Below, piece after piece: positions 1-64,000 of a DNA stretch of 64,000 nucleotides; the stretch's first letter is position 1, and each line of letters starts with the position of its first letter. The position numbers and the translations under genes are program-made. Below the pieces are notes generated by a model, which saw only the letters and a program-made list of their open reading frames with translations, was not told where the DNA came from and made no database searches. The stretch is taken from contig OZ020514.1 of NCBI GenBank assembly GCA_963971425.1, positions 28,012,602 through 28,076,601 on the forward strand. Reading direction: 5' to 3'. This stretch comes from Bryoerythrophyllum caledonicum. Its lineage: Eukaryota; Streptophyta; Bryopsida; Pottiales; Pottiaceae.

Positions 1-3000
1 CAAGGTTATATCCAAAACCTTGTGGGAACGGATTCCCATAGCACGTGCAAAACGTTAGCCCCCAACATTCCATCTCACCGTGCATTCACCAATTCTAAGG
101 AGAAGGTGCCACATCAACGAGCCCTTTTATCATGGCTCATGTGGTTTACAGCTCCAGAGAGTAGCAGCTTGCTATCTAATCCTACTTACTTTGGCACATC
201 GATGTCTTGATCTAAATATCTATAGTGTATAAAACATATACGTGTGTATATTTTGAAAATATCTTTGATTAAGAGGACGAAACTTACTTGTGACGCTTCT
301 GATAGCTTCAAGATGAGGCTTGTTGCTCATGAAACTGTATGAAAGGTAGAAGCCATAAACACTATTAACCAATTCAAAGTATTCCTTTAGGTTCTTAGAA
401 TTTGTGTTTGGATTTGAAGTTCAAACTATAAAATGTCGAATTGAAGGCTTTTTATGGAGTGACAAGATCTAGAGTGTGAACCAGAGGTAGAACTAGAGCT
501 TTCCTTGTCTAAGTTGCTAATTCAACCATCTCAGCCGGTGGTTTTTACACCATTTCCATTCCACCCACTAGATGAAGATGGATTTTTTCGTCCGCTTGAA
601 CAACCTCATGTTGGGCAGCGTTGGCATGGTAATCTTCAAAAGGACGCTTGTACTTGAGTGATCTGATTTCAAACTAGATGTGTTGTACTAGGCACGCGTG
701 AAGTAACATTTGAAGGGAGTTTTGAAGGTTTGAATGAAGACCATTTTTTTTGCATATCTTGGCCAATCAAGATAAGTGTTGGCCACCATCGTTGGTTACA
801 AGGGCTAGTAAATCTTTTAACAAAGACTCTATGTGCAGATTACATCGCAATCATTATCAAGCGCATCCTCAAATTAATGCAGATTCAGTAGCATTCTTTT
901 TTTACTTTAGTTTTTAAATTTATTAGATTTTGATTGAAGCTTTGTACTTAATATAAGTATTCTTTTGTTGCATTTGAATGTTAGGAATTTAAAGATGGTG
1001 GATACAGGTTAGTTTACCTCCTAGTTAGAACTCTAGGGATTTGTTTGCCTCAAAAGATAAATAGGAACTTACCTTTTGGTGTTTTCCTTGGGCCAATAGG
1101 TGTTTTGAGACCCATGATAGGTGCACATGGGCAAATTCCACCTACCTTAGGGGTCTAGAGAGTAGGTAGGCATCTTCTCTCTTCCTCCTAGTCGGAGTTT
1201 TGAGTGAGAAAGAAGTTAGTGTGTTTTTGGAGTGAAAGGTGTGAGGGTGTAGAAGCCGTGAGTTTGATCAACCACAACTCTAATTATAAGGTATATTTTG
1301 TGATAAAATATATTGAACAATCATTCTTTTATATGATACACTTTCATTGAGATTTCTTTTAATTGATTTAGGGTTGTGAACAAAAAGTTAGAAGCATGTA
1401 AATGGAGGAGGGTCTGTTGGCACCCAATGTAGGAGAGCAGAGATTTGGGCTCTCACTAAAGTTTGTAGTTTTTGCTTCTCTCTTTGAAATTTAGAGGAAT
1501 TATAGCACTATTTCTTAGCTTTTTATAAACTCATCATTCAAATCAATTGGAATTATATAACAAAATTTATGGGTTCTTGATTCAAAGTTGGTCTACTGCC
1601 TTTGTCTTTTGAAACCCATGACAAAGTAGAGCTATTTATCTTTCTTGGAGAATTTGTTGGAAGTAAAATTCTTCTTAAAGATAATAAATTTTGTTACCTT
1701 CTAGAAATCTATCAACTTTTCAATTTGGAGAAAAACTGAAAATGTTATGAGTTGAGAAGCAAAGGAGGTCTGATGCCTTTGTATTTTGTGTAGAATGTAG
1801 TTAGGATGAGTGGAGAGTTGGGTTTCTTGTCAATTCTTAAAGACTTTGAAGAATTTGAACACTCTAAAGACTTGAAAACATGAAGATTGAAGATTGAAGA
1901 CTCATGTGTTGTCGCTTGTGGCTTTGTTGTTCCCAGCCGGTTATGGATGTTTGTCGTCTTTTTATTGTCATTCCTATTCGCTTTGGAGGCCTGTCATTTT
2001 CATTTTTGCATTCTAGATACTGTTATATATAATATGATTATTCACTCTTAGCCTTATATTTTATATTTGTGGCGTCAAAGTGGGGTTGATTACTCACAAA
2101 GTCGATCTTTTATGTTGTTCTTACCGGTGAGGCACGATTGTTTCACCTTGGATTAGAAGTTTAGAAGCCAATCTTTCGAACTGTCAGCTTGTGGTTTGGC
2201 CCTCCCGTTTTACCCGTCCAAGGCCGTTGTTTCTTACCATCCACTCTTATTCTTAATCATTTAGAGCCACCACTGGATAGGCCAACCGAGAAGAGTTTGA
2301 ACACTGAAATCCGAAGACTAAAGACTAGGGTTTGAAGATTGAAGATTGGAGACTGAACACTGCAAGATTTGAGAGAACTCCATAGCAGACTATTCTAAGT
2401 CGCTGTCAGATACCTTGCATATTCCCAAGCACTTTTCTCTCTACCCAACATTATCCTCCGCTCGAGTAGATTTGTGTGGAGTTTTTTCATATCAAGATGA
2501 AAAAGCAACCCAAGCCCTTTTCAAAACAAACGCCTTTTATAACAAATCCCCTAGTGTTGAGAATTGGTCCTTATTGTAGGCCATATTAGAACACGACTTT
2601 GTCAAGGCCGAGAAATAGTAGGTCGACCATGCATGGGCCTTGTCCTTCTATAAGCAAAGCATTCCGTTTGTCGTGGCCCAGTCCGCATGTTTTAGAGAGG
2701 TGGTAAAAAAAACCGCTGACCTATGTCGCCTCTTTCTCCCTCCATCGTGTTTCCATGTCCAAAAACGACTACTCAATGAGTAGAGGAAGGAGTTATCTGA
2801 TGACATGAAGTTAAAGATGGGGGTCTTTTATACACAACTTTGGTTTTACCATCTCCATAGATGAATGGAACTCTACAGCCAACCAGCCGTTGATGAATTT
2901 CATGCAGGTTTATTCTGCAAGAGAGTTGTTTTACGCTACCGTGGATACTACTGCAATTCGTAGAGTGAATATTCGTCCGGATAATACTTAATTGGAACTA

Positions 3001-3130
3001 AATGTATCCAAAATATCCGCTCTAAATTTGTTCCCATAGAGACCTATTGTTTCTTTCTTAAATGATAAGTACAACTAACTATTACCACCTTATTATCTAT
3101 TAGTTAGCGTCCCTATTCATCCCTTGATCT
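1..3130. other. No recognisable gene; AT-rich non-coding DNA
   Basis: I see no supported coding region here. A 62-codon open frame near the left edge matches nothing I know and has no coding signature. A short direct repeat based on GAAGATTGAAGATTG occurs near 1881 and again near 2334. The stretch may be old degenerate repeat sequence; nothing identifies it. Confidence 0.5.
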
Positions 3131-3237
3131 ACTCATCCGGATCCTTCTAGATTCCGGATGTCCCTTCTTTCAACTTCCGGATCCTTCCAGATAACGGATA
3201 GTTTCAGACGGAGTTTTCTTCCGAAGTTTTTAACCGA

Positions 3238-3360
3238 GTGGCCGGGTACCACTGATCTTGTTTTGTGTAAGTGGCCGGATTCCCCACTGTCTTGTGACTT
3301 AAAGTGGCTAGACACCCATTGTCCCAAGAGTTATAGTGGTTGGACACCCACTCTTCCTAC
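3238..3360 (+). repeat. 33-bp tandem repeat, about 4 diverged copies
   Basis: Units starting with GTGGCCGG-like sequence begin at about 3238, 3271, 3304 and 3336, a step of 33, 33 and 32 bp. Because the period is a multiple of three, one plus-strand frame reads as 11-residue units with a tryptophan near the start of each. The copies differ from one another at many positions. It lies in a TCCGGA-rich stretch just downstream of the minus-strand pseudogene at 4.5-6.3 kb. I take it as DNA repetition, since no family with this 11-residue unit is known to me. Confidence 0.6.
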
Positions 3361-4550
3361 TTCGCTAACTGGTAGTTGGTTTATTGGTGCCAGACTCGCA
3401 CTCTCACATCATCCGGAAGGCCCTCCAGATACGGTTACTCAGAAGTTCGTCTGGACTACAGTGACAATCCGACTAATGCTCAGTGGTTCTATTGGACGAG
3501 TGTAGTAGATTTACACGTAGACTTCCTTCTAGACATTCCCCTCAGGCATTTTCCACTATCGTAAGGGGAAATTCCGACTGCAACCAGAATCCGGGTTCAC
3601 GCGGATTTTGTGTGCCTTGGGAGCCACCAGGCTCACCCCTACAGTACTCTCCCTCCCCCTCCAGGCTTCTTCCGGTCCCTCTGAATCGTTTGGCTCTACC
3701 TAACCTCTCCTCTACCTCTTCTGGGCGATCTTCGAAAGTAAGCCCAAACCGGTTCTACTAGGTGCGATCCGTGCAACACTTCAACACATAAGAACTACAT
3801 TCACTACACATCAATCACAATGGATCTTTCTCCCTCTTCACAAAAAGGTCCTCTATCACCACAGTTTCAAGAAGAGAAAGTATACTAACAGAAAATACTC
3901 TTTATGAAAGAGAAAACAAGACGATGAGCCGACTAAGGTTCATCTATTAAGTAACCACTAACTCCTGATCCTAAAATCCTATCCTATCAGCTGGAAATCC
4001 GGAAAATCCTATCCTAAAAGTAAAAGGGATCTTAACCCTAGAAATCCGGAATTCAAAACTTAGATCCGGAATTTTCGGATCTCAGATCCGGTTTTCTCAG
4101 ATCTAACACAAAACCTAGTTTAGGGTTTTCTTTAGCCTATGGTATGATAGCCGGGTGCAACCCTGAGCCCCATCGGTAGTCGCTATCAAATCGAAGCACT
4201 AGACTCCCTATCTACGGTGTAACCTGGTTCTTCTTCCTACTGCTGCGGTGCGTAGAGATTACCTCTGATGGTGCTGCGCTGGCTTCCGGGCGTGTTGGAA
4301 TGGTAGCTGGCGGCGCTGGAATGGAGGCAAGCACCTACTTTGTCGATCAGGAAGGCGTTTCCGGATCTTCAGTTGTTGCTGTCCGAGCTAGTGGAGTGTC
4401 TGTCCGGACTTGAAGGCTCAAGAGGTCCCGGAAGCTTCCGCTGGGGCTGACTTCCATGGGCACTGTTGGAGAGCTTCCGGGTAAAGGGGCCGTCTTCGAT
4501 GGCACCGGAGACGGAGACTCTGATGGAATCCGGAAGGGCAACGGAGATAT
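3361..4550. other. TCCGGA-rich non-coding block
   Basis: The motif TCCGGA or ATCCGGAA recurs many times between about 3.1 and 4.7 kb, giving a base composition unlike the AT-rich flanks. At 4140-4152 the plus strand reads TGGTATGATAGCC, close to the plant initiator-Met primer-binding site TGGTATCAGAGCC (about 10 of 13). No LTR end or plus-strand gag was found beside it, so this may be chance. The block may be the 3' terminal part of the broken minus-strand element upstream. Confidence 0.35.
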
Positions 4551-6346
4551 CTACAAGGGATCTCTCGGCATCTCCTGCCACTTCTGAATACTCTCCGTGC
4601 ACGGAAAGGCCACTCCATTCCAACTCATTGGAGAGTTGAAATCCGGAGTTTCCACGAGGTCGTTGAAACCTCCGGTAGGGGTCTGAGGTGTGCGGGCTGT
4701 AGGGCTGGGTGAAGAGACCGCTGTGGGTCTGGATGGAGATCCGGCTGCCGGTCCGGATGGAGGTCCGGATGGCCCTGCAATGGTTGCGGATAGACCTACA
4801 GTGTCCAGAGCCGAAGGTGCTGCTTCCGGAATTCGAACTTCTGGTACTGGTAGGGCCGCAGCAGCAAGATTCTTGACCAGCTTGTGCATCTTGCTCCAGG
4901 TGCCCTCCATCTTCCGGCTGTGGTCCAGGATAAACCGGATGGTCTGTCCTCTGTTGAGCTTCTCGTTCTTCTCTAGGCTCTCAGTGTAGAGAAGAGCCCG
5001 ATTGACCGTATCCGGCGGAAAATCCAGCACTGCGCGAATCTCCGTCAAAGTCTGAGTGGTTGCCCGAACCTTTGCTTCCGCCGCAATTCTTGCTTGCTTG
5101 GCTGCATCTCGTGCGGCCTCTGCCTGTTGTATTTGCTTCCAGAGTCGGATGTTGGTCTGGGTGAAGGTGGCATTTTCCTGCTCCAGCTTCGCGATTGAGC
5201 TCTCCTTGGCCTTCATCCATGTGAGTCGCGGAATGAGGTCATCAGAATCCTTTGTACCTACCGCTTTGATGACGGCCAAGATCATAGCGTGCCGTTCCCG
5301 GATTTCCCCTTCCTGGATCGTGGTCCGCCAGACGATATGTCTACAGAGCTCATTAATGTCCACAGGAATGTTGCCAATGATAGTTGGGGCCCACCTTGGT
5401 CCTGGTTCTGATCCGGTCGTGAACCGTTCGTCTTCAGCTTCTTCGGGTGGTGGTGCCTCGATCGGGCTCTGAGCTTCCATTACTGACAGAGAAGTAGGGT
5501 CCGGCGGCTTCCGGAGTCTTCTGAACCGAACCACTCCGCTTCCGAGACCTCCTTAGGACGAGAGGGGACGACAACTTCTCCGTCTCAGAGTCCTCCAAAA
5601 CTTCTTGCTCCTCCTCCATCTCCATCTCTGCGTATGACTGGATGCTGAGCAGGTTGTCATACTCGTCTTGCTCCTCCGGACTCAGCATTTTCTACTTCGC
5701 ATACATGTGGGCTATGTAGGTGGACATGGATGTTGGGGTTTTCTGGGCTTTCGACAGGTTCTTGACCATGCGGTCTATCTGCTCAACCATGATGGCTCCC
5801 CAATCGACGGACAACTTCCCTCTCATCAACCCCAGAATTTAACTAGCTAGCTTTGCCACTATCCGTTTAGGTTTCTCGGGGTGGAAGACAGGGTTAAAGA
5901 ATGCCATCACTAACCTGGCATCTGGATCGGTGAGGTCGTTGACTACGTACCCATCTTTAGGGTTTGCCTTCGAGTCGAACTCGCCCTTCAAGATGTTGTC
6001 GTCGCACTCCGCCACTTTGATCGTCCCTGCCCGGAGTCTATAAGTGTCGCTCCAGATTGACGTTGTCCATACCTCTAGATGCGCGCGGATGTAGAGGTAT
6101 GGACAACGTCAATCTAGAGCGACACATCCGTGCCATACAGAGGTATGGACATACGAGCTCCTGGGAAAGCCTCCGAGCCAATACGTAGGTCTTGTCCGGT
6201 TTTGGAAACTCCGGCGTCACCTTCTGCAGTAGCAGAGTTGCACCTGCTGGGGCCTTGCTCTTCTTTCCCGCCATCCAGGCCCACCTCTCCGTGAAATTGC
6301 GCCTGGCAATGGTGACCGGGAAGCTTGCACGCATTGACCTCACCAA
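4551..6346 (-). pseudogene. Broken coiled-coil, Pro/Ser-tailed protein of unknown (probably repeat-borne) family
   Basis: Read on the minus strand, coding-like sequence runs from about 6346 to 4551 but needs several frame changes and has at least two in-frame stops, TAA near 5840 and TAG near 5690. The N-terminal part is basic and contains a WAWMAGKKSKAPAG stretch. The middle holds acidic segments. The last open part, 5534-4551, is 327 codons, with an Ala/Glu/Lys/Gln-rich coiled coil at about residues 110-165 and a Pro/Ser/Thr/Gly-rich tail. The layout resembles a retroelement gag or a transposon accessory protein, but I see no zinc knuckle or enzyme domain and cannot name the family. The hairpin at 6044-6125 lies inside it and brings a stop. 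Base composition is GC-richer than the neighbours. Confidence 0.45.
6044..6125. repeat. Near-perfect inverted repeat, 34-bp arms, 14-nt loop
   Basis: The left arm 6044-6077 and right arm 6092-6125 are reverse complements with one mismatch in 34. The loop is GATGCGCGCGGATG. A further piece of the same core (GAGGTATGGACA) follows at about 6140. The hairpin sits in the broken minus-strand reading frame and adds a stop codon. It looks like a local inverted duplication of coding sequence, not a terminator. Confidence 0.85.
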
Positions 6347-6721
6347 GTCCCTCGTACTATGCTAATTCTGCACTACAGAATCACAAGAGAACAACGCGCG
6401 GAAGAGAAGGAAACAATGAGCACAATAAACCCCAAAGGATTGGCGCCCAACGACTGGCAGTCGCGTTATATCTCTGACGCGCTGTACGGATATCGTTACG
6501 CGTCATAATGGCGGTTCCAGATCCAGTTGGCGCCGTATTCCAGTTTCCGCAACTTCCGAGAAAACACTGTAACTACCTCTTTTAAAGATTCCGGCTTAGA
6601 ATTAAAATCTTAGTTCTTCGATGAAACTATTTATGCTACTATAGCTGTACTATCAACCTAATTTTTTTAATTTTTCTTCATTTCCTTTTGGATTTAGTCT
6701 TAAGATCCGGAAGCTAGTGGG
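6347..6721. other. No gene seen; upstream of the minus-strand pseudogene
   Basis: No coding region is visible. TTGGCGCC-type motifs occur at about 6439 and 6528. They recall primer-binding sites of some plant LTR elements, but no LTR edge was found next to them. The last 150 bases are AT-rich and lead into the hAT-like pseudogene. Confidence 0.3.
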
Positions 6722-8130
6722 AACGCCTTCCCACAGATACCTTCGAGGAATTAAAGGACCGCAAGTATGTGGCAAACATAATGATAAAGTACGTGGAGTT
6801 TGTGGGTTCTAGCAACGTCGTATAAATCTGCACCAACAATGTTGCGGTGATGAAAAAGGCGGTCATCAAGGTGCAAGAGAAGTACCCCCCCATGTACTTC
6901 AAGGGGTGTGGGGCCCATATTATAAACCTCCATATTGATGATTGGCGGAAGCAAGCTTGGGCCAGTAGAATTGTGAGCAAAGCAAAGAGCATTGTGGACT
7001 CTGTTAAGAAGCGGTATATACCAGTGGCAGTCTTCCGGTCCCATTAGAAGAATATGTCTCTTTTCAGACCAAGTGCCACGCACTTTGCCACGAACCACTT
7101 GATGATTGTCAGCTTGCTAAAGGTCAAGAAAGCGTTGGAGCTCACGGTAGTTGACACAAAATGAAGCGAGTATGTTATGACATTGGGGCACGAGAAGAAG
7201 TTCAACCATTGCAAAAAGGTAAGAAGCACAAAGAAGGCCTACACTACGAGCATTTCTTGGGAGCATGTGACAACTTCTTTGAGCTAGTGAAATTGGCGGT
7301 CCTCGCGTTAAGGTTGTTTGATGTGAAGAGCACGTGCATGGACAAAGTGCACATCATGATGAAAAACCTAGAGAAGCATAAGCAAGCACTTTGAAATGAA
7401 CCGGTGTTGTTGCCTCACTCTGTAGCAAACCAAGTGGAAGACCGCCTTGAGATTTGGTGGTCTCAACTAGGTATAGACCTTCATGACGCAAGGGCTCTGC
7501 TCAATCAACGGTGGGTTGCTCCGTGAGTTCCAAACGGACCGGAACAAGGTCGACCTCTACGATGCTAGGTAGGATGTAAAGAGCCTAGAAGATGCTCCAC
7601 ATGTTTGGTGGGACCAACTAGGCTACTGTGGAAAACACTTACCTAACCTTGCTCGTTGCATATCGGCGCAAATAGTTTCTTCATCCTCAAGCAAGCATAA
7701 TTGAAACCACTACCCTTTTGTGCTCAATAAGAGTAGGAGCTAGCTGCATGCTAAACAAACTGAGGACCTTGTCTATGTGTACCTAAACTCCAAGCTAAAG
7801 AGAGACAAACTTTGGCTGAAGGACAATGTAGAGGTGTAGTGGTACACGATAAATGACAATAAGGAGGCCTTGGACTTGAACAGTGATGGCAATTCAACCA
7901 ACAATGATATAAGTGCGGGGTTTGATAATGTTGCTGCTCATAGCGGACTCCTTCAAGAAGACAACGGTGAGTGGAGCCCGGCCAATGACAACGATGACAT
8001 CCACAACCTTATGGATTGGCACTTGCATAATGAGTGCCAATTCAATGCTACATCAGTACGAGTTGCGTTGCCTAGGGACATGGACAAAGGAGAAGCGGAA
8101 TTTGAGGAAGATGAGTTGACATCAAAGGTA
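6722..8130 (+). pseudogene. hAT-superfamily transposase relic (central and C-terminal parts)
   Basis: The conceptual plus-strand product follows the order of plant hAT transposases of the DUF659/hAT-dimerisation type. First comes a KDRKYVANIMIKYVEFVG block, then CTNNVAVMKKA (the usual form is TDN, so the acidic residue is changed), then a KGCGAHIINLHIDD block corresponding to the CAAHCINL region. Next is RPSATHFAT, the equivalent of RPxxTRFAT. The C-terminal dimerisation region is recognisable from about 7600: VWWDQLGYCGKHLPNLA, then a region where the conserved tryptophan codon is now TGA, then DLVYVYLNSKLKRDK. In-frame stops occur near 6823, 7046 and 7701, and there are frame changes. The N-terminal BED zinc finger is not seen. 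Terminal inverted repeats were not found. Confidence 0.8.
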
Positions 8131-8617
8131 CCACTAACCCTACCCACGGGAGGAGCGATGCAGAATTGTGACAAATGTGGCAACCTTCCCTTACAAACTT
8201 CAGCCGTCTTTGTTATAGCATTGTCTCCTTCCAAAGTTCTGACTCCACGGTTGGTTCAAAGGAGTGAAAGTTGCTGCCATTGTATTGTCGGGATCGCAGT
8301 TGTTGAAGGACTGCCGGAAGCATTACGTGATCAACAACATGGCCTGCAAGTCTTTGTTGAATCCAACGACGGCAATCGCCTGCTAGGGCACCACTTGAGG
8401 CTTCTCAGGAACGATGCAAGACCTTCTTGTACTTGGGGGGGGGGCATTTGAAACGTGTCAAGATCCTTGCTTGTTGTAGATGTCGCGGCAGGACTTTCCG
8501 TTGTGCCTAGGAGTTTAGTAGATGCAACAATGTTTGGAGTGGACCAACGCGCAAAACTCCCCACCATCGCCCGTCTCTATTGCGAGGGATGGGCTTTGCA
8601 GTCGACCCGTCGGTTTT

Positions 8618-8646
8618 TTGTATAGGGCACACTATGCCCTATACAA
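8618..8646. repeat. Short perfect hairpin, 12-bp arms
   Basis: TTGTATAGGGCA and its reverse complement flank a 5-nt loop. The hairpin lies in non-coding DNA between the hAT relic and the 10-bp tandem array. It could be a remnant of a foldback element. No T-run follows, so a terminator is unlikely. Confidence 0.7.
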
Positions 8647-8954
8647 AGTTGGCAAAACCCATGGTATGTTAAGTATTTCATTTCAACAACCCATTGCAAA
8701 ATCTTTGAAGAACCACAATCATCCATTGAGAAAATTTGGAAAAATTATGGGGAGAGGAATGTTAGGTGAATCCAAAATATTTTTCATTTAGTGCAGATTT
8801 CTTGGATTTGGTGTTGATTTCTTGGCTTTTGTGCTGATTTTTGAATGTAGTGGTGATTTGACATATAGCAAATTTTTATTAGCCTAACACGATTTTGCTA
8901 GGTGTATATGGATACTACAGACAAAATTTATTATACTATACAATATCCGTAGTA

Positions 8955-9225
8955 TTACGCTGGCAAAAGCATGAAAAATTAGGGTATTATTAATTTGAAG
9001 GTAAAAAATGGATTTTTGATGAGCTTTTTTTTGGCCCACCTAGAGTTGTACAAGGTGCAAAACTGTGCATAAAAAATCGTGGATGAAACGGCCTTAATCT
9101 TGATCTTTTTTAACCTTCTAAAAATGGCCAATTTTCTAATCATCACAAGTGAATTGGAGTTAGTGATCTCAAATTTTTGATTGGAATGTCTATCCGCAAC
9201 ACCCTATCAATGTCTACCAAAAATT
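8955..9225 (+). repeat. Truncated relative of the TIR element found at 23.2-23.8 kb
   Basis: Several blocks occur in the same order as in the element inserted in the copia integrase: a GGCAAA...CATG block near the start, a GCC(C/G)ACCTAG(A/G)GTTGT block, and an ATTGGA...GTC...CAACACCCTA block near 9190-9205. Spacing is similar. Terminal inverted repeats are not present, so this would be a decayed fragment. The match is by eye and the copies are strongly diverged. Confidence 0.45.
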
Positions 9226-9325
9226 TGAATAAATGTACTTTTTATGAATGAGTTTGGCGCCCTCAAAGCAAATGGAGAGTAAAGGACGCAAGTCTTTGCT
9301 ACAATGGAAGTTGAAGCCTCTTCAT

Positions 9326-9777
9326 GCGTAGCAAAGCGTAGCAAAGCGTAGCAAAGCGTAGCAAAGCGTAGCAAAGCGTAGCAAAGCGTAGCAAAGCGTA
9401 GCAAAGCGTAGCAAAGCGTAGCAAAGCGTAGCAAAGCGTAGCAAAGCGTAGCAAAGCGTAGCAAAGCGTAGCAAAGCGTAGCAAAGCGTAGCAAAGCGTA
9501 GCAAAGCGTAGCAAAGCGTAGCAAAGCGTAGCAAAGCGTAGCAAAGCGTAGCAAAGCGTAGCAAAGCGTAGCAAAGCGTAGCAAAGCGTAGCAAAGCGTA
9601 GCAAAGCGTAGCAAAGCGTAGCAAAGCGTAGCAAAGCGTAGCAAAGCGTAGCAAAGCGTAGCAAAGCGTAGCAAAGCGTAGCAAAGCGTAGCAAAGCGTA
9701 GCAAAGCGTAGCAAAGCGTAGCAAAGCGTAGCAAAGCGTAGCAAAGCGTAGCAAAGCGTAGCAAAGCGTAGCAAAGC
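9326..9777. repeat. Perfect 10-bp tandem array, 44 full copies of GCAAAGCGTA
   Basis: From 9331 to 9770 the decamer GCAAAGCGTA repeats 44 times with no mismatch. A half unit (GCGTA) sits at the left edge and GCAAAGC at the right edge. The plus strand has a TAG once per 30 bp in every frame, while the minus strand has no stop in any frame. Long minus-strand open frames there are therefore an artefact of the unit. The complete homogeneity, beside old decayed sequence, suggests very recent expansion or an assembly effect. Confidence 0.97.
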
Positions 9778-10598
9778 AAGTGCTACAAAGGGTACGAAGC
9801 AACATTTGCATCCAAGGCTGGATTCTGGGCTCAAAGATAGGCACCACCGGAAGTAAATAAAATCAACAATGTTACACCTCATTGAAAAGAAAGAGAGCAG
9901 CTAAGATTGCGTAGGGAAAGTTGACAAAAATGCTACGAGTGGTGCAAAGGTAAAAAGAGACGCGACGTCAACACCGCACGGGGGTAGAAACTGACTTGTA
10001 GTTGTGCAAAAGTCAGGACTCTTGCATACTCTGTAGACTATATAGTATAAAAGGCATATTTTGTAGAATTATGGTGCTCTAGTTTTTAATAAGAGGACGA
10101 CCACTTTGGCGCCGTCTTGTTATTTTGTAGCACTTGCACAATTAAAAAATACAATGTTGCACTTATTGACGTAAGTATGCTTCCATAATCTATGAAACAT
10201 TGCAATGCACATTTCTAATGACGTTCACATATTTGGGCCCATTGTGGTATTTAATTCTACGCTTTGTTCTATTTCAAACTTTACATGTCGTGGATACAGA
10301 GGATTCATGGCAAACATTCCTAACTTCTCACACAACATCTCTAACCATGCACAAATCCACGCTCAAATTTGGGTTCAACAACGCCATCAAGTGCCACTCA
10401 AAGCCTTGGAGCATGCCCTTGAAGCCTCTTGCGACGCGTCCTTTGCAACCAAGGTCACTGGTCTACACAAGCGGTTTAGAAAGCTACAATAGAGGCTTGC
10501 CTTCAATTCATTTGTAGCTTTGTTGTGGGTAAACACTACATCTGCCATAGCATATTAGGCAAGAATTCGTCGCCATCCTCTCGGCAGTGCTTTCTATC
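9778..10598. other. No gene seen
   Basis: Unique-looking, moderately AT-rich DNA. Two overlapping plus-strand open frames of about 100 codons near 10.2-10.5 kb lack recognisable domains and are not supported as genes. Confidence 0.4.
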
Positions 10599-13080
10599 TT
10601 AGGTCGGAGAGAGTTCCTCTTCATTGTTAGAGAGTGCCTTCATTGCAGCTTCAATCCTTTGCACAAAATTTTTGGCGACAAAATCATCCATGAACATGTC
10701 TTTTAGCGCACACTCAACATTGTCAATCCAAACTGCAATGATGCAATTCATGCGGGTCATGAATGTCGTCGTAGCGGCCTCTTCAGTGGCAATTGCATGC
10801 TTGCTCCTTTTTGCAAAATGCATTGTTGCCGCCTCCTCCAACTTCATAAGGAACTTTGTGTGTCCAATGGGAGTGTTGTCTTACCTTCTTTGTTGGACCT
10901 CACCGATATTATTGTCTCCTAGAGCAAGTGATTGCGGTCCGAAAATCCGAAGAACGAATCACGCTCTTTGCACCAATGGCCACCATAGCTTCTGCAGAAT
11001 AATTTATGTTGTGTTAGATTGTCTAACGCTCATGCTCAAATCTCAACCTCAAAGTCATTGGTCATCCAAAAGAACGGATCCACGTGCTCACATTGATACA
11101 ACCCGTGCATTCGGAGGCTCGAGTCCCTTGAATTCATCAAATCACGCCAAAACTTGTTAATAAGAAATTTGTAAGGTTCTTGGTTGAGTGAAAGATTCCA
11201 TCGATTCAATTTGTAGCCCATTGGCATGTCTTTCATAACGCTCAGGAGCTCATACCACCACCGCGGAAGTGGTGTTTGATATGTGGGGCAAAATCTATTC
11301 ATGCATGCCACAGAATCAAGGCATGTCAAGTAGAAAACATGCGTGCAAGATCCCATTGAATAGGCTCCTTCTAGGCTAAATTTTCCCAAACACAACGAGC
11401 ACGTTGGCCCATTTTCAAGCCTCTCTGGAAAGCTTCCGGACGCTCTTGTGGTTGCCTTTGTAGGATCAATAGCAGAGTTCCTCACTGCATACAACACCTA
11501 ATCCTCCTCTAGTTCATTTCACTAGCCAACTTGACCATAGTCGATTAAGGCCTCATTTAAATGACGTAGCACCTCAAATACGGTGTTGCAATGTGCCCAA
11601 CTGGTCACGTGGGTTGTCAAGTTGATAAATTTGGAGTAAATCACAACGTCCAAGTAGCGCTTCATATTGTTGCCGCTCATGCTACATAACAATGCTCAAA
11701 TGGCAATCTTATGCCAGGCTTGTGGTTCTTCATTTCCTTCAGTGTCGTAACTAAAGCCTAGTTCAACATTGTGGCCAAAAGAGCTAATGAGGTGGAAGCC
11801 AAATCAGCGCACAACACTGGTGCGTCTAAGTCGTCCACACACTTCTACACTTTCTGTGCAACTAGATTGTTCACGGCCTCTTCTCTGCCCAATTTTGCTA
11901 GTGTTTTTCCCTTCTTTAAGATGATGGTGGAATTAGCTTTTTCTGAGGCATACGCAATCACCTCGTCTTTGCAAAGCTTGTGATCCACGGGGATGATCTC
12001 TATGCAAAGTTGTTCGACCGCCACCTTTTGGCTTGCATCAAACTTTCTCTCATCCGCATTTGTCTTTTCAGCGACAATTTTTGCCACCATCTTGTGCACT
12101 TTTGAGTCATATTTGGCTTCCAAGCGTCGGCAATCCCCTCTCCTAAACTATCCGTCAAGGATGTTTGTATGCCCTTGTTTGCCGTTAAATGGCGTGCATT
12201 GAGCTCCAACAGTCAAGAATCAAAGTTGCCATCACGATTGATGGACAACGATAGGGAATCGTTGGTCAAGGGGCTAGAGGTTCAAATATTGATGGCAAGC
12301 ATGAATACCGATTGCGCTTCGTTGCAACACGCCTAGTTTGGTCCACCGGAAGGTCATCGTTGTCAACATTGAACAACAATGGCGCCAATGATCTCCAAAA
12401 CCATGGTGTCCACTATTTTCAAATCCAATTCCTCCTGTAACTCAAATATCTTGAGCACAAAGGCATTTGTGTGATCTCTCTTACTCGCATCAATGTACTC
12501 TTCCAACATAGCCCTCCTCCATTAGAGTATCTCAGCTCTTTCTCAACTTCAAGATTTCGGCACGGCTTAATGCTACTGATTCTGCTAGATCATTGGCGTG
12601 CTTTTGTAAGTCCTCCACGATCACCTCTATAGCCAACTTCTCTTGTAATACTTGCTTCATCGTTTTTCTAGAGTTTCTTCAAGTTGTGCTTCAAGGCTAA
12701 ATAGGTCGTTGTGCAGAGCATCCTAGAGGGACTGGCAAACTCTTTTATAGTCTTTGTGCCATTCCGTCGATCTCTCCTCTACCATAGCAAGAGATGCCTT
12801 CATCTTGTCCCTCTCTACTGTCAATACATCCAGCTCAGATTCAATCCTCGCATTCTTTTCTTGTTCAAAGTCAAATTAGGTCCATATAAGGTGGCTTTTG
12901 GAAGTAGAGAGGCAACGTTTAAGGGCGTTGATTGTAGGTAGATGGCCAAGGGAGTCCCCATCGTTCTTTAAACTTGGGCTTGACAATCGACTACGATCCA
13001 TCGAGGTATCATGTACCAAGTTGTCTTTGAATGTTGGTTCTTCACTGGTACCATTATAACACACGGGGCCCATGATGCTT
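10599..13080 (-). pseudogene. Decayed coiled-coil / RING-like protein gene
   Basis: On the minus strand, coding-like pieces follow in order but in shifting frames. At about 12875-12660 is a heptad-like, Glu/Lys-rich stretch (for example ERDKMKASLAMVEERSTEW) broken by one TAG. At about 12665-12540 is another coiled-coil piece ending SRAEILKLRKS. The piece at 12123-11845 is 92 codons and charged. The 11497-11036 piece of 153 codons contains a RING-like pattern: CSLC, then SCTHVFYLTCL, then FCPTYQ. In a working C3HC4 RING the tyrosines in the last two motifs would normally be His and Cys, so zinc binding is probably impaired. A charged 82-codon piece at 10847-10599 may be the C-terminal end. The family is not identified. 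Confidence 0.4.
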
Positions 13081-14189
13081 GTGTGTCAAATACAAGGTGT
13101 AAGAGGTTGTACTTCTTGTGTGGGCATTGTTGTCATTTTTAGCACGTAGAGGTCGAGAATGACACTTGCTACAGCGCCACATGAGTAGACTCCCTTGCAC
13201 AATGCAAAGTCTTTCAGTCCACCCGTTGATCCAACTTCAACTCCGTGTAGACCATCGTGGCAATTTTGTAGCTCATCTTGCCCTTTGGAAATGCTTGCCC
13301 TAGTAACAACATTTTCTACATCTTATGGGCCTAGTGAACAAGGTGAGGATCAATTGAATGCTTGAAATTTGAATATTGAGTTAATTCGAATTGGATGTTG
13401 AATACTTATACGTATTACATTACATTGAGTTGTAATTCACAAAACCAGATATATGTGTCTGAATCATGATACTAAAATCATGTGAATAGAAATATATTAT
13501 TATTTGTTCAAGTAAATGTCCATTATAGTACAAATAACTTATAAGTAGCATGTTAAAAATAAGTGATTGTGAAGGTGAATTTTTGTATATGAAATTTAAT
13601 CTTGAATGATTACACCAATTTATAACACTTGAAACTTAATATGGAACTCTTAAATATTATGGTTTGATAATATTGAATCAGTTATATTATTTTTAGATCA
13701 ATGCCTAATGGGTTTTTTTTTTTGCATTAATTTGGACAAATTGAAATATCTTAGTATTTGAAGTTGGGACTATGGTTCATTTTTTCAAAGCGATTAATGG
13801 GTCATCAAACTTTGTCTTCACTTGGTGTGAAAGTTTTGCAATAGATGGATTAATTTACTATCATGTTATTATATTAAGCATAATACTAATTCCTTGCACA
13901 CCAATATTTAGAGGCATAAAAAAAGTGAGCATATTCAAAACTATTCATATCTTTTTATTTAGTTGCAAAAATAATCTCTATGAATAGCATGTTATTTAGT
14001 TACAAATGAAATGTCATATGGAGCAAAGATTACCAATTAAATAAAATTGAAGATGCCCATTAGGCATCGATGGCAAAGGCACCACATATGCAATCTCTAG
14101 AGCCAACTACCAGCGACTAACGCAGTCCTCGTCTTTTGCCTTTACAGTCTCATACATGTAGAACGTGACCTTCGAATCATATATGGTGC
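13081..14189. other. No gene seen; AT-rich
   Basis: From about 13.35 to 14.04 kb the sequence is strongly AT-rich with homopolymer runs and no domain-bearing frame. A 71-codon plus-strand open frame near 13.8 kb has low-complexity composition and is not supported. Confidence 0.45.
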
Positions 14190-15340
14190 TTACGAGCCCC
14201 CATTTACACACTTCAATGTAGACTTTTCCCAGAAAGCTCGCGGGAAATGGAAGAGGATGTTATCCAAAGACATGTCATTATGCAGATAATGAGTCTGGTG
14301 TACAAAGTACTCAATGTGGAAGAAGGCCCACGCAAGATCGGTGCGCTTTGCTCTAAAGACATCAACACGGTGCCCCTCTTCAATCATGTTGTTCTAAAAT
14401 CCATGCGTCAACATTGCGGTCAAGATCATGTCGTCGACATTTGATTTGAAAGGAGCCTCAAGGTAGAGCATCTGCCACAAGGTACCGCCAATCTACCACA
14501 AGTTGAAGCCTTTAGAGCGCTCTTTGTGCACTGTTACCCACTTCATGCAATTGCGATGCGGAAATCATACGGCAAGGGCCTTGGCTTGGAACTCACAAAC
14601 CTTGATGGACATGGTAGTGTGATTTGGAATTTTGCTTGTTAAGGCTCAGTGCAGAGGAATTTGTTCATCTCCCTGAATGTAGCACTTTCAAACCTCATAA
14701 AACGCCCCGCAACGTCTGCCTCCAACGCAGTCCACCCGAACGTCGTGTTGCCCAAACACGTGGTGTTCTCCGCAGAAATGATACGTATTTTCAGTGTCGT
14801 AGATGTCCTAGTAGCATCACTTGTTGGTCTAGCTAGCGTGCCATGAAACAAAAGCCTCATTCCAACTAGACAATTTGGCCTTGTACTTAGTTTACTCAAC
14901 AATGCCCTTGGTTCCATCCAGGTGCGAGTACTTCTTAAGTTGCTAGCCGAATTTCACAAAGCATCCTCCAACCGGTGCTCCATCTACCTCTCAATGTTGT
15001 TTTTACGCTTGTCCTCGAACCCCTTGTCTTCCTCAAGTGCTCGTATACACCTCTCCTTCATTTTGGCCAAGAACGCCTTTCATCTATTCTCAGGATCGTG
15101 CATGACATAGCGTGGATTTAGCCTTGCCAGCAAAGTCTGCATATAGTACTTGTAAATTGACCTTGTAGTAAGGGTCTTGCACTTTTCAATTAGATTGTCA
15201 AGTTGTTCAGCATCAGTGGCAATAGCCCTTGAATGAGACTCCACATACCTTGGAGCCCCGTTCTTCCCCTTCTAACCGCGGTTGTTCTTCTTGCAATTAC
15301 CTTAGGACTTTTTGAGGTTGTTGGAACAACCTTCCATTGT
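14190..15340 (-). pseudogene. Decayed minus-strand gene of unknown family
   Basis: Read on the minus strand from about 15340, one frame gives a coherent hydrophilic protein (for example APRYVESHSRAIATDAEQL, then DNLIEKCKTLTTRSIYKYY) with only isolated stops: TGA near 15079, TAG near 14982 and TGA near 14957. A 92-codon open piece follows in a shifted frame at 14917-14639, and a 65-codon piece at 14387-14190. The regular spacing of stops in otherwise continuous sequence is typical of a pseudogene, not random DNA. No domain is recognised. It may belong with the pseudogenes at 10.6-13 kb on the same strand. Confidence 0.4.
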
Positions 15341-15579
15341 TGATTTCCGTATGCCTACAAAACAAAACAAAATGTAAAATCCCATCCCCCCAAAGCTAGA
15401 AGGACCCTCAATCTCAATTACAAGATTGGATCTGGAATTCCAAATTTTTTACAATCAGAGTATTTTCAAATTAATCAACCATGGCGTAGTTGTGAGTGGA
15501 GTGAAATTTGTAGAGGTGGAAAAACACGGCGACAAGGACTTGTTGGCGCTCCTTCACAATTCAAATCTCAAGAATCCAA

Positions 15580-16736
15580 ATCATTTTGCCAAGGATGAAT
15601 CAAAGAATGAGCTCAACATAAAGGATGATGGATTTCGGACAAGAAGAAAAATGCAACGATTACATTATTTTTTTCAATTGGTTCATTGAAGATGGATCGT
15701 TAAGAGTGACGTGGAACGCACACAACAAATTTTATATCATCATGAGTTTGGTAGACAATTTCAAGGCGCGCAATCTGGATGTCTGTTATTAATTGCGGAC
15801 GTATACAATGAATTAACCAAGGTTTGGCACCAAGTCGGAGATGCATATGGTGTATGCAAAACTAGTGCTGGAGAAGCACGTGGATTGGAGTTTGGTGAGG
15901 ATGAAGACAAAGCTCCATCCAGCACCATCAAGGGGATATATCAAAAAACGTGCCATGGCTTCTAGACATCCTTGCAACATGCGGAGCGAACGAGAATGAC
16001 GCATCAACAAAAGTCATTGCACTAATTCTTGATGGCAAAGGCGAGATTGTTGTAGAAGATAAGGACAGCATTCTAGCCATGTTTGGCCATCTGTTGCGAC
16101 AAACGGAGACCAGCGATGTAGTAGAGCCGCAGGAATTTGCAGGCGAATCGATAAAGACACACGGGATTGTAAATGGCAAACGCAGCGAAGACACGACAAC
16201 CCACCCGGATTTGCGGCTGAAGCATAATTCAATGTTTAAATAAGGTGCGACTACACAAACGATACCTCCAAAAAGCGGGTTATGCCGAAGGTTACGGACA
16301 AAGAGTTTCGGGACCGAGTCATCAATAATCTTGAGGAACAACTTGAGCAAGCGCGTCTTCAGAAGATTATTCATTGGGCAATGAAGGCAAAGATGGAGGA
16401 GGCCGAGAAACAGTTGAAGGTTGTGAACCACAACATCTAGTTTCTTGAGGTGGAGGTTGCGGTAGTGGCAATGACCAAGAAACGGATGGTGGCTTGGATG
16501 GAGTGGCGTAAAGGCATCAACCACGATGCATGTTCTAGAGGCGAGTGCAATCGGACATGGTCAAAGCGAGAAGTTTTTGCATTGGTCGGGAAGTAATGCC
16601 TGCCTTTGAAAACGGGCGAGCATTCGGACCTCAACATCACCGTGCCATTCCAGAACGCTCCAACGGCACCCAGCAAGGACAACAACAATGGAGGGTTGTT
16701 GAGTATGCCTCAAAGCACAAAGCATAAGTTTTGAAA
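15580..16736 (+). pseudogene. Decayed plus-strand gene with C-terminal coiled coil
   Basis: Coding-like plus-strand sequence changes frame several times. A block around 15660-15780 includes the aromatic-rich piece FFNWFIEDGSLRVTWNAHNK. The piece at 15711-15965 is 84 codons and acidic towards its end. The piece at 15950-16243 is 97 codons. A final block at about 16275-16590 reads as a coiled coil (RVINNLEEQLEQARLQKI, then AMKAKMEEAEKQLKV) with one TAG near 16438. The organisation resembles the coiled-coil pseudogene on the minus strand at 10.6-13 kb, but I could not show sequence identity. The function is unknown. Confidence 0.4.
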
Positions 16737-19585
16737 TCATTGTCCTAGCCCGTAAGCATTAAAGGCGTCGGTGAGTAGGTCCATTTTGTGTGAATCATTT
16801 TCTGTCGAAATGGCCACGTAGAAGGTGATTGTCAAATTTTGTAAATTATAAATTTAGAAATAGAAAATATGTTTCTATTTTTGAATCTAAAGGATTTTGT
16901 TTAAGTTTGAATTTTGTTTTTTTGACGGAACTTGGAAACAATCACATATTCAAATGTTGCATACTAATTCAGTTGAAGGTAAGTACGACACAAATCTCAA
17001 CCTTCATTGTTTTCACTTAAGAATGCATAAAAACAAAGGATTTCAATTTTTTTGAAAAATATTTTTTCTATTCTTGGAATAACTCATGATAATTCTTTTC
17101 ACCTTTTAGATTTCAGATCCAACAATTATTTCCATATGAAAAAAAAGAACTGCTATTGTAAACAAAAGACCAATTTCAAAATCTGTGGTCGTTGCAGGTC
17201 CATTTTCCTCTATTACATGTGATTTTGGCGTGCAATGACGTAACACAAGGTGGAATATAGATCCATTGAGCATATGAAATGTCTAGTGATAAAAATATGC
17301 CATTATCTTGAGTCAAAGTACGCTGGCCATATCCGGGCATAGTGAAAAAAACAATTTTGCACTCTTCATACAATCCACTTGGTCAAAATTTACGAATTAT
17401 TTTGGGTGTCTTCAGTAGTAGTTAGCTTAAAGATCCTATGCTTGAGAAATATTGAATGGATGATTTAATAAGTCTAATCATATCTGAAGTCAAAGTGACA
17501 ATTTTGAGGTGGTTTTGGTGAAACATAAGGCTTAGTCTTCTAAGAATTAATTTCCATTGCAAAAAGCACGAGTTCACAAACTTCCTAAACACTTGGTTGT
17601 AGAGATTGAGATATTATGGTGTTTTAATGATAGAAGATGGTTTTTTCTATCCTTCAGTATAAAGATCAATGGAGTATAACTTTAGCTACTATCAAATTTT
17701 TAAAGTACACAAGTTTGTGATTTTATAATAATACGGTGTACAAGACTTCAGGTCATTTTATGCCAACTTTTACAAGTAGAAGACGGGTGAAGCATTGTAT
17801 AAAAAACTTTCTGAGGCAGGGTAAAAATGATTGAAAATTTGTACTGCAAATTTTTTACAACTATCAAAGTCAAAGTCATTGAATGTGCTTAACACAGTGA
17901 GGAAAAATACATTCATTGCCACTTCAAAGGTCTAACACTATTATCTTCAGGCGATTGGGGGGACAAATTGGCAACCATGGCAATCGGGTGGCAATCTTAG
18001 AGCAACCGGACGGCAACAATGGGGTGACCGTGGCGACTAGGCAACGACCACATGGCAATGTGGGTCGGCCATGGCAACTAGGCAGCGACTAGGCGGCAAT
18101 CGGGGGTAATTGGGCAACCGCTTGTTAACTCGCGTTCAAACAACATCTCGGACGAGACAAACGTTTGAGATGTCAGGGACGCCCGGGACCTCGAATTTTG
18201 GACGTATGTGACATTCTACCTAGGGTGGATATAGAATCTGAGACCTACCTTGTGATCATGGTCAAAAATACTTGGTAACATGCTAGATCCATATCGATTT
18301 GGCCATGCATGGCACCACTTATTTCAATTGTTGGACCTAGGCAATCCTCCCTATCTCGTTTCAAAATCCAATGATAAAAGCTCCAATGCGGCGTATGAGT
18401 GCTTTCATTAAGTGGAGTTGGGGTTGCAACTTACATTTTTTGAAGTACGAAGGTGTAATTGATTACTCTTATCTATGTTCTTAGTTTACTAAGATAGAAG
18501 AGACCGTCTTTTAGCATAAGCTCATTGTTAACGATAATGTGGTGTATTGCTTATGCTTACAGGCTCCTTCTTTCTTGTTGTGATATTAGGTAGGAGAGCT
18601 TGTCATCATAGATACTATTCTACCATAGATAATATCATGTACGCATATCTATATTTATATCTATTGTTTCTCTTCATCTCTCACTTTGATTAGTTTTTCT
18701 TTTATATGTTTATTTTACTCTTGTACTAATGCTTTCTAGGGTGTTCTAGATTCATGTTGCCATAGATCGGAAGCACCCGTATATTCTTGCCTTCTAGGGA
18801 TGTTGTAGAATGTATATTGAAGGAAAAGTATTCTCGGCTATAGATGGTGTTTAAATCCCATTTATTCCTAAAAAAGACAGTCCATCTCAAGGATTGAAAG
18901 GAGGAGAAATTGTAGTATAAACTGCCATTGGTTTTAAAAGAAAATTTGACGCAAAACCTCTTTATGGCGTCATCACGTATTCCTTGCATGTTGTTTTGGT
19001 ATGCCCCAAATCCTTAGCAGGTTTTTGGGCAGTTTATCTTTTTTTCACATTGGGTTATTCCTTAAGAAACCCTGTGTTCCAAATACCTCCAACACTAAAT
19101 TTTTTTGGCTATGAGTGTAGGTGGTCAGTTTATAATGGTTGTAAGACGTACGACCTAAGTTTAGCCTGCAAGATTTGGATATTTTGAAACAAGGTTTGAG
19201 GTATAATGTCGATCATTGTCTGATGGATATGGCTCGTGCGACGGTTTCAGAGTCTTTGTTTGAACAAGTCGGGGCTTGACTATATAAATTATAGACCAAC
19301 TTGTGTGTAGCTTATGCTTCGGATGTGGTGATTGACTAATCAAGATTCAACTGAGGTACGCCATCTTCTAAATCAGAACCAACACATGTCTATTCTCTTG
19401 GCTTAGACTGTACTCATTACAAATCGTAATGGGTATTATTACCTATGCTCACCCTTTCCTTGGAATGGTTTACAGGTGCCCAATCACGGGGGCAACATTG
19501 TTTACGCCTTAGGTGGCATTTTACAAGAAGGCACTCCTCTCAGAGGTTTTTTTTTAGTACAGGTGATTGAGGTACTATAGTCCAA
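16737..19585. other. No gene seen; AT-rich non-coding DNA
   Basis: Long AT-rich DNA with many homopolymer runs and no domain-bearing reading frame. It contains the GC-rich GGCAAC patch described separately and, at about 18.17-18.20 kb, a GGGACGCCCGGGAC motif. Short open frames of 60-87 codons near 18.7-19.3 kb show no coding signature. Confidence 0.5.
17940..18140 (+). repeat. Irregular GGCAAC / GGCGAC repeat patch
   Basis: GGCAAC, GGCAAT or GGCGAC recurs about a dozen times within 200 bp, with CATGG and GGGTGG spacers. It makes a G-rich island in AT-rich surroundings. The spacing is irregular, so it is cryptic simplicity rather than a clean tandem array. Confidence 0.65.
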
Positions 19586-19822
19586 AACACCATATTCAGT
19601 ATATTGGGAGATTTCCAGGACTCTGAAAGGTATGAATGGTTTTCCCAATAGTAATCATTTGTGCACATTCAAGTTGACTTGAGCTAAATATGTATCCATA
19701 TTATATGTACAGGACAAATTTAATTATATAAATTTACTAAACATTTGCATCTTTAGGTCGATTTAAGCTTCATGTAATATTTTGGGAGGCTCCCAATCTT
19801 CCAATATATTGAATATGGTGTT
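19586..19822. mobile_element. MITE-like foldback element, 237 bp, with CCAA target duplication
   Basis: The left end begins AACACCATATTCAGTATA and the right end is its reverse complement with few mismatches, giving terminal inverted repeats of about 28 bp. CCAA lies directly outside both ends (19582-19585 and 19823-19826), consistent with a 4-bp target duplication. The interior has no coding capacity. The superfamily is not clear from the ends. Confidence 0.7.
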
Positions 19823-19826
19823 CCAA

Positions 19827-20565
19827 GCATAAAGAAACTTAAACCAAGGTCCTGCCTTGGTGTAGGTGGTGAGCTAGTGTTCTAATGGTGAGACGGTTTT
19901 ATCACGTACACCATGGTATGAAGCTTTTCTACACTTGTACCACTATCCATAGGTTGTTTTGCATCAATGTTGTTACTGGTCTTTTTGTTCCAGTGCAATA
20001 TCGTAGCTTCACAATATTAAAAGAAGTGGTTGGTGAGATTTTCTAGAAGAGGATGGTGAGTTCAGAAACTTGCGTATTCTACTAGAGAAGCCTCCCGCTT
20101 TTCGGGTTTGGTGATTCTTTTGCATTTAGAAGGAGATGACTTCCCAAGTCCATCTTCCTAGATTTAAAAAACATATCTTCGCCTTTATGACAAAGGTTAG
20201 GACAGTTTTCCAATAAACACAAGTTTTTGATAATAACACTTCAAACCTGGTGCTCTAAATTGAGAAGTTAAATTTTAAACCTCATTCGTGTATATTATTG
20301 CTTATCCTAATGTTTATAGTACTCTTTGAATATATAGCACCCTCAAATAAACCCTAAAACTCTGTTGAGGATAATAATTGCAAAACCTAGACTAATATCA
20401 TACTAAAATAGATAAATTCTACAATCCTTAATTCCAACAATTAGAGTCATGTAAAACTTCTTGAACCCTTCCGTAACTCTCTTGTTGCCAATCCTAAACC
20501 ATAACGCACAACTGTCCTCGCACAACTTTTAATATATAAGATTTATAAGAACTACAATTATCCTC
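19827..20565. other. No gene seen
   Basis: AT-rich sequence between the MITE-like element and the 40-bp repeat array. No open frame above 60 codons with recognisable content and no clear repeat was noticed. Confidence 0.45.
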
Positions 20566-20569
20566 GAGT

Positions 20570-20830
20570 CTGGTATATCTAAATATAATAAGTCGAGACA
20601 TCTTTGGGTCGAGGATAACTTCATTCGAGAAGTAAATATCCTTGAGAAGTAGTTATTCTTGAGTCAAGGATAACTAAATATGAGAAGTGGAGGTATCCTT
20701 ATGTCAATGATATCTTCATATGAAAAGTGCACTTATTTCAATTTGGAAATATCTTCATTTCAAAAGTGCAATTATCCTTGACTCGAGGAAAATTACATTT
20801 TAGAAGTGGACTTGAATAACATATTGGGCG
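20570..20830 (+). repeat. 40-bp dyad-symmetric tandem repeat, diverged array (copy 1)
   Basis: Units of the type TCGAGGATAACTTCATT...GAGAAGTG recur with ATAACT or ATATCT anchors at about 20615, 20670, 20710, 20749 and 20789, mostly 40 bp apart. Each unit joins TTATCCTCGA-like and TCGAGGATAA-like halves, so neighbouring units can form hairpins. The same family is at 30.5 kb. The array ends about 100 bp before the copia 5' LTR. Confidence 0.7.
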
Positions 20831-20929
20831 GATGTTTAGTTTGCCTTCTTGTCCAATTTGTTTGTTAGGTAGAGGTCTTGCCGATCCGATAGAGTCAACA
20901 CCAAATTGATTGTTTCGTAAGATAAGAGA

Positions 20930-21190
20930 TGTTAGAGATTAGAGTTGCTTGTAGTTCTCATAATACTGTTTATGGTTGAGGTAGATTTAGAAGGAAAAGT
21001 AAAGGGGAAAAAATAGAGAGAGGTGACAAGAATTTGGAATAGTCTCATTTGTATTGGCAAAGGTTATTACCAATTGATGCTATAAGTGAAGGCCTTTGAA
21101 AGAAGGCCATATTTCACTCCAAGCATTGTTTTTGATACCATGCTTGTTTCATTTGCTTATGTAATCATATCTCTATATTTTTGAACCTCA
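20930..21190 (+). repeat. 5' LTR of the copia element
   Basis: 261 bp, TG...CA bounded. It shares aligned blocks with the 3' LTR, including GAGGTAGATTTAGAAGG and TCCAAGCATTGTTTG-type sequence. Its left edge lies about 100 bp right of the 40-bp repeat array. Confidence 0.9.
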
Positions 21191-21719
21191 ATGGATTATA
21201 GGCCACCTCATGTAGGTTGCGGGTGTAGAGTTTCGGTGCACATTGGTTAGATGAAGATCTTGAGAGTCTTTGAGTGTTGGAGGTGTACATGATCCAATTT
21301 GGAGCATTGGAGGTGTACAAGAGTTGACTCAAGGTTGTTGGACCATTGGAGGTGCTCAAGTTTTGATTCAAGGCCGTTGGAAGCATTGGAGGTGATTCAA
21401 GATGGCCCAAAGAGTTTTTATGAGCATTGGAGGTGCACAGTTAAGGCTGTTGGCTTTGTAAGTGTACTTACTTGCAATTTTTTACTTTTGCACTTTGTCC
21501 ATACACATAGTATACAATCCGTATGGGTAGCCCTAAAATTTGAGAGTTTTAGGTATGTATGCACTATGCCCATACACATAATCAATAATCCGTATGGATA
21601 GCCAAAATTTAAGTGTTGTAGGTGCATAAGTGCACATTGGAGTCTAAAAAGGGCTCATTTGAGTGATTGAGGTGCACTAGTGCGCATTGGAAAGTAAGAG
21701 TTGGTGTTGGAGTGCAAAT

Positions 21720-22500
21720 ATGGCAGCTTATGATGTTGAGAGCGCTAGATTTATTGATAAGTTCAAAGGTGAGAACTTCAAGCTTTGGAGTTTCAAGATA
21801 GAGATGGTGTTGGCATCCATGGACCTTTGGGAGATTCTCAATATCTCTAAGGAGCCTTCATCCAAAGACGATGATCCAAAGATGAAGAAGAACTATGATC
21901 AGCGAGTGAAGAAGGCCATGTCCGTCATTGGCCTCAACTTGGTGGACAACCAACTTACCTACATCAAGAGTTCCAAGAGACCAACAGAAGCATGGAAGAC
22001 TTTGTGCAACATCCACGAATCAGGGAGTTTTTCCTACATCCTCTTCATTCGCCGCAAGTTCTTCACAACCAAGATGCAAGGCGAAGATGATTTATTGAAG
22101 CATGTCAATGAAGTGAAGGCACTTGCGGATCAATGTACTTGCTTGGATGTCCCGGTGAGAGATAAAGATGTAGTCATGACCTTGCTTGAGAGTTTGCCGC
22201 CTTCATATAAACACTTGGTCACGGCCTTGGAGACCTTGGCAATGAAGGAACTCACCATGGAGTTTGTAACGGCTCGGTTGATGCATAAAGTGTCCAAGCT
22301 CAAGAAGAAGGAGCCCAATGGCGACGATGCAGCCTTAGGGTCAAAACAAGTCAAGTTGGGGGCTCTTCTTCACGTAGCAAATCCAAGATATGTTACAATT
22401 GTGGCAAACTGGACCACATTGCACGAAATTGCTTTAAGCCAAAGAAGTGGGAGCGGGACAACGCAAACCAAGCTAAGGAGAAGGGAATGCCAATCATGCA
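21720..22500 (+). pseudogene. gag: copia gag with frameshifted CCHC zinc knuckle
   Basis: The frame from the ATG at 21720 reads as a copia gag: it opens MAAYDVESARFIDKFKGENF and then has LWSFKIEMVL, typical of the UBN2/gag family. It packages element RNA into virus-like particles. An upstream start 33 bp earlier is possible but lacks family similarity. The zinc knuckle CYNCGKLDHIARNC is at 22391-22432 but in another frame, so a frameshift lies in or just before the G-run near 22357. The knuckle fits C-X2-C-X4-H-X4-C, so the RNA-binding residues survive at DNA level. Confidence 0.88.
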
Positions 22501-22519
22501 AAGGAGGAAGATGACTACG

Positions 22520-23219
22520 CATTTACAACTCAAAGTGGACCACATTCCAAGTCCATGAGTGAGTGGATCATGGATTCGGGCGCCACAAAAGACATGAAAC
22601 CTCATAAAGCGGCATTTGACACGTATAAGGTGATTATTCCACAGAATGTGCATTTGGGTGATGATAGTGTTGTGGAGGCCGTTGGCGTCGGATCTATTGT
22701 TGTCGAAGTACTTGTAAGGGTTGCTCTAAGAGGTTTAGAATCAAGGACGTTCTCCATGAGTCCAAGTTGCAAGTAAACTTGCTCTCAGTGAGCATACTTG
22801 TGACAAGTGGAATGAAGGTGCATTTCAATGTGGATGGATGTATGTTGGGGGAACCAAATTAAGATGTTCTTGTAGTAGCACCTTGTGAAGGCAATTTGTA
22901 TCAAGCAACTTTCATGAAAGTCTTCGAGGCTGATGCGGCCAATGTGGCACAATCACCAAAAGAGAACGGCGCATTGGAGCATCGGCATCATTGTCTTGGT
23001 CATTTGAAGGTGAGAAGTGTGCATTTACTTGAAAGCATGGTAAGTCGCATGGCTCTTGGCAAAGATGAATTATCATATTTATTTTTTGAAGGGTGCAACA
23101 AAGAAAAGCAACATAGGCCACCATTTCTGAAAGATAGAGCGATGTGTACAACAATGCCTTTGGAGATTGTGCATTCAAATGTGTGCGGCCCTATGAGGAC
23201 CACTACCATAGGTGGTGCA
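22520..23219 (+). pseudogene. copia protease and start of integrase (GAG-pre-integrase zinc domain)
   Basis: From 22555 the frame reads MSEWIMDSGATKDM, where DSGA is the aspartic-protease catalytic motif (22573-22584). Further on, at 22896-23215, are HHCLGHL and CNKEKQ, matching the HHCC zinc domain before the integrase core, then a stretch equivalent to the GPM motif. Frameshifts and stops separate the pieces; one stop is near 22774. The open frame ends where the TIR element at 23220 interrupts the integrase. Confidence 0.85.
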
Positions 23220-23810
23220 GGGTGAAAGCATGCTACACCCATCCCATTTTGGGCAAAGACCATGGTATATTTTTAGTATATTTTAAACTCAACTTTCAAA
23301 AAAAGGATATAAATTTTTATTTTTTTTAAAAAGCCACCATATGCCGACCTAGGGTTGTGTATGAAGCATTGTTTTTGACAAAAATCCATTAAAGAAACGA
23401 CCCAATCCTTAGTCATTTTGAACCATGTACGATCGGCATGTTTTCTACCAATTGGATTTGAAAATTTGTTTTTTTTTATTGGATAGTCCATTCACAGCAC
23501 CCTACTAATGTGCATGCAAATTTTCATCATCATACGTACCATAGATCACTCCAAAACAATATATTTGTACAATTCTAGTATTTTGTGACAAGTATATTTC
23601 TCCCACAAATTCAGTCATTCAGATGAAACCATTGATTGGCTTACCAGATTTTTAGCGTTTGTTTAATGCCATTCAAATTGGGAATAACATTCCATCATCA
23701 AAAATCTGAAAACAAAGGTACATCTTGTTTGGTAGACAAAAGAATGTTTGTTACTCCTACAAAAACAACTTGTGACACGTTTTTTATACCAGTGTAGCTT
23801 GCTTTTACCC
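23220..23810. mobile_element. 591-bp non-autonomous TIR element nested in the copia integrase
   Basis: The element is bounded by 19-bp terminal inverted repeats (left GGGTGAAAGCATGCTACAC; right, reverse-complemented, GGGTAAAAGCAAGCTACAC; 17 of 19 match). TGCA flanks both ends (23216-23219 and 23811-23814). Deleting the element plus one TGCA restores the Gly-Gly-Ala-Arg-Tyr-Phe context of the integrase frame, so the insertion point is exact. Because TGCA is palindromic, the true ends could also be read as CAGGG...CCCTG. It has no coding capacity. The superfamily is undecided; a 4-bp palindromic duplication is unusual for hAT (8 bp) or Harbinger (3 bp). Confidence 0.88.
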
Positions 23811-24316
23811 TGCAAGGTATTTTGTGACCTTCATTGATGACTTTTTGAGGAGGGTGTGGATGTACAGTACATCTTAAAGATAAAGAGGAAATGCCTTGAA
23901 GAGTTCAAGGATTTCAACGCTCTTGCGGAGAAGCAATATGAGCACAAGATCAAGGTGTTTCATTCAAACATTGGTGGGGAGTTCATATCAAAAGGCTTTT
24001 CAAGTTTCTTGAAGAAGCATGGCATTGAGAGGCACATGTCAACACCTTGTACGTCGGAGCAAAATGGAGTTGCAGAGCGTGCAAATTTTACCATAATAGA
24101 AATGGCGAGGAGCATGATTTATGCGCAACGCCTAAAGCTTGAATTTTGGGCGGAAGCGGTGGCCAATGTGGTCTACAATTGCAGTCGATGTCCAACGAAG
24201 GCTCTCGTCACCATCACACCGCACCAAGCTTGGAGTGGCCGCAAGCCATGCATTGCTCATATGCGTGTGTTGGGATGCATTGCATATGCAATGGTACCGG
24301 ATACAAAGAACAGTTA
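23811..24316 (+). pseudogene. copia integrase core, catalytic site damaged
   Basis: After the nested element the frame resumes with VTFIDDF (first catalytic Asp), then after a frame change HSNIGGEF and NGVAERANF. The usual second motif is R-S-D-N-G-G-E-F, so the second catalytic Asp is replaced by Asn here; the third residue, Glu in GVAER, is kept. The stretch continues through FWAEAVANVVYNCSR and the GRKP block to a stop at about 24315. Integrase would insert the element's cDNA into the host genome; with this change and the split it cannot work. Confidence 0.88.
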
Positions 24317-24317
24317 A

Positions 24318-26189
24318 CTTGATGCAAAAGACACAAAGTGTTTGTTTCTTGGCTATTGTGAGGGCTCTAAGGTATATCGGCTCATGTGCATAGAGGCGAA
24401 AAATATCACTAAGAGTTGTAATGTAGTATTTGTTGAAGATACTACTAGTATTGGTGATGTTTTGGAGATGAGTCCAAGTAGAAGATGTGAGACCTCCTTT
24501 TTGGTGGACGAATCTTCCAAACCACCACCCTTGAAGGATTGGGACAAAGATACCATGAAGAAAGAGAGATTGCATGTCAAAGAAAGAGATGTAGCATCTT
24601 CAACAACACCTTTGATAAGCAATGAAGGCTTGGAGAACTTTCAAGAGCGGCAGTATCCAAGAAGAAAGCAACGTCCGCCTAGTGAATGAAGGAAGAGCCA
24701 CATTTTTCCTAAACATTTGATAGAGCGTGCCAATGTGGTATCATTGGAGGATGTTTTAAACATGTGTGAGGCTATGCAATGAGAAAATGCAAGCAAGTGG
24801 GAGTCGGCCATGCAAGAAGAGTACAACTTGCTCATGGCAAATGGCACGTGGAAGTTGGCTCTTCTTCCAAAGGATCGCAAGGGCATTGGATGCAAGTGGG
24901 CATTTCGTTCAAAGAAGGATGCTTTGGGTGGATTGGTTTCCTACAAGGCAAGATATGTTGCCAAGGGATACTCTCAAGTTGCGGAAGTGGACTTGCTTGA
25001 GACGTTTGCTCCCGTTGCTAAATTCACTACCATTTAGTGCATTCTTGCACTTGAGGCGGCCTTTGACTTGGAGATTCACCAAGTGGATGTAAAGACCGCA
25101 TTCTTAATTGGTGAGTTGGAGGAGGACAGTTACATGGACCAACCCAAGGTTTTGAACAAGAAGACTTTGATCATCTTGAGTACAAGCTCAAGAAGTCATT
25201 GTATGAACTCAAGCAATCACCAAGAGCATGGTACCAATGCATTGATGCTTTCTTCACCAAGGAAGGTTTTACAAGGAGCCAAGCGGACCATTCCTTGTAC
25301 ATCAAACAAACATGTGAGTACTTGTAGATAGTCCGCATCTATGTAGATGACTTGATCATCTTGGCTAGACTTTTTGCTAAGTTGGCGTGGCTCATAGGTA
25401 AGCTCAATACGGAGTTTGAGATGAGCAATCTTGGTGAGGTAAAGTATTGTCTTGGTGTGGAATTTGTAAGAGACCACTAGGCACGCACCATCAACATGAG
25501 CCAAAAGATGTATGTTGAGGAGGTGCTCAAGCGCTTCAACATGGAAGAGTGCAATCCCATTGGTACCCCTCTTGATGTGATCGTCAAGTTGTTGAAGCTT
25601 TCAAAGGAAGAGTTTGAGGCAAATCAAAGTGAGATAGAAGACTTGTCATACAAGGGTGGAGTTGGGTTATTGATGCATGCCATGGTAGGCACACGACCTA
25701 ACCTTGCATTTGCGGTGATCATAGTAAGCCTATTCAAGTCTAGGGCTGGTCCGACACATTGGTGTGCCGTGAAGCAGATCATGCGGTACTTGCAAGGTAC
25801 TACAGACCACAAATTGTGGCTTGGTAGTAAGGACATTGTTTTGAGGGGCTATTGCAATGCAAAAAGGGCCAGAGATACGAACGAGTGTGAATTGACAATA
25901 AGGTATGTGTTCTTTGTTGGAGTTAGTGCCATCTCGTGGAACTGCAAGAGGCGATCAATCATTGCCTTGTCCACGACGGAAACCGAATACATGGCAACTA
26001 GCCAAAGTACGAAGGAGGCCATTTGTCTTTGCAAGCTTTTGGCGGGTTTGGAGTGTGGAGAACAAGAAGATAAGCTTGAAGTATTGTCCAACGAAAGACA
26101 TGGTGGCGGATGTGGTGGCAAAAGCACTTGCAAAAGAGCGGCATCAAAGGTCAGCAATGGCATTCAAATTGCGAGAAGGTAACTACTGA
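24318..26189 (+). pseudogene. copia reverse transcriptase and RNase H, frameshifted
   Basis: The linker after integrase reads FLGYCEGSKVYRL. The reverse transcriptase begins near 24810 with WKLALLPKDRKGIGCKWAF and continues YKARYVAKGYSQ, ETFAPVAK, then HQVDVKTAFL (first catalytic Asp). The catalytic YVDD box is intact at 25340-25351. RNase H follows at 25496-26180 with RYLQGTTDHKLWLG, GYCNAKRA (the usual GYxDAD form has lost its Asp) and LSTTETEY. The final tail (CPTKDMVADVVAKAL) is in another frame and ends at 26189, just before the polypurine tract. Several stops and frameshifts make it non-functional. Confidence 0.9.
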
Positions 26190-26190
26190 T

Positions 26191-26200
26191 AAGGAGGGAG
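26191..26200 (+). other. Polypurine tract of the copia element
   Basis: AAGGAGGGAG directly abuts the 3' LTR. In LTR elements this purine run primes plus-strand cDNA synthesis. Its exact position supports the LTR boundary at 26201. Confidence 0.85.
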
Positions 26201-26461
26201 TGTTAGAGATTAGAGCTACTTGAAGTTATTATGATATTGCAAACAGTTGAGGTAGATTTAGAAGGGAAGTGAAGAAGAGAAAATGGAGAGAGGTGAAAGG
26301 AACTCAAAGTAGTGCCATATGTATTGACGAAGGTTGTTACCAATTGGTACTATATGTGAAAGCCTTCAAAAGAAGGCAATATTTCAGTCCAAGCATTGTT
26401 TGTTATATCGTGTGTGTTTCAATTGCTTGTACAATCATTTCTCTACTTCTTATGAACCTCA
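26201..26461 (+). repeat. 3' LTR of the copia element
   Basis: 261 bp, the same length as the 5' LTR, beginning TGTTAGAGATTAGAG and ending AACCTCA. Divergence from the 5' copy is mostly substitutions, with no large indel. Confidence 0.9.
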
Positions 26462-28964
26462 ATAATAGAAAAGCAAGGTGGTGGCACATTGGTGCCACCT
26501 AGTTGCCAGATAGAATGTTTGGTAGGGACAAAATTGGTAGGGGCGTGGATGTGGGACACGGCGTGAACGGAAGACAAGATGCACGCAGAAGGTCAAGGCG
26601 CGGAGAAGGACAGGGCGCTAATGTCATCTCAACCAGGTGCAAACGTCATGCTAATTGTGTGAAGACACTTCTCCATTCAAAGTTGTTTGCTTCCTACACC
26701 TTCATCAATTCATAGAAGTGATACAATTGCCATGAGGGAAGAAAATAAACTTATAGAATAGTATTTAGACTATTGTATACGCCTCTGGTTTTATAAATAT
26801 TAGATGTTTGGAAATTGCCAAGTACACATACTCCTCTCTGAGGATGACTTACGCCCTACAAAAGCACCACATGCTAAACTTCAAATAGTAAAAACAATCT
26901 ACTATAAACCTAAACAACAATTAGGCATAGTCTAGCAGTGGAGTGCATTCTTCAATGTGCCTAGACCATCTCGTATAGACGCTCTTTTACACACATCATC
27001 TTCTTGGTGGCTTCTTAGTTTCAAACTCGAGTTCATATATTGCTCTAGGTTTTTGTTGAAAAAAATTTGGGATCCATTTTGATTTCTATATTCGAGCCGC
27101 TATCCATCTTATCATATATGCATCAGCAGCCATGGACTACAAGTGTGTTTGTTGCATAACCTGACGCGAGTTCATGAAACTCTCCGCTCTGAATACATAG
27201 AACAATTCTAGTGCTACAAACCTTTGCAAGTCTCTTCCCTTTTGAAGCTGCTCCATGGTCCAATGACCATAACTTGAAGACTCATTTTCTACAACTCGAT
27301 TGGATAGCTCCGAATCGCAAATTCCTATCTATATTGTATCGGCATTTCATTCACCAAAGTAGCCCAAAATATTGGATGGAGATATGTCCTTGTCTATGTT
27401 ATGTACATAGTGGCATTTTTCCACAATGAAAAGCAAAAAAGTACCAAGTTCACTCGACTTTCGCAATTAGTTGCAACCCATCGAAGTTCCTCCTTTGTTA
27501 ACTTTGTATCCTCTTGTTTCACAATCTCATCCATTGGTACTAATTCATTCACTATTGAATTGTATTTGGACCAAAAAGAAATTAGAGATCCCCTATTCTA
27601 CCAGAGCGTATTGCCTTCCATCATTTTAGGATGCAAACATGCAAGTCTAATGATGTGAGGATGCTTCACCGGACACCCTCGGCCTTGCTTATGATTGCTT
27701 TAATCTTCTTGTTTTTGTTTAGGGTCTTTATACTCTTTCCCGCAAAATAAATCTAGCTAGGGATGCTCTTCATTTTTGTAATCATCACCTTTTCAACGGT
27801 CCCAAATGCACCAATTATAAGGATTACTTTAGTGGAACTTTCAAGCCAAGTAAATGTTTGGTTTACCCAATGAGATTGCATCTCGTCTTCAACTATCGCT
27901 TTCCACAATGCTTTTTTCTTCATACTCGAAGAAAAATATTGCTCAACAAACTTCTAGATCATGGTCAACTTGACAACAAAATCTTTGTCCTCTATGTTCC
28001 AAACAGCACCAACTTTCTTACTTGCATCGTAACACCACTTTGCCACAATATTGGTAGTCAACACAACCACTTGTTTATCTAACCACTCCAAGTGCAACCA
28101 ATAATCTGAGAAATTGTTGAATCTCTTAGATGCTCTAAACTTTGATTCCAGTTCCATTTGCAAGTTGAGAGTCAATTTATGGTATCCCTCCTAGTTCAAT
28201 GCGAGATTCTCCCTGATCAACATCTACAAAGATTGTAGAGTGTAAGAAAAAAATACTGCCCTACTTTCTATCACGTATTCATGTGGAGGCATATAGGGAT
28301 TTGGGATCTTCATGCACTTCTTTTGGACCTATGAAAAGGGTGCAATGAATCAAAGGCCATCAACGTGTTTGTAGACAAAAGTACCATCTCACAAACATCA
28401 TCCAAATTCGCAAACATTGGACATTTGTCCAACGACCCATTCACTGCTCCTGCCAAAATCAACAAAAAAAATTTCAACGCGCTTATATTTCAATCCCCAT
28501 GGTGGAATTTCATCAAAAATCATATAAACTAGGTACACTATGTGGGCCAAGCCCTACTAGCCACCAAACTCACTTGCATAGGCCGTTGCGTGAACTAGCA
28601 CGTGCGACATAGGGCGTAGACTTGTTAAGAGAATGAGGAGGGAGAGGCGACTGTACATAGTCCTTGCCCCGTCAACATCTCCGCCCTAGCAAGTGGCGTT
28701 CTTGTCCGCTTCTATTCCGTCTCCACCCGGTTCCTTACGGTCCCTATTAGATCCCATTTCAATTCTTGTTGAGCTCCGTTCCCGTCTCCGCCTTGACTGG
28801 GTCCCCACCCTAATACACCCGCCCATGCCCTGCTCTAATTTCCATCTATGTCCAAGTCTTGCCATCTCCGCCCTGGCCGCAATGACGTCGCGTTACCGTC
28901 CCCATCCTGGCTGCATAGACGTCCCCGCCAAGTCCTTGCCGTCCCTCTCCTAGCCTCAAGATTT
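26462..28964. other. No certain gene; possible minus-strand coding relic at 27.9-28.2 kb
   Basis: A 73-codon minus-strand frame at 28175-27954 (contains YWLHLEWLDKQVV and AKWCYDASKK) has protein-like composition and may continue in broken form leftwards to about 27.2 kb. I recognise no domain. From 28.65 kb the sequence becomes C-rich with recurring GTC(C/T)(C/G)CGCC words. Other open frames here are short. Confidence 0.3.
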
Positions 28965-29340
28965 TGTTGGAACTAAAAATAAATGCAGGCTGCATTTAAA
29001 GGTTTCCTCCCTCTCCATTGGAAGGAAGAATTCCTTGGCCAAGGGCATTTAAAAGACCCAACTAGCCCTGCCTCGCCCCGCTTGCCATGTATGTTGTCAA
29101 GCCTATTTTGCCAGTCCTAATGTCTGCTCCCTCACCTTTTATCCACACCGTGACGTTTGCACGTGGCACAACCCCGGTTCAAGAACGCTAAAGCCTAATT
29201 TTCTAATTCCAATGTCCGCACCTTGCATCTGTACCTTGACCTCTTCTCAAAGCTCTTGGTTTGCTACTCCAAGTCACACCCAACGTCGACACTCCAGCGT
29301 CCGCGCTGTATCCAACCCATATGGATTGTTGAGCTCCACA
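28965..29340 (+). repeat. Duplicated C-rich segment, copy A
   Basis: It begins TGTTGGAACTAAAA and runs through CTCTCCATTGGAA, GCATTTAAAAG and GTCCGCACCTTGCATCT. The same blocks recur in order in copy B from 29849. Both start with TG, so they could be LTRs of a small element, but the 3' edges and any target duplication are not clear. Confidence 0.6.
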
Positions 29341-29492
29341 TGTTTTCATGAAAATGCAAAATTGTGTCTTCAAAACGTTGTTCTCAAAATTGTAAACCCT
29401 AAAATTCTAAACTTAAATCCTTCAGAGCCAAGAGGCCTATGGTGTTGGAGTCTTGTTTTTTTATTCCAATAGTGAATGGTAGGAAAATTTAT

Positions 29493-29700
29493 ATGAATGA
29501 AATGCTTTTCTATTAGGCCCTTGCATTTGTTTGTGCCAAATTTATAAACAAAACCTTAACAAGGCATAACGCTTTGTTCCAATCGAACCCAAGTATATAT
29601 ATATATGAATGAAAGGCCTCTCCATTAGGTCCTTGCATTTGTTTTTGCCAAATATATTAACAAAGCCTTGTCAAGGCATAACCTTTTTTCCAGTGGAGAA
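29493..29700 (+). repeat. 112-bp direct tandem duplication
   Basis: Two diverged copies starting ATGAATGAAA at 29493 and 29605 share CATTAGG(C/T)CCTTGCATTTG, GCCAAAT and CAAGGCATAAC. It lies between C-rich copies A and B. No coding. Confidence 0.7.
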
Positions 29701-29848
29701 AAATATTAATTATAAAAAAGTGTTTTGACAAAAAAAATTTAAAAGTCTGGCCACAAGAAAAGGACACAATGTTCCTTGAAGTCAATTTTGAATCCTTATA
29801 GGTGGAGCTTTTCATGTAGCTATTTGACTATTATATACCTCAAGTTGT

Positions 29849-30391
29849 TGTTGGAACTAAAATTAAAAGTTGATCGCATTTAATGGTTTTTCCCCTCTCC
29901 ATGGAAATGAAGAATCTCATAGCCAAGTACATTTAAAAGGTTAGTCTAGCCTTGCCCACCTAGTTTGTTATGTGGATGAAGTCCGTTTCCTAGCCTCAAG
30001 TCCTCGCCGAGGCTCTTGCACAGGACCAAACAAAACTTATTTAAATCCAAGCGTCCGAGCCTAGGAGTCTGCGCCCCTCGCCATCCGCTCGCGCCAGACG
30101 TCTCCGACTGCCCTTCTGTCGGCTCCCTATGTTTGTGTCTTACGTCTGCGCCCTAGCCTTTTGTTTGTGCCCTCACCTTCTATTGCACCCTAACGTCCTT
30201 GTCTTGATGTTTGTGCCTTGACCACTCCAATTCAAAAACTCTAGAAGCTTGTTTTTCTAGTCTTAGTGTCCGTGTCGTGCATCTTTGCCCTATGATCACG
30301 CCCTAACAATGACGTCCATGCCCACACACTTGCGTTTCCGCTCGACCTCAAGGTCCGCGCTCTAGTTCCATCGTGGACTAACACGTCACAA
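29849..30391 (+). repeat. Duplicated C-rich segment, copy B
   Basis: It begins TGTTGGAACTAAAATTAAAAG and repeats copy A's blocks in the same order, with extra GTCTGCGCCCT-like words. A plausible end is GACTAACA at 30391, which with the TGTTGG start would give LTR-like TGTTnG/CnAACA ends. The copy is longer than A, so indels are present. Confidence 0.55.
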
Positions 30392-30494
30392 AGTAATGTA
30401 TCATTTACAATCAATTTTTATTACCTTGGATAAATTACAAGGCCCACAAATGAAAGCCATTCGTTTGTCCTATCTAATTATATTGACCCGCCTG

Positions 30495-30790
30495 ATATGA
30501 CAATCTTGAAGTAGAATAATCCCTAAGTCGGAGATAACTTCATTTGAGAAGTGCACTTATCCTTGACTTGAGAATAACTTCATTTAAAAAGTGTACTTAT
30601 TCTCAATTTGGAGATAACTTACTTATAAAATGGAGTTATTCACAAGTCGAGTATAACTTCATTTATGTCCAAGAACTTTTCCTCGACTGGAGGATAATTT
30701 CATTAGAGAAGTGGAGTTATTATCGAGCTGAGGATAACTTCACCTCAGAATAGTAGTTTTCCTCAAGTAGAGGATTACTTCTTGAAAACC
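30495..30790 (+). repeat. 40-bp dyad-symmetric tandem repeat, about 7 copies (copy 2)
   Basis: ATAACTT anchors occur at 30534, 30574, 30614, 30653, 30694, 30734 and (as ATTACTT) about 30774, steps of 39-41 bp. The unit is GAGGATAACTTCATTT plus GAGAAGTG and a TTATCCTCGA-like part, so adjacent halves are mutually complementary. It is the same family as the array at 20.6 kb, but more regular. Confidence 0.88.
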
Positions 30791-32807
30791 ATGAACCTAA
30801 TATAAAAGGTGTGCAACAATGAGCTATCTCTATCCTCAATATTCCATACGGTAATGAATGAGTAGAAGTAGATTTCTAATATTTCTGAAGACTTGTTTCT
30901 ATCTTCCTTTGACTTCCTTTCTTCAACTAGAAGGAAAGTCTATCTGTGGCTGTGGAAAATAACATTCTATTTCATTCTAAAAACACCTATCTTCTAGTGC
31001 TATTTTCATACCTATTTGAAGAATCTGATGACATTGAAGATAATGCTTCTTACTGGAGTCCAAACATTGTTTTAAAATCATCTATTTCCTTTGTTAACAA
31101 GCGTTTCAACACTTAAAGAACCCTGATTATTATTTGAGATATGTTTTGGGGATATATTTATACTATGCTTTAAAATGTACTGAGAGCTTCCTTGATCATC
31201 CCACTCATATTGGGAGAGATACCTGTAGATCAAGTTTTATTCACAACTTCATCCGTGGATAGCTCCTCCATCTTTTGGTCTGATGAAAATTTTAAAAACA
31301 CCAGTAGGCACCAAATTCTAAGACCAACAACATTACCAAACAATAACGTGCATATTTGCAAAAAATGTGCATTTTCTAACTACAGAATGAATCGGCGTAG
31401 TGTTAAAATTGGACCACAGGCCTACGCAAATGCATTGCATTTGCGTACCCTCCTTCTATAACGTATTTAAATATATTCTAGATGACAAATAATGTCTAAT
31501 GCTCATGTGACATGCCATGTTTAACGGACTTGAGTAATAATTACAATGATCTGACATCTTGATCTAAAATGACATCCTTGCTAAACCTAGGTATTAAGGT
31601 TCTAGACCTAGTCTGTTATTTCTTATGATTTGATATGTAGAATTTTTCATCTCACCTTGTTTAATTTGCCATCTAAAGAAATAGACGCAATCAAGATAAT
31701 TAATGGGTTGTAATCAATGATCGATATGGGCAAGCAATTTTGATTTTGAAGCTTGCGTGCATTGATGGGACGAGCGTGTAGATATCATCCCAAACTCTAA
31801 GATTTATCTATCATTTTTGGACTTTTGTTTCTCGTCGTCAAAGCTCTTGCCCTCTCATGCTTGCAACTTCAACTAACTTTGAAGGATTCTTTTACGCTTG
31901 AGTTTGTTAATCCCTGAAATCGTATTAAACTCCATTATTTTTCAGATCTTGCTTGAGTCATAAATCTTGACATCAATATGTTGCATGATTTCAATACATT
32001 CCATTTGTTGTTGTTCACCGTTTAATGATCAGTTTGGGATACATTTAGACCTAAGAAAGTCTCTACCTCAACCTTTTGCAATACACTATTATGTCAACAA
32101 ATGTGAATATTCACTTGGCCAGTGCTTGACACATCTTTTTGGTTATAGAAAACACTTACAGTTGGATCCGTTGGCGGGACGCAAACAACGCCCTTCAAAG
32201 GACTTCTTCTTCCATTACTTGGTAGTTTGCTTAAAAAGTCAAGGGGGTAGCGGACCAAAATATTGATTTTCAATTTATATACGCATTTTTGTTGACAAGC
32301 TGCCAACGGAATCACTGCAGTTGTCATTCCATTGAACGATGTCTCTAGTGATTGCCTTGCGTCAACATCTCCATGGGCCGTGAACCCACTCAATCCTTTT
32401 ACAAGAACAAAAAGTCGGGATGTTGGAAGGTCTAGAGAAGTGTTGTTGCTCTCATCTATTCCAACCTCTACTTTGTTGGTTGAGCAATTGTCGAGAATAT
32501 CATTTTGAGGGTCCCTTGATTGTTTGTGTAATGATGATTGCAGTGACTAATGCATTGGTGATGCCAATTCCATCTCTGGCGGAGGTGTATCCATGTTGTT
32601 GTATACATGAGCCTAACTATCACTTGGAAAGCAACTAATCTAAGCCCTTAGGCTGATATCAATGAACCCACTAAGGAGATAGGTGGGAACTTTTCATTGC
32701 CAATTGAAGACATCAAGCTTGTACATGGAGTTCTTGACCTATGCAACGGCATGGAGGTCATCCTCTTTAACGATGACAGTGATCAGAGAGGTTGTGTAGG
32801 AATTGAA
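30791..32807. other. No gene seen up to the CACTA-type element
   Basis: AT-rich DNA. Open frames of 70-100 codons on both strands near 31.2 and 32.0-32.6 kb lack recognisable domains, and those near 32.1-32.3 kb overlap on opposite strands. None is supported. Confidence 0.45.
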
Positions 32808-35244
32808 CACTACCGGAAATCCAAGGATAAATAACTATAGCACAAATAACAAGCCAAGAAATAATAACTCAACAATAACTCTAGAACTGCAGAGTTGCCC
32901 GTTTCCGGCTGCAAAACAACCAAAGTATTTCTGCAATTATTGATCTTTTTGTGGAAAGCAATGGGATGAATGCCACATAACTTCCAGTATCATTTGTATT
33001 GCCATCCCTAGGTTTTCATCTAAGTATTGTCGAATAGTGCTGATGTGGCAAGTATGTTAATGATGTGGATTGGGCCTTAGTAATTCTATAGTAATACATT
33101 TGAGAATAACTAATCAATAAGTGTATAATAACCAAGGCACTAATATAATTTATTACTATCAACAAACTCGTAGATATTTTTACGTAATTGTTGATGTGGA
33201 TTGATGCCTATTTATGTCCAGTAGTGCTGATGTGTCAAGTATGTAGGTGACGTCGATTGTGCCTTAGTAAGTCTCTAGTAATACATTCAAGAATATGTAA
33301 TCAATAATTGTAAAATAACTTGTTGAGTAATATAATCTATGACTAAAAACAAACTCATGGGTATTTTTACATAATTGATGACCAAAATGGTTGTCTATTT
33401 ATGTCCGATAGTATTGATATAGCAAGTACTTAGGTGACGTGGATTGTGCCTTAGTAAATTTGAAAGTAAGACATCCAAGAATAACTAATGAATAATCATG
33501 AAATAATTATAAAACAACTGGTGTAGTAGTGGCGGCTAGGTTTTATGGCAGCTAGAAATATGGCGGCTAGGATTTAGAGGGGATGAGGGCAAACCCCTTC
33601 AATCTCTCTCTTTCTTGTTGTGGAGCTTGTGTCTATAGAGAGAGAGCTAGAAGGTGGTAGTGTAGAGTTGTTAGTGGCTAAATCAATTGTTAGGGGTAGA
33701 AGAGTGCACACCGAGTACTTTGTGAAGGTTTTGTGAAGTAATGATAATCTTCTAAAACCCTATTGTGTGTTTGGAGGCAAGGCCAAATTAGTGGACATGA
33801 GATCTTGTTCTAAAAAAATTATTGTGTATAGGAGACCTTTTGGGTTGAGTAGATTAGGTCTCATTTCAGTAGATCCAATCTAGATCTAATCAATCTACCC
33901 ACTTCCAATCCATTTTCTACCATTACAGGGACCCCCATTTTGAAGAGGAAGAATACAAGGGACAACTCAAAGTTTGGTCCGGTGAATGCCACTTCCATAA
34001 AATTCTATATCTTACATCAATTGCCATTTTGTAGTTGTGTTTTAGTAAGTATATGATTATTGTGTAGTGATTATTTCATCATTTCAAAGTAACACACTTT
34101 TTCTTTATTAGTCATTTTTTAGTTATATTAGAGTCATTCTGTAATTATAAAATAGTCATTCAACAATTATTTTGAGTAAATATAGTTATTGTGTAGTAAT
34201 GCACCGAATTGATTATTTAATTACAATTGTGTTAAGTGGCTTGGCAGTACCATGTAGGAGATTTAGTTAAACAATGTAGAAGATTTAGTACCATGTCGGA
34301 AAATCAGAGATATGGTAATATTTTAGAATATCCAATTTTTTGAAACTCAGCCATGACTAAGGGCTGATTTTTTATTAGCCATGTATTTTTTGGCATTGAT
34401 AGGGATTGTGGTACTACATTTTGGCTCAAGCTTTGGAGCATTTTGTTGAATTGGACTATACTTCACTACTTATTTACTCTTTTACTTGTAAACAAATCAC
34501 AAAGTTTGTCTTGGTTTTTGAGCACATATTGTGTACGCAATCCCTAGTAATACATATCTAATAACTAATTAAGTCACTTCAAAATAACTAATCAATCACT
34601 ATGTAATAACTGTAAGGGATTATTCTCAATAACTCTTCAACAACTATGAAAGTACCTGAATTTTCATTAGAAAATGATTGAAATGAATAGAAAAATCTCT
34701 GGAACAGCTATTTAATAACTAATGAATAATTGTGGCGTATCTAAAAAATATCTGAAAATAACTAGAGAAAAACTACAAAATAACTAATAAATAACTATAT
34801 AGTGTACACTTAGATTTCATCCAATCAAACGCCTCCACGTAATAACAAGTGGGTCCCAAAAGAAGTAACACCTAAGCTGTCATATATAATTACACGTCAT
34901 CATCAAAATACATCATCACCCATCTCAACTGCCACCTCAATCTCCACATCATTGTGAAATCCACGTCAATATTTTCCTCAAATTCCACGTCATACTCAAA
35001 TCCACGTCATCAACCACCTCACCATTGCCCGTGATGACGTTCCATGTAAGCACATCGATGAGATATCCACGCGGCAAGAAATAATTAGTATAGAAATCAA
35101 TAACTCACAACAAAAATTGTGTCCGTTTCAAAAAATTCTGTAGATATTCTTTGGTTTTGCCCCTTTGTTTGGTTATTGATTGCCAACCTATAACTAAACA
35201 AAGAGGCAAATCCCTAGTAATTTATCCGTGGATTTCTAATTGTG
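32808..35244. mobile_element. Non-autonomous CACTA (EnSpm)-type DNA transposon, 2,437 bp
   Basis: The left end begins CACTACCGGAAATCCAAGG. The right end, reverse-complemented, begins CACAATTAGAAATCCACGG, and the similarity continues through GGATAAAT. GAA lies directly outside both ends (32805-32807 and 35245-35247), the 3-bp duplication expected of CACTA elements. Subterminal zones are filled with short repeats in opposite orientation: ATGACGTGGATT-like words on the left (33.06-33.45 kb) and AATCCACGTCAT-like words on the right (34.9-35.05 kb), as in EnSpm where transposase binds subterminal arrays. AATAACTAA words are also abundant. No transposase frame is present, so movement would depend on another element. 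Confidence 0.88.
33015..33515 (+). repeat. 187-bp tandem repeat inside the CACTA-type element, about 2.7 copies
   Basis: Anchors AGTGCTGATGTGGCAAGTATG, its variants and GCCTTAGTAA recur at 33036, 33223 and 33410, exactly 187 bp apart each time. Units also carry AATAACTAATCAATAA-like words and a TGACGTGGAT motif. It forms the left subterminal region of the transposon. Confidence 0.88.
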
Positions 35245-35247
35245 GAA

Positions 35248-35997
35248 GTCACCCACAAGTACTCACTTAAGAATACATAGGAGGGGTATCTGATACCTCA
35301 TACCTTCTTTCTGCTTCTCAGAATTTAGTCAGTGGATCCCAAGCAAGTTTATCATCCCGCATATTGTAAGATTCATAACACCGGCGCATTCAATATTTCA
35401 GTTGGCTATCTTGTCGTTTGAAGTGGCTATTAGATTCATCCCTTACCACTAAATATCCGCTTTGGAGATGCAAACGAGGATGATTGTATTTTGAGTGACA
35501 AGACAAAAGCAGCTGGCAACAACAATTGCCACGACAAGGTGTATAATGACAATGATAATCTCGGGGCCTTTAGTTATTTCATGGAATCTGACTTAGAGAC
35601 TGAAATGGGCATTGAAGGTGATGAAAATATTTCATCGACAAGTCACCGACAACAAAAAAATTATCCTTACTATGATTCATTTGCCACCCTCAATTGTTCC
35701 GGTGATCTAGACTCCTTTTTGAATTGACCACAATAAATGAACAAATATTGGCATCTTTTTAATAACATTTTTGCTATAACTAGGCATGCAACAATCTAAG
35801 TATGCTTGTAGCATGACGCATGCAGTTTCAGAATTCTTAGAGATACAAACATTGTGGTCCTCTCAGTTGAAAAAGCCAATGATCTCTAGATAACCAAAAT
35901 TTGCAGGTGATTTATGCACACGTGCTCTAAAGGTGGTTCCATACTTTTTGAGTGCGTTGTATTATCCTCAGAGCATATTCAATTAATAAGCAAGGAT
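35248..35997. other. No certain gene
   Basis: A 78-codon plus-strand frame at 35491-35727 is Asn/Asp-rich and opens MSDKTKAAGNNNCHDK. It has a protein-like composition but no recognisable domain and no clear neighbours. It could be an exon or chance. Confidence 0.3.
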
Positions 35998-36610
35998 GGC
36001 GGGCTTGTGGGAGTGCCAAAGCATTCTTATAGAGGTGGTTGGAAAAGCTTTTGCCCAAGGACGGTGTATTGGTGTCCAAGTTCGGCTCCTTCAAGACCTA
36101 GAAGAGTACCAACTGAACTTTATTTTTCCATTATTTTCTTCAAGAACAAGATTTTTGTGCCCTGATTCAACATATAGACTCAGCAATATACATGATGTAT
36201 TTTTATTCTCCATAGTATGAAAAATAATCCATGATGATTATTGATATGGCTAATGAAATTAGTACATATGTCCTCTCGACACAAAGTCCAAAAATCCAGC
36301 ACCTTGTCCAAGATATTTTTAGTTCATCTAACATTTTATTGGCCACAATGTATTTAGATTTTCTCAATCAACAATTGACACTCAACAACAATTTTACAAA
36401 GTGCTCCAAAACAAATATATTACATAGTATATTTTTTTTATCCAAAAGAAAGTAACCTTAGAGAATTTTTATCCAACAAATAAGGGTGATGGGCTTGTCA
36501 GAGTGCCAAAGGATCTTTATAAAGGTGGTTAGAAAAAGCTTTTGTCCAAGGACAATGAATCCGTCTCCAAGTTTTTTTGCCTTTAAGACGTAGACGAGTG
36601 CAAACTAGAT
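35998..36610 (+). repeat. Pair of direct repeats of about 120 bp (35998-36117 and 36489-36610)
   Basis: Both copies contain GGGCTTGT, GAGTGCCAAAG, AGGTGGTT, AAAAGCTTTTG and CCAAGGAC in the same order, 490 bp apart. In one plus-strand frame both read VPKxxYxGGW, so the segment may be coding in origin. The sequence between the copies is AT-rich and not repeated. Confidence 0.8.
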
Positions 36611-37469
36611 AGCTTAAAAAGGTGCTAGAAATTACGATGCTGCCAATTGTTTTGTTGGGAGAATACATGCAAGATTGAGTAGAGGTTGTACACCTCAAGC
36701 TTCAAATAACAGCGCAAGACAACGTATGAAATTCAGGACCACTTTTCTCACTTTCCAGATTCTACAAGCCCAATATTACCTCCTTGGTGTTGTTGTCTCT
36801 GAAGTTGCCAAGTACTTCATTCACAAAGTCTTTAGGTCTACATATTTCATCTTCTCATCTAATTCCAAGATGGGTCGCATGAACGGCAACCACAGTATCC
36901 AAGCATTGTGCGCACCAAGCCTTAGACAGTTTAGGCACGTAAAACCATATCAACAACAATGCGGACCAAATGCCAAATGGGTTATGTGTCATTAGAAATA
37001 CAACGGCCAATGCGTTGAAGGGTGCTTTCCGTTGCAATGAATTGGAATCACCTATAAGACATGGCCAACTTTGTTAGTATTGTCTTTAATTCTTGCTATG
37101 TATGCATATTCCTTGGTCTATCTTCTCTGTCCATATTTACCTACTTTGTCAACAGATCGCCAAGAAAGCATTCATTGTTTGCATCATTGGCTAACCACCA
37201 ATGCCATTGTCCTTTTGTATTGTTGAATGATCATACAAAATATTCTATCCAAGTACATGTCAAATGCTAAGCCAAGCCGACTTTGCAATCTGCGCTTAGT
37301 CACATAAAAAAGCGGCTTTAAAGAGACTATTGTGGTTAAGTCTGTAAGTAGCAACTTCTTGAGGTGCTTGAAGTGCAACTTCCTTGATGATTGCAAAAGA
37401 TCTACACGGGTCAGAGAAATGGCAGGGACTCACACATGGGAGAAATAGACACCTAAACTAAAAAAGGCG

Positions 37470-38069
37470 TGCATGAATGTGTACTCTCGCTGGACCGATC
37501 AATCCATTTAGTACATGTCCAAGTATTGGCATGCTTATTCATGGCCATGGCGATGGTGCCTATGCACTTACTTGACGTCATTATGGCCGGAGGGCTCGAA
37601 TTTCACCATATCCTCACTCTATCGTGTTCTGAGAGCATTACAAGAGCGCCCCATGCGAGAATCCAAAGAACTTTTCTCTTGCCATCCTAGAATCATTTTT
37701 TTGAAGCTCTACTTTAAAGCAAGTCCTTGTATAATTCCTCGATTTCCAAACCTATAGGAGATCCGTTTTCACATGCTCCTCATGGCAGACCCTAAGTGCC
37801 GCTTCCTTGGAAGTTATTTCTCCAGCTTGATATCTCTACCAAAGTAAAACAATAATCAACTTCTCATGGAGTTTGGCTTATTTTTTACATCAAAGCAAAT
37901 TTTCAAAGAGGTCATCATGGAATTCTTGATTGTTGGTCACATTCTTGAGGATATTGAGATACATTTTAGTTTCCTTTCTAAGTTCATCAAACAAAATAAT
38001 ACCTACTATTTTATTGACCTCATGAAAGCATTTTATGGACTCATTGAGGATTGTCACCTCCATACTTGA
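37470..38069 (+). pseudogene. DUF7869-like family fragment, copy 1
   Basis: Two blocks match the minus-strand copy at 54.8-57.2 kb in order. A block around 37.5-37.7 kb reads YLTSLWPEGSNFTISSLYRV, equivalent to THYAPTLWPGDSNTTIFSL there. The second block contains FLIVGHILEDIE (VGH at 37932) followed by FSFLSKFIKQNNTYYF and DLMKAF. VGHTHEDID is the signature I associate with DUF7869, an uncharacterised eukaryotic family often present in many copies. Between the blocks the frame is broken. The biochemical role is unknown; multicopy occurrence suggests a mobile or formerly mobile origin. Confidence 0.6.
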
Positions 38070-41000
38070 GCTTGTGTAAGAGGTTGCGGATTTTATGAGT
38101 AATATTGATGCCTACCAAGGATCCGTGGTCGGCAAGGAGCCAATTGAAATGCTCTCCGCTTACATAAAATTGGTGACCTTGAATGAAATAATCAACCAGG
38201 TCCTACAACAAGATCTGGCAGCAGTTGAATTGTAGGCAACACTTAGGAAGCAATATGTCAATTATCAACCTAGTATAGATATGATCAGTTGTCACCTTCA
38301 TCTCTACAATTGAGTGAGATGCTTGCAGCCTCCAAAGACACTACAATAGTGGTCTTTACCTTCATTGGAAAATGCTGGGACTTTGGAGGGCCATTTAGTG
38401 TAAGATAGCTAACGGTGCATATACAAAATGATTCTGCACACTACTTCCAATTAGAGACCATTTTCCCTTTTCATCTTTTGGTCCAACACTCCCTTGCAAC
38501 AATTTTCTTGGTTTCCTTTTCTTCTTTTAAAGATATCCACCATTTAATTCTGAATCTCCCATAACTATCTCCTAAATTTAGACTAAAGCACTAAAATTTG
38601 ATCAATCGAGTCGAAAAGGACATGTCCGGTGCTTGGATGGTAGAGGACAAAATTCCCAAGTACAATGTTTGGAAATGGATTGAAGAATAACTTTAGACGG
38701 TTAAATTTAGCCTTTAGGGCCACAAAAAGGGTTTGCATTGTGGTCTTCTTCATGGATAACTATTTAAATGCCATTAATGTCATCAAGCGATCCAAACTGC
38801 AAGCATGATCTGATAGTTGAATCTAAATAGGCATCTAGATCCTCTCCAATTTCATTAAAAATTATGGAGAAATGAGCAATATTCATCATTCTATGATGTG
38901 CCTATGCAAATGGATAAAAAAATGGTTTTTAGGAGTAAGAGGGATTGGTGGTGTTGGTGGCAAATTATTTGGAGGAGCTTGATATGGTATTGATGGAGGT
39001 TCTATGGATGGAGATGGTGTATCAAGTGATGATAGAGTAAAGCAGTGATCTTTGGCACTAGTTTTTCTTCTATTTCTTGAACTATCCACACTTGTAGCAG
39101 AGTTACTACCACTCTTATTCAATTTCCTCTTGTTTCAATTGTTATGCCTTACTTTCTTTTTACACACCAAATAGGTCTACTTCCTCTCGTGCATTAAAAT
39201 TTAATACACTTGGTACAATAGCTTCTCTAATTAAATCTACTTTTTGGAAAAAAAATTGAATATCCCCATCTAAATGTGGATTCTCATTTTCACTTTCTAC
39301 AGTTACTTATTTGATGAATTTTTCTAGAAAGATACTGTCTTCTACACTAGCGCAAAACAAGGACTTTGGATGTTGGGATTGGAGGCTCCCAAGAGGCAGC
39401 TCTTGTTTTCGTTTCCTTTCATAGAGGCTATTTTAGCTTTCTCTCTCTCCTCCATTTTCATGCCTTTGCATTTTTTACTCTGCCGTGGTTGTGTGTTGGG
39501 CAAATTGGAAGTGTCACTTCTTGGGTCGTGCTCATTGTCTTCAAATGTTTCATAGGAAGTTGTCTTGTTGTAGATGTAAACTAAGACAATTAGCACGGAA
39601 ATTACTTTGCTACGTTAAGGATATGTAATTAGACTGGCTATCAAGTGTAGATGTAGACAATTGGTCAAATATGAATACACGAGATGAGTTTGGTATTGAT
39701 TCGGAGGACCTGTAGAGTATCCATTTTGATGCCTCTAGGATATCCATCCACATTGCAATCTACGTATACTAACAGAGCTTCTTTCGGATATCAATAGAAA
39801 GTATCAACCGATTATTGACTTTGATGCCTTGAATGTTACAGATCCTTTGCGTGGAGGATATCCATCCATTAGCAATGAAGGCTTTAAATGTACAGAACAA
39901 GGTATAAAGCTTGCAATGTGCAAGAGTATCTACTCTATATAAAACATGATATCGTCCAAACAGTCACGAAGGGAAATGTATCGAGTGGCCAAGTAGGGTA
40001 TGTTCCCAATAGTCCTGTAAGACATTGACTTTGCTCCCAAATAGGATATTGATGACATGGAAAATAGGGTATTGATTGAGTTGGACAATAGATTATAAAT
40101 TGCGTTGGCCATCAGGATTCAATCTAGTTGGCCAACAGGGTATCAATTGAAGTTGCTAGCAAAATATCCATTAAAGTGGCCATCAAGATATAGTCTTACA
40201 CAAACAAGGTCGTATGGACTTCTGGGGAGGCGCTGTATTGTTGGATCTTATGCAATGCATGTCCATTTTCATAATAATTTTGTTTACCTTGTTATTTAAT
40301 AAATATTAAAATATTTTGGAGAATATTTATCATCTAGAAAAAATTAAAATACAATATACTACTCGTAGTTTCAAGTTTAGGTTGACCTCTGAATTATTCT
40401 AAGATAGTTTATTCATATTTTCATTTAATAAAAACAAGCTTCATTTAGCAATTCAAATAGAATGAAATATTTTACAAACTAGATTCTATCATTTCATAAC
40501 TCTTTTCTCCTATTCATCAATGAAAACTTATACAACTTGATGAACTAAAAGGAGAAGAAATTATTAACAATACAATGTATTAATCTCCATTTTCCTTTTG
40601 GTGTCTTTGTGAACTACCACATCCAATGCTTCTAAAGTCCATGCCCCCGTCCTGAATAGTCTGCATTGCACTTTGACATTTCTTCAAACCTATGGTGGCA
40701 TACTACTGCAAGAAACCATGCAACTGTGATGTTCGAAACTCTTTTACTTATATTATATATTGTGTTGACCTACTACTTCTTGTAATATGAGCACGGATAT
40801 CTTTTTTCCACTCTCTAAACTATTTAGTACTCCCAACTACAATTTTAATTCATGGCCCTCTTTGTTTGGACACATTGTCCTTGAGTTCATATGCAAAACA
40901 TACCTTTTCAACTCCTTGTACTTGTTCCAACACCAATGATTCCAAATGCTTAGATAAGATACATATTGTGCTTCCATTAAAGTACATTCCGTTCAACTTT

Positions 41001-42296
41001 ATAACTTCAATTTGCACACATTTCACTGAATTGGTACACAATCTTGTCTATAATTTGTTTCACAATCTATTGCAATGGCACTTATCTCACACAAATTATT
41101 ATTTATAATGTCCACTTTGCAGTGAGGTTATCTATGGCTTTTAGAAACACCGCAAACATAAAAGCCTCCACACCCTATACAGATTCAAATTTGAGGATTG
41201 AAAACGAGTTGCATATCAAACTCAAGGGTGAACAATAGAATGTACAAGTATGTACCTCACTTTGACACCGCCTTCTCTTGTTGGGATCCTGTACTTCAAT
41301 GAGATAATCAAAGCCCCACATGACCATTGCCTCCTCTGTAAAGTCTACGTCTTGACAGTGTCTAGAGTTTTGACTCTTTTGTTAGGCTGCTTTGTTCAAT
41401 GCATTACTATTACACAAAACTTAAATACTTTCATTTCTCAACCATTTGCATCCTGTTTATTTATAATAGACCCCTCCAAGGTGATGCTTGCAGCTTCATT
41501 TTGGAGTTTTGAAACTATTCCTAGTCTTGCCCTAAGCAACAAGACTACTTAGTTTCTTGAGACGCATCAACCATATGTCTTTGTATGCAACCAATTGGTA
41601 CTTGATGTGCAATATGCAACACAATCAATGCAAAGAGAAATATCAGTGCTTCATTAAACGGTGGGTTCTTTAGATACTTCACCAAACTCGTACCTATTGT
41701 AAGAACAATGTACAACTTCGAATGTTCATTATCATAGTCTGAAATGTAGAAGTGCACCAAATACTTTGTAGACAATGAGAACAATATCTGCACTGTCATT
41801 TTCTCTATAATTGTGATACGCCCGAGGACTTCAATTACAAAACTCTTTAAGCAAACTAATTCAAGCCCTAGCAAACTATACATCTGATCTCAAAATATAT
41901 TGATCACATGCAGTCATTATTCACTTTGTACCGAAGTAATTGCACCACACTATGGTCTATCCCCAAGTTGAAATAGAGATTTTCATACAATGAGTAGAAT
42001 CCAGTACAACCAGTACAAACTTTGCAAAATTAGGAATCCCTAAGATATCGACGACTTTGATAATTTGGAGCAAATCGTAGCCATTGTACACATTGTATAT
42101 TGTCGCATGTCTCACACAATCTATTCATGATTAGGTCGAGTTATGCAACAAGTGGTGTGCTTAAGATCAATCCAAGGAAGGGATTTATGGTTGATGCAAC
42201 TCAGATAGTCTCTAGGGTTTTTAGATTACTGTGTTTGCATGTTTAGTTTGTAGATTTTATTTTAGTACTTTGTTAAGATTGCTTCTTCTGCTGCCA
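38070..42296. other. No gene seen; AT-rich DNA with short unsupported frames
   Basis: Open frames of 60-112 codons occur on both strands. The two most protein-like are minus-strand: 39122-38886, Pro/Ser-rich, and 39596-39342, Lys/Glu-rich with a KKCKGMKMEEREKAK stretch. Neither has a recognisable domain. Around 39.75-40.2 kb TATCCAT/TATCAAT-type words recur irregularly. I see no clear element ends. Confidence 0.35.
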
Positions 42297-44620
42297 ATGG
42301 CAAATGCTCGCAATGCGAGTAGGCATGTGGGAACAAAGAGGAAGGGTCCTCGTTTGAGGGCTCCGGAACACGATAAATCTCTACAAAGTCTAAGAAAATG
42401 GAAGGCAGAGCAAAAAATAAAACGTCCATAACTACAGGGAAGAGAGAAGAAGAGTCAAGATTGCATGCCAGTACCTCGTCGAACATTTCACTCGTCGACA
42501 AGGTAGTGAAATGTCCTCATGCGAACTATGACGTGTTGTATCCAAGATCCTGAATTTTTTCTTGTATATGATGCAAGCTTGTTCAATGACATCTTTAATG
42601 CTGAAGATCATGGAGTGTTTTTTTAAAAGATGAGCCCACCAAGCCTTTCCTTCTAGAGAATTATCCCTACAAATAAGATGCACAAGTTCAGTTAAATTTT
42701 TTATAGAATTATAAATAGGAGTTGGAGGCTATCAAAGGTGTTGAACCTGCAGACAAGCTTGCCACGAAGAGTGTACCTCTAGATGCAATTGTATCTAGAA
42801 ATGCGACTAACATAAAAGCATTGTCTAGGATGTTGAAGGTAAATCCTACAAACTTAAGGTTACCCCACTTATTTAACAATTCTTGGCAAAATTATTGGAT
42901 ATTTTTTTTTACAAATTTTTGCTTCAACTTGTATGGTTACTATCTGGGTTGAACTCACTTATTCTCATGTTTTCTTATAGTTTTTGCACTTTCGTGCAAA
43001 CCGCTTTTTACAACAGATTTGTAAAAACGCATCCTCAAGTTGCAATTAAGCTTAGGACTTTTGAAAAATTGAAGCTATATTTTGTACGAGCTTGCAATGA
43101 GATGAACGTACGTTGCTGTCGCTACTACGTTGAGTTTAATATGCTTAGAAACGGATTGAATTGCATTTGAGATGCACGAAAAGGAATCCACATCCTCCAA
43201 GACTGCAAGTGCGAGTGTACAACTTGTCGATTTCAAATTGATGAAGATAATTGATAATCCCATTATGAGATATATGCTGGAGCAACATCACTTTCACAAA
43301 AGATTGTTTGCTCTAAAGTAGAGAATTTGAAGTGGTATGCATTGTCATGCGTCATGGTTACGTGCAAGGATTGTGGTATTTGGATGTTGTTGGTTTACCC
43401 CCTAAAATTTTTGGCATCGACAACTGTTACATGGAAGTGTTTTGAGAATAAAGTCATTGGACTCACTTCGGAGAGGAAAACAAAGAAGAGGATTGTAGAG
43501 GCATACAAGGAGACCTCCGCTTAAGTATATTTTTGAATACTTGAAGTCGAAATTGCCCGAGTTTTTCCAACACAATTTCATTGTACGATGGCATAATGAC
43601 GACTGCAAGTTGTCAATGAAATGCTTGTGTGAAGACATGATTCTATCCCATATTGACTATGCGGAGAACTACACTTTTAAGATTCAAGACCAAATACAAA
43701 GCATGTATCGGTGCCCAACACAAATTAGTGTCCTTGTACACATTAGGTACATGATCAATAAAAAAGGAGATATCGTCAAGGATTCTCATTTCTATATATC
43801 AGATGATGACAAGTATGCTTTCCTCTTTGGTCAACACTGTTTAATGCAACACAGGTAATGGCTGTAGTCTTAAGATAAGTTACTACATTTTTTTCCTACG
43901 CCGTTCAAAAAACGTGTAGATATATAATATATAAATTGTATATACATACACACTATGTACAAATGCGTACACTATGTACAAAATACTTAGTTTGACAAGG
44001 ATTAGAAGGCACCAACGTTTGTTTGTAAATTTTGTCTTTGTAGGTATTTGCCCAAAATACCATATTGAATGGTCTGACAGATGTGCATGCCCGTTCAAGG
44101 GTGCCTAAGCGTTTTACTTCATTGTAAGATATTTTGGCCTAACCTATGGTTGTTCCGTGAGTTGGAATTATTTGGTCTACGGCACGGAAAGGAGGAATGA
44201 GATTGTGAACGTGTTGTTGTCAAACGTACTTATGCAATCTCAACTACATGACATATTGAAAAGGATGCAAAACACACATGACGCAATATCTTTTCTAAAT
44301 TGAGATGATGGATGGGCCAACATATACGAATTTTAAGAAGATGGGCATTAAGGAAGCTAACAAATATTTTTGAAAAAATTCCAAAGATTGCATGAGGAAA
44401 CTTAGTTTTAACCGCGAGACGATAAATAGTTCTCAAGCTCTTCATTTAATCTACTCATTTTTTGTAGCTGATCCAACCTTGCTATTTGTTTGGAAATTGT
44501 CATGCTTTTGTGCATATTGCTTTGATGTTGATTGCACTAATTGTGTCAATAAATCTCATGTTTAGGGTTGGGAATTGGTGAAATTAAAACCATCAAACCT
44601 TACTGACGTATGAGAGCACA
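42297..44620 (+). pseudogene. DUF7869-like family gene, copy 2, most extensive plus-strand copy, decayed
   Basis: From the ATG at 42297 the product starts MANARNASRHVGTKRKGPRL, like copy 4 at 59519. Aligned exon-1 sequence runs to about 42860 with stops. The intron acceptor AG of copy 4 is AA here (42998-42999). Exon 2 begins FYNRFVKTHP and contains YFVRACNEMNVRCCRYYVEF. Later come YALSCVMVTCKDCGIW, DYAENYTF (43655-43678), FYISDDDKYAF and, after a likely second intron (43855-44043), WSDRC...FKGA and SCFCAYCFDVDCTNC. This order (DxAENY, YISDD, WSDGC, C-X-C cluster) is typical of the uncharacterised family I link to DUF7869. Stops and frameshifts make it inactive. An RNase H-like transposase origin is possible but not proven. 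Confidence 0.7.
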
Positions 44621-44639
44621 TGCCAATAAAGTAAAGGGC

Positions 44640-46780
44640 ACGAGCCTTACTTGCAAAGTGAATATCATCAACTTGTCGGACAAAACATTCAAGCTATGGC
44701 AAGAAGTCATTTCCGCAGCCGCTCATGGAGACGTCATCGACGTTGACTAGAAAGGATACCCGATGCCAAAGTTCAAGGACACCAACTTTTGGGTTACAAA
44801 GAAAAATGGAGTGCTTAATCGCAAGTTCTTCAAATTTCTAGGCTATACGTCCGAGGTTGACCTTGCAAAGATGTGCAAGCACTTTGTGGCTGAATTTGTC
44901 CCCGAAGGTTGTTTTCAAGCAACCTCTGAATGTAGTCGAGGATTGCTATTTCGTAAAGGACTAGTTTGAACGGAAGAAGAACAAAGAGGTTGTGCGTGCG
45001 GGGTTCAACATCATCGATGCGGAGCTAAAATTGTTCAACAACCACGGAGATTACTATATGTTTAGATGGAAGAAGTTCAAGACCAAGTACAACGTGTCCA
45101 AGACTTTGATGCGTGTCCTCCTGGACTTAGATTAGCCGGATTTGTACTATGCAAATGCAAAGCAGACCAAATTCCGGATTTGTACATATGAGGACCTCCC
45201 TCCTTGCGCCAAAAAATTCTTTTGAGTCTTTCTTCATGAAAGGGCAGAGATCGTCGAAGCACTTGTGGCTTTGTACTTCCGTGGCTGCTTGTGCCGGATT
45301 TTGTGCGAATGCTCTTTTTCTCAAGAAACATCTTACTATAATCCCCGTTGTGAAGAAGGTGTATAGAGCTTTGGGGCTTTTGTTATACAAAAGTCATCGG
45401 AAATACAACAAGCTTAAGTATCCCATGCATTTGAACGAGCTTAGAATGGTGTTCATCATCAAGGTGCTCCAACTCTTCAGAAAACAAGATAAAGCAATGG
45501 TGGAGATGTTTTCGGGGATGAAGCTGTAGAGCGCTTGTGTGGTAAGTCAACGTTTGCTTTAGCTCAAATCGAGCTAAATTCCAGCAACCGTTATACCATG
45601 CTAAACCTTGCTATCTTACTGCTCCCATATCTAACCATGTTTTGGATGTTTTTTAGATCATTTTTTGAGTAGTTTTGATTTCAAGTCTTTTTCTTTCTAT
45701 CATTAATATTGCACTACTTTAGTTTGAATCAAGCTAAAGTGCAGCAAAAACAACCTCTTCTATCTGCGCTTTCTTGTGAGGCCAAGGATTACAAAAAATA
45801 ATATAGTAGTACTACATGTTGGAACAAGCCATTATGTGTGCACTTTAGCTAGACCCGAGCTAAAGTGCACATTGACCCGTCTGCTAGACATTCTTGATGG
45901 TTTATATGAGCTGACCAAAGGTGTATTATATGTGCATGTTTCTTCGTGCCCAAATGTTGAACTTGGAGGCTTTCTACATTGCGTACACAAACAAGGAGTT
46001 GGATTTTGACGAGGTCATAGAGGTTGGGTTGATGCTTGACGGGAAAGATTTCTTGGTCAATGGATATCACGTGAATATGATGATTTTCCCACTCCTTGGC
46101 AAGGCCCGTCTAAAGGAGAAAGGAAAAGTGGGCGACGGCGTGTAAGATAATGACAAGATTTGGAGCAGTATTGGAGGAACTTTAAGCCTAAGCGCAAGAA
46201 CCTTGGCAGCTAAGTCAGATGATGACTTTGACGACATTGCTCCTCTAAAACATGATAGCAAGACGCATTCCAAAGTCGGTGAAACCATAGGTGTCAGCTG
46301 TCAGCGCATGTGCCCTCATCGTCTAGACTTTCCAGAGTTGGACTTGTCGGTCATCAACGAAAGACGTCGTTCATCTATTGTGTTGGGCAAACCATCTAGT
46401 TTGCCTCAATGGAAAAGAAACAACGTCATCGGCACAACGGCCAACTCTCTTTTGGCCTTTGCAAGCACTATAGGAGAGGAAACTTGGTTTAGCATCCTCT
46501 AGAAAATGCTCAAAGAGGAGGCCCTATTACGTACATTGATGGTGTAGTGTATGGCAGAGCGCGACGAAGAGATGAGAGGGCTTAGGCGCAGCGGGACGAG
46601 GACATGAAGAATTTGCAAGCAAAGCAACATGACGAGATGATGACAATGTTGAAGTCGCTTGACACCAAGCTTTTGCCTCCGATACAGCATGCTCCAATCG
46701 TTGAGCGTCCACACTCCTCGGAAGAAGGGAGCGATAGTCAATCTGATGGCTCTCTTCAGCAGCCCTTAGCTACTCAATGA
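44640..46780 (+). pseudogene. Decayed gene of unknown family directly after copy 2
   Basis: A coherent plus-strand protein is visible through frame changes. It includes VNIINLSDKTFKLWQEVI, then KFFKFLGYTSEVDLAKMCKHF (45-kb region, 68-codon frame at 44763), then RWKKFKTKYNVSK, then a 126-codon frame at 45149-45529 containing KKVYRALGLLLYKSHRKY. A GTAAGT donor-like site at 45541 follows, and the next 350 bp look intronic. A second part at 45921-46145 and 46203-46502 continues, and the final piece ends in an acidic, Ser-rich tail near 46779 (EEGSDSQSDGSLQQPL). Stops include TAG near 44750. No domain is recognised. Whether it was once fused to copy 2 is uncertain. Confidence 0.45.
45838..45870. 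repeat. Perfect hairpin with 13-bp arms and related hairpins nearby
   Basis: GTGCACTTTAGCT and its reverse complement flank a 7-nt loop. Related dyads (TTTAGCTcaaatcGAGCTAAA near 45559 and CTTTAGtttgaatcaagCTAAAG near 45718) are followed by (G/T)CAGCAA, so the motif recurs about every 120-160 bp. A weaker version is near 47010. All lie in intron-like or intergenic DNA. Confidence 0.75.
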
Positions 46781-47149
46781 GGCTTCGAGCAGCTACTGTT
46801 CGCACTTTGGTATTGCCAGCTTATACATCCCCTTTGGCATTGTTCATTCTTGCTCAATCATACAGAGATATGCCGAACTCATTGTTAAGTTAATCCCCCA
46901 AAGATTTAGTATAACGTAGGCTTGTTTTTTAGGTGAAGTATTTTTGAAAATGTCAAATTTTGTACAAACTTTTGTTGTATATATTACGACGAGATTGTTG
47001 AGCACTTTTGCTCGACTTGAGCTAGACTGCTCCATATTTGTAACTTTCGTTTGTACCAATCTCTATAATGAATGGGTGTAGATAGTTGTGAAGTTGAAAT
47101 GTCTAGATTTAGGTTTTGATAATGAAGTCATTGCCCCCACAATCATAGA

Positions 47150-47778
47150 AGAGGTCATTCAAGCTCTTGTCTCAGTCGTAAAAAAGGTCGTCCATGCCGT
47201 TGTTGTCCGAGAGCTCCCTCCTCTCATCCCACGGATACGACTTCAACTTGTTGAAGAATACATCAATGACCTTAACAACTTCTAGGATTCTTTGGGATCT
47301 ATGGGGGTCTCGATAGAAACTCACTGGCACGATGAATTTCTTGAGGTATTTATCCCTACACACCTTACACTTCATCACCCTCCCGTTTCAATTTGCATGT
47401 AGCGTTATGTAATTTTTTGAACGATCTATGCTTGAAGAAGTAATGCCGTTCTCTCCTTTGGCATTTTAAACCAAGTCTGCAAGGCATCAATAAGTGATGC
47501 GAGTATTGTAGAAGAAATATCTAAAGTCCCATCACATTTCACCCGCAGGTGTTTAGTGTTGTGCTCAACCTCAATGGGATTCTATGTACGTGTGAGCTTG
47601 CATAGTAGGCCAGAGGATTCAAGAACTCTGACTTCTCTATGCACTCGCCTACGTTACTAATCGAAGTAGCGTAGAGGGTACGCTTAAAGTGTTTCGAATT
47701 TCTCACGAAGTTGTCTAGGTTTGCTGTTGTCAGGATTTGGAGAATGATGATGGCATCTACAACCATGGAGATATGCAA
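47150..47778 (-). pseudogene. Minus-strand coding relic, family unknown
   Basis: Minus-strand frames 47778-47539 (79 codons; TANLDNFVRNSKHFKRTLYA, then ECIEKSEFLNPLAYYASSHV) and 47378-47172 (68 codons; FIVPVSFYRDPHRSQRILEV, then KVIDVFFNKL) have consistent protein-like composition and the same strand. They are probably parts of one broken gene. No domain is known to me. It is opposed to the flanking plus-strand relics, so it is probably a separate insertion. Confidence 0.4.
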
Positions 47779-47931
47779 ATATCTTTTTCAACATTGTCCT
47801 ACTATCCTATCATGATCTTAGGTTGGGAGAATTGTGATAGGGTTTCGGAGCGTAGGATCAGTGCCAGGACAATCTACAGAAAGGAACATGGCACTCAGAA
47901 GGACATCTAATAGAAGACGCTGTCAAACCAT

Positions 47932-48267
47932 TTGTTTAATGGGTCGGGTGGTGAATATACACCGGCAAATACGCTTATCATTGACAATAGCCCAAATAAG
48001 CACATGCTTGAATTTCTAAAAGAAGTCCTCTTACTTCCAACTTGGTCGCACAATCATGATGGTGTCAAAGAGGATTTGGTTCTAGTGGAGGAATTGTTGC
48101 CCTCTCTCATTGACCTTCATTTGTTGGGTGGCGGTCTAGCGCAATCTCAATTTGAACATCCTTCATATCATGACATATTCTGTAATGATCAAGAGATATG
48201 TGGTCAATTCACGGACATCTCAAATGCAATTGAAGCCTCTAAGATTGTGCGTTGTTCAAGCCGTTAG
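47932..48267 (+). pseudogene. C-terminal fragment of an FCP1/NIF (SCP-like) phosphatase domain
   Basis: The frame reads GGEYTPANTLIIDNSPNKHM, then LLLPTWS, then an acidic spacer and LVLVEELLPSLIDLHLLGG. In the FCP1/NLI-interacting phosphatase family (HAD superfamily; dephosphorylates protein serines such as in the RNA polymerase II tail) the late motif is LxxDNSP or LxxDDSP, followed by a D..L..LLP.L..L helix. This matches well. The catalytic DxDxT motif would lie upstream and is not found; upstream sequence is in other frames with stops near 47910. The frame has no proper ATG (TTG at its start) and ends at 48267. It is therefore a fragment. Confidence 0.55.
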
Positions 48268-48324
48268 GAATGCTTAGATCTCTTACGGTTTGGGTCAACA
48301 AGGGCTAAATTGTATTAATGATGT

Positions 48325-48540
48325 ACTTAACTATTTCTAGACTTTGCAAAGTCCAGAAATAAGGAAGAAGGATTTTTTGTTTAGTAAAATATTGGCACCA
48401 AAAAAATTGAATAGAATACTCAGTGAATAAATTTTCATCAACCATCCGGATATCTCCCAATGATTTTAGTAATACGAAACGAACCAATGATAGTGATGCA
48501 AAATATAAAACAAGCGTGGAATTTCCTTAGTCACGATTGT
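48325..48540 (+). repeat. Repeat family terminal segment, copy 1, with 30-bp palindrome
   Basis: This segment matches 62440-62650 in the same orientation: a GACTTTGCAAAGTC palindrome centre, AAGGAAGAAGGATTTT, AAAATATTGGCACCAAA, CCGGATATCTCC and AACAAGCGT. The palindrome spans 48332-48361, with one mismatched pair. The segment is probably the terminus of the repeat family at 62.4-64 kb. Confidence 0.85.
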
Positions 48541-50089
48541 AGTAGTAATTTTTTTAAATTGATGTAGTTTATGCTGTTTTGGTGTGAATAGATTCTCTAA
48601 ATCCACTTGAATTAGGTTCGGTCATGTGAAAATTAATCAAATAGATGTATGAAGTAGTTTTGGTAGTTAGAATGTGAAACTACCATTATGTAACCACCTA
48701 GAACTATAAGAGAAGAAGAGGAGGACCATAGAAACACTACACACTTAGTTTCGAGGGATTACATTTTACAGTGTTAGTCATTATCTTAGCTTGATCTACT
48801 TGATCATAGTTTGCCATCGATTAGATAGTCGTTATGACTGTATAGTCTTAGTGGTTATGTTCTAATCATATCAAGTGGATTCACTATGCACATATACTAT
48901 CAAATTGATGCGTGATCAGCTGGATAAGTCGGATTATTGGAGTTGTCTGGTCTCACCTATAACACATCAACTAGATTTGCTAACGTGCATACACTCTAAC
49001 TGCAGAAATCTACTTGATATAGAGTTCAGAATTAAGGGGGTATGTGGAGTCATAGTTGGAGAGGTTGTTAAGGGAGTCCAAAGTTACTGTTATCAACTAG
49101 ATGAGAGAGAGTAAGAGATCCATTTGATAAGGAAGTCCATAAGAAGTCCAGGGTTGCTTGGGAGTTACAGCCGTGACTATCGACTGGAATTAAATAAGTT
49201 AATTGTAGAGATGACGATCCTACAATAGCTAAGACTTGAGTTTTCTATCAATTGGAGTTAAGTATAGGTTACTAAGTGTGAGAGTAATATACATGCTTCA
49301 AAATATAATATAGAAATACAAAGTCATCCGGAAATGTGAATGCTTGGTTGAATTATGTTCTACTGGATAATGTGTCCGGCTAACAATATCCACTAGATGA
49401 TTTACTGAATGATTTGACATACAAAAACATTATTTCAATTAAGGATAATCTACTTGATAGGAGGTATGCGCAACCTTCATCTAGGAGAATACTATAACTA
49501 TAATTAGAATTAATTGAGTCTTTGTAATTAAGGAAGATCATGATGGTAAATTGATGTGTGAGAATCCATGAATTGTGATCAAGGCATTTGACATACATAA
49601 GGTGATCTGAAGGGAGGATTGAGATCAAATTACAAGAAGTAAAGATGGAGTAAAGAGGAACAGGAGAATTGCATGAGTTAAGTATTAAAATCCTAATTTC
49701 AATTACGCAACATGGCATAATACCATTTGTAATATAGAATAAGGTGAAAGAATTTTCAATGTTGTGACTATCAAATTGATCATGGATACATCAATTGAAT
49801 ACTAAGGTTACTATAAATTTGATTGGACTAAGAGTGTTCTTGGAATAATAATTAATTCCTTAAAGAAGTATATTTTGGATTAATTCAATAACAAACACAA
49901 TTACAACCTTCATGTGACCTTAAGCTACTTATACACTAATCAAAAAGATCCATTCTCCATAGAAGATCCTAGAATTGAATTGCATGGAGTGTTTTGAAGG
50001 GTTCAATTGAAGATAGAATTTTCTATACTACAGTACTCAAGATCAAGCTGCTTGGTCGTTTCAAAACGATAATGCGTTAGTAAGTCGAC
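48541..50089. other. No gene seen
   Basis: AT-rich DNA with recurring ATC(A/T)ACT(A/T)GAT(A/T)-like words between 48.8 and 49.6 kb (for example AACTAGAT, ACTTGATA, ACTGGAT). These may be a degenerate repeat, but no period was found. Short frames are not supported. Confidence 0.4.
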
Positions 50090-51444
50090 AGCTCGCCTAT
50101 CCGTGAACAAAGATCTCCAAATACCATAATCACTGCAATTCTAATGAAAAATCCGCCCCTAACATCTGCAACGGACAAAAGGACTGACCACTGGTTTCTC
50201 CGAGCCATCAAAATGAAGAGGCGGAGAGCCAGAATATGGAGTATATGCCGCAGTGTCGCCCAAAGAAACGTCAAGTAGCATCACTCTTGGATCGTCCTCA
50301 TCTAACCGTTCACTACGGAGCTCTTCCATTCAATGCGTTAGATATACGGTGAATAGTCACACTATCTAAATTTCTTGTTGTATAGTAGTTGAATCTCGAA
50401 AAGTCATCCACGTCCTCGTAGAAGTGGACCGGAGATCACCGACTCTGAAGTCGATTGAAGTTCGGCTCCGAGTATAACATCCCTCCCTTCAACTCCCGCA
50501 AGTCATCTTGAAGATAAGCGGAGCCGAGCTCTTGCATTCACTTCCATTAAGATACGTAGAATAGTGAAAGTGTCACAATTGTCTAGTGTATGGCAGCGGA
50601 ATACCAAAAGTCCCGCACGTCTCACCGGAAGCAGACGGGAGATCTCTGACTGTTTATTCCATAGAAGTTTCGCTTCTCTTTGACTTTGATAGTTGACAAC
50701 GGCCGCCATAATGCCGGATGTTATCTTTAAGATTGGTGGAGGGAAGGACTTCCATATGCTGCCATGTACAATAGGTGAAATTACGATCGGAGATCTCCAG
50801 ATAAGATAATCACATCTACCATTGTCTAGAATGGGGTCCGTAATAGAAAGAGAGCCCACGTTCATGACAGTACTCAGGCGAACTGAAGAGCACATAATCA
50901 AATCCGGAGATCTCCACCGAGTAAGAAACTGCCATTCATCTCTAGATGGTACTTCAACCAGATTACAGTGAGTAGCTACATGAATAATATAGTCTCTGGG
51001 CCCAACGGAATTTGCCTTACTCAAGTCCACAGGGGGTTGCTGTCTTCATTGCTCGCGGAATAGGCCACATCTTCAGGTAGAAAACTTCTCACATAGTTGC
51101 AAATCACTCAGGCTTCCTCCTGGCAGGTTCCTTTGTAGATTTTAAACAGGCCAGTGCTGAAATGGAAAGGAGCGGTCAAAGACCCAGTACATATCAATCA
51201 TCCGAGTACCTCTCTATAGTTCAACGGATACTATAAGGTTGGCGGCAGAGATAGTACTCCAAATAGGGTATTACTACAAAACGCATGACGCGTGGCTAAC
51301 CATGCCTAATTTTCCATATTATTGAGTCATGACTATGGAATCTACCTTGATTATTTTAATCTCGATGTAATGGCAACTAAAATCAATGACAGTTTCTCTA
51401 CCTACGATCGAGGTATGTAATGAATGGGTGGGTAGGGAGGAGAG

Positions 51445-51452
51445 TATAAAAA
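51445..51452 (+). promoter_or_regulatory. TATA box of repeat family B
   Basis: TATAAAAA lies in a block (GGGTGGGTAGGGAGGAGAG upstream, GGGTTCAAG downstream) that is conserved in the inverted copy, where the equivalent is TATAAGAG at 63405-63412. It is about 90 bp before the conserved ATG at 51537, a normal spacing for a plant promoter and 5' leader. Confidence 0.65.
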
Positions 51453-51536
51453 GGGGTTCAAGAATGCAATCCTCCCTCTGTTTTGTCGTCCAACGTAAAG
51501 TCTTGTTAGTCTAGAGCCAGGGTGGAGAGAGAGGAG

Positions 51537-51955
51537 ATGGCTACCGCAAGTAGGAAGAGGGAGAGGTAAGATACGGATTCAGTAGAGAAGAGAGTTACAC
51601 GTAGGATGGAAAGCAACGTTGAGGAAGTAGAGAAAGGAAGAGATTTTGTTACAGGACGACAGCGGGTACACAAGATAGTACTGTTCTAAACGGCATGTTT
51701 TGGACAAAGTGGAGGACGAGGAGGGGATCAAATATGAAGAAGAGGACAAGGACGAGATTGCCTATGAAGGGGAGGACGAGAAAGAGATCAACTCTGAGTT
51801 TGAGGAGGACCTCAATGGAGATATATTGGCTGAAGTAGAGGAGGAGGACCACCCGTGGTATGCAGATGAGGAGGAATCTTACTCGGAGGGCGGTTGTAGC
51901 CCATTTCAAACTAGATATGACACAGGGTCCAATGTTAATTTGAGACGTGTACTGT
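51537..51955 (+). pseudogene. Acidic ORF of repeat family B, nonsense and frameshift mutated
   Basis: The ATG at 51537 starts MATASRKRER, matching MAFASRKRER in the inverted copy. The next codon is TAA here but GAA there, so this copy has a nonsense mutation. The frame later shifts, and the 85-codon frame at 51700-51957 carries a Glu/Asp-rich stretch ending EEDHPWYADEEES and then CSPFQTRYDTGSNVNL. A basic start followed by a long acidic region suggests a nuclear or DNA/histone-interacting protein, but this is inference. No enzyme domain. The function is unknown. Confidence 0.55.
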
Positions 51956-51959
51956 AGAG

Positions 51960-53608
51960 CCAAAATTCCAAAAATAACTTGTTTCAAAAAATTAAGTGTA
52001 AAAAGGATTGTAGATATATGGAGAATTAAATAATTAATGCTTAAGTTTACACTAAGTGGTTAATTAATTAAAAAGTACCTATTCATATCCAAGAATTAGG
52101 AAATAATGGGAAAAGGGTTGAACTCGCACCCTTTGGAAAGGGAGTACCTTTTCATGAATAGATATGAATAGATGTGAAGATTTAATGGAATTAATCTTAA
52201 TGGTTAATGATAAGGAAAACCTCTTGCCAACATGTTTGCCTCTAGGATGTAGAGTAGAATGACTAGCTTTAATTTTTAGCATTCTTTGCCATTACCATAG
52301 TAATTCCTTGGAGGAAGGTTGGAGTGAGCCCTAGCTTTAGGTGAAAAAGCTAGTTGATGACTCTTAATGTTGTAAGAGTACTTAATTTTATACATATATA
52401 TAATTATTATTGAATTTGCATATGTAGAGTCTTGTGTGTGACTTGAGTCATATGTATAATTGCAATAATATGTGATCTTCATTGACTAAATTTGACATTG
52501 TGTTTTATAAATGCAAGTGTATGCATTAGGTATTAATTGTGGATAAAATTCCTATGCATGAATGCATTATATATTTATTCTTCATGGAATAAGTTAGGGA
52601 AATACCCTTACTATTAAGGTTGTGTGTGTGACCTTGTGTGTATTGGAGTATTAATCATAAGTGTGAGGTTTAATGGAGTTAATACAAAATTAAGTGACTT
52701 AATGCATAAGGAGAGTGGTGCATAAGTACTTATTAGGATCTTAAGTGTGAGTGAACATAAGTTACTTGAGAATATTAAGAATAAGAGTGGAGTTTTTATT
52801 CATGTTAATGCTATTTATGCAATAAACATCAAGAGTCTTAATGCCTTAACGGAAGGGAATTATTGCATAAATAGCATTCATGCATAGGAATCAGGAGTCT
52901 TAATTGCCATGCATTAAGTGACTTAATGCCTTAACGGAAGGGATTATATAAGGTAGGCTAATTTGTGAGCATTATAAAGAATCTATCATAAGAGAATAAG
53001 TAAGGTACAAATACTTAAGGAAGACTTAAGCAAGAGCATAGAAACTTAAAAATATTTAATCCAAGTTTGAACAACATAAGTTTATGAAGATTAAGACCTT
53101 AACTACCAGCAGACCCTTAAGTTTAAGAGCTTGGACTTAAAGGTGTATATGGGTGAGAACATGGGACATCAGTTGCATTAAGTAATATGCACTCCCTCTT
53201 TTGGTAGTCTTAAGTCGGAAACTTAAGAACATGGTTATGTTGATTTGGTCTAAACTGTGCGTGTTCTTAAAAGGATCAGTACTAAGTAAGAGTGTGAGTG
53301 CTTAAGAAACTTAAGACCAGAGGCTATGTCCTTAAGAATATAGAGCCGACCACGAGTGAAGTCTTAAGTAATAGTCATATATTTTAAAGACTAAGTATTA
53401 CGGCTTATGGAGGATAAGTGTAAGTGTAGGATAGTGTTTGTCTTAGAGAGTTAAACATGGATGAGTGAAGTTAAGTGGAGATTTAAGAAGTGAATTCATT
53501 AAGACTTAAGTTAACTTGTATGTGTGATTTTTGAAACTAACCCTTGTATTAAGTACGTGATCACGTGGATCAAGTGGACAGACGTGAGAAGTGGATCGAA
53601 TTGCATGA
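51960..53608. other. TTAAG/CTTAA-dense tract, non-coding
   Basis: From about 52.6 to 53.56 kb the pentamers TTAAG and CTTAA recur far more than base composition would suggest, in both orientations, without a fixed period. A block CTTAATGCCTTAACGGAAGG is present twice (from about 52839 and 52920). No coding frame is supported. The density suggests decay of an old satellite or cryptic simplicity. Confidence 0.55.
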
Positions 53609-53667
53609 GGTTTAGGGTTTAGGGTTTAGGGTTTAATGCAAACCTAGGTTTAGGGTTTAGGGTTTAA
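53609..53667 (+). repeat. Interstitial plant-type telomeric repeats (TTTAGGG)
   Basis: Three to four TTTAGGG units at 53609-53634 and two to three at 53647-53667, separated by a 12-bp spacer. TTTAGGG is the Arabidopsis-type telomere repeat of most plants and many green algae, which supports the plant assignment. It can also act as a telo-box in promoters, but no gene is adjacent. Confidence 0.9.
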
Positions 53668-54820
53668 ACTTGAATTATTAAAGGGCTTAATTAAGGAACC
53701 AATGCAATGAGAATTAATGGAATTTTCCATTAGCCCATCGTGGCATATGTTTAGGAGTTAGTGGTATAAGCACAATCTTAAATGGACTAATGTTCCTTCT
53801 TAAGGCACGAGAGATCCTTTGGAGTTATACTTTGAAGGTGGATCCCTGAAGAATGATGCGAACAGTCCTAATTTTCTAAAATATGGATAAATAACCTTAA
53901 AAACTAACCGAGAGGATAGATTTAACTATAGAATTAAGCTTCAATTACTTAAAACTAGGCGTATGATCATCCCCGTAACAAATCCTATGAAATGTGGGTA
54001 TACTTGGGTGTTTTGTTGGAGTGGTAAAAAATCACTCTACATGTACGCATTGCCACACTTGAAAGATGCTTAGAGCTCTCTAGAGAGGTAGTGTCATGAT
54101 AGAAATTGTTGTAAGATTCAAGAGATTTCTTTGAGATTAGTCACATGTGTCTAATAGACTTACCGTTGTATCAGACGATGTTGTAAAGAGAGCCCACTGT
54201 ACACATACTTGACTCAAACGTCTTTATAATCAACATATTGTCACTTGCTTGAACATTCGCACCTACAGTTCTACTCTTCATGGTGTTGTTACAAGATGAC
54301 AATGAGCAACTAGATAGAATGGTAAGCCCTCAGGGATCAGCGGCATTTTCTTTCTCTAAATTTGCAATTGTTGCTTTCTTCATTTTACGCGGAATGTACC
54401 TTGTAAGTAGGTTAACTTTGCTTGAACAAGTCGCAAAAAACATAGAACTCACATGACACCATACAAGCTTCTCTTGGTCCGGAATTCATGTAGCTTTCCA
54501 ACAGTCCTGGTACTTCCCCTTTTTAGATTCTTCTGCTTGTTATCTGGCTCCCGATACTTAAGAGAAATTGTCTTGGTTGGCATTTCCTTCATCTCTGATG
54601 ACGTCGAAAAATACTCTACTCTGCCAAACAGGGTAGATGTTCGAATTACTAGGTCTTAAACCCAAGACCCCTGACGAATGTCACGCCAAGGATTAAAAGT
54701 GGACTTTAAGGCTTCATAGGGGGGTTTGCAGTAAGGCTCTAAAACCTCATCTTCAAAAGTGATATCTAATGGTTGTGGAAGCAATCCTAGGGGATCCCCA
54801 CCTCCCTTGTGGGGGCTTCC
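53668..54820. other. No gene seen
   Basis: Mixed-composition DNA with a 68-codon plus-strand frame at 54453-54659 lacking any recognised feature. No repeat ends were noticed. Confidence 0.45.
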
Positions 54821-57226
54821 TTAATCATGGCACAGCCAGAATCCTTCTTTGAGTTTGCAGGGCATCTCAGAAAGTGGCTTGTCAAGCTCGTCGATGACGT
54901 CCTTCCAATCTTGCACATATAGGCGGTTGGACTCTCCATACCCTCCGCACTTAGACTTTCCATATGCCCAGTAGTCCACGTACTTCTGGAGCCTTGTCTT
55001 TATGAAATTTTTGTTCTCCGTCGCTTTTCCTGGTCTTGTCTCTGGCAACATCTCGGTTTCCGACTGGATTTTGCTCCTCATTACTCCACATGGGCTTGAA
55101 TGGGACGGGCTTGGAATGTCCACATTCCTCTTCCTTTTAGAGTTTCATCGGCTGTTTATTCATGGGTAATCACTTTGCGTCAACGGTAGATTGCTTGATT
55201 TTCATAATAGGCACACCGTCATTGTCAAAGTAGAACTTGAAAAGATGCATCTCACTTATTCCCACTAGGAGTGTCGCCCCGCTGCATATGTAGACTTTGA
55301 CGTACAATTTAAAGTCGGCCACCTCTTGGATAACTTTGGGCATGAAGGCTAGTTTTTGTGACTTCATGAAAGCCTTCATGAGATCGGCTAGAATACATGT
55401 ACTACTTTTCTTAAGTTCTTTTTATAGATGACTAAGTAAGCATCAATATCTTCATACGTATGTCCGACCACCTAGAAGCCGATCTAATATCCTTGAAAAT
55501 AATTCAAGCAATTAACAGTGACAAGAATGCCATAAAATATTGGTCCTTGTTGTCTTTTGCTGAGTTGTTGAGCTGCAGAAATCATTTTGGTGGCAAGGAT
55601 TTTGGTCCCCTGAAAGCACTCAGCTCCACGGGCTCTAAAGCATCAACGCACGTGTTCTTCCCTTACATGAGCGCTTTGAACATTGAATTTGTATGTGGGT
55701 GCTTGAAAAGAGCGTGCGTCTCATGTAGTGGTGTTCCCTCAAGCCGCGTAAAATGTTTTGCTAGAGAGAAGATGGTGGTGTTTGAATCTCCAGGCCATAA
55801 AGTAGGAGCGTAGTGTGTATACGCTCCGTTGACATGATCGTGCACCACTATTTCAGTGACATTTATAAGAAGCTATTCGAGACTAGATGTTGCCATAGTA
55901 GTCCTCCACATGCGTGGAAGAGCTGTCTTTGTAGTGTCCATCTTGTCGTAAATGACACAAAGAAAGGTCCATCTTGTCGTGAATGACACAAAGAAAAGCG
56001 AGCGTGCCCTTTGGAGTCGTCAGTAAGAATTGGTTGAACTCATTGCAAGTACTGTATTTTGCGAAGGTGCTTCCAGATGACTTGATAGCAACATGTCCAA
56101 AGAATTCCTCTCTGACCCTGCAAACCGTGGAATGACTTAGAGGTGGTAGTCTATAGAAGTTGTTTGTCTGCAAAATGAAACAATACCCTAGTGAGAGGAG
56201 AATTTCTGAAGAATAATCCAATAGACAGTGCAAAATACAGAGGTAATCAATTGAAGGTCCATGCATGTTAGCAAAGATCAAGCCGGAGAACTTCGGTTGA
56301 GATACTACGACTTTGGATGACTCATGATAGAGATTACAAGTTCATATCAATATGCAAGGATTGATTAAGTACCTCATTAACGTTGGCACGTATTTACTTC
56401 CAATTATTTCCAGGCGGAAGATACTTGAGAGTGTCAATCAGACGATTTTGACACTCCGCATTTGGTGAGGCATTTGATCCGCATTGTCATTAATAATGGA
56501 CGTCATTGTCCCCATGGCTTATACAATGGCAAGCCGTGGGCACTTATGCCCTTGTTACCATGAGTAGCATAGATAATTCATCTATTGAAGTGTCCCATGT
56601 ACGTGTGAAACGTGGGTTTTTGTATTCCATGGGTCGTGTACCATGCAACGGAACAAACCTCCGTTCCCAAGAGCGTGACGTATTTTCTCTTCCAGTCCTC
56701 ATCAATGGAGTAAAACTGCTCGCCTACCAAGATCGCATACTTCTTTCTCTCTTCGAAGGATTTGTCATAGAATTTTTGTCTAACAGATAGAGTTCGGGAT
56801 TGTAGAAAATATTGGCAGCAACGTTTCAGACAACACCTTTCCGAGCTGACCTTGCAAATTTTGTCGTTGGTAGTCCTCTTGGAGTCGTGGTGTACAAAGA
56901 GTCCTTGTTTATATCTTGCTGTCAAGAAATGAAGCAGTATGGCTCTATTGGATAACCCCCCAAATGAGCATCAGAATTATGTGGTAATGGCCGGGATGCA
57001 AAATGATAATTTTTATGTCAATGACCGGCCGGAAGGGAAACAACATTCCAAAATTGTGCCACAATTCATGACCCGTAATTCTCTTCTTGTTCTCAATAAA
57101 AACGTCTAGGATCGTTACACCGATGTTATCTTCATCCAACCAATTAGTACGGAAATGATCTGTTGGAAACGTGGCTATGATTCTCTGAGAGCAGAGTAGC
57201 AACCCATTTCCGTCCAACCGCTGCAC
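54821..57226 (-). pseudogene. DUF7869-like family gene, copy 3 (minus strand), fullest domain order
   Basis: Read on the minus strand the blocks are as follows. At 57226-56945: TGHELWHNFGMLFPFRP. At 56925-56578: a cysteine cluster (CCLKRCCQYF), then TEVCSVAWYTTHGIQKPTF, the N-terminal pattern of this family. At 56281-55883: KYSTCNEFNQFLLTTPKG. At 55848-55663: HDHVNGAYTHYAPTLWPGD and KHFTRLEGTPLHETHALF. Next, after a frame change, LQLNNSAKDNKDQYFMAF and VVGHTYEDID (55442-55471), the DUF7869 signature. The C-terminal pieces at 55379-55170 and 55123-54821 end with YGESNRLYVQDWKDVI. At least five stops or frameshifts are present. The function is unknown; family-wide multicopy behaviour suggests transposon ancestry. 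Confidence 0.72.
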
Positions 57227-57269
57227 TTCAAGTCCAACTCAACTTTCTTGCGGTACAAATAGAGAATTG

Positions 57270-58110
57270 TCTGACCAAAGATCTCCAGATGGAATTATAG
57301 CAGCTGCCCTTCTTCAGAAGACGGTCCACAGAAGTGTATGAACAAGTGAATTGTACCCGTGTTCAAAGGAAATGTGTGGTAAATTTTCCGCCATGGAAAT
57401 GGCCGTTGGTCTAAGTAACTCAAACTCCCTTGAACCAACTGGTATGTCAACTTCAAGTTGTCGCCCTACTGGGTGAACCTCAACAATGGACGCTACTCAA
57501 ATCTTGCCAAAACCCAGCCTTTTAAGATTCACGGACATTCCTGACTGCAGAAGTTCCGAGCTTCCTGTAGACTCTTGGGATGGTTCATTGTCTTCCGTGT
57601 AATTCACATGTCTATAATTGGAGCACTCAGCTGTGACCATGGCAAGTTCGTCTGGGTCATGCTCCCACCACTAAGAGTCAAATATACTTTCGTGCTGCAT
57701 CGGTAGATCCTTGGTTGGTGGCAGATGCCCTCAAATGGGAGTATCAGTGGATGTGGATACAAACTTGATGATCAAACTTAATGTCAAAGACTAGCCAAAG
57801 ATCTCTGAATGACCGAAGACAAATCTACGACCACTCCGACGACAAAGTAGGGAGGAGTTGAAAGTGCCAGGCATATTCAACCAAAGATCTTTGATTAAAT
57901 AGAACCAGGTCGCCGACCACACTTACAAGCCTGAAGATGAAGCACTGCTGATCACGTAGAAATTTTGGGACTATTGTAGCCGGAGATAACATGCGTGAGT
58001 CCAATATGGTAGCCACTAGTTTCAGGGAGAGCAACCAGTTTTAGCTGATGAACTAACAGAAAAGCCAGACTTGCACGGCTTGAACAGTTGGAGATCTATG
58101 TTTGGCTTTT
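57270..58110. repeat. GATCTCC-motif region related to repeat family B
   Basis: ACCAAAGATCTCC-type words recur at about 57279, 57799, 57884 (GATCTTTG variant) and 58090 (GGAGATCTATG). Similar words mark family B at 50.1-51 kb and 62.5-63.95 kb. The sequence between them is not clearly alignable by eye, so membership in the family is tentative. A 69-codon minus-strand frame (58034-57825) is unsupported. Confidence 0.4.
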
Positions 58111-59518
58111 GTTAATATGTTGAGGTCGTAAAAGAAGCACTTGCCATACTGAATTTTGCGGAATAGGCAGAGAGGTCCAGTTAGAAACGCGCGGACAAGA
58201 GCTCTAGAGCTCACACCAAGCAATTACAACATCTTATATTCGGAGTTGAAAAAAATCAAGGCTTCTAGGCTATGACAATATTAGCAAAGATAAATTAGTT
58301 ACAAAAGCACTACACAATAGTTTCTAAACGACTAAAAGTTCAAAATGCAACACAATCTTGACCATTCCTCACTAGAAGATAGCGGATACGGAATCATACG
58401 AGCAAACATACGTGACATACCTGGAATAATGTCAAATCGTTGCATTGCACTTTACTACCACAAATTTGCATACACGAATGCTCTCACTAGCGCGCTCAGC
58501 TCCCACAGTATCCCAAACCGCTAGTACGAAAAAGGATGAGAGATGAGTTGAAGAATACTCTTATCCACCCTCCCCAACACCTCTTAGAGGGAAAATTTAG
58601 ACGCTCAAATTTGAAACGGATCTTGGGCATGCATGCTCGTTCAACCTAATTGATGTACACCATCATGATAGTGCGCATTCTTCAACATGCCTACGACCAA
58701 GGCCACATTGCACTCATGATAATGAAAGGCTCATACTCTTGGGATGATCGTATTGTAAAGAAACCATGCCGTTCCTTGAGTGCTGCTCATTGAAAAAATA
58801 AAAATGAAGTATGCCCCATGATGTTTTTTTGTAGAAACTAGGGCCATAAAACGTCATAGACTATAACACAATGTAATGTAATTGTATTGGACTTTAGGTA
58901 TTCACCTTTGTGAATGAAATAATACCACACCCCAGAGAAAAAATTTGTCTTCTTTTGTCCATTAATCATATTCAAGGGTGAATGCACACTACGGTCGACC
59001 CCCTGGCCGTTTTTGGTTCTCCAATACAAATAGATCAACGAGTACAACTGGTATGAAATTATGGATCCCAAATATGCCGGCAAATCTGTGTATATTTGGA
59101 AAAGCGTGCACGTCGTGCACATGGTGTGTTTGTCGTATCTTCTGACAGTTGACAATTCTTTTTCGTTCACATGATTATTGCCAAAAATGTACTCTCTTCT
59201 TACTGTTTGTACATTCTTTGTATAGTTGATCAATGTCGATATAGAATGTATGCTCTTCGTAGATTTAGTGCTTTAGCCACCTTGATTTTTGGTCTAGGGT
59301 TGTGAAGACATCGACTTGTTTAGAGATGAAGGCAATGTGCTCATCATTTAGGGCACTGTGTTTGACGTGTTTCTGATTGTAAGTGGATTTAGGGGATGAA
59401 TTGTACAGAGATGATGGCAATGTACATGAGATTGATGGCGGTTTGAGGTGAAGTGTTGACAGCGATAGACTAGTATTTCATTGCTTTTTAGAGTAGACGG
59501 TTGTCAGCGTTAAGGGCA
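58111..59518. other. No certain gene
   Basis: A 131-codon minus-strand frame at 59233-58838 has no recognisable domain and atypical composition. At 59.3-59.45 kb a short imperfect direct repeat (AGAGATGAAGGCAATGT / AGAGATGATGGCAATGT) precedes copy 4, possibly in its 5' leader or promoter. No clear TATA box was chosen. Confidence 0.35.
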
Positions 59519-60717
59519 ATGGGAAATAATCGTGTTGTAGATAAACGTGCGGGATCAAAAAGGAAGGGTCCTCGTGCAAGGGCTGAGGAGTACGTTGCAA
59601 CTAGAGATAGTTTGAGAGATGGGGAAGCAGATAGACAACAGAGACGTCGGCAACTGCAGAAGGAGAGAGAAGAAGAAGCAAGATTGCTTGCCACTACCTC
59701 TGAAAATGGAGAAGAAGGTAGTGAGTTGTCTTCACGCAAAGTATGTCATGTTGTATCCGAGATCGTGAATTTTTTCACCACTAAGATGCAAGCTTGTCCT
59801 ACCGCATCTTCAAGACTGAAGATCAAGGAGTGTTTTTTGGAGGATGAGTGCATCAGGTTATTCCTTCCAGAATATTACCTTTGTAAACAAGATGCAATGG
59901 TTCAATTTCAATTTTTGGAGAACCATCAAAAAGAGTTAGAGGCCGTTAAGGGTTTTCAATCAGCAGACAAGCTTGCTAGGAAGGTTGTTCTTCTAGATGC
60001 AGCTATATCTTCAGATGTAAAAATCATAAAAGCTTTGTCTATGATTTTAAAGGTGAATCCATATAACTTAAGGGTAGCATCACAACGCAAGAGTATGCGT
60101 TTGGGCAACATGCCTTTTGTATTGGCAAGTCCAAAGAAGAGGCCAGGTATGTCTGAAGAAATTAGAGACATCGTTGTAAAATGTTGGATTGGAGAAACTC
60201 GCGTAAGTCCCAACAAGAAGGAGATTGTTCAAAAGTGGATAAGTCAGAAGACATACGAAAAACACTGCATCCAGTACTTGCTTGAAACTCAAGTATGTAT
60301 ATTTTCTAGGCTTTAGTACATTCTGTATGGTTTTCATATTGTGCCAAATCTTTTATTTAACAGTTCGTTGCATTATATCTTCTTTCAACTATATTATGTA
60401 CAATTTAGTGTATGATGTATTTTTTTTATACCTTTCAGTACATTATGTATAAGTTTTATGCCATTTGTATCAATATTGTTCATAGTTTGATATCTTCTTA
60501 TAGTTTCTACACTTGTATGCAGACGACATTCTATAACAGATTTGTGGAAGCGCATCCTGATGTTGTAATAAAAATGAGAGCATTTGAAAAATTGAAGCCA
60601 TATTTTGTTAGAGCCTGTAATGAAAGGAATGTATGTTGTTGTCGCTACCATGTTGAGATTGACATGCTTAGAGAAGGGTTCAATAGAATTCAAAATACAA
60701 GAAAAAGACTTGTTTAG
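59519..60717 (+). CDS. DUF7869-like family gene, copy 4: two-exon N-terminal part, best-preserved copy
   Basis: Exon 1 (59519-60292, 258 codons) begins MGNNRVVDKRAGSKRKGP, matching copy 2. An ATG is preferred over the TTG six codons upstream. It has a basic Arg/Gln/Glu-rich coiled coil at about residues 25-55. An intron with GT (60293) and AG (60522) joins in phase 0 to exon 2 (60523-60717), giving ETQ-TTFYNRF, then FEKLKPYFVRACNERN and VCCCRYHVEIDML. This is the cysteine motif before the catalytic-like half of the family. The 322-residue product ends at TAG (60715). Since a duplicated segment 93 bp on has CAG at the same place, the stop is probably a recent mutation and the frame originally continued to 61071. 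The DxAENY half is missing downstream. Confidence 0.6.
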
Positions 60718-61074
60718 AAACTCATCACTTCCTACTTCCTATTGTGCACCGCTCAATCTGTATCTGTAGCAATGTCTTACCTTCCATTCGAAAACTCTAG
60801 ACTTGTACAGAAACTCATCACTTCTTCCTTCCCATTGTGCATCACTCGTCCTGTATTTGTGAATACAACAACTGATGAGTATGTTTTTGAAACCCCCGAA
60901 TCTCAGTGTGGCAATAGTGCCTTTTATCTAGGACTTTGTAATACTATAGACAACTCTCCTAGTCAAGCCATTAGGAGCAGTGAGGCATTGTTCGGGCACG
61001 TTGTGTTAGAAGATGCAGAAATCCTTCACCAATCTCCTACCACCACATGTGAATCAGCTAATCAGAGGACGTGA
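60700..61074 (+). pseudogene. In-frame continuation of copy 4 beyond the TAG, with a 93-bp tandem duplication
   Basis: The frame stays open for 118 codons after 60717. It contains RLV-stop-KLITSYFLLC, and 93 bp later RLVQKLITSSFPLC. The unit (starts 60718 and 60811) is duplicated in tandem with exactly 31 codons period, so the frame is conserved. The rest, to 61071, is Thr/Ser-rich and unlike any domain I know. Alternatively each TAG/CAG could serve as a splice acceptor, as both are followed by AAACTCATC. Confidence 0.5.
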
Positions 61075-62439
61075 AGGTTTGTCTTACAAAGGACTTATGG
61101 TTGGTATGAGAACTGTGCAATTACCATTTTGAACTTCAAATTTGAATAATCAATATGTAGCTTGTATGTGCTCTATCTTACAATGGATTTTACGTACAGA
61201 TTTCAAGATGGGAGCAACAATAGTGCCTTTTAAGTTCATTTCAATACACACTGCAAAAAAGGGTAAGTTCTATCTGCATTCTTTCTTTCTTTTTAGGTTT
61301 CTTGCCGTTTTCCTTTAATTTAGTTTAGTGAAGAATTTCAAGCAACTTATTAGTTTTGGAAAAAGATTTATAAGCCATTTAGTATTAAAAAATTTCACTT
61401 AGCAACAAGGTTGATATGGAGAGAAATGTTATCACAGTTTATTTGGAAAGGTGGTCAGTTGTTACAAATAATTTTATCCATTACCACTATTTTTTTCTAG
61501 GTTGTACACAGATTAGTGTTATGTCTAGGATATTTATTACGTGTTCTATGGCAGGAGTACAACTAAATATTCTATCACTTGGAGATTGTATGAACTTGAA
61601 AACAGTTTTGTGGTAAGTTTCTCTACTTTGTATTAGTTTGTTTGTAATCGCATTTTGTATCCAAGTTTATGTGATTCGTAGTTTGGAATATTGATTTGTA
61701 CTCATGAAAGTATGAATGTTGTTTGGAGTGTTTATTAGAAGAGTTTGCACTGTGTAAAAACAAATGTAAGGTACAATCTGGGGTGATCATCTATTTGTAC
61801 TCCAAGTCAAGTATACTATTTGTATCATTTGTACTAATTTGTTACAAATCTACCGTGAAAACCAAGTACAAAGTATGCAAATTTTGGTGTTTTAGATTTT
61901 GTACTTCTAGTCAATTTTTTTTGGTTTTGTTTGTACTAATTGTAAAGGTTATACTTGTCTTTGTGGAATGATGATATGTTTGTACTAGGCATCAACTTTA
62001 TTATTTGTACCGTTTGTACCAATTTGTACTTAGTGTACTGTGATTGTACATGTTGGAAACAATTACTGTGATTGTACATGTTGGAAACAATTTATTCTTG
62101 GACTTTTATTTTTAGTATTTTTTGTTTGTACCAGATAGTACTAGTGTATACTAGTGTGTATTAGTTGTACTAGTTGTACTAGTTGCACTAGATAGTTTGT
62201 GTTAATTGCGATGATTGTACTCAAATCTTGTTATTTCTTCTATGATATTATAGTTTCTCTTGCAATTGGACTAGGTTTAGGGTGAGCGTTTTATGGGTTT
62301 TGCTAGTGACTAAAGAGAATGTCTACAGCCATACTCAAACTATTGGGAGTGTTTTGGTTAACTGTTGCTAGGTTAGTACATCTAAAGAAACTCAAATCCT
62401 TAGAGGTACTAAATTCTATATTGTTTAAAGCATTAATGT
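61075..62439. other. TTGTAC-rich non-coding tract
   Basis: From about 61.6 to 62.23 kb TTGTAC or TTTGTACTA recurs well over ten times. A perfect 28-bp tandem duplication (two copies) occupies 62036-62091, and GTACTAGT words cluster at 62.13-62.18 kb. Short frames at 61.4-61.97 kb carry no recognisable domain. The C-terminal half expected of copy 4 is not found here. Confidence 0.55.
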
Positions 62440-62449
62440 TGTATTTAAC

Positions 62450-62479
62450 TATTTCTGGACTTTGCAAAGTCCAGAAATA
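62450..62479. repeat. Perfect 30-bp palindrome with no loop
   Basis: The centre is CTGGACTTTGCAAAGTCCAG, extended by TATTT on the left and AAATA on the right, all perfectly complementary. The homologous site at 48332-48361 has one mismatched pair. Its constant position suggests it marks the end of the repeat family or serves as a binding site. Confidence 0.92.
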
Positions 62480-63089
62480 AGGAAGAAGGATTTTAGTCTA
62501 CTAAAATATTGGCACCAAAGAAATTGAAAGGGATACCCAGTTAATATATTTTAATCATTCAGCCGGATATCTCCGGATGGTTTCAGTGATACGATACGAA
62601 TCGAATATAGTGATAGAACAAGCGTAAAATTTCGTTCGTCGTGATCGACAAAATGATAACAACTTTCAAGCTAACATGGTTATAAAACATACCATGTAAT
62701 ATGGTGTACTGTACATTTCAATGGTAATATCGTGTCGAAGATTAGTACAATGCATTTCAGAGCTTGAAGCATTGACATGTAAGGAATGCCGTTCAGCCAT
62801 CCGGAGATATCTGGTCGAAAGCAAAGTACTAAAGAAATAATTTCTCGGTTGTTCAAAAACGACAATTCTACTTCGAAAGGGAGTCTCTTTACAAAAGCGT
62901 CTCATATAAGAATGTACGAAAAAATTGTGACTAGTCTCAACGAAACTCCTGGATCTAACAACAAATTCTATCCTTGCACTACCTCTCTGAAGAGCTCTAA
63001 AGATCCTCCTGGTGTACCGGTGCGTACATGTCCGAATCGACATCAGACCCTGTGTCACACCCAGTTTGAAGTGGGCTACAGTAGCCCTC

Positions 63090-63320
63090 CTAGTCAGATT
63101 CCTCCTCCTCTTCATACCATGGGTCGTCCTCCTCGTCTTCTTCAGCCGATGCATCTCCATGGAGGGTCTCATCTACTTCGGAGTCGATCTCCTCGTCCTT
63201 GGCGTCGTAGTCGATGTCGTCGTTCTCCTCATGAACATACACTCTCTCCATCTTTTGTGTAACTCTCTTCTCTACCAAATCCGTATCTTCCCTCTCCCTC
63301 TTCCTACTTGCGAAAGCCAT
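63090..63320 (-). CDS. Acidic ORF of repeat family B, longer open copy
   Basis: The ATG at 63320 is preferred because it aligns with the start of the other copy; a further ATG 15 bp upstream is in frame. The product is 76 residues: a basic start (MAFASRKRERE), then a Glu/Asp-dominated stretch with repeated EED/EEE and the motif DDPWYEEEEESD before a TAG. Beyond the stop the sequence continues homologous to the other copy (CSPLQTGCDTGSDVD), so the full protein was probably longer. The promoter TATA is about 85 bp upstream. No known domain. Confidence 0.5.
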   Translation of the reverse strand: MAFASRKREREDTDLVEKRVTQKMERVYVHEENDDIDYDAKDEEIDSEVDETLHGDASAEEDEEDDPWYEEEEESD

Positions 63321-64000
63321 CTCCTCTCTCTCCACCTTGGCTATGGACTAACAATACTTAAGGTTGAACCACAAAACATATGGATTGCTGCACACTTGAA
63401 CCCTCTCTTATATTTTCCTCCCTACCCACCCATTTATTACACTTCTCGAGCGCAGGTAGAGGAAGTGTAATTGAGTTGAGTCGCCATAACACCGAGACTG
63501 ATATAATTAAAGGTAGATTCCACAGTCTTGACTCAACAATATGGGAAATTAAGCATGGTAGGCCACGCGTCAAGCATCCGGTCCTAATGTGCTCTGGGGA
63601 GTAATATCTCCGCCGCCAACCATCAGCATCACTTGAATAAAAAGAAGGTACTTGGATGACTGATATGTACTTGGTCTTTGACCGCCCTTTTTCATTTTAG
63701 CACTAGCATGTTATAAAACTAAAGAGGAACCTATCAGGAGAAAGCCCAAAAGGTCTCGGACAAGTTCCATCGTCAGATGAATTGCAATTTTTTAGTCAGT
63801 GAAGATCTCCGGATTGGATACTATACTCTTCAGAACACTTAGGTAGTATCATGATCCTCTTCATGGACCCTATTGTAGAGAATGGTGGATGAGAATTTCC
63901 TATCCGGAGATCTCCGGCTAGATCTATGACTGATGTACATGGCAATACATGAACATCCTTCCGTCCACGTTATTTGAAGATAACATCTGACCTTAGGCCA

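Follow-up and report, generated by a model that had tools for sequence, protein, structure and literature searches.

DUF7869 as the probable catalytic core of a DDD transposase in large DNA transposons of a moss genome

DUF7869 is very probably the catalytic core of a DDD transposase carried by large DNA transposons that are bounded by terminal inverted repeats (TIRs) and probably belong to Sola (Sola-1); we put the probability of this reading, in which two of four broken genes (c1 and c3) are relics of such elements, at roughly 0.8. It is supported by a predicted fold, conserved residues, defined element ends, target duplications (TSDs) and long open frames inside TIR- and TSD-bounded elements. 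The four genes lie in the window, the whole stretch of 64,000 nucleotides that was analysed (C1:28012602-28076601 of a 437-Mb assembly of 894 contigs). The value of the result lies in a function for DUF7869 rather than in the dead copies of the window.

Motif-bearing reading frames were present at all four places (c1–c4; Table 1), which an earlier note on this DNA had assigned to a single family. Judged by their sequences, the copies fall into two: c1 and c3 carry DUF7869, and c2 and c4 represent another multicopy family. None of 143 DUF7869 proteins (P0001–P0143) gave a tblastn match to c2 or c4 at E ≤ 1e-3, neither copy had a Pfam match over a cut-off, and profile comparison of DUF7869 with the c2/c4 family gave an hhalign probability of 0.1, the second alignment being thin (8 sequences). 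The general layout of all four is alike by eye (basic start, Cys motif, acidic motifs), as a single family would have it, but the missing protein matches and the low profile probability make one family very improbable. The motifs of the ordered series described earlier do exist, but the series is a composite drawn from both families: YFVRACNE is found in c2 and c4, DYAENYTF, YISDD and WSDRC in c2 only, and HDHVNGAY, LQLNNSAKDNKDQ and VGHTYEDID in c3 only. As for the shared intron position noted earlier, c2 and c4 have their blocks in a common arrangement, interrupted at one and the same point, which was not seen across all four copies.

The c2 and c4 copies align in two blocks, with 71% and 76% DNA identity, and the signature of their family is FVRACNE-CCCRYHVE / DFAENYTF / YISDD. 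Reading through c2 yielded eight relatives (P0144–P0151), none with a precomputed Pfam domain, the longest of which, P0151, continues with WSDGCAQQFK and AHGKGPHDGAGA. Genome-wide there were 290 candidates, 133 of which were scored and gave 134 matches, with many similar open copies. Because both families are abundant in the genome (3,611 loose candidates for PF25273, the Pfam entry of DUF7869, and the 290 of the second family), their clustering in the window would need no special cause.

Table 1. Features of the window and TSD-bearing pairs of element ends that enclose DUF7869
Feature	Position	Strand	Evidence or detail
MITE-like element, 237 bp	19586..19822	not assigned	termini AACACCATATTCA...TGAATATGGTGTT; CCAA on both sides (4-bp TSD)
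c1, broken fragment of the putative DUF7869 transposase	37501..38069	+	Pfam 38.7 bits; DNA homology to family D
c2, broken copy of second family (FVRACNE, DYAENYTF, YISDD, WSDRCACPFK)	42225..44303	+	frames, DNA comparison
c3, broken putative DUF7869 transposase	54330..56970	-	piecewise alignment to intact DUF7869 proteins
c4, broken copy of same family as c2	59492..60717	+	frames, DNA comparison
Pair of ends with TSD, enclosing DUF7869	C1:11725227-11737820		match about 1.6 kb from 3' end
Pair of ends with TSD, enclosing DUF7869	C1:11757842-11772285		1,066-codon open frame
Pair of ends with TSD, enclosing DUF7869	C1:62054685-62067046		match about 1.6 kb from 3' end
Pair of ends with TSD, enclosing DUF7869	C2:6750065-6763959		match about 1.6 kb from 3' end

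Both DUF7869 copies of the window are dead and, in our reading, relics of older subfamilies. A Pfam search, proposed earlier as a check, succeeded for c1, which exceeds the DUF7869 cut-off of 26 bits, but not for the c3 fragment, which at 18.8 bits falls below it. The DNA homology of c1 to its family-D relatives spans about 35247–38759; its predicted second catalytic D region (LDN-NKN motif) is lost, and GHTHEDID reads GHILEDIE. Intact DUF7869 proteins match c3 in separate pieces between 56871 and 55092, over ~1.8 kb (tblastn, best E 1.3e-39), and the coding similarity of c3 to one genomic relative (L010), 79–85% by block, ends at the stop codon, about 54330. The copy retains GHTYEDID within 55439–55483 and has several stops and frame changes, and LQLNN replaces LQLDN, a D-to-N change that would coincide with the second catalytic position. 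Shared inverted repeats and target duplications, which were to be sought outside each copy, were not convincing around any of the four, neither in scans with the termini of families A, C and D nor among AAC...GTT pairs with a TSD. One 15-of-20 pair (37858/46891) whose flanks are equal lies near c2 and was put down to chance. The termini of the 237-bp MITE-like element resemble those of family C, with 5 and 8 mismatches in 30.

A search of the genome with a DNA pattern that encodes GHTYEDID gave 25 matches (control 0), one of them c3 itself, and the remaining 24 loci were compared over up to 10 kb each. All-against-all comparison separated several subfamilies (A to D), whose members are about 87–96% identical and lie in unrelated places, together with more distant copies. 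One locus (L018) has a 1,077-codon frame, open from stop to stop, which matches DUF7869 at E 8.5e-47 (159.7 bits). A loose first look gave the 3,611 PF25273 candidates; the best 150 were scored and all exceeded the cut-off; in 69 of them the frame stays open for 1,000 codons or more, and 10 have internal stops. DUF7869 elements look recently active in this moss genome. Among the matches listed, named close relatives of the proteins come from Ceratodon purpureus (60%) and Physcomitrium patens (52–53%), which points to a moss as the most likely eukaryotic source. On the present reading, many "hypothetical" moss genes would be transposases. None of 40 pattern matches in viral contigs was confirmed; 2 of 158 in a set of genome contigs were (L084 and L085), both in metagenome-assembled bins labelled bacterial, and these are likely misbinned eukaryotic DNA.

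Elements that end AACACGCAATTAAGCAATT...AATTGCTTAATTGCGTGTT hold DUF7869 genes whose frames are open for more than 1,000 codons. The 3' terminus of family A, ATTGCTTAATTGCGTGTT, is identical over 18 bases in 32 of 38 copies and has one or two changes in the other six, a count that leaves out L024, which has lost its 3' part, and the diverged L031. Since most copies were detected through similarity reaching as far as the 3' end, the evidence is the divergence of the flanks, which differ between copies beyond the terminus (L057 and L058 have one flank in common), rather than the count. The matching 5' end, AACACGCAATTAAGCAATTATGCACTTAGCC, is seen in L079; compared with the 3' end of its own element (L053), read inverted, it has one difference in 31 positions, and compared with that of L018 it has two; this element has GCAT on both sides. 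A TIR-less, retroposition-like element was considered when L018:561 was first taken as the 5' end, with no TIR and apparently 5'-shortened copies, and was ruled out, since other copies align further upstream and L079 shows the 5' TIR.

A pattern search for exact ends, requiring a non-G ten bases outside and thereby leaving out ends with G there, found 577 forward and 545 reverse matches, 1,122 genome-wide (control 0). The first 100 listed ends form 24 facing pairs within 26 kb, 18 of which share exactly 4 flanking bases and none more; with shuffled right flanks, matching pairs averaged 1.46 and never exceeded 6 in 2,000 trials. Two of the 24 pairs (C2:3103772 and C2:3164168) appear to be duplicates of a single site. 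The TSDs vary (ACAT, TAAG, AAAG, CATC and others), and C, A and C/T are favoured outside them, with CAY in 37 of the 100 listed ends; the 3' side mirrors this, with TG at flank positions 6–7 in 15 of 38 copies and ATG at 5–7 in 10 of 38. The target would accordingly be palindrome-like, CAY-NNNN-RTG. The shortest pair spans 2.2 kb and the longest 25 kb; among the 18 TSD-matched pairs, nine measure 12.3–14.5 kb. Four of the 18 enclose a DUF7869 match, in each case at a distance of about 1.6 kb from the 3' end, and the same distance separates a scored match from four partnerless listed ends (C1:61274817, C1:65151573, C2:3492886 and C2:13598081); the lack of a match in the other pairs is uninformative, because the matches are those of the best 150 of 3,611 candidates. 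In family D, the nearest relatives of c1, the three copies read have a common 3' end, ...AAATATCCRTT. Common boundaries, the absence of which the earlier note had held to speak against a transposon, are present in the genomic relatives, together with inverted repeats and target duplications.

An AlphaFold2 model built on an alignment of 95 homologues has the RNase H fold and topology with a conserved D-D-D; aspartates are conserved at three sites, and E at position 494 occurs in only 34 of the 95. Its best structural matches are Tc1/mariner (Mos1) and retroviral integrases, at the RNase H catalytic core; the predicted fold matches the DDE core of RNase H-like DDE transposases. A Foldseek search with this model returned nothing at E ≤ 0.001, and DUF7869 had no sequence match in the PDB. 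A first model (19 sequences, pLDDT 58.3) was too weak, with many Argonautes among its Foldseek matches, none of them better than E 0.1. In the protein P0040, the candidate metal site comprises D330 or D333, D455, and D495 or D497. The RNase H-like fold and metal site that had been suggested are, for DUF7869, upheld by the predicted topology and the conserved aspartates, but the acidic residues listed for it are not one site: DxAENY and WSD belong to c2, and GHxxEDID to c3 and, altered, to c1. The earlier note was half right in its observations and largely right about mechanism.

The 5' part of a 12.5-kb element (C2:12224442-12236985) holds a second gene on the strand opposite to DUF7869, with three in-frame stops. 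It was read in this element and met at one further locus (L023), with 68% DNA identity over 1,368 columns. By eye it contains WEPVDGQHIVAACKFA, which resembles ParB N-terminal domains, with VDGQHIVAA as the possible ParB-like motif; its pieces had no match in Pfam, NCBIfam or the PDB. From these features we infer a mechanism in which the transposase would bind the TIRs of about 31 bp, 5'-AACACGCAATTAAGCAATTATGCACTT, and its RNase H metal site would cut the element ends, which would be joined across 4 bp in a CAY-NNNN-RTG target and so leave the 4-bp duplications. Relatives that are shorter but share these ends would be moved in trans, and a C-terminal Tudor/BAH-like domain, proposed from a weak fold match, may read chromatin. 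The oppositely oriented gene with its possible ParB-like motif, carried by at least one long element, may also have a role.

If DUF7869 were instead a passenger, and the elements were moved by another enzyme such as the product of the second gene, the presence of that gene in one long element and the shorter elements with the same ends would be explained. The predicted RNase H D-D-D arrangement and the many long open DUF7869 frames argue against it, as does a second gene that lacks a Pfam match and has in-frame stops in the copy read, and we consider it improbable. Marginally less probable again is a host gene family expanded by duplication, its window copies being simple pseudogenes of no mobile ancestry. 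Such an origin would fit the c3/L010 alignment, which stops at the stop codon, and the lack of ends around the window copies; it is already refuted for family A by the common ends, TSDs and unrelated flanks of dozens of copies, and the single 3' end of c1's family-D relatives also speaks against it. With its ends and targets defined and long open frames in number, the family lends itself to direct testing as a transposon system of land plants, in which the role of the opposite-strand gene could be examined too.

Among known systems, PF25273 takes in c1 and the intact relatives by score and c3 by alignment to its members; where Pfam gives unknown function, we propose a testable role in an element and name probable catalytic residues in a predicted fold. 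The predicted fold has its RNase H core in common with Mos1 (Tc1/mariner) and retroviral integrases, but the TSD of Mos1 is TA, whereas DUF7869 elements have varied 4-bp TSDs and AACAC termini. A 4-bp TSD is also found in piggyBac, whose target is TTAA, and in Kolobok; both target TTAA, whereas the TSDs here vary. Ginger termini are TGT...ACA, unlike the AACAC...GTGTT of DUF7869 elements. The Sola superfamily was reportedly defined by Bao et al. in 2009 by a 4-bp TSD and a DDD transposase, and, on this definition, DUF7869 elements agree with it in both respects, by the TSDs (18 of 24 pairs, none longer) and by the predicted fold with conserved aspartates.

A DDD superfamily distinct from Sola, with the same cut-and-paste mechanism and an independent transposase lineage, is unlikely, if a serious alternative. 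The link to Sola is one of features, DUF7869 is not called a transposase in Pfam or NCBIfam, and the word is absent from the open-licence literature searched, where nothing was found on Sola in Physcomitrella/Physcomitrium, Ceratodon transposons or TIR-less moss elements; the 4-bp TSD and the DDD signature nevertheless fit Sola, and the two-gene layout resembles that of Sola1-1_Ec32. A little more doubtful is the wider proposal that DUF7869 forms its own DDD superfamily of ParB-like two-gene elements, recently active in mosses, and that the c2/c4 family (DFAENYTF / SDGCAQQFK / HGKGPHDGAGA) represents another transposase lineage of the RNase H-like kind, as yet without a name. In Repbase, Sola1-3 form a single superfamily (PMC4455052), and Sola1-1_Ec32 of Ectocarpus is described as a giant DNA transposon of 21.5 kb with an opposite-strand gene, ParB-like plus methyltransferase (PMC12477816). 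By comparison, the DUF7869 element is smaller (about 12.5 kb), and the methyltransferase part was not recognised in its second gene; the earlier term "little-described lineage" is softened by the resemblance to Sola-1 elements. The likeness to Sola1-1_Ec32 lies in a large element with a second gene opposite the transposase, an accessory gene that is suggestive only as a link to Sola-1, and DUF7869 elements work like Sola (Sola-1) transposons and are probably members, by features rather than by sequence comparison.

A repeat of about 640 bp lies upstream of the DUF7869 gene in L018, one of the loci from the same genome, and copies of it are present in L020, L024, L025, L030 and L032; it occurs several times, in both orientations, with parts also found outside the element. 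In the window, the broken DUF7869 copy c3 and the neighboring c4, which belongs to a different multicopy family, are flanked by long inverted arms, 74–83% complementary over pieces of 52–267 nt. A portion of this repeat also adjoins the DUF7869 copy of L010, whose homology is interrupted by a 3.8-kb stretch containing a 667-codon open frame, for which a Pfam search returned nothing over the cut-off.

Coordinates of the features described
Feature	Locus	Position
Upstream repeat	L018	2265-2908
Inverted arms	window	50709-54191 / 62884-63995
Open frame	L010	1446-3446
Insertion	L013	6133-8581
Loci with the second gene (L081-L083)	G000:C2	12224430-12228930
MITE-like element	window	19586-19822

In L013, what appears to be an unrelated DNA transposon has inserted into a family-C element; it spans 2.4 kb, and its termini are inverted (CAGTAGGGTCCAAGGCAGAATGGCG...). 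The 12.5-kb element carries a second gene on the opposite strand, which possibly encodes a ParB-like motif and contains in-frame stops in this copy. A further DUF7869 relative is encoded by a 963-codon open frame in L084, on a contig binned as a cyanobacterium, which is likely eukaryotic contamination of that bin. Finally, a 237-bp MITE-like element in the window, with CCAA at either side, has termini (AACACCATATTCA) resembling those of family C.
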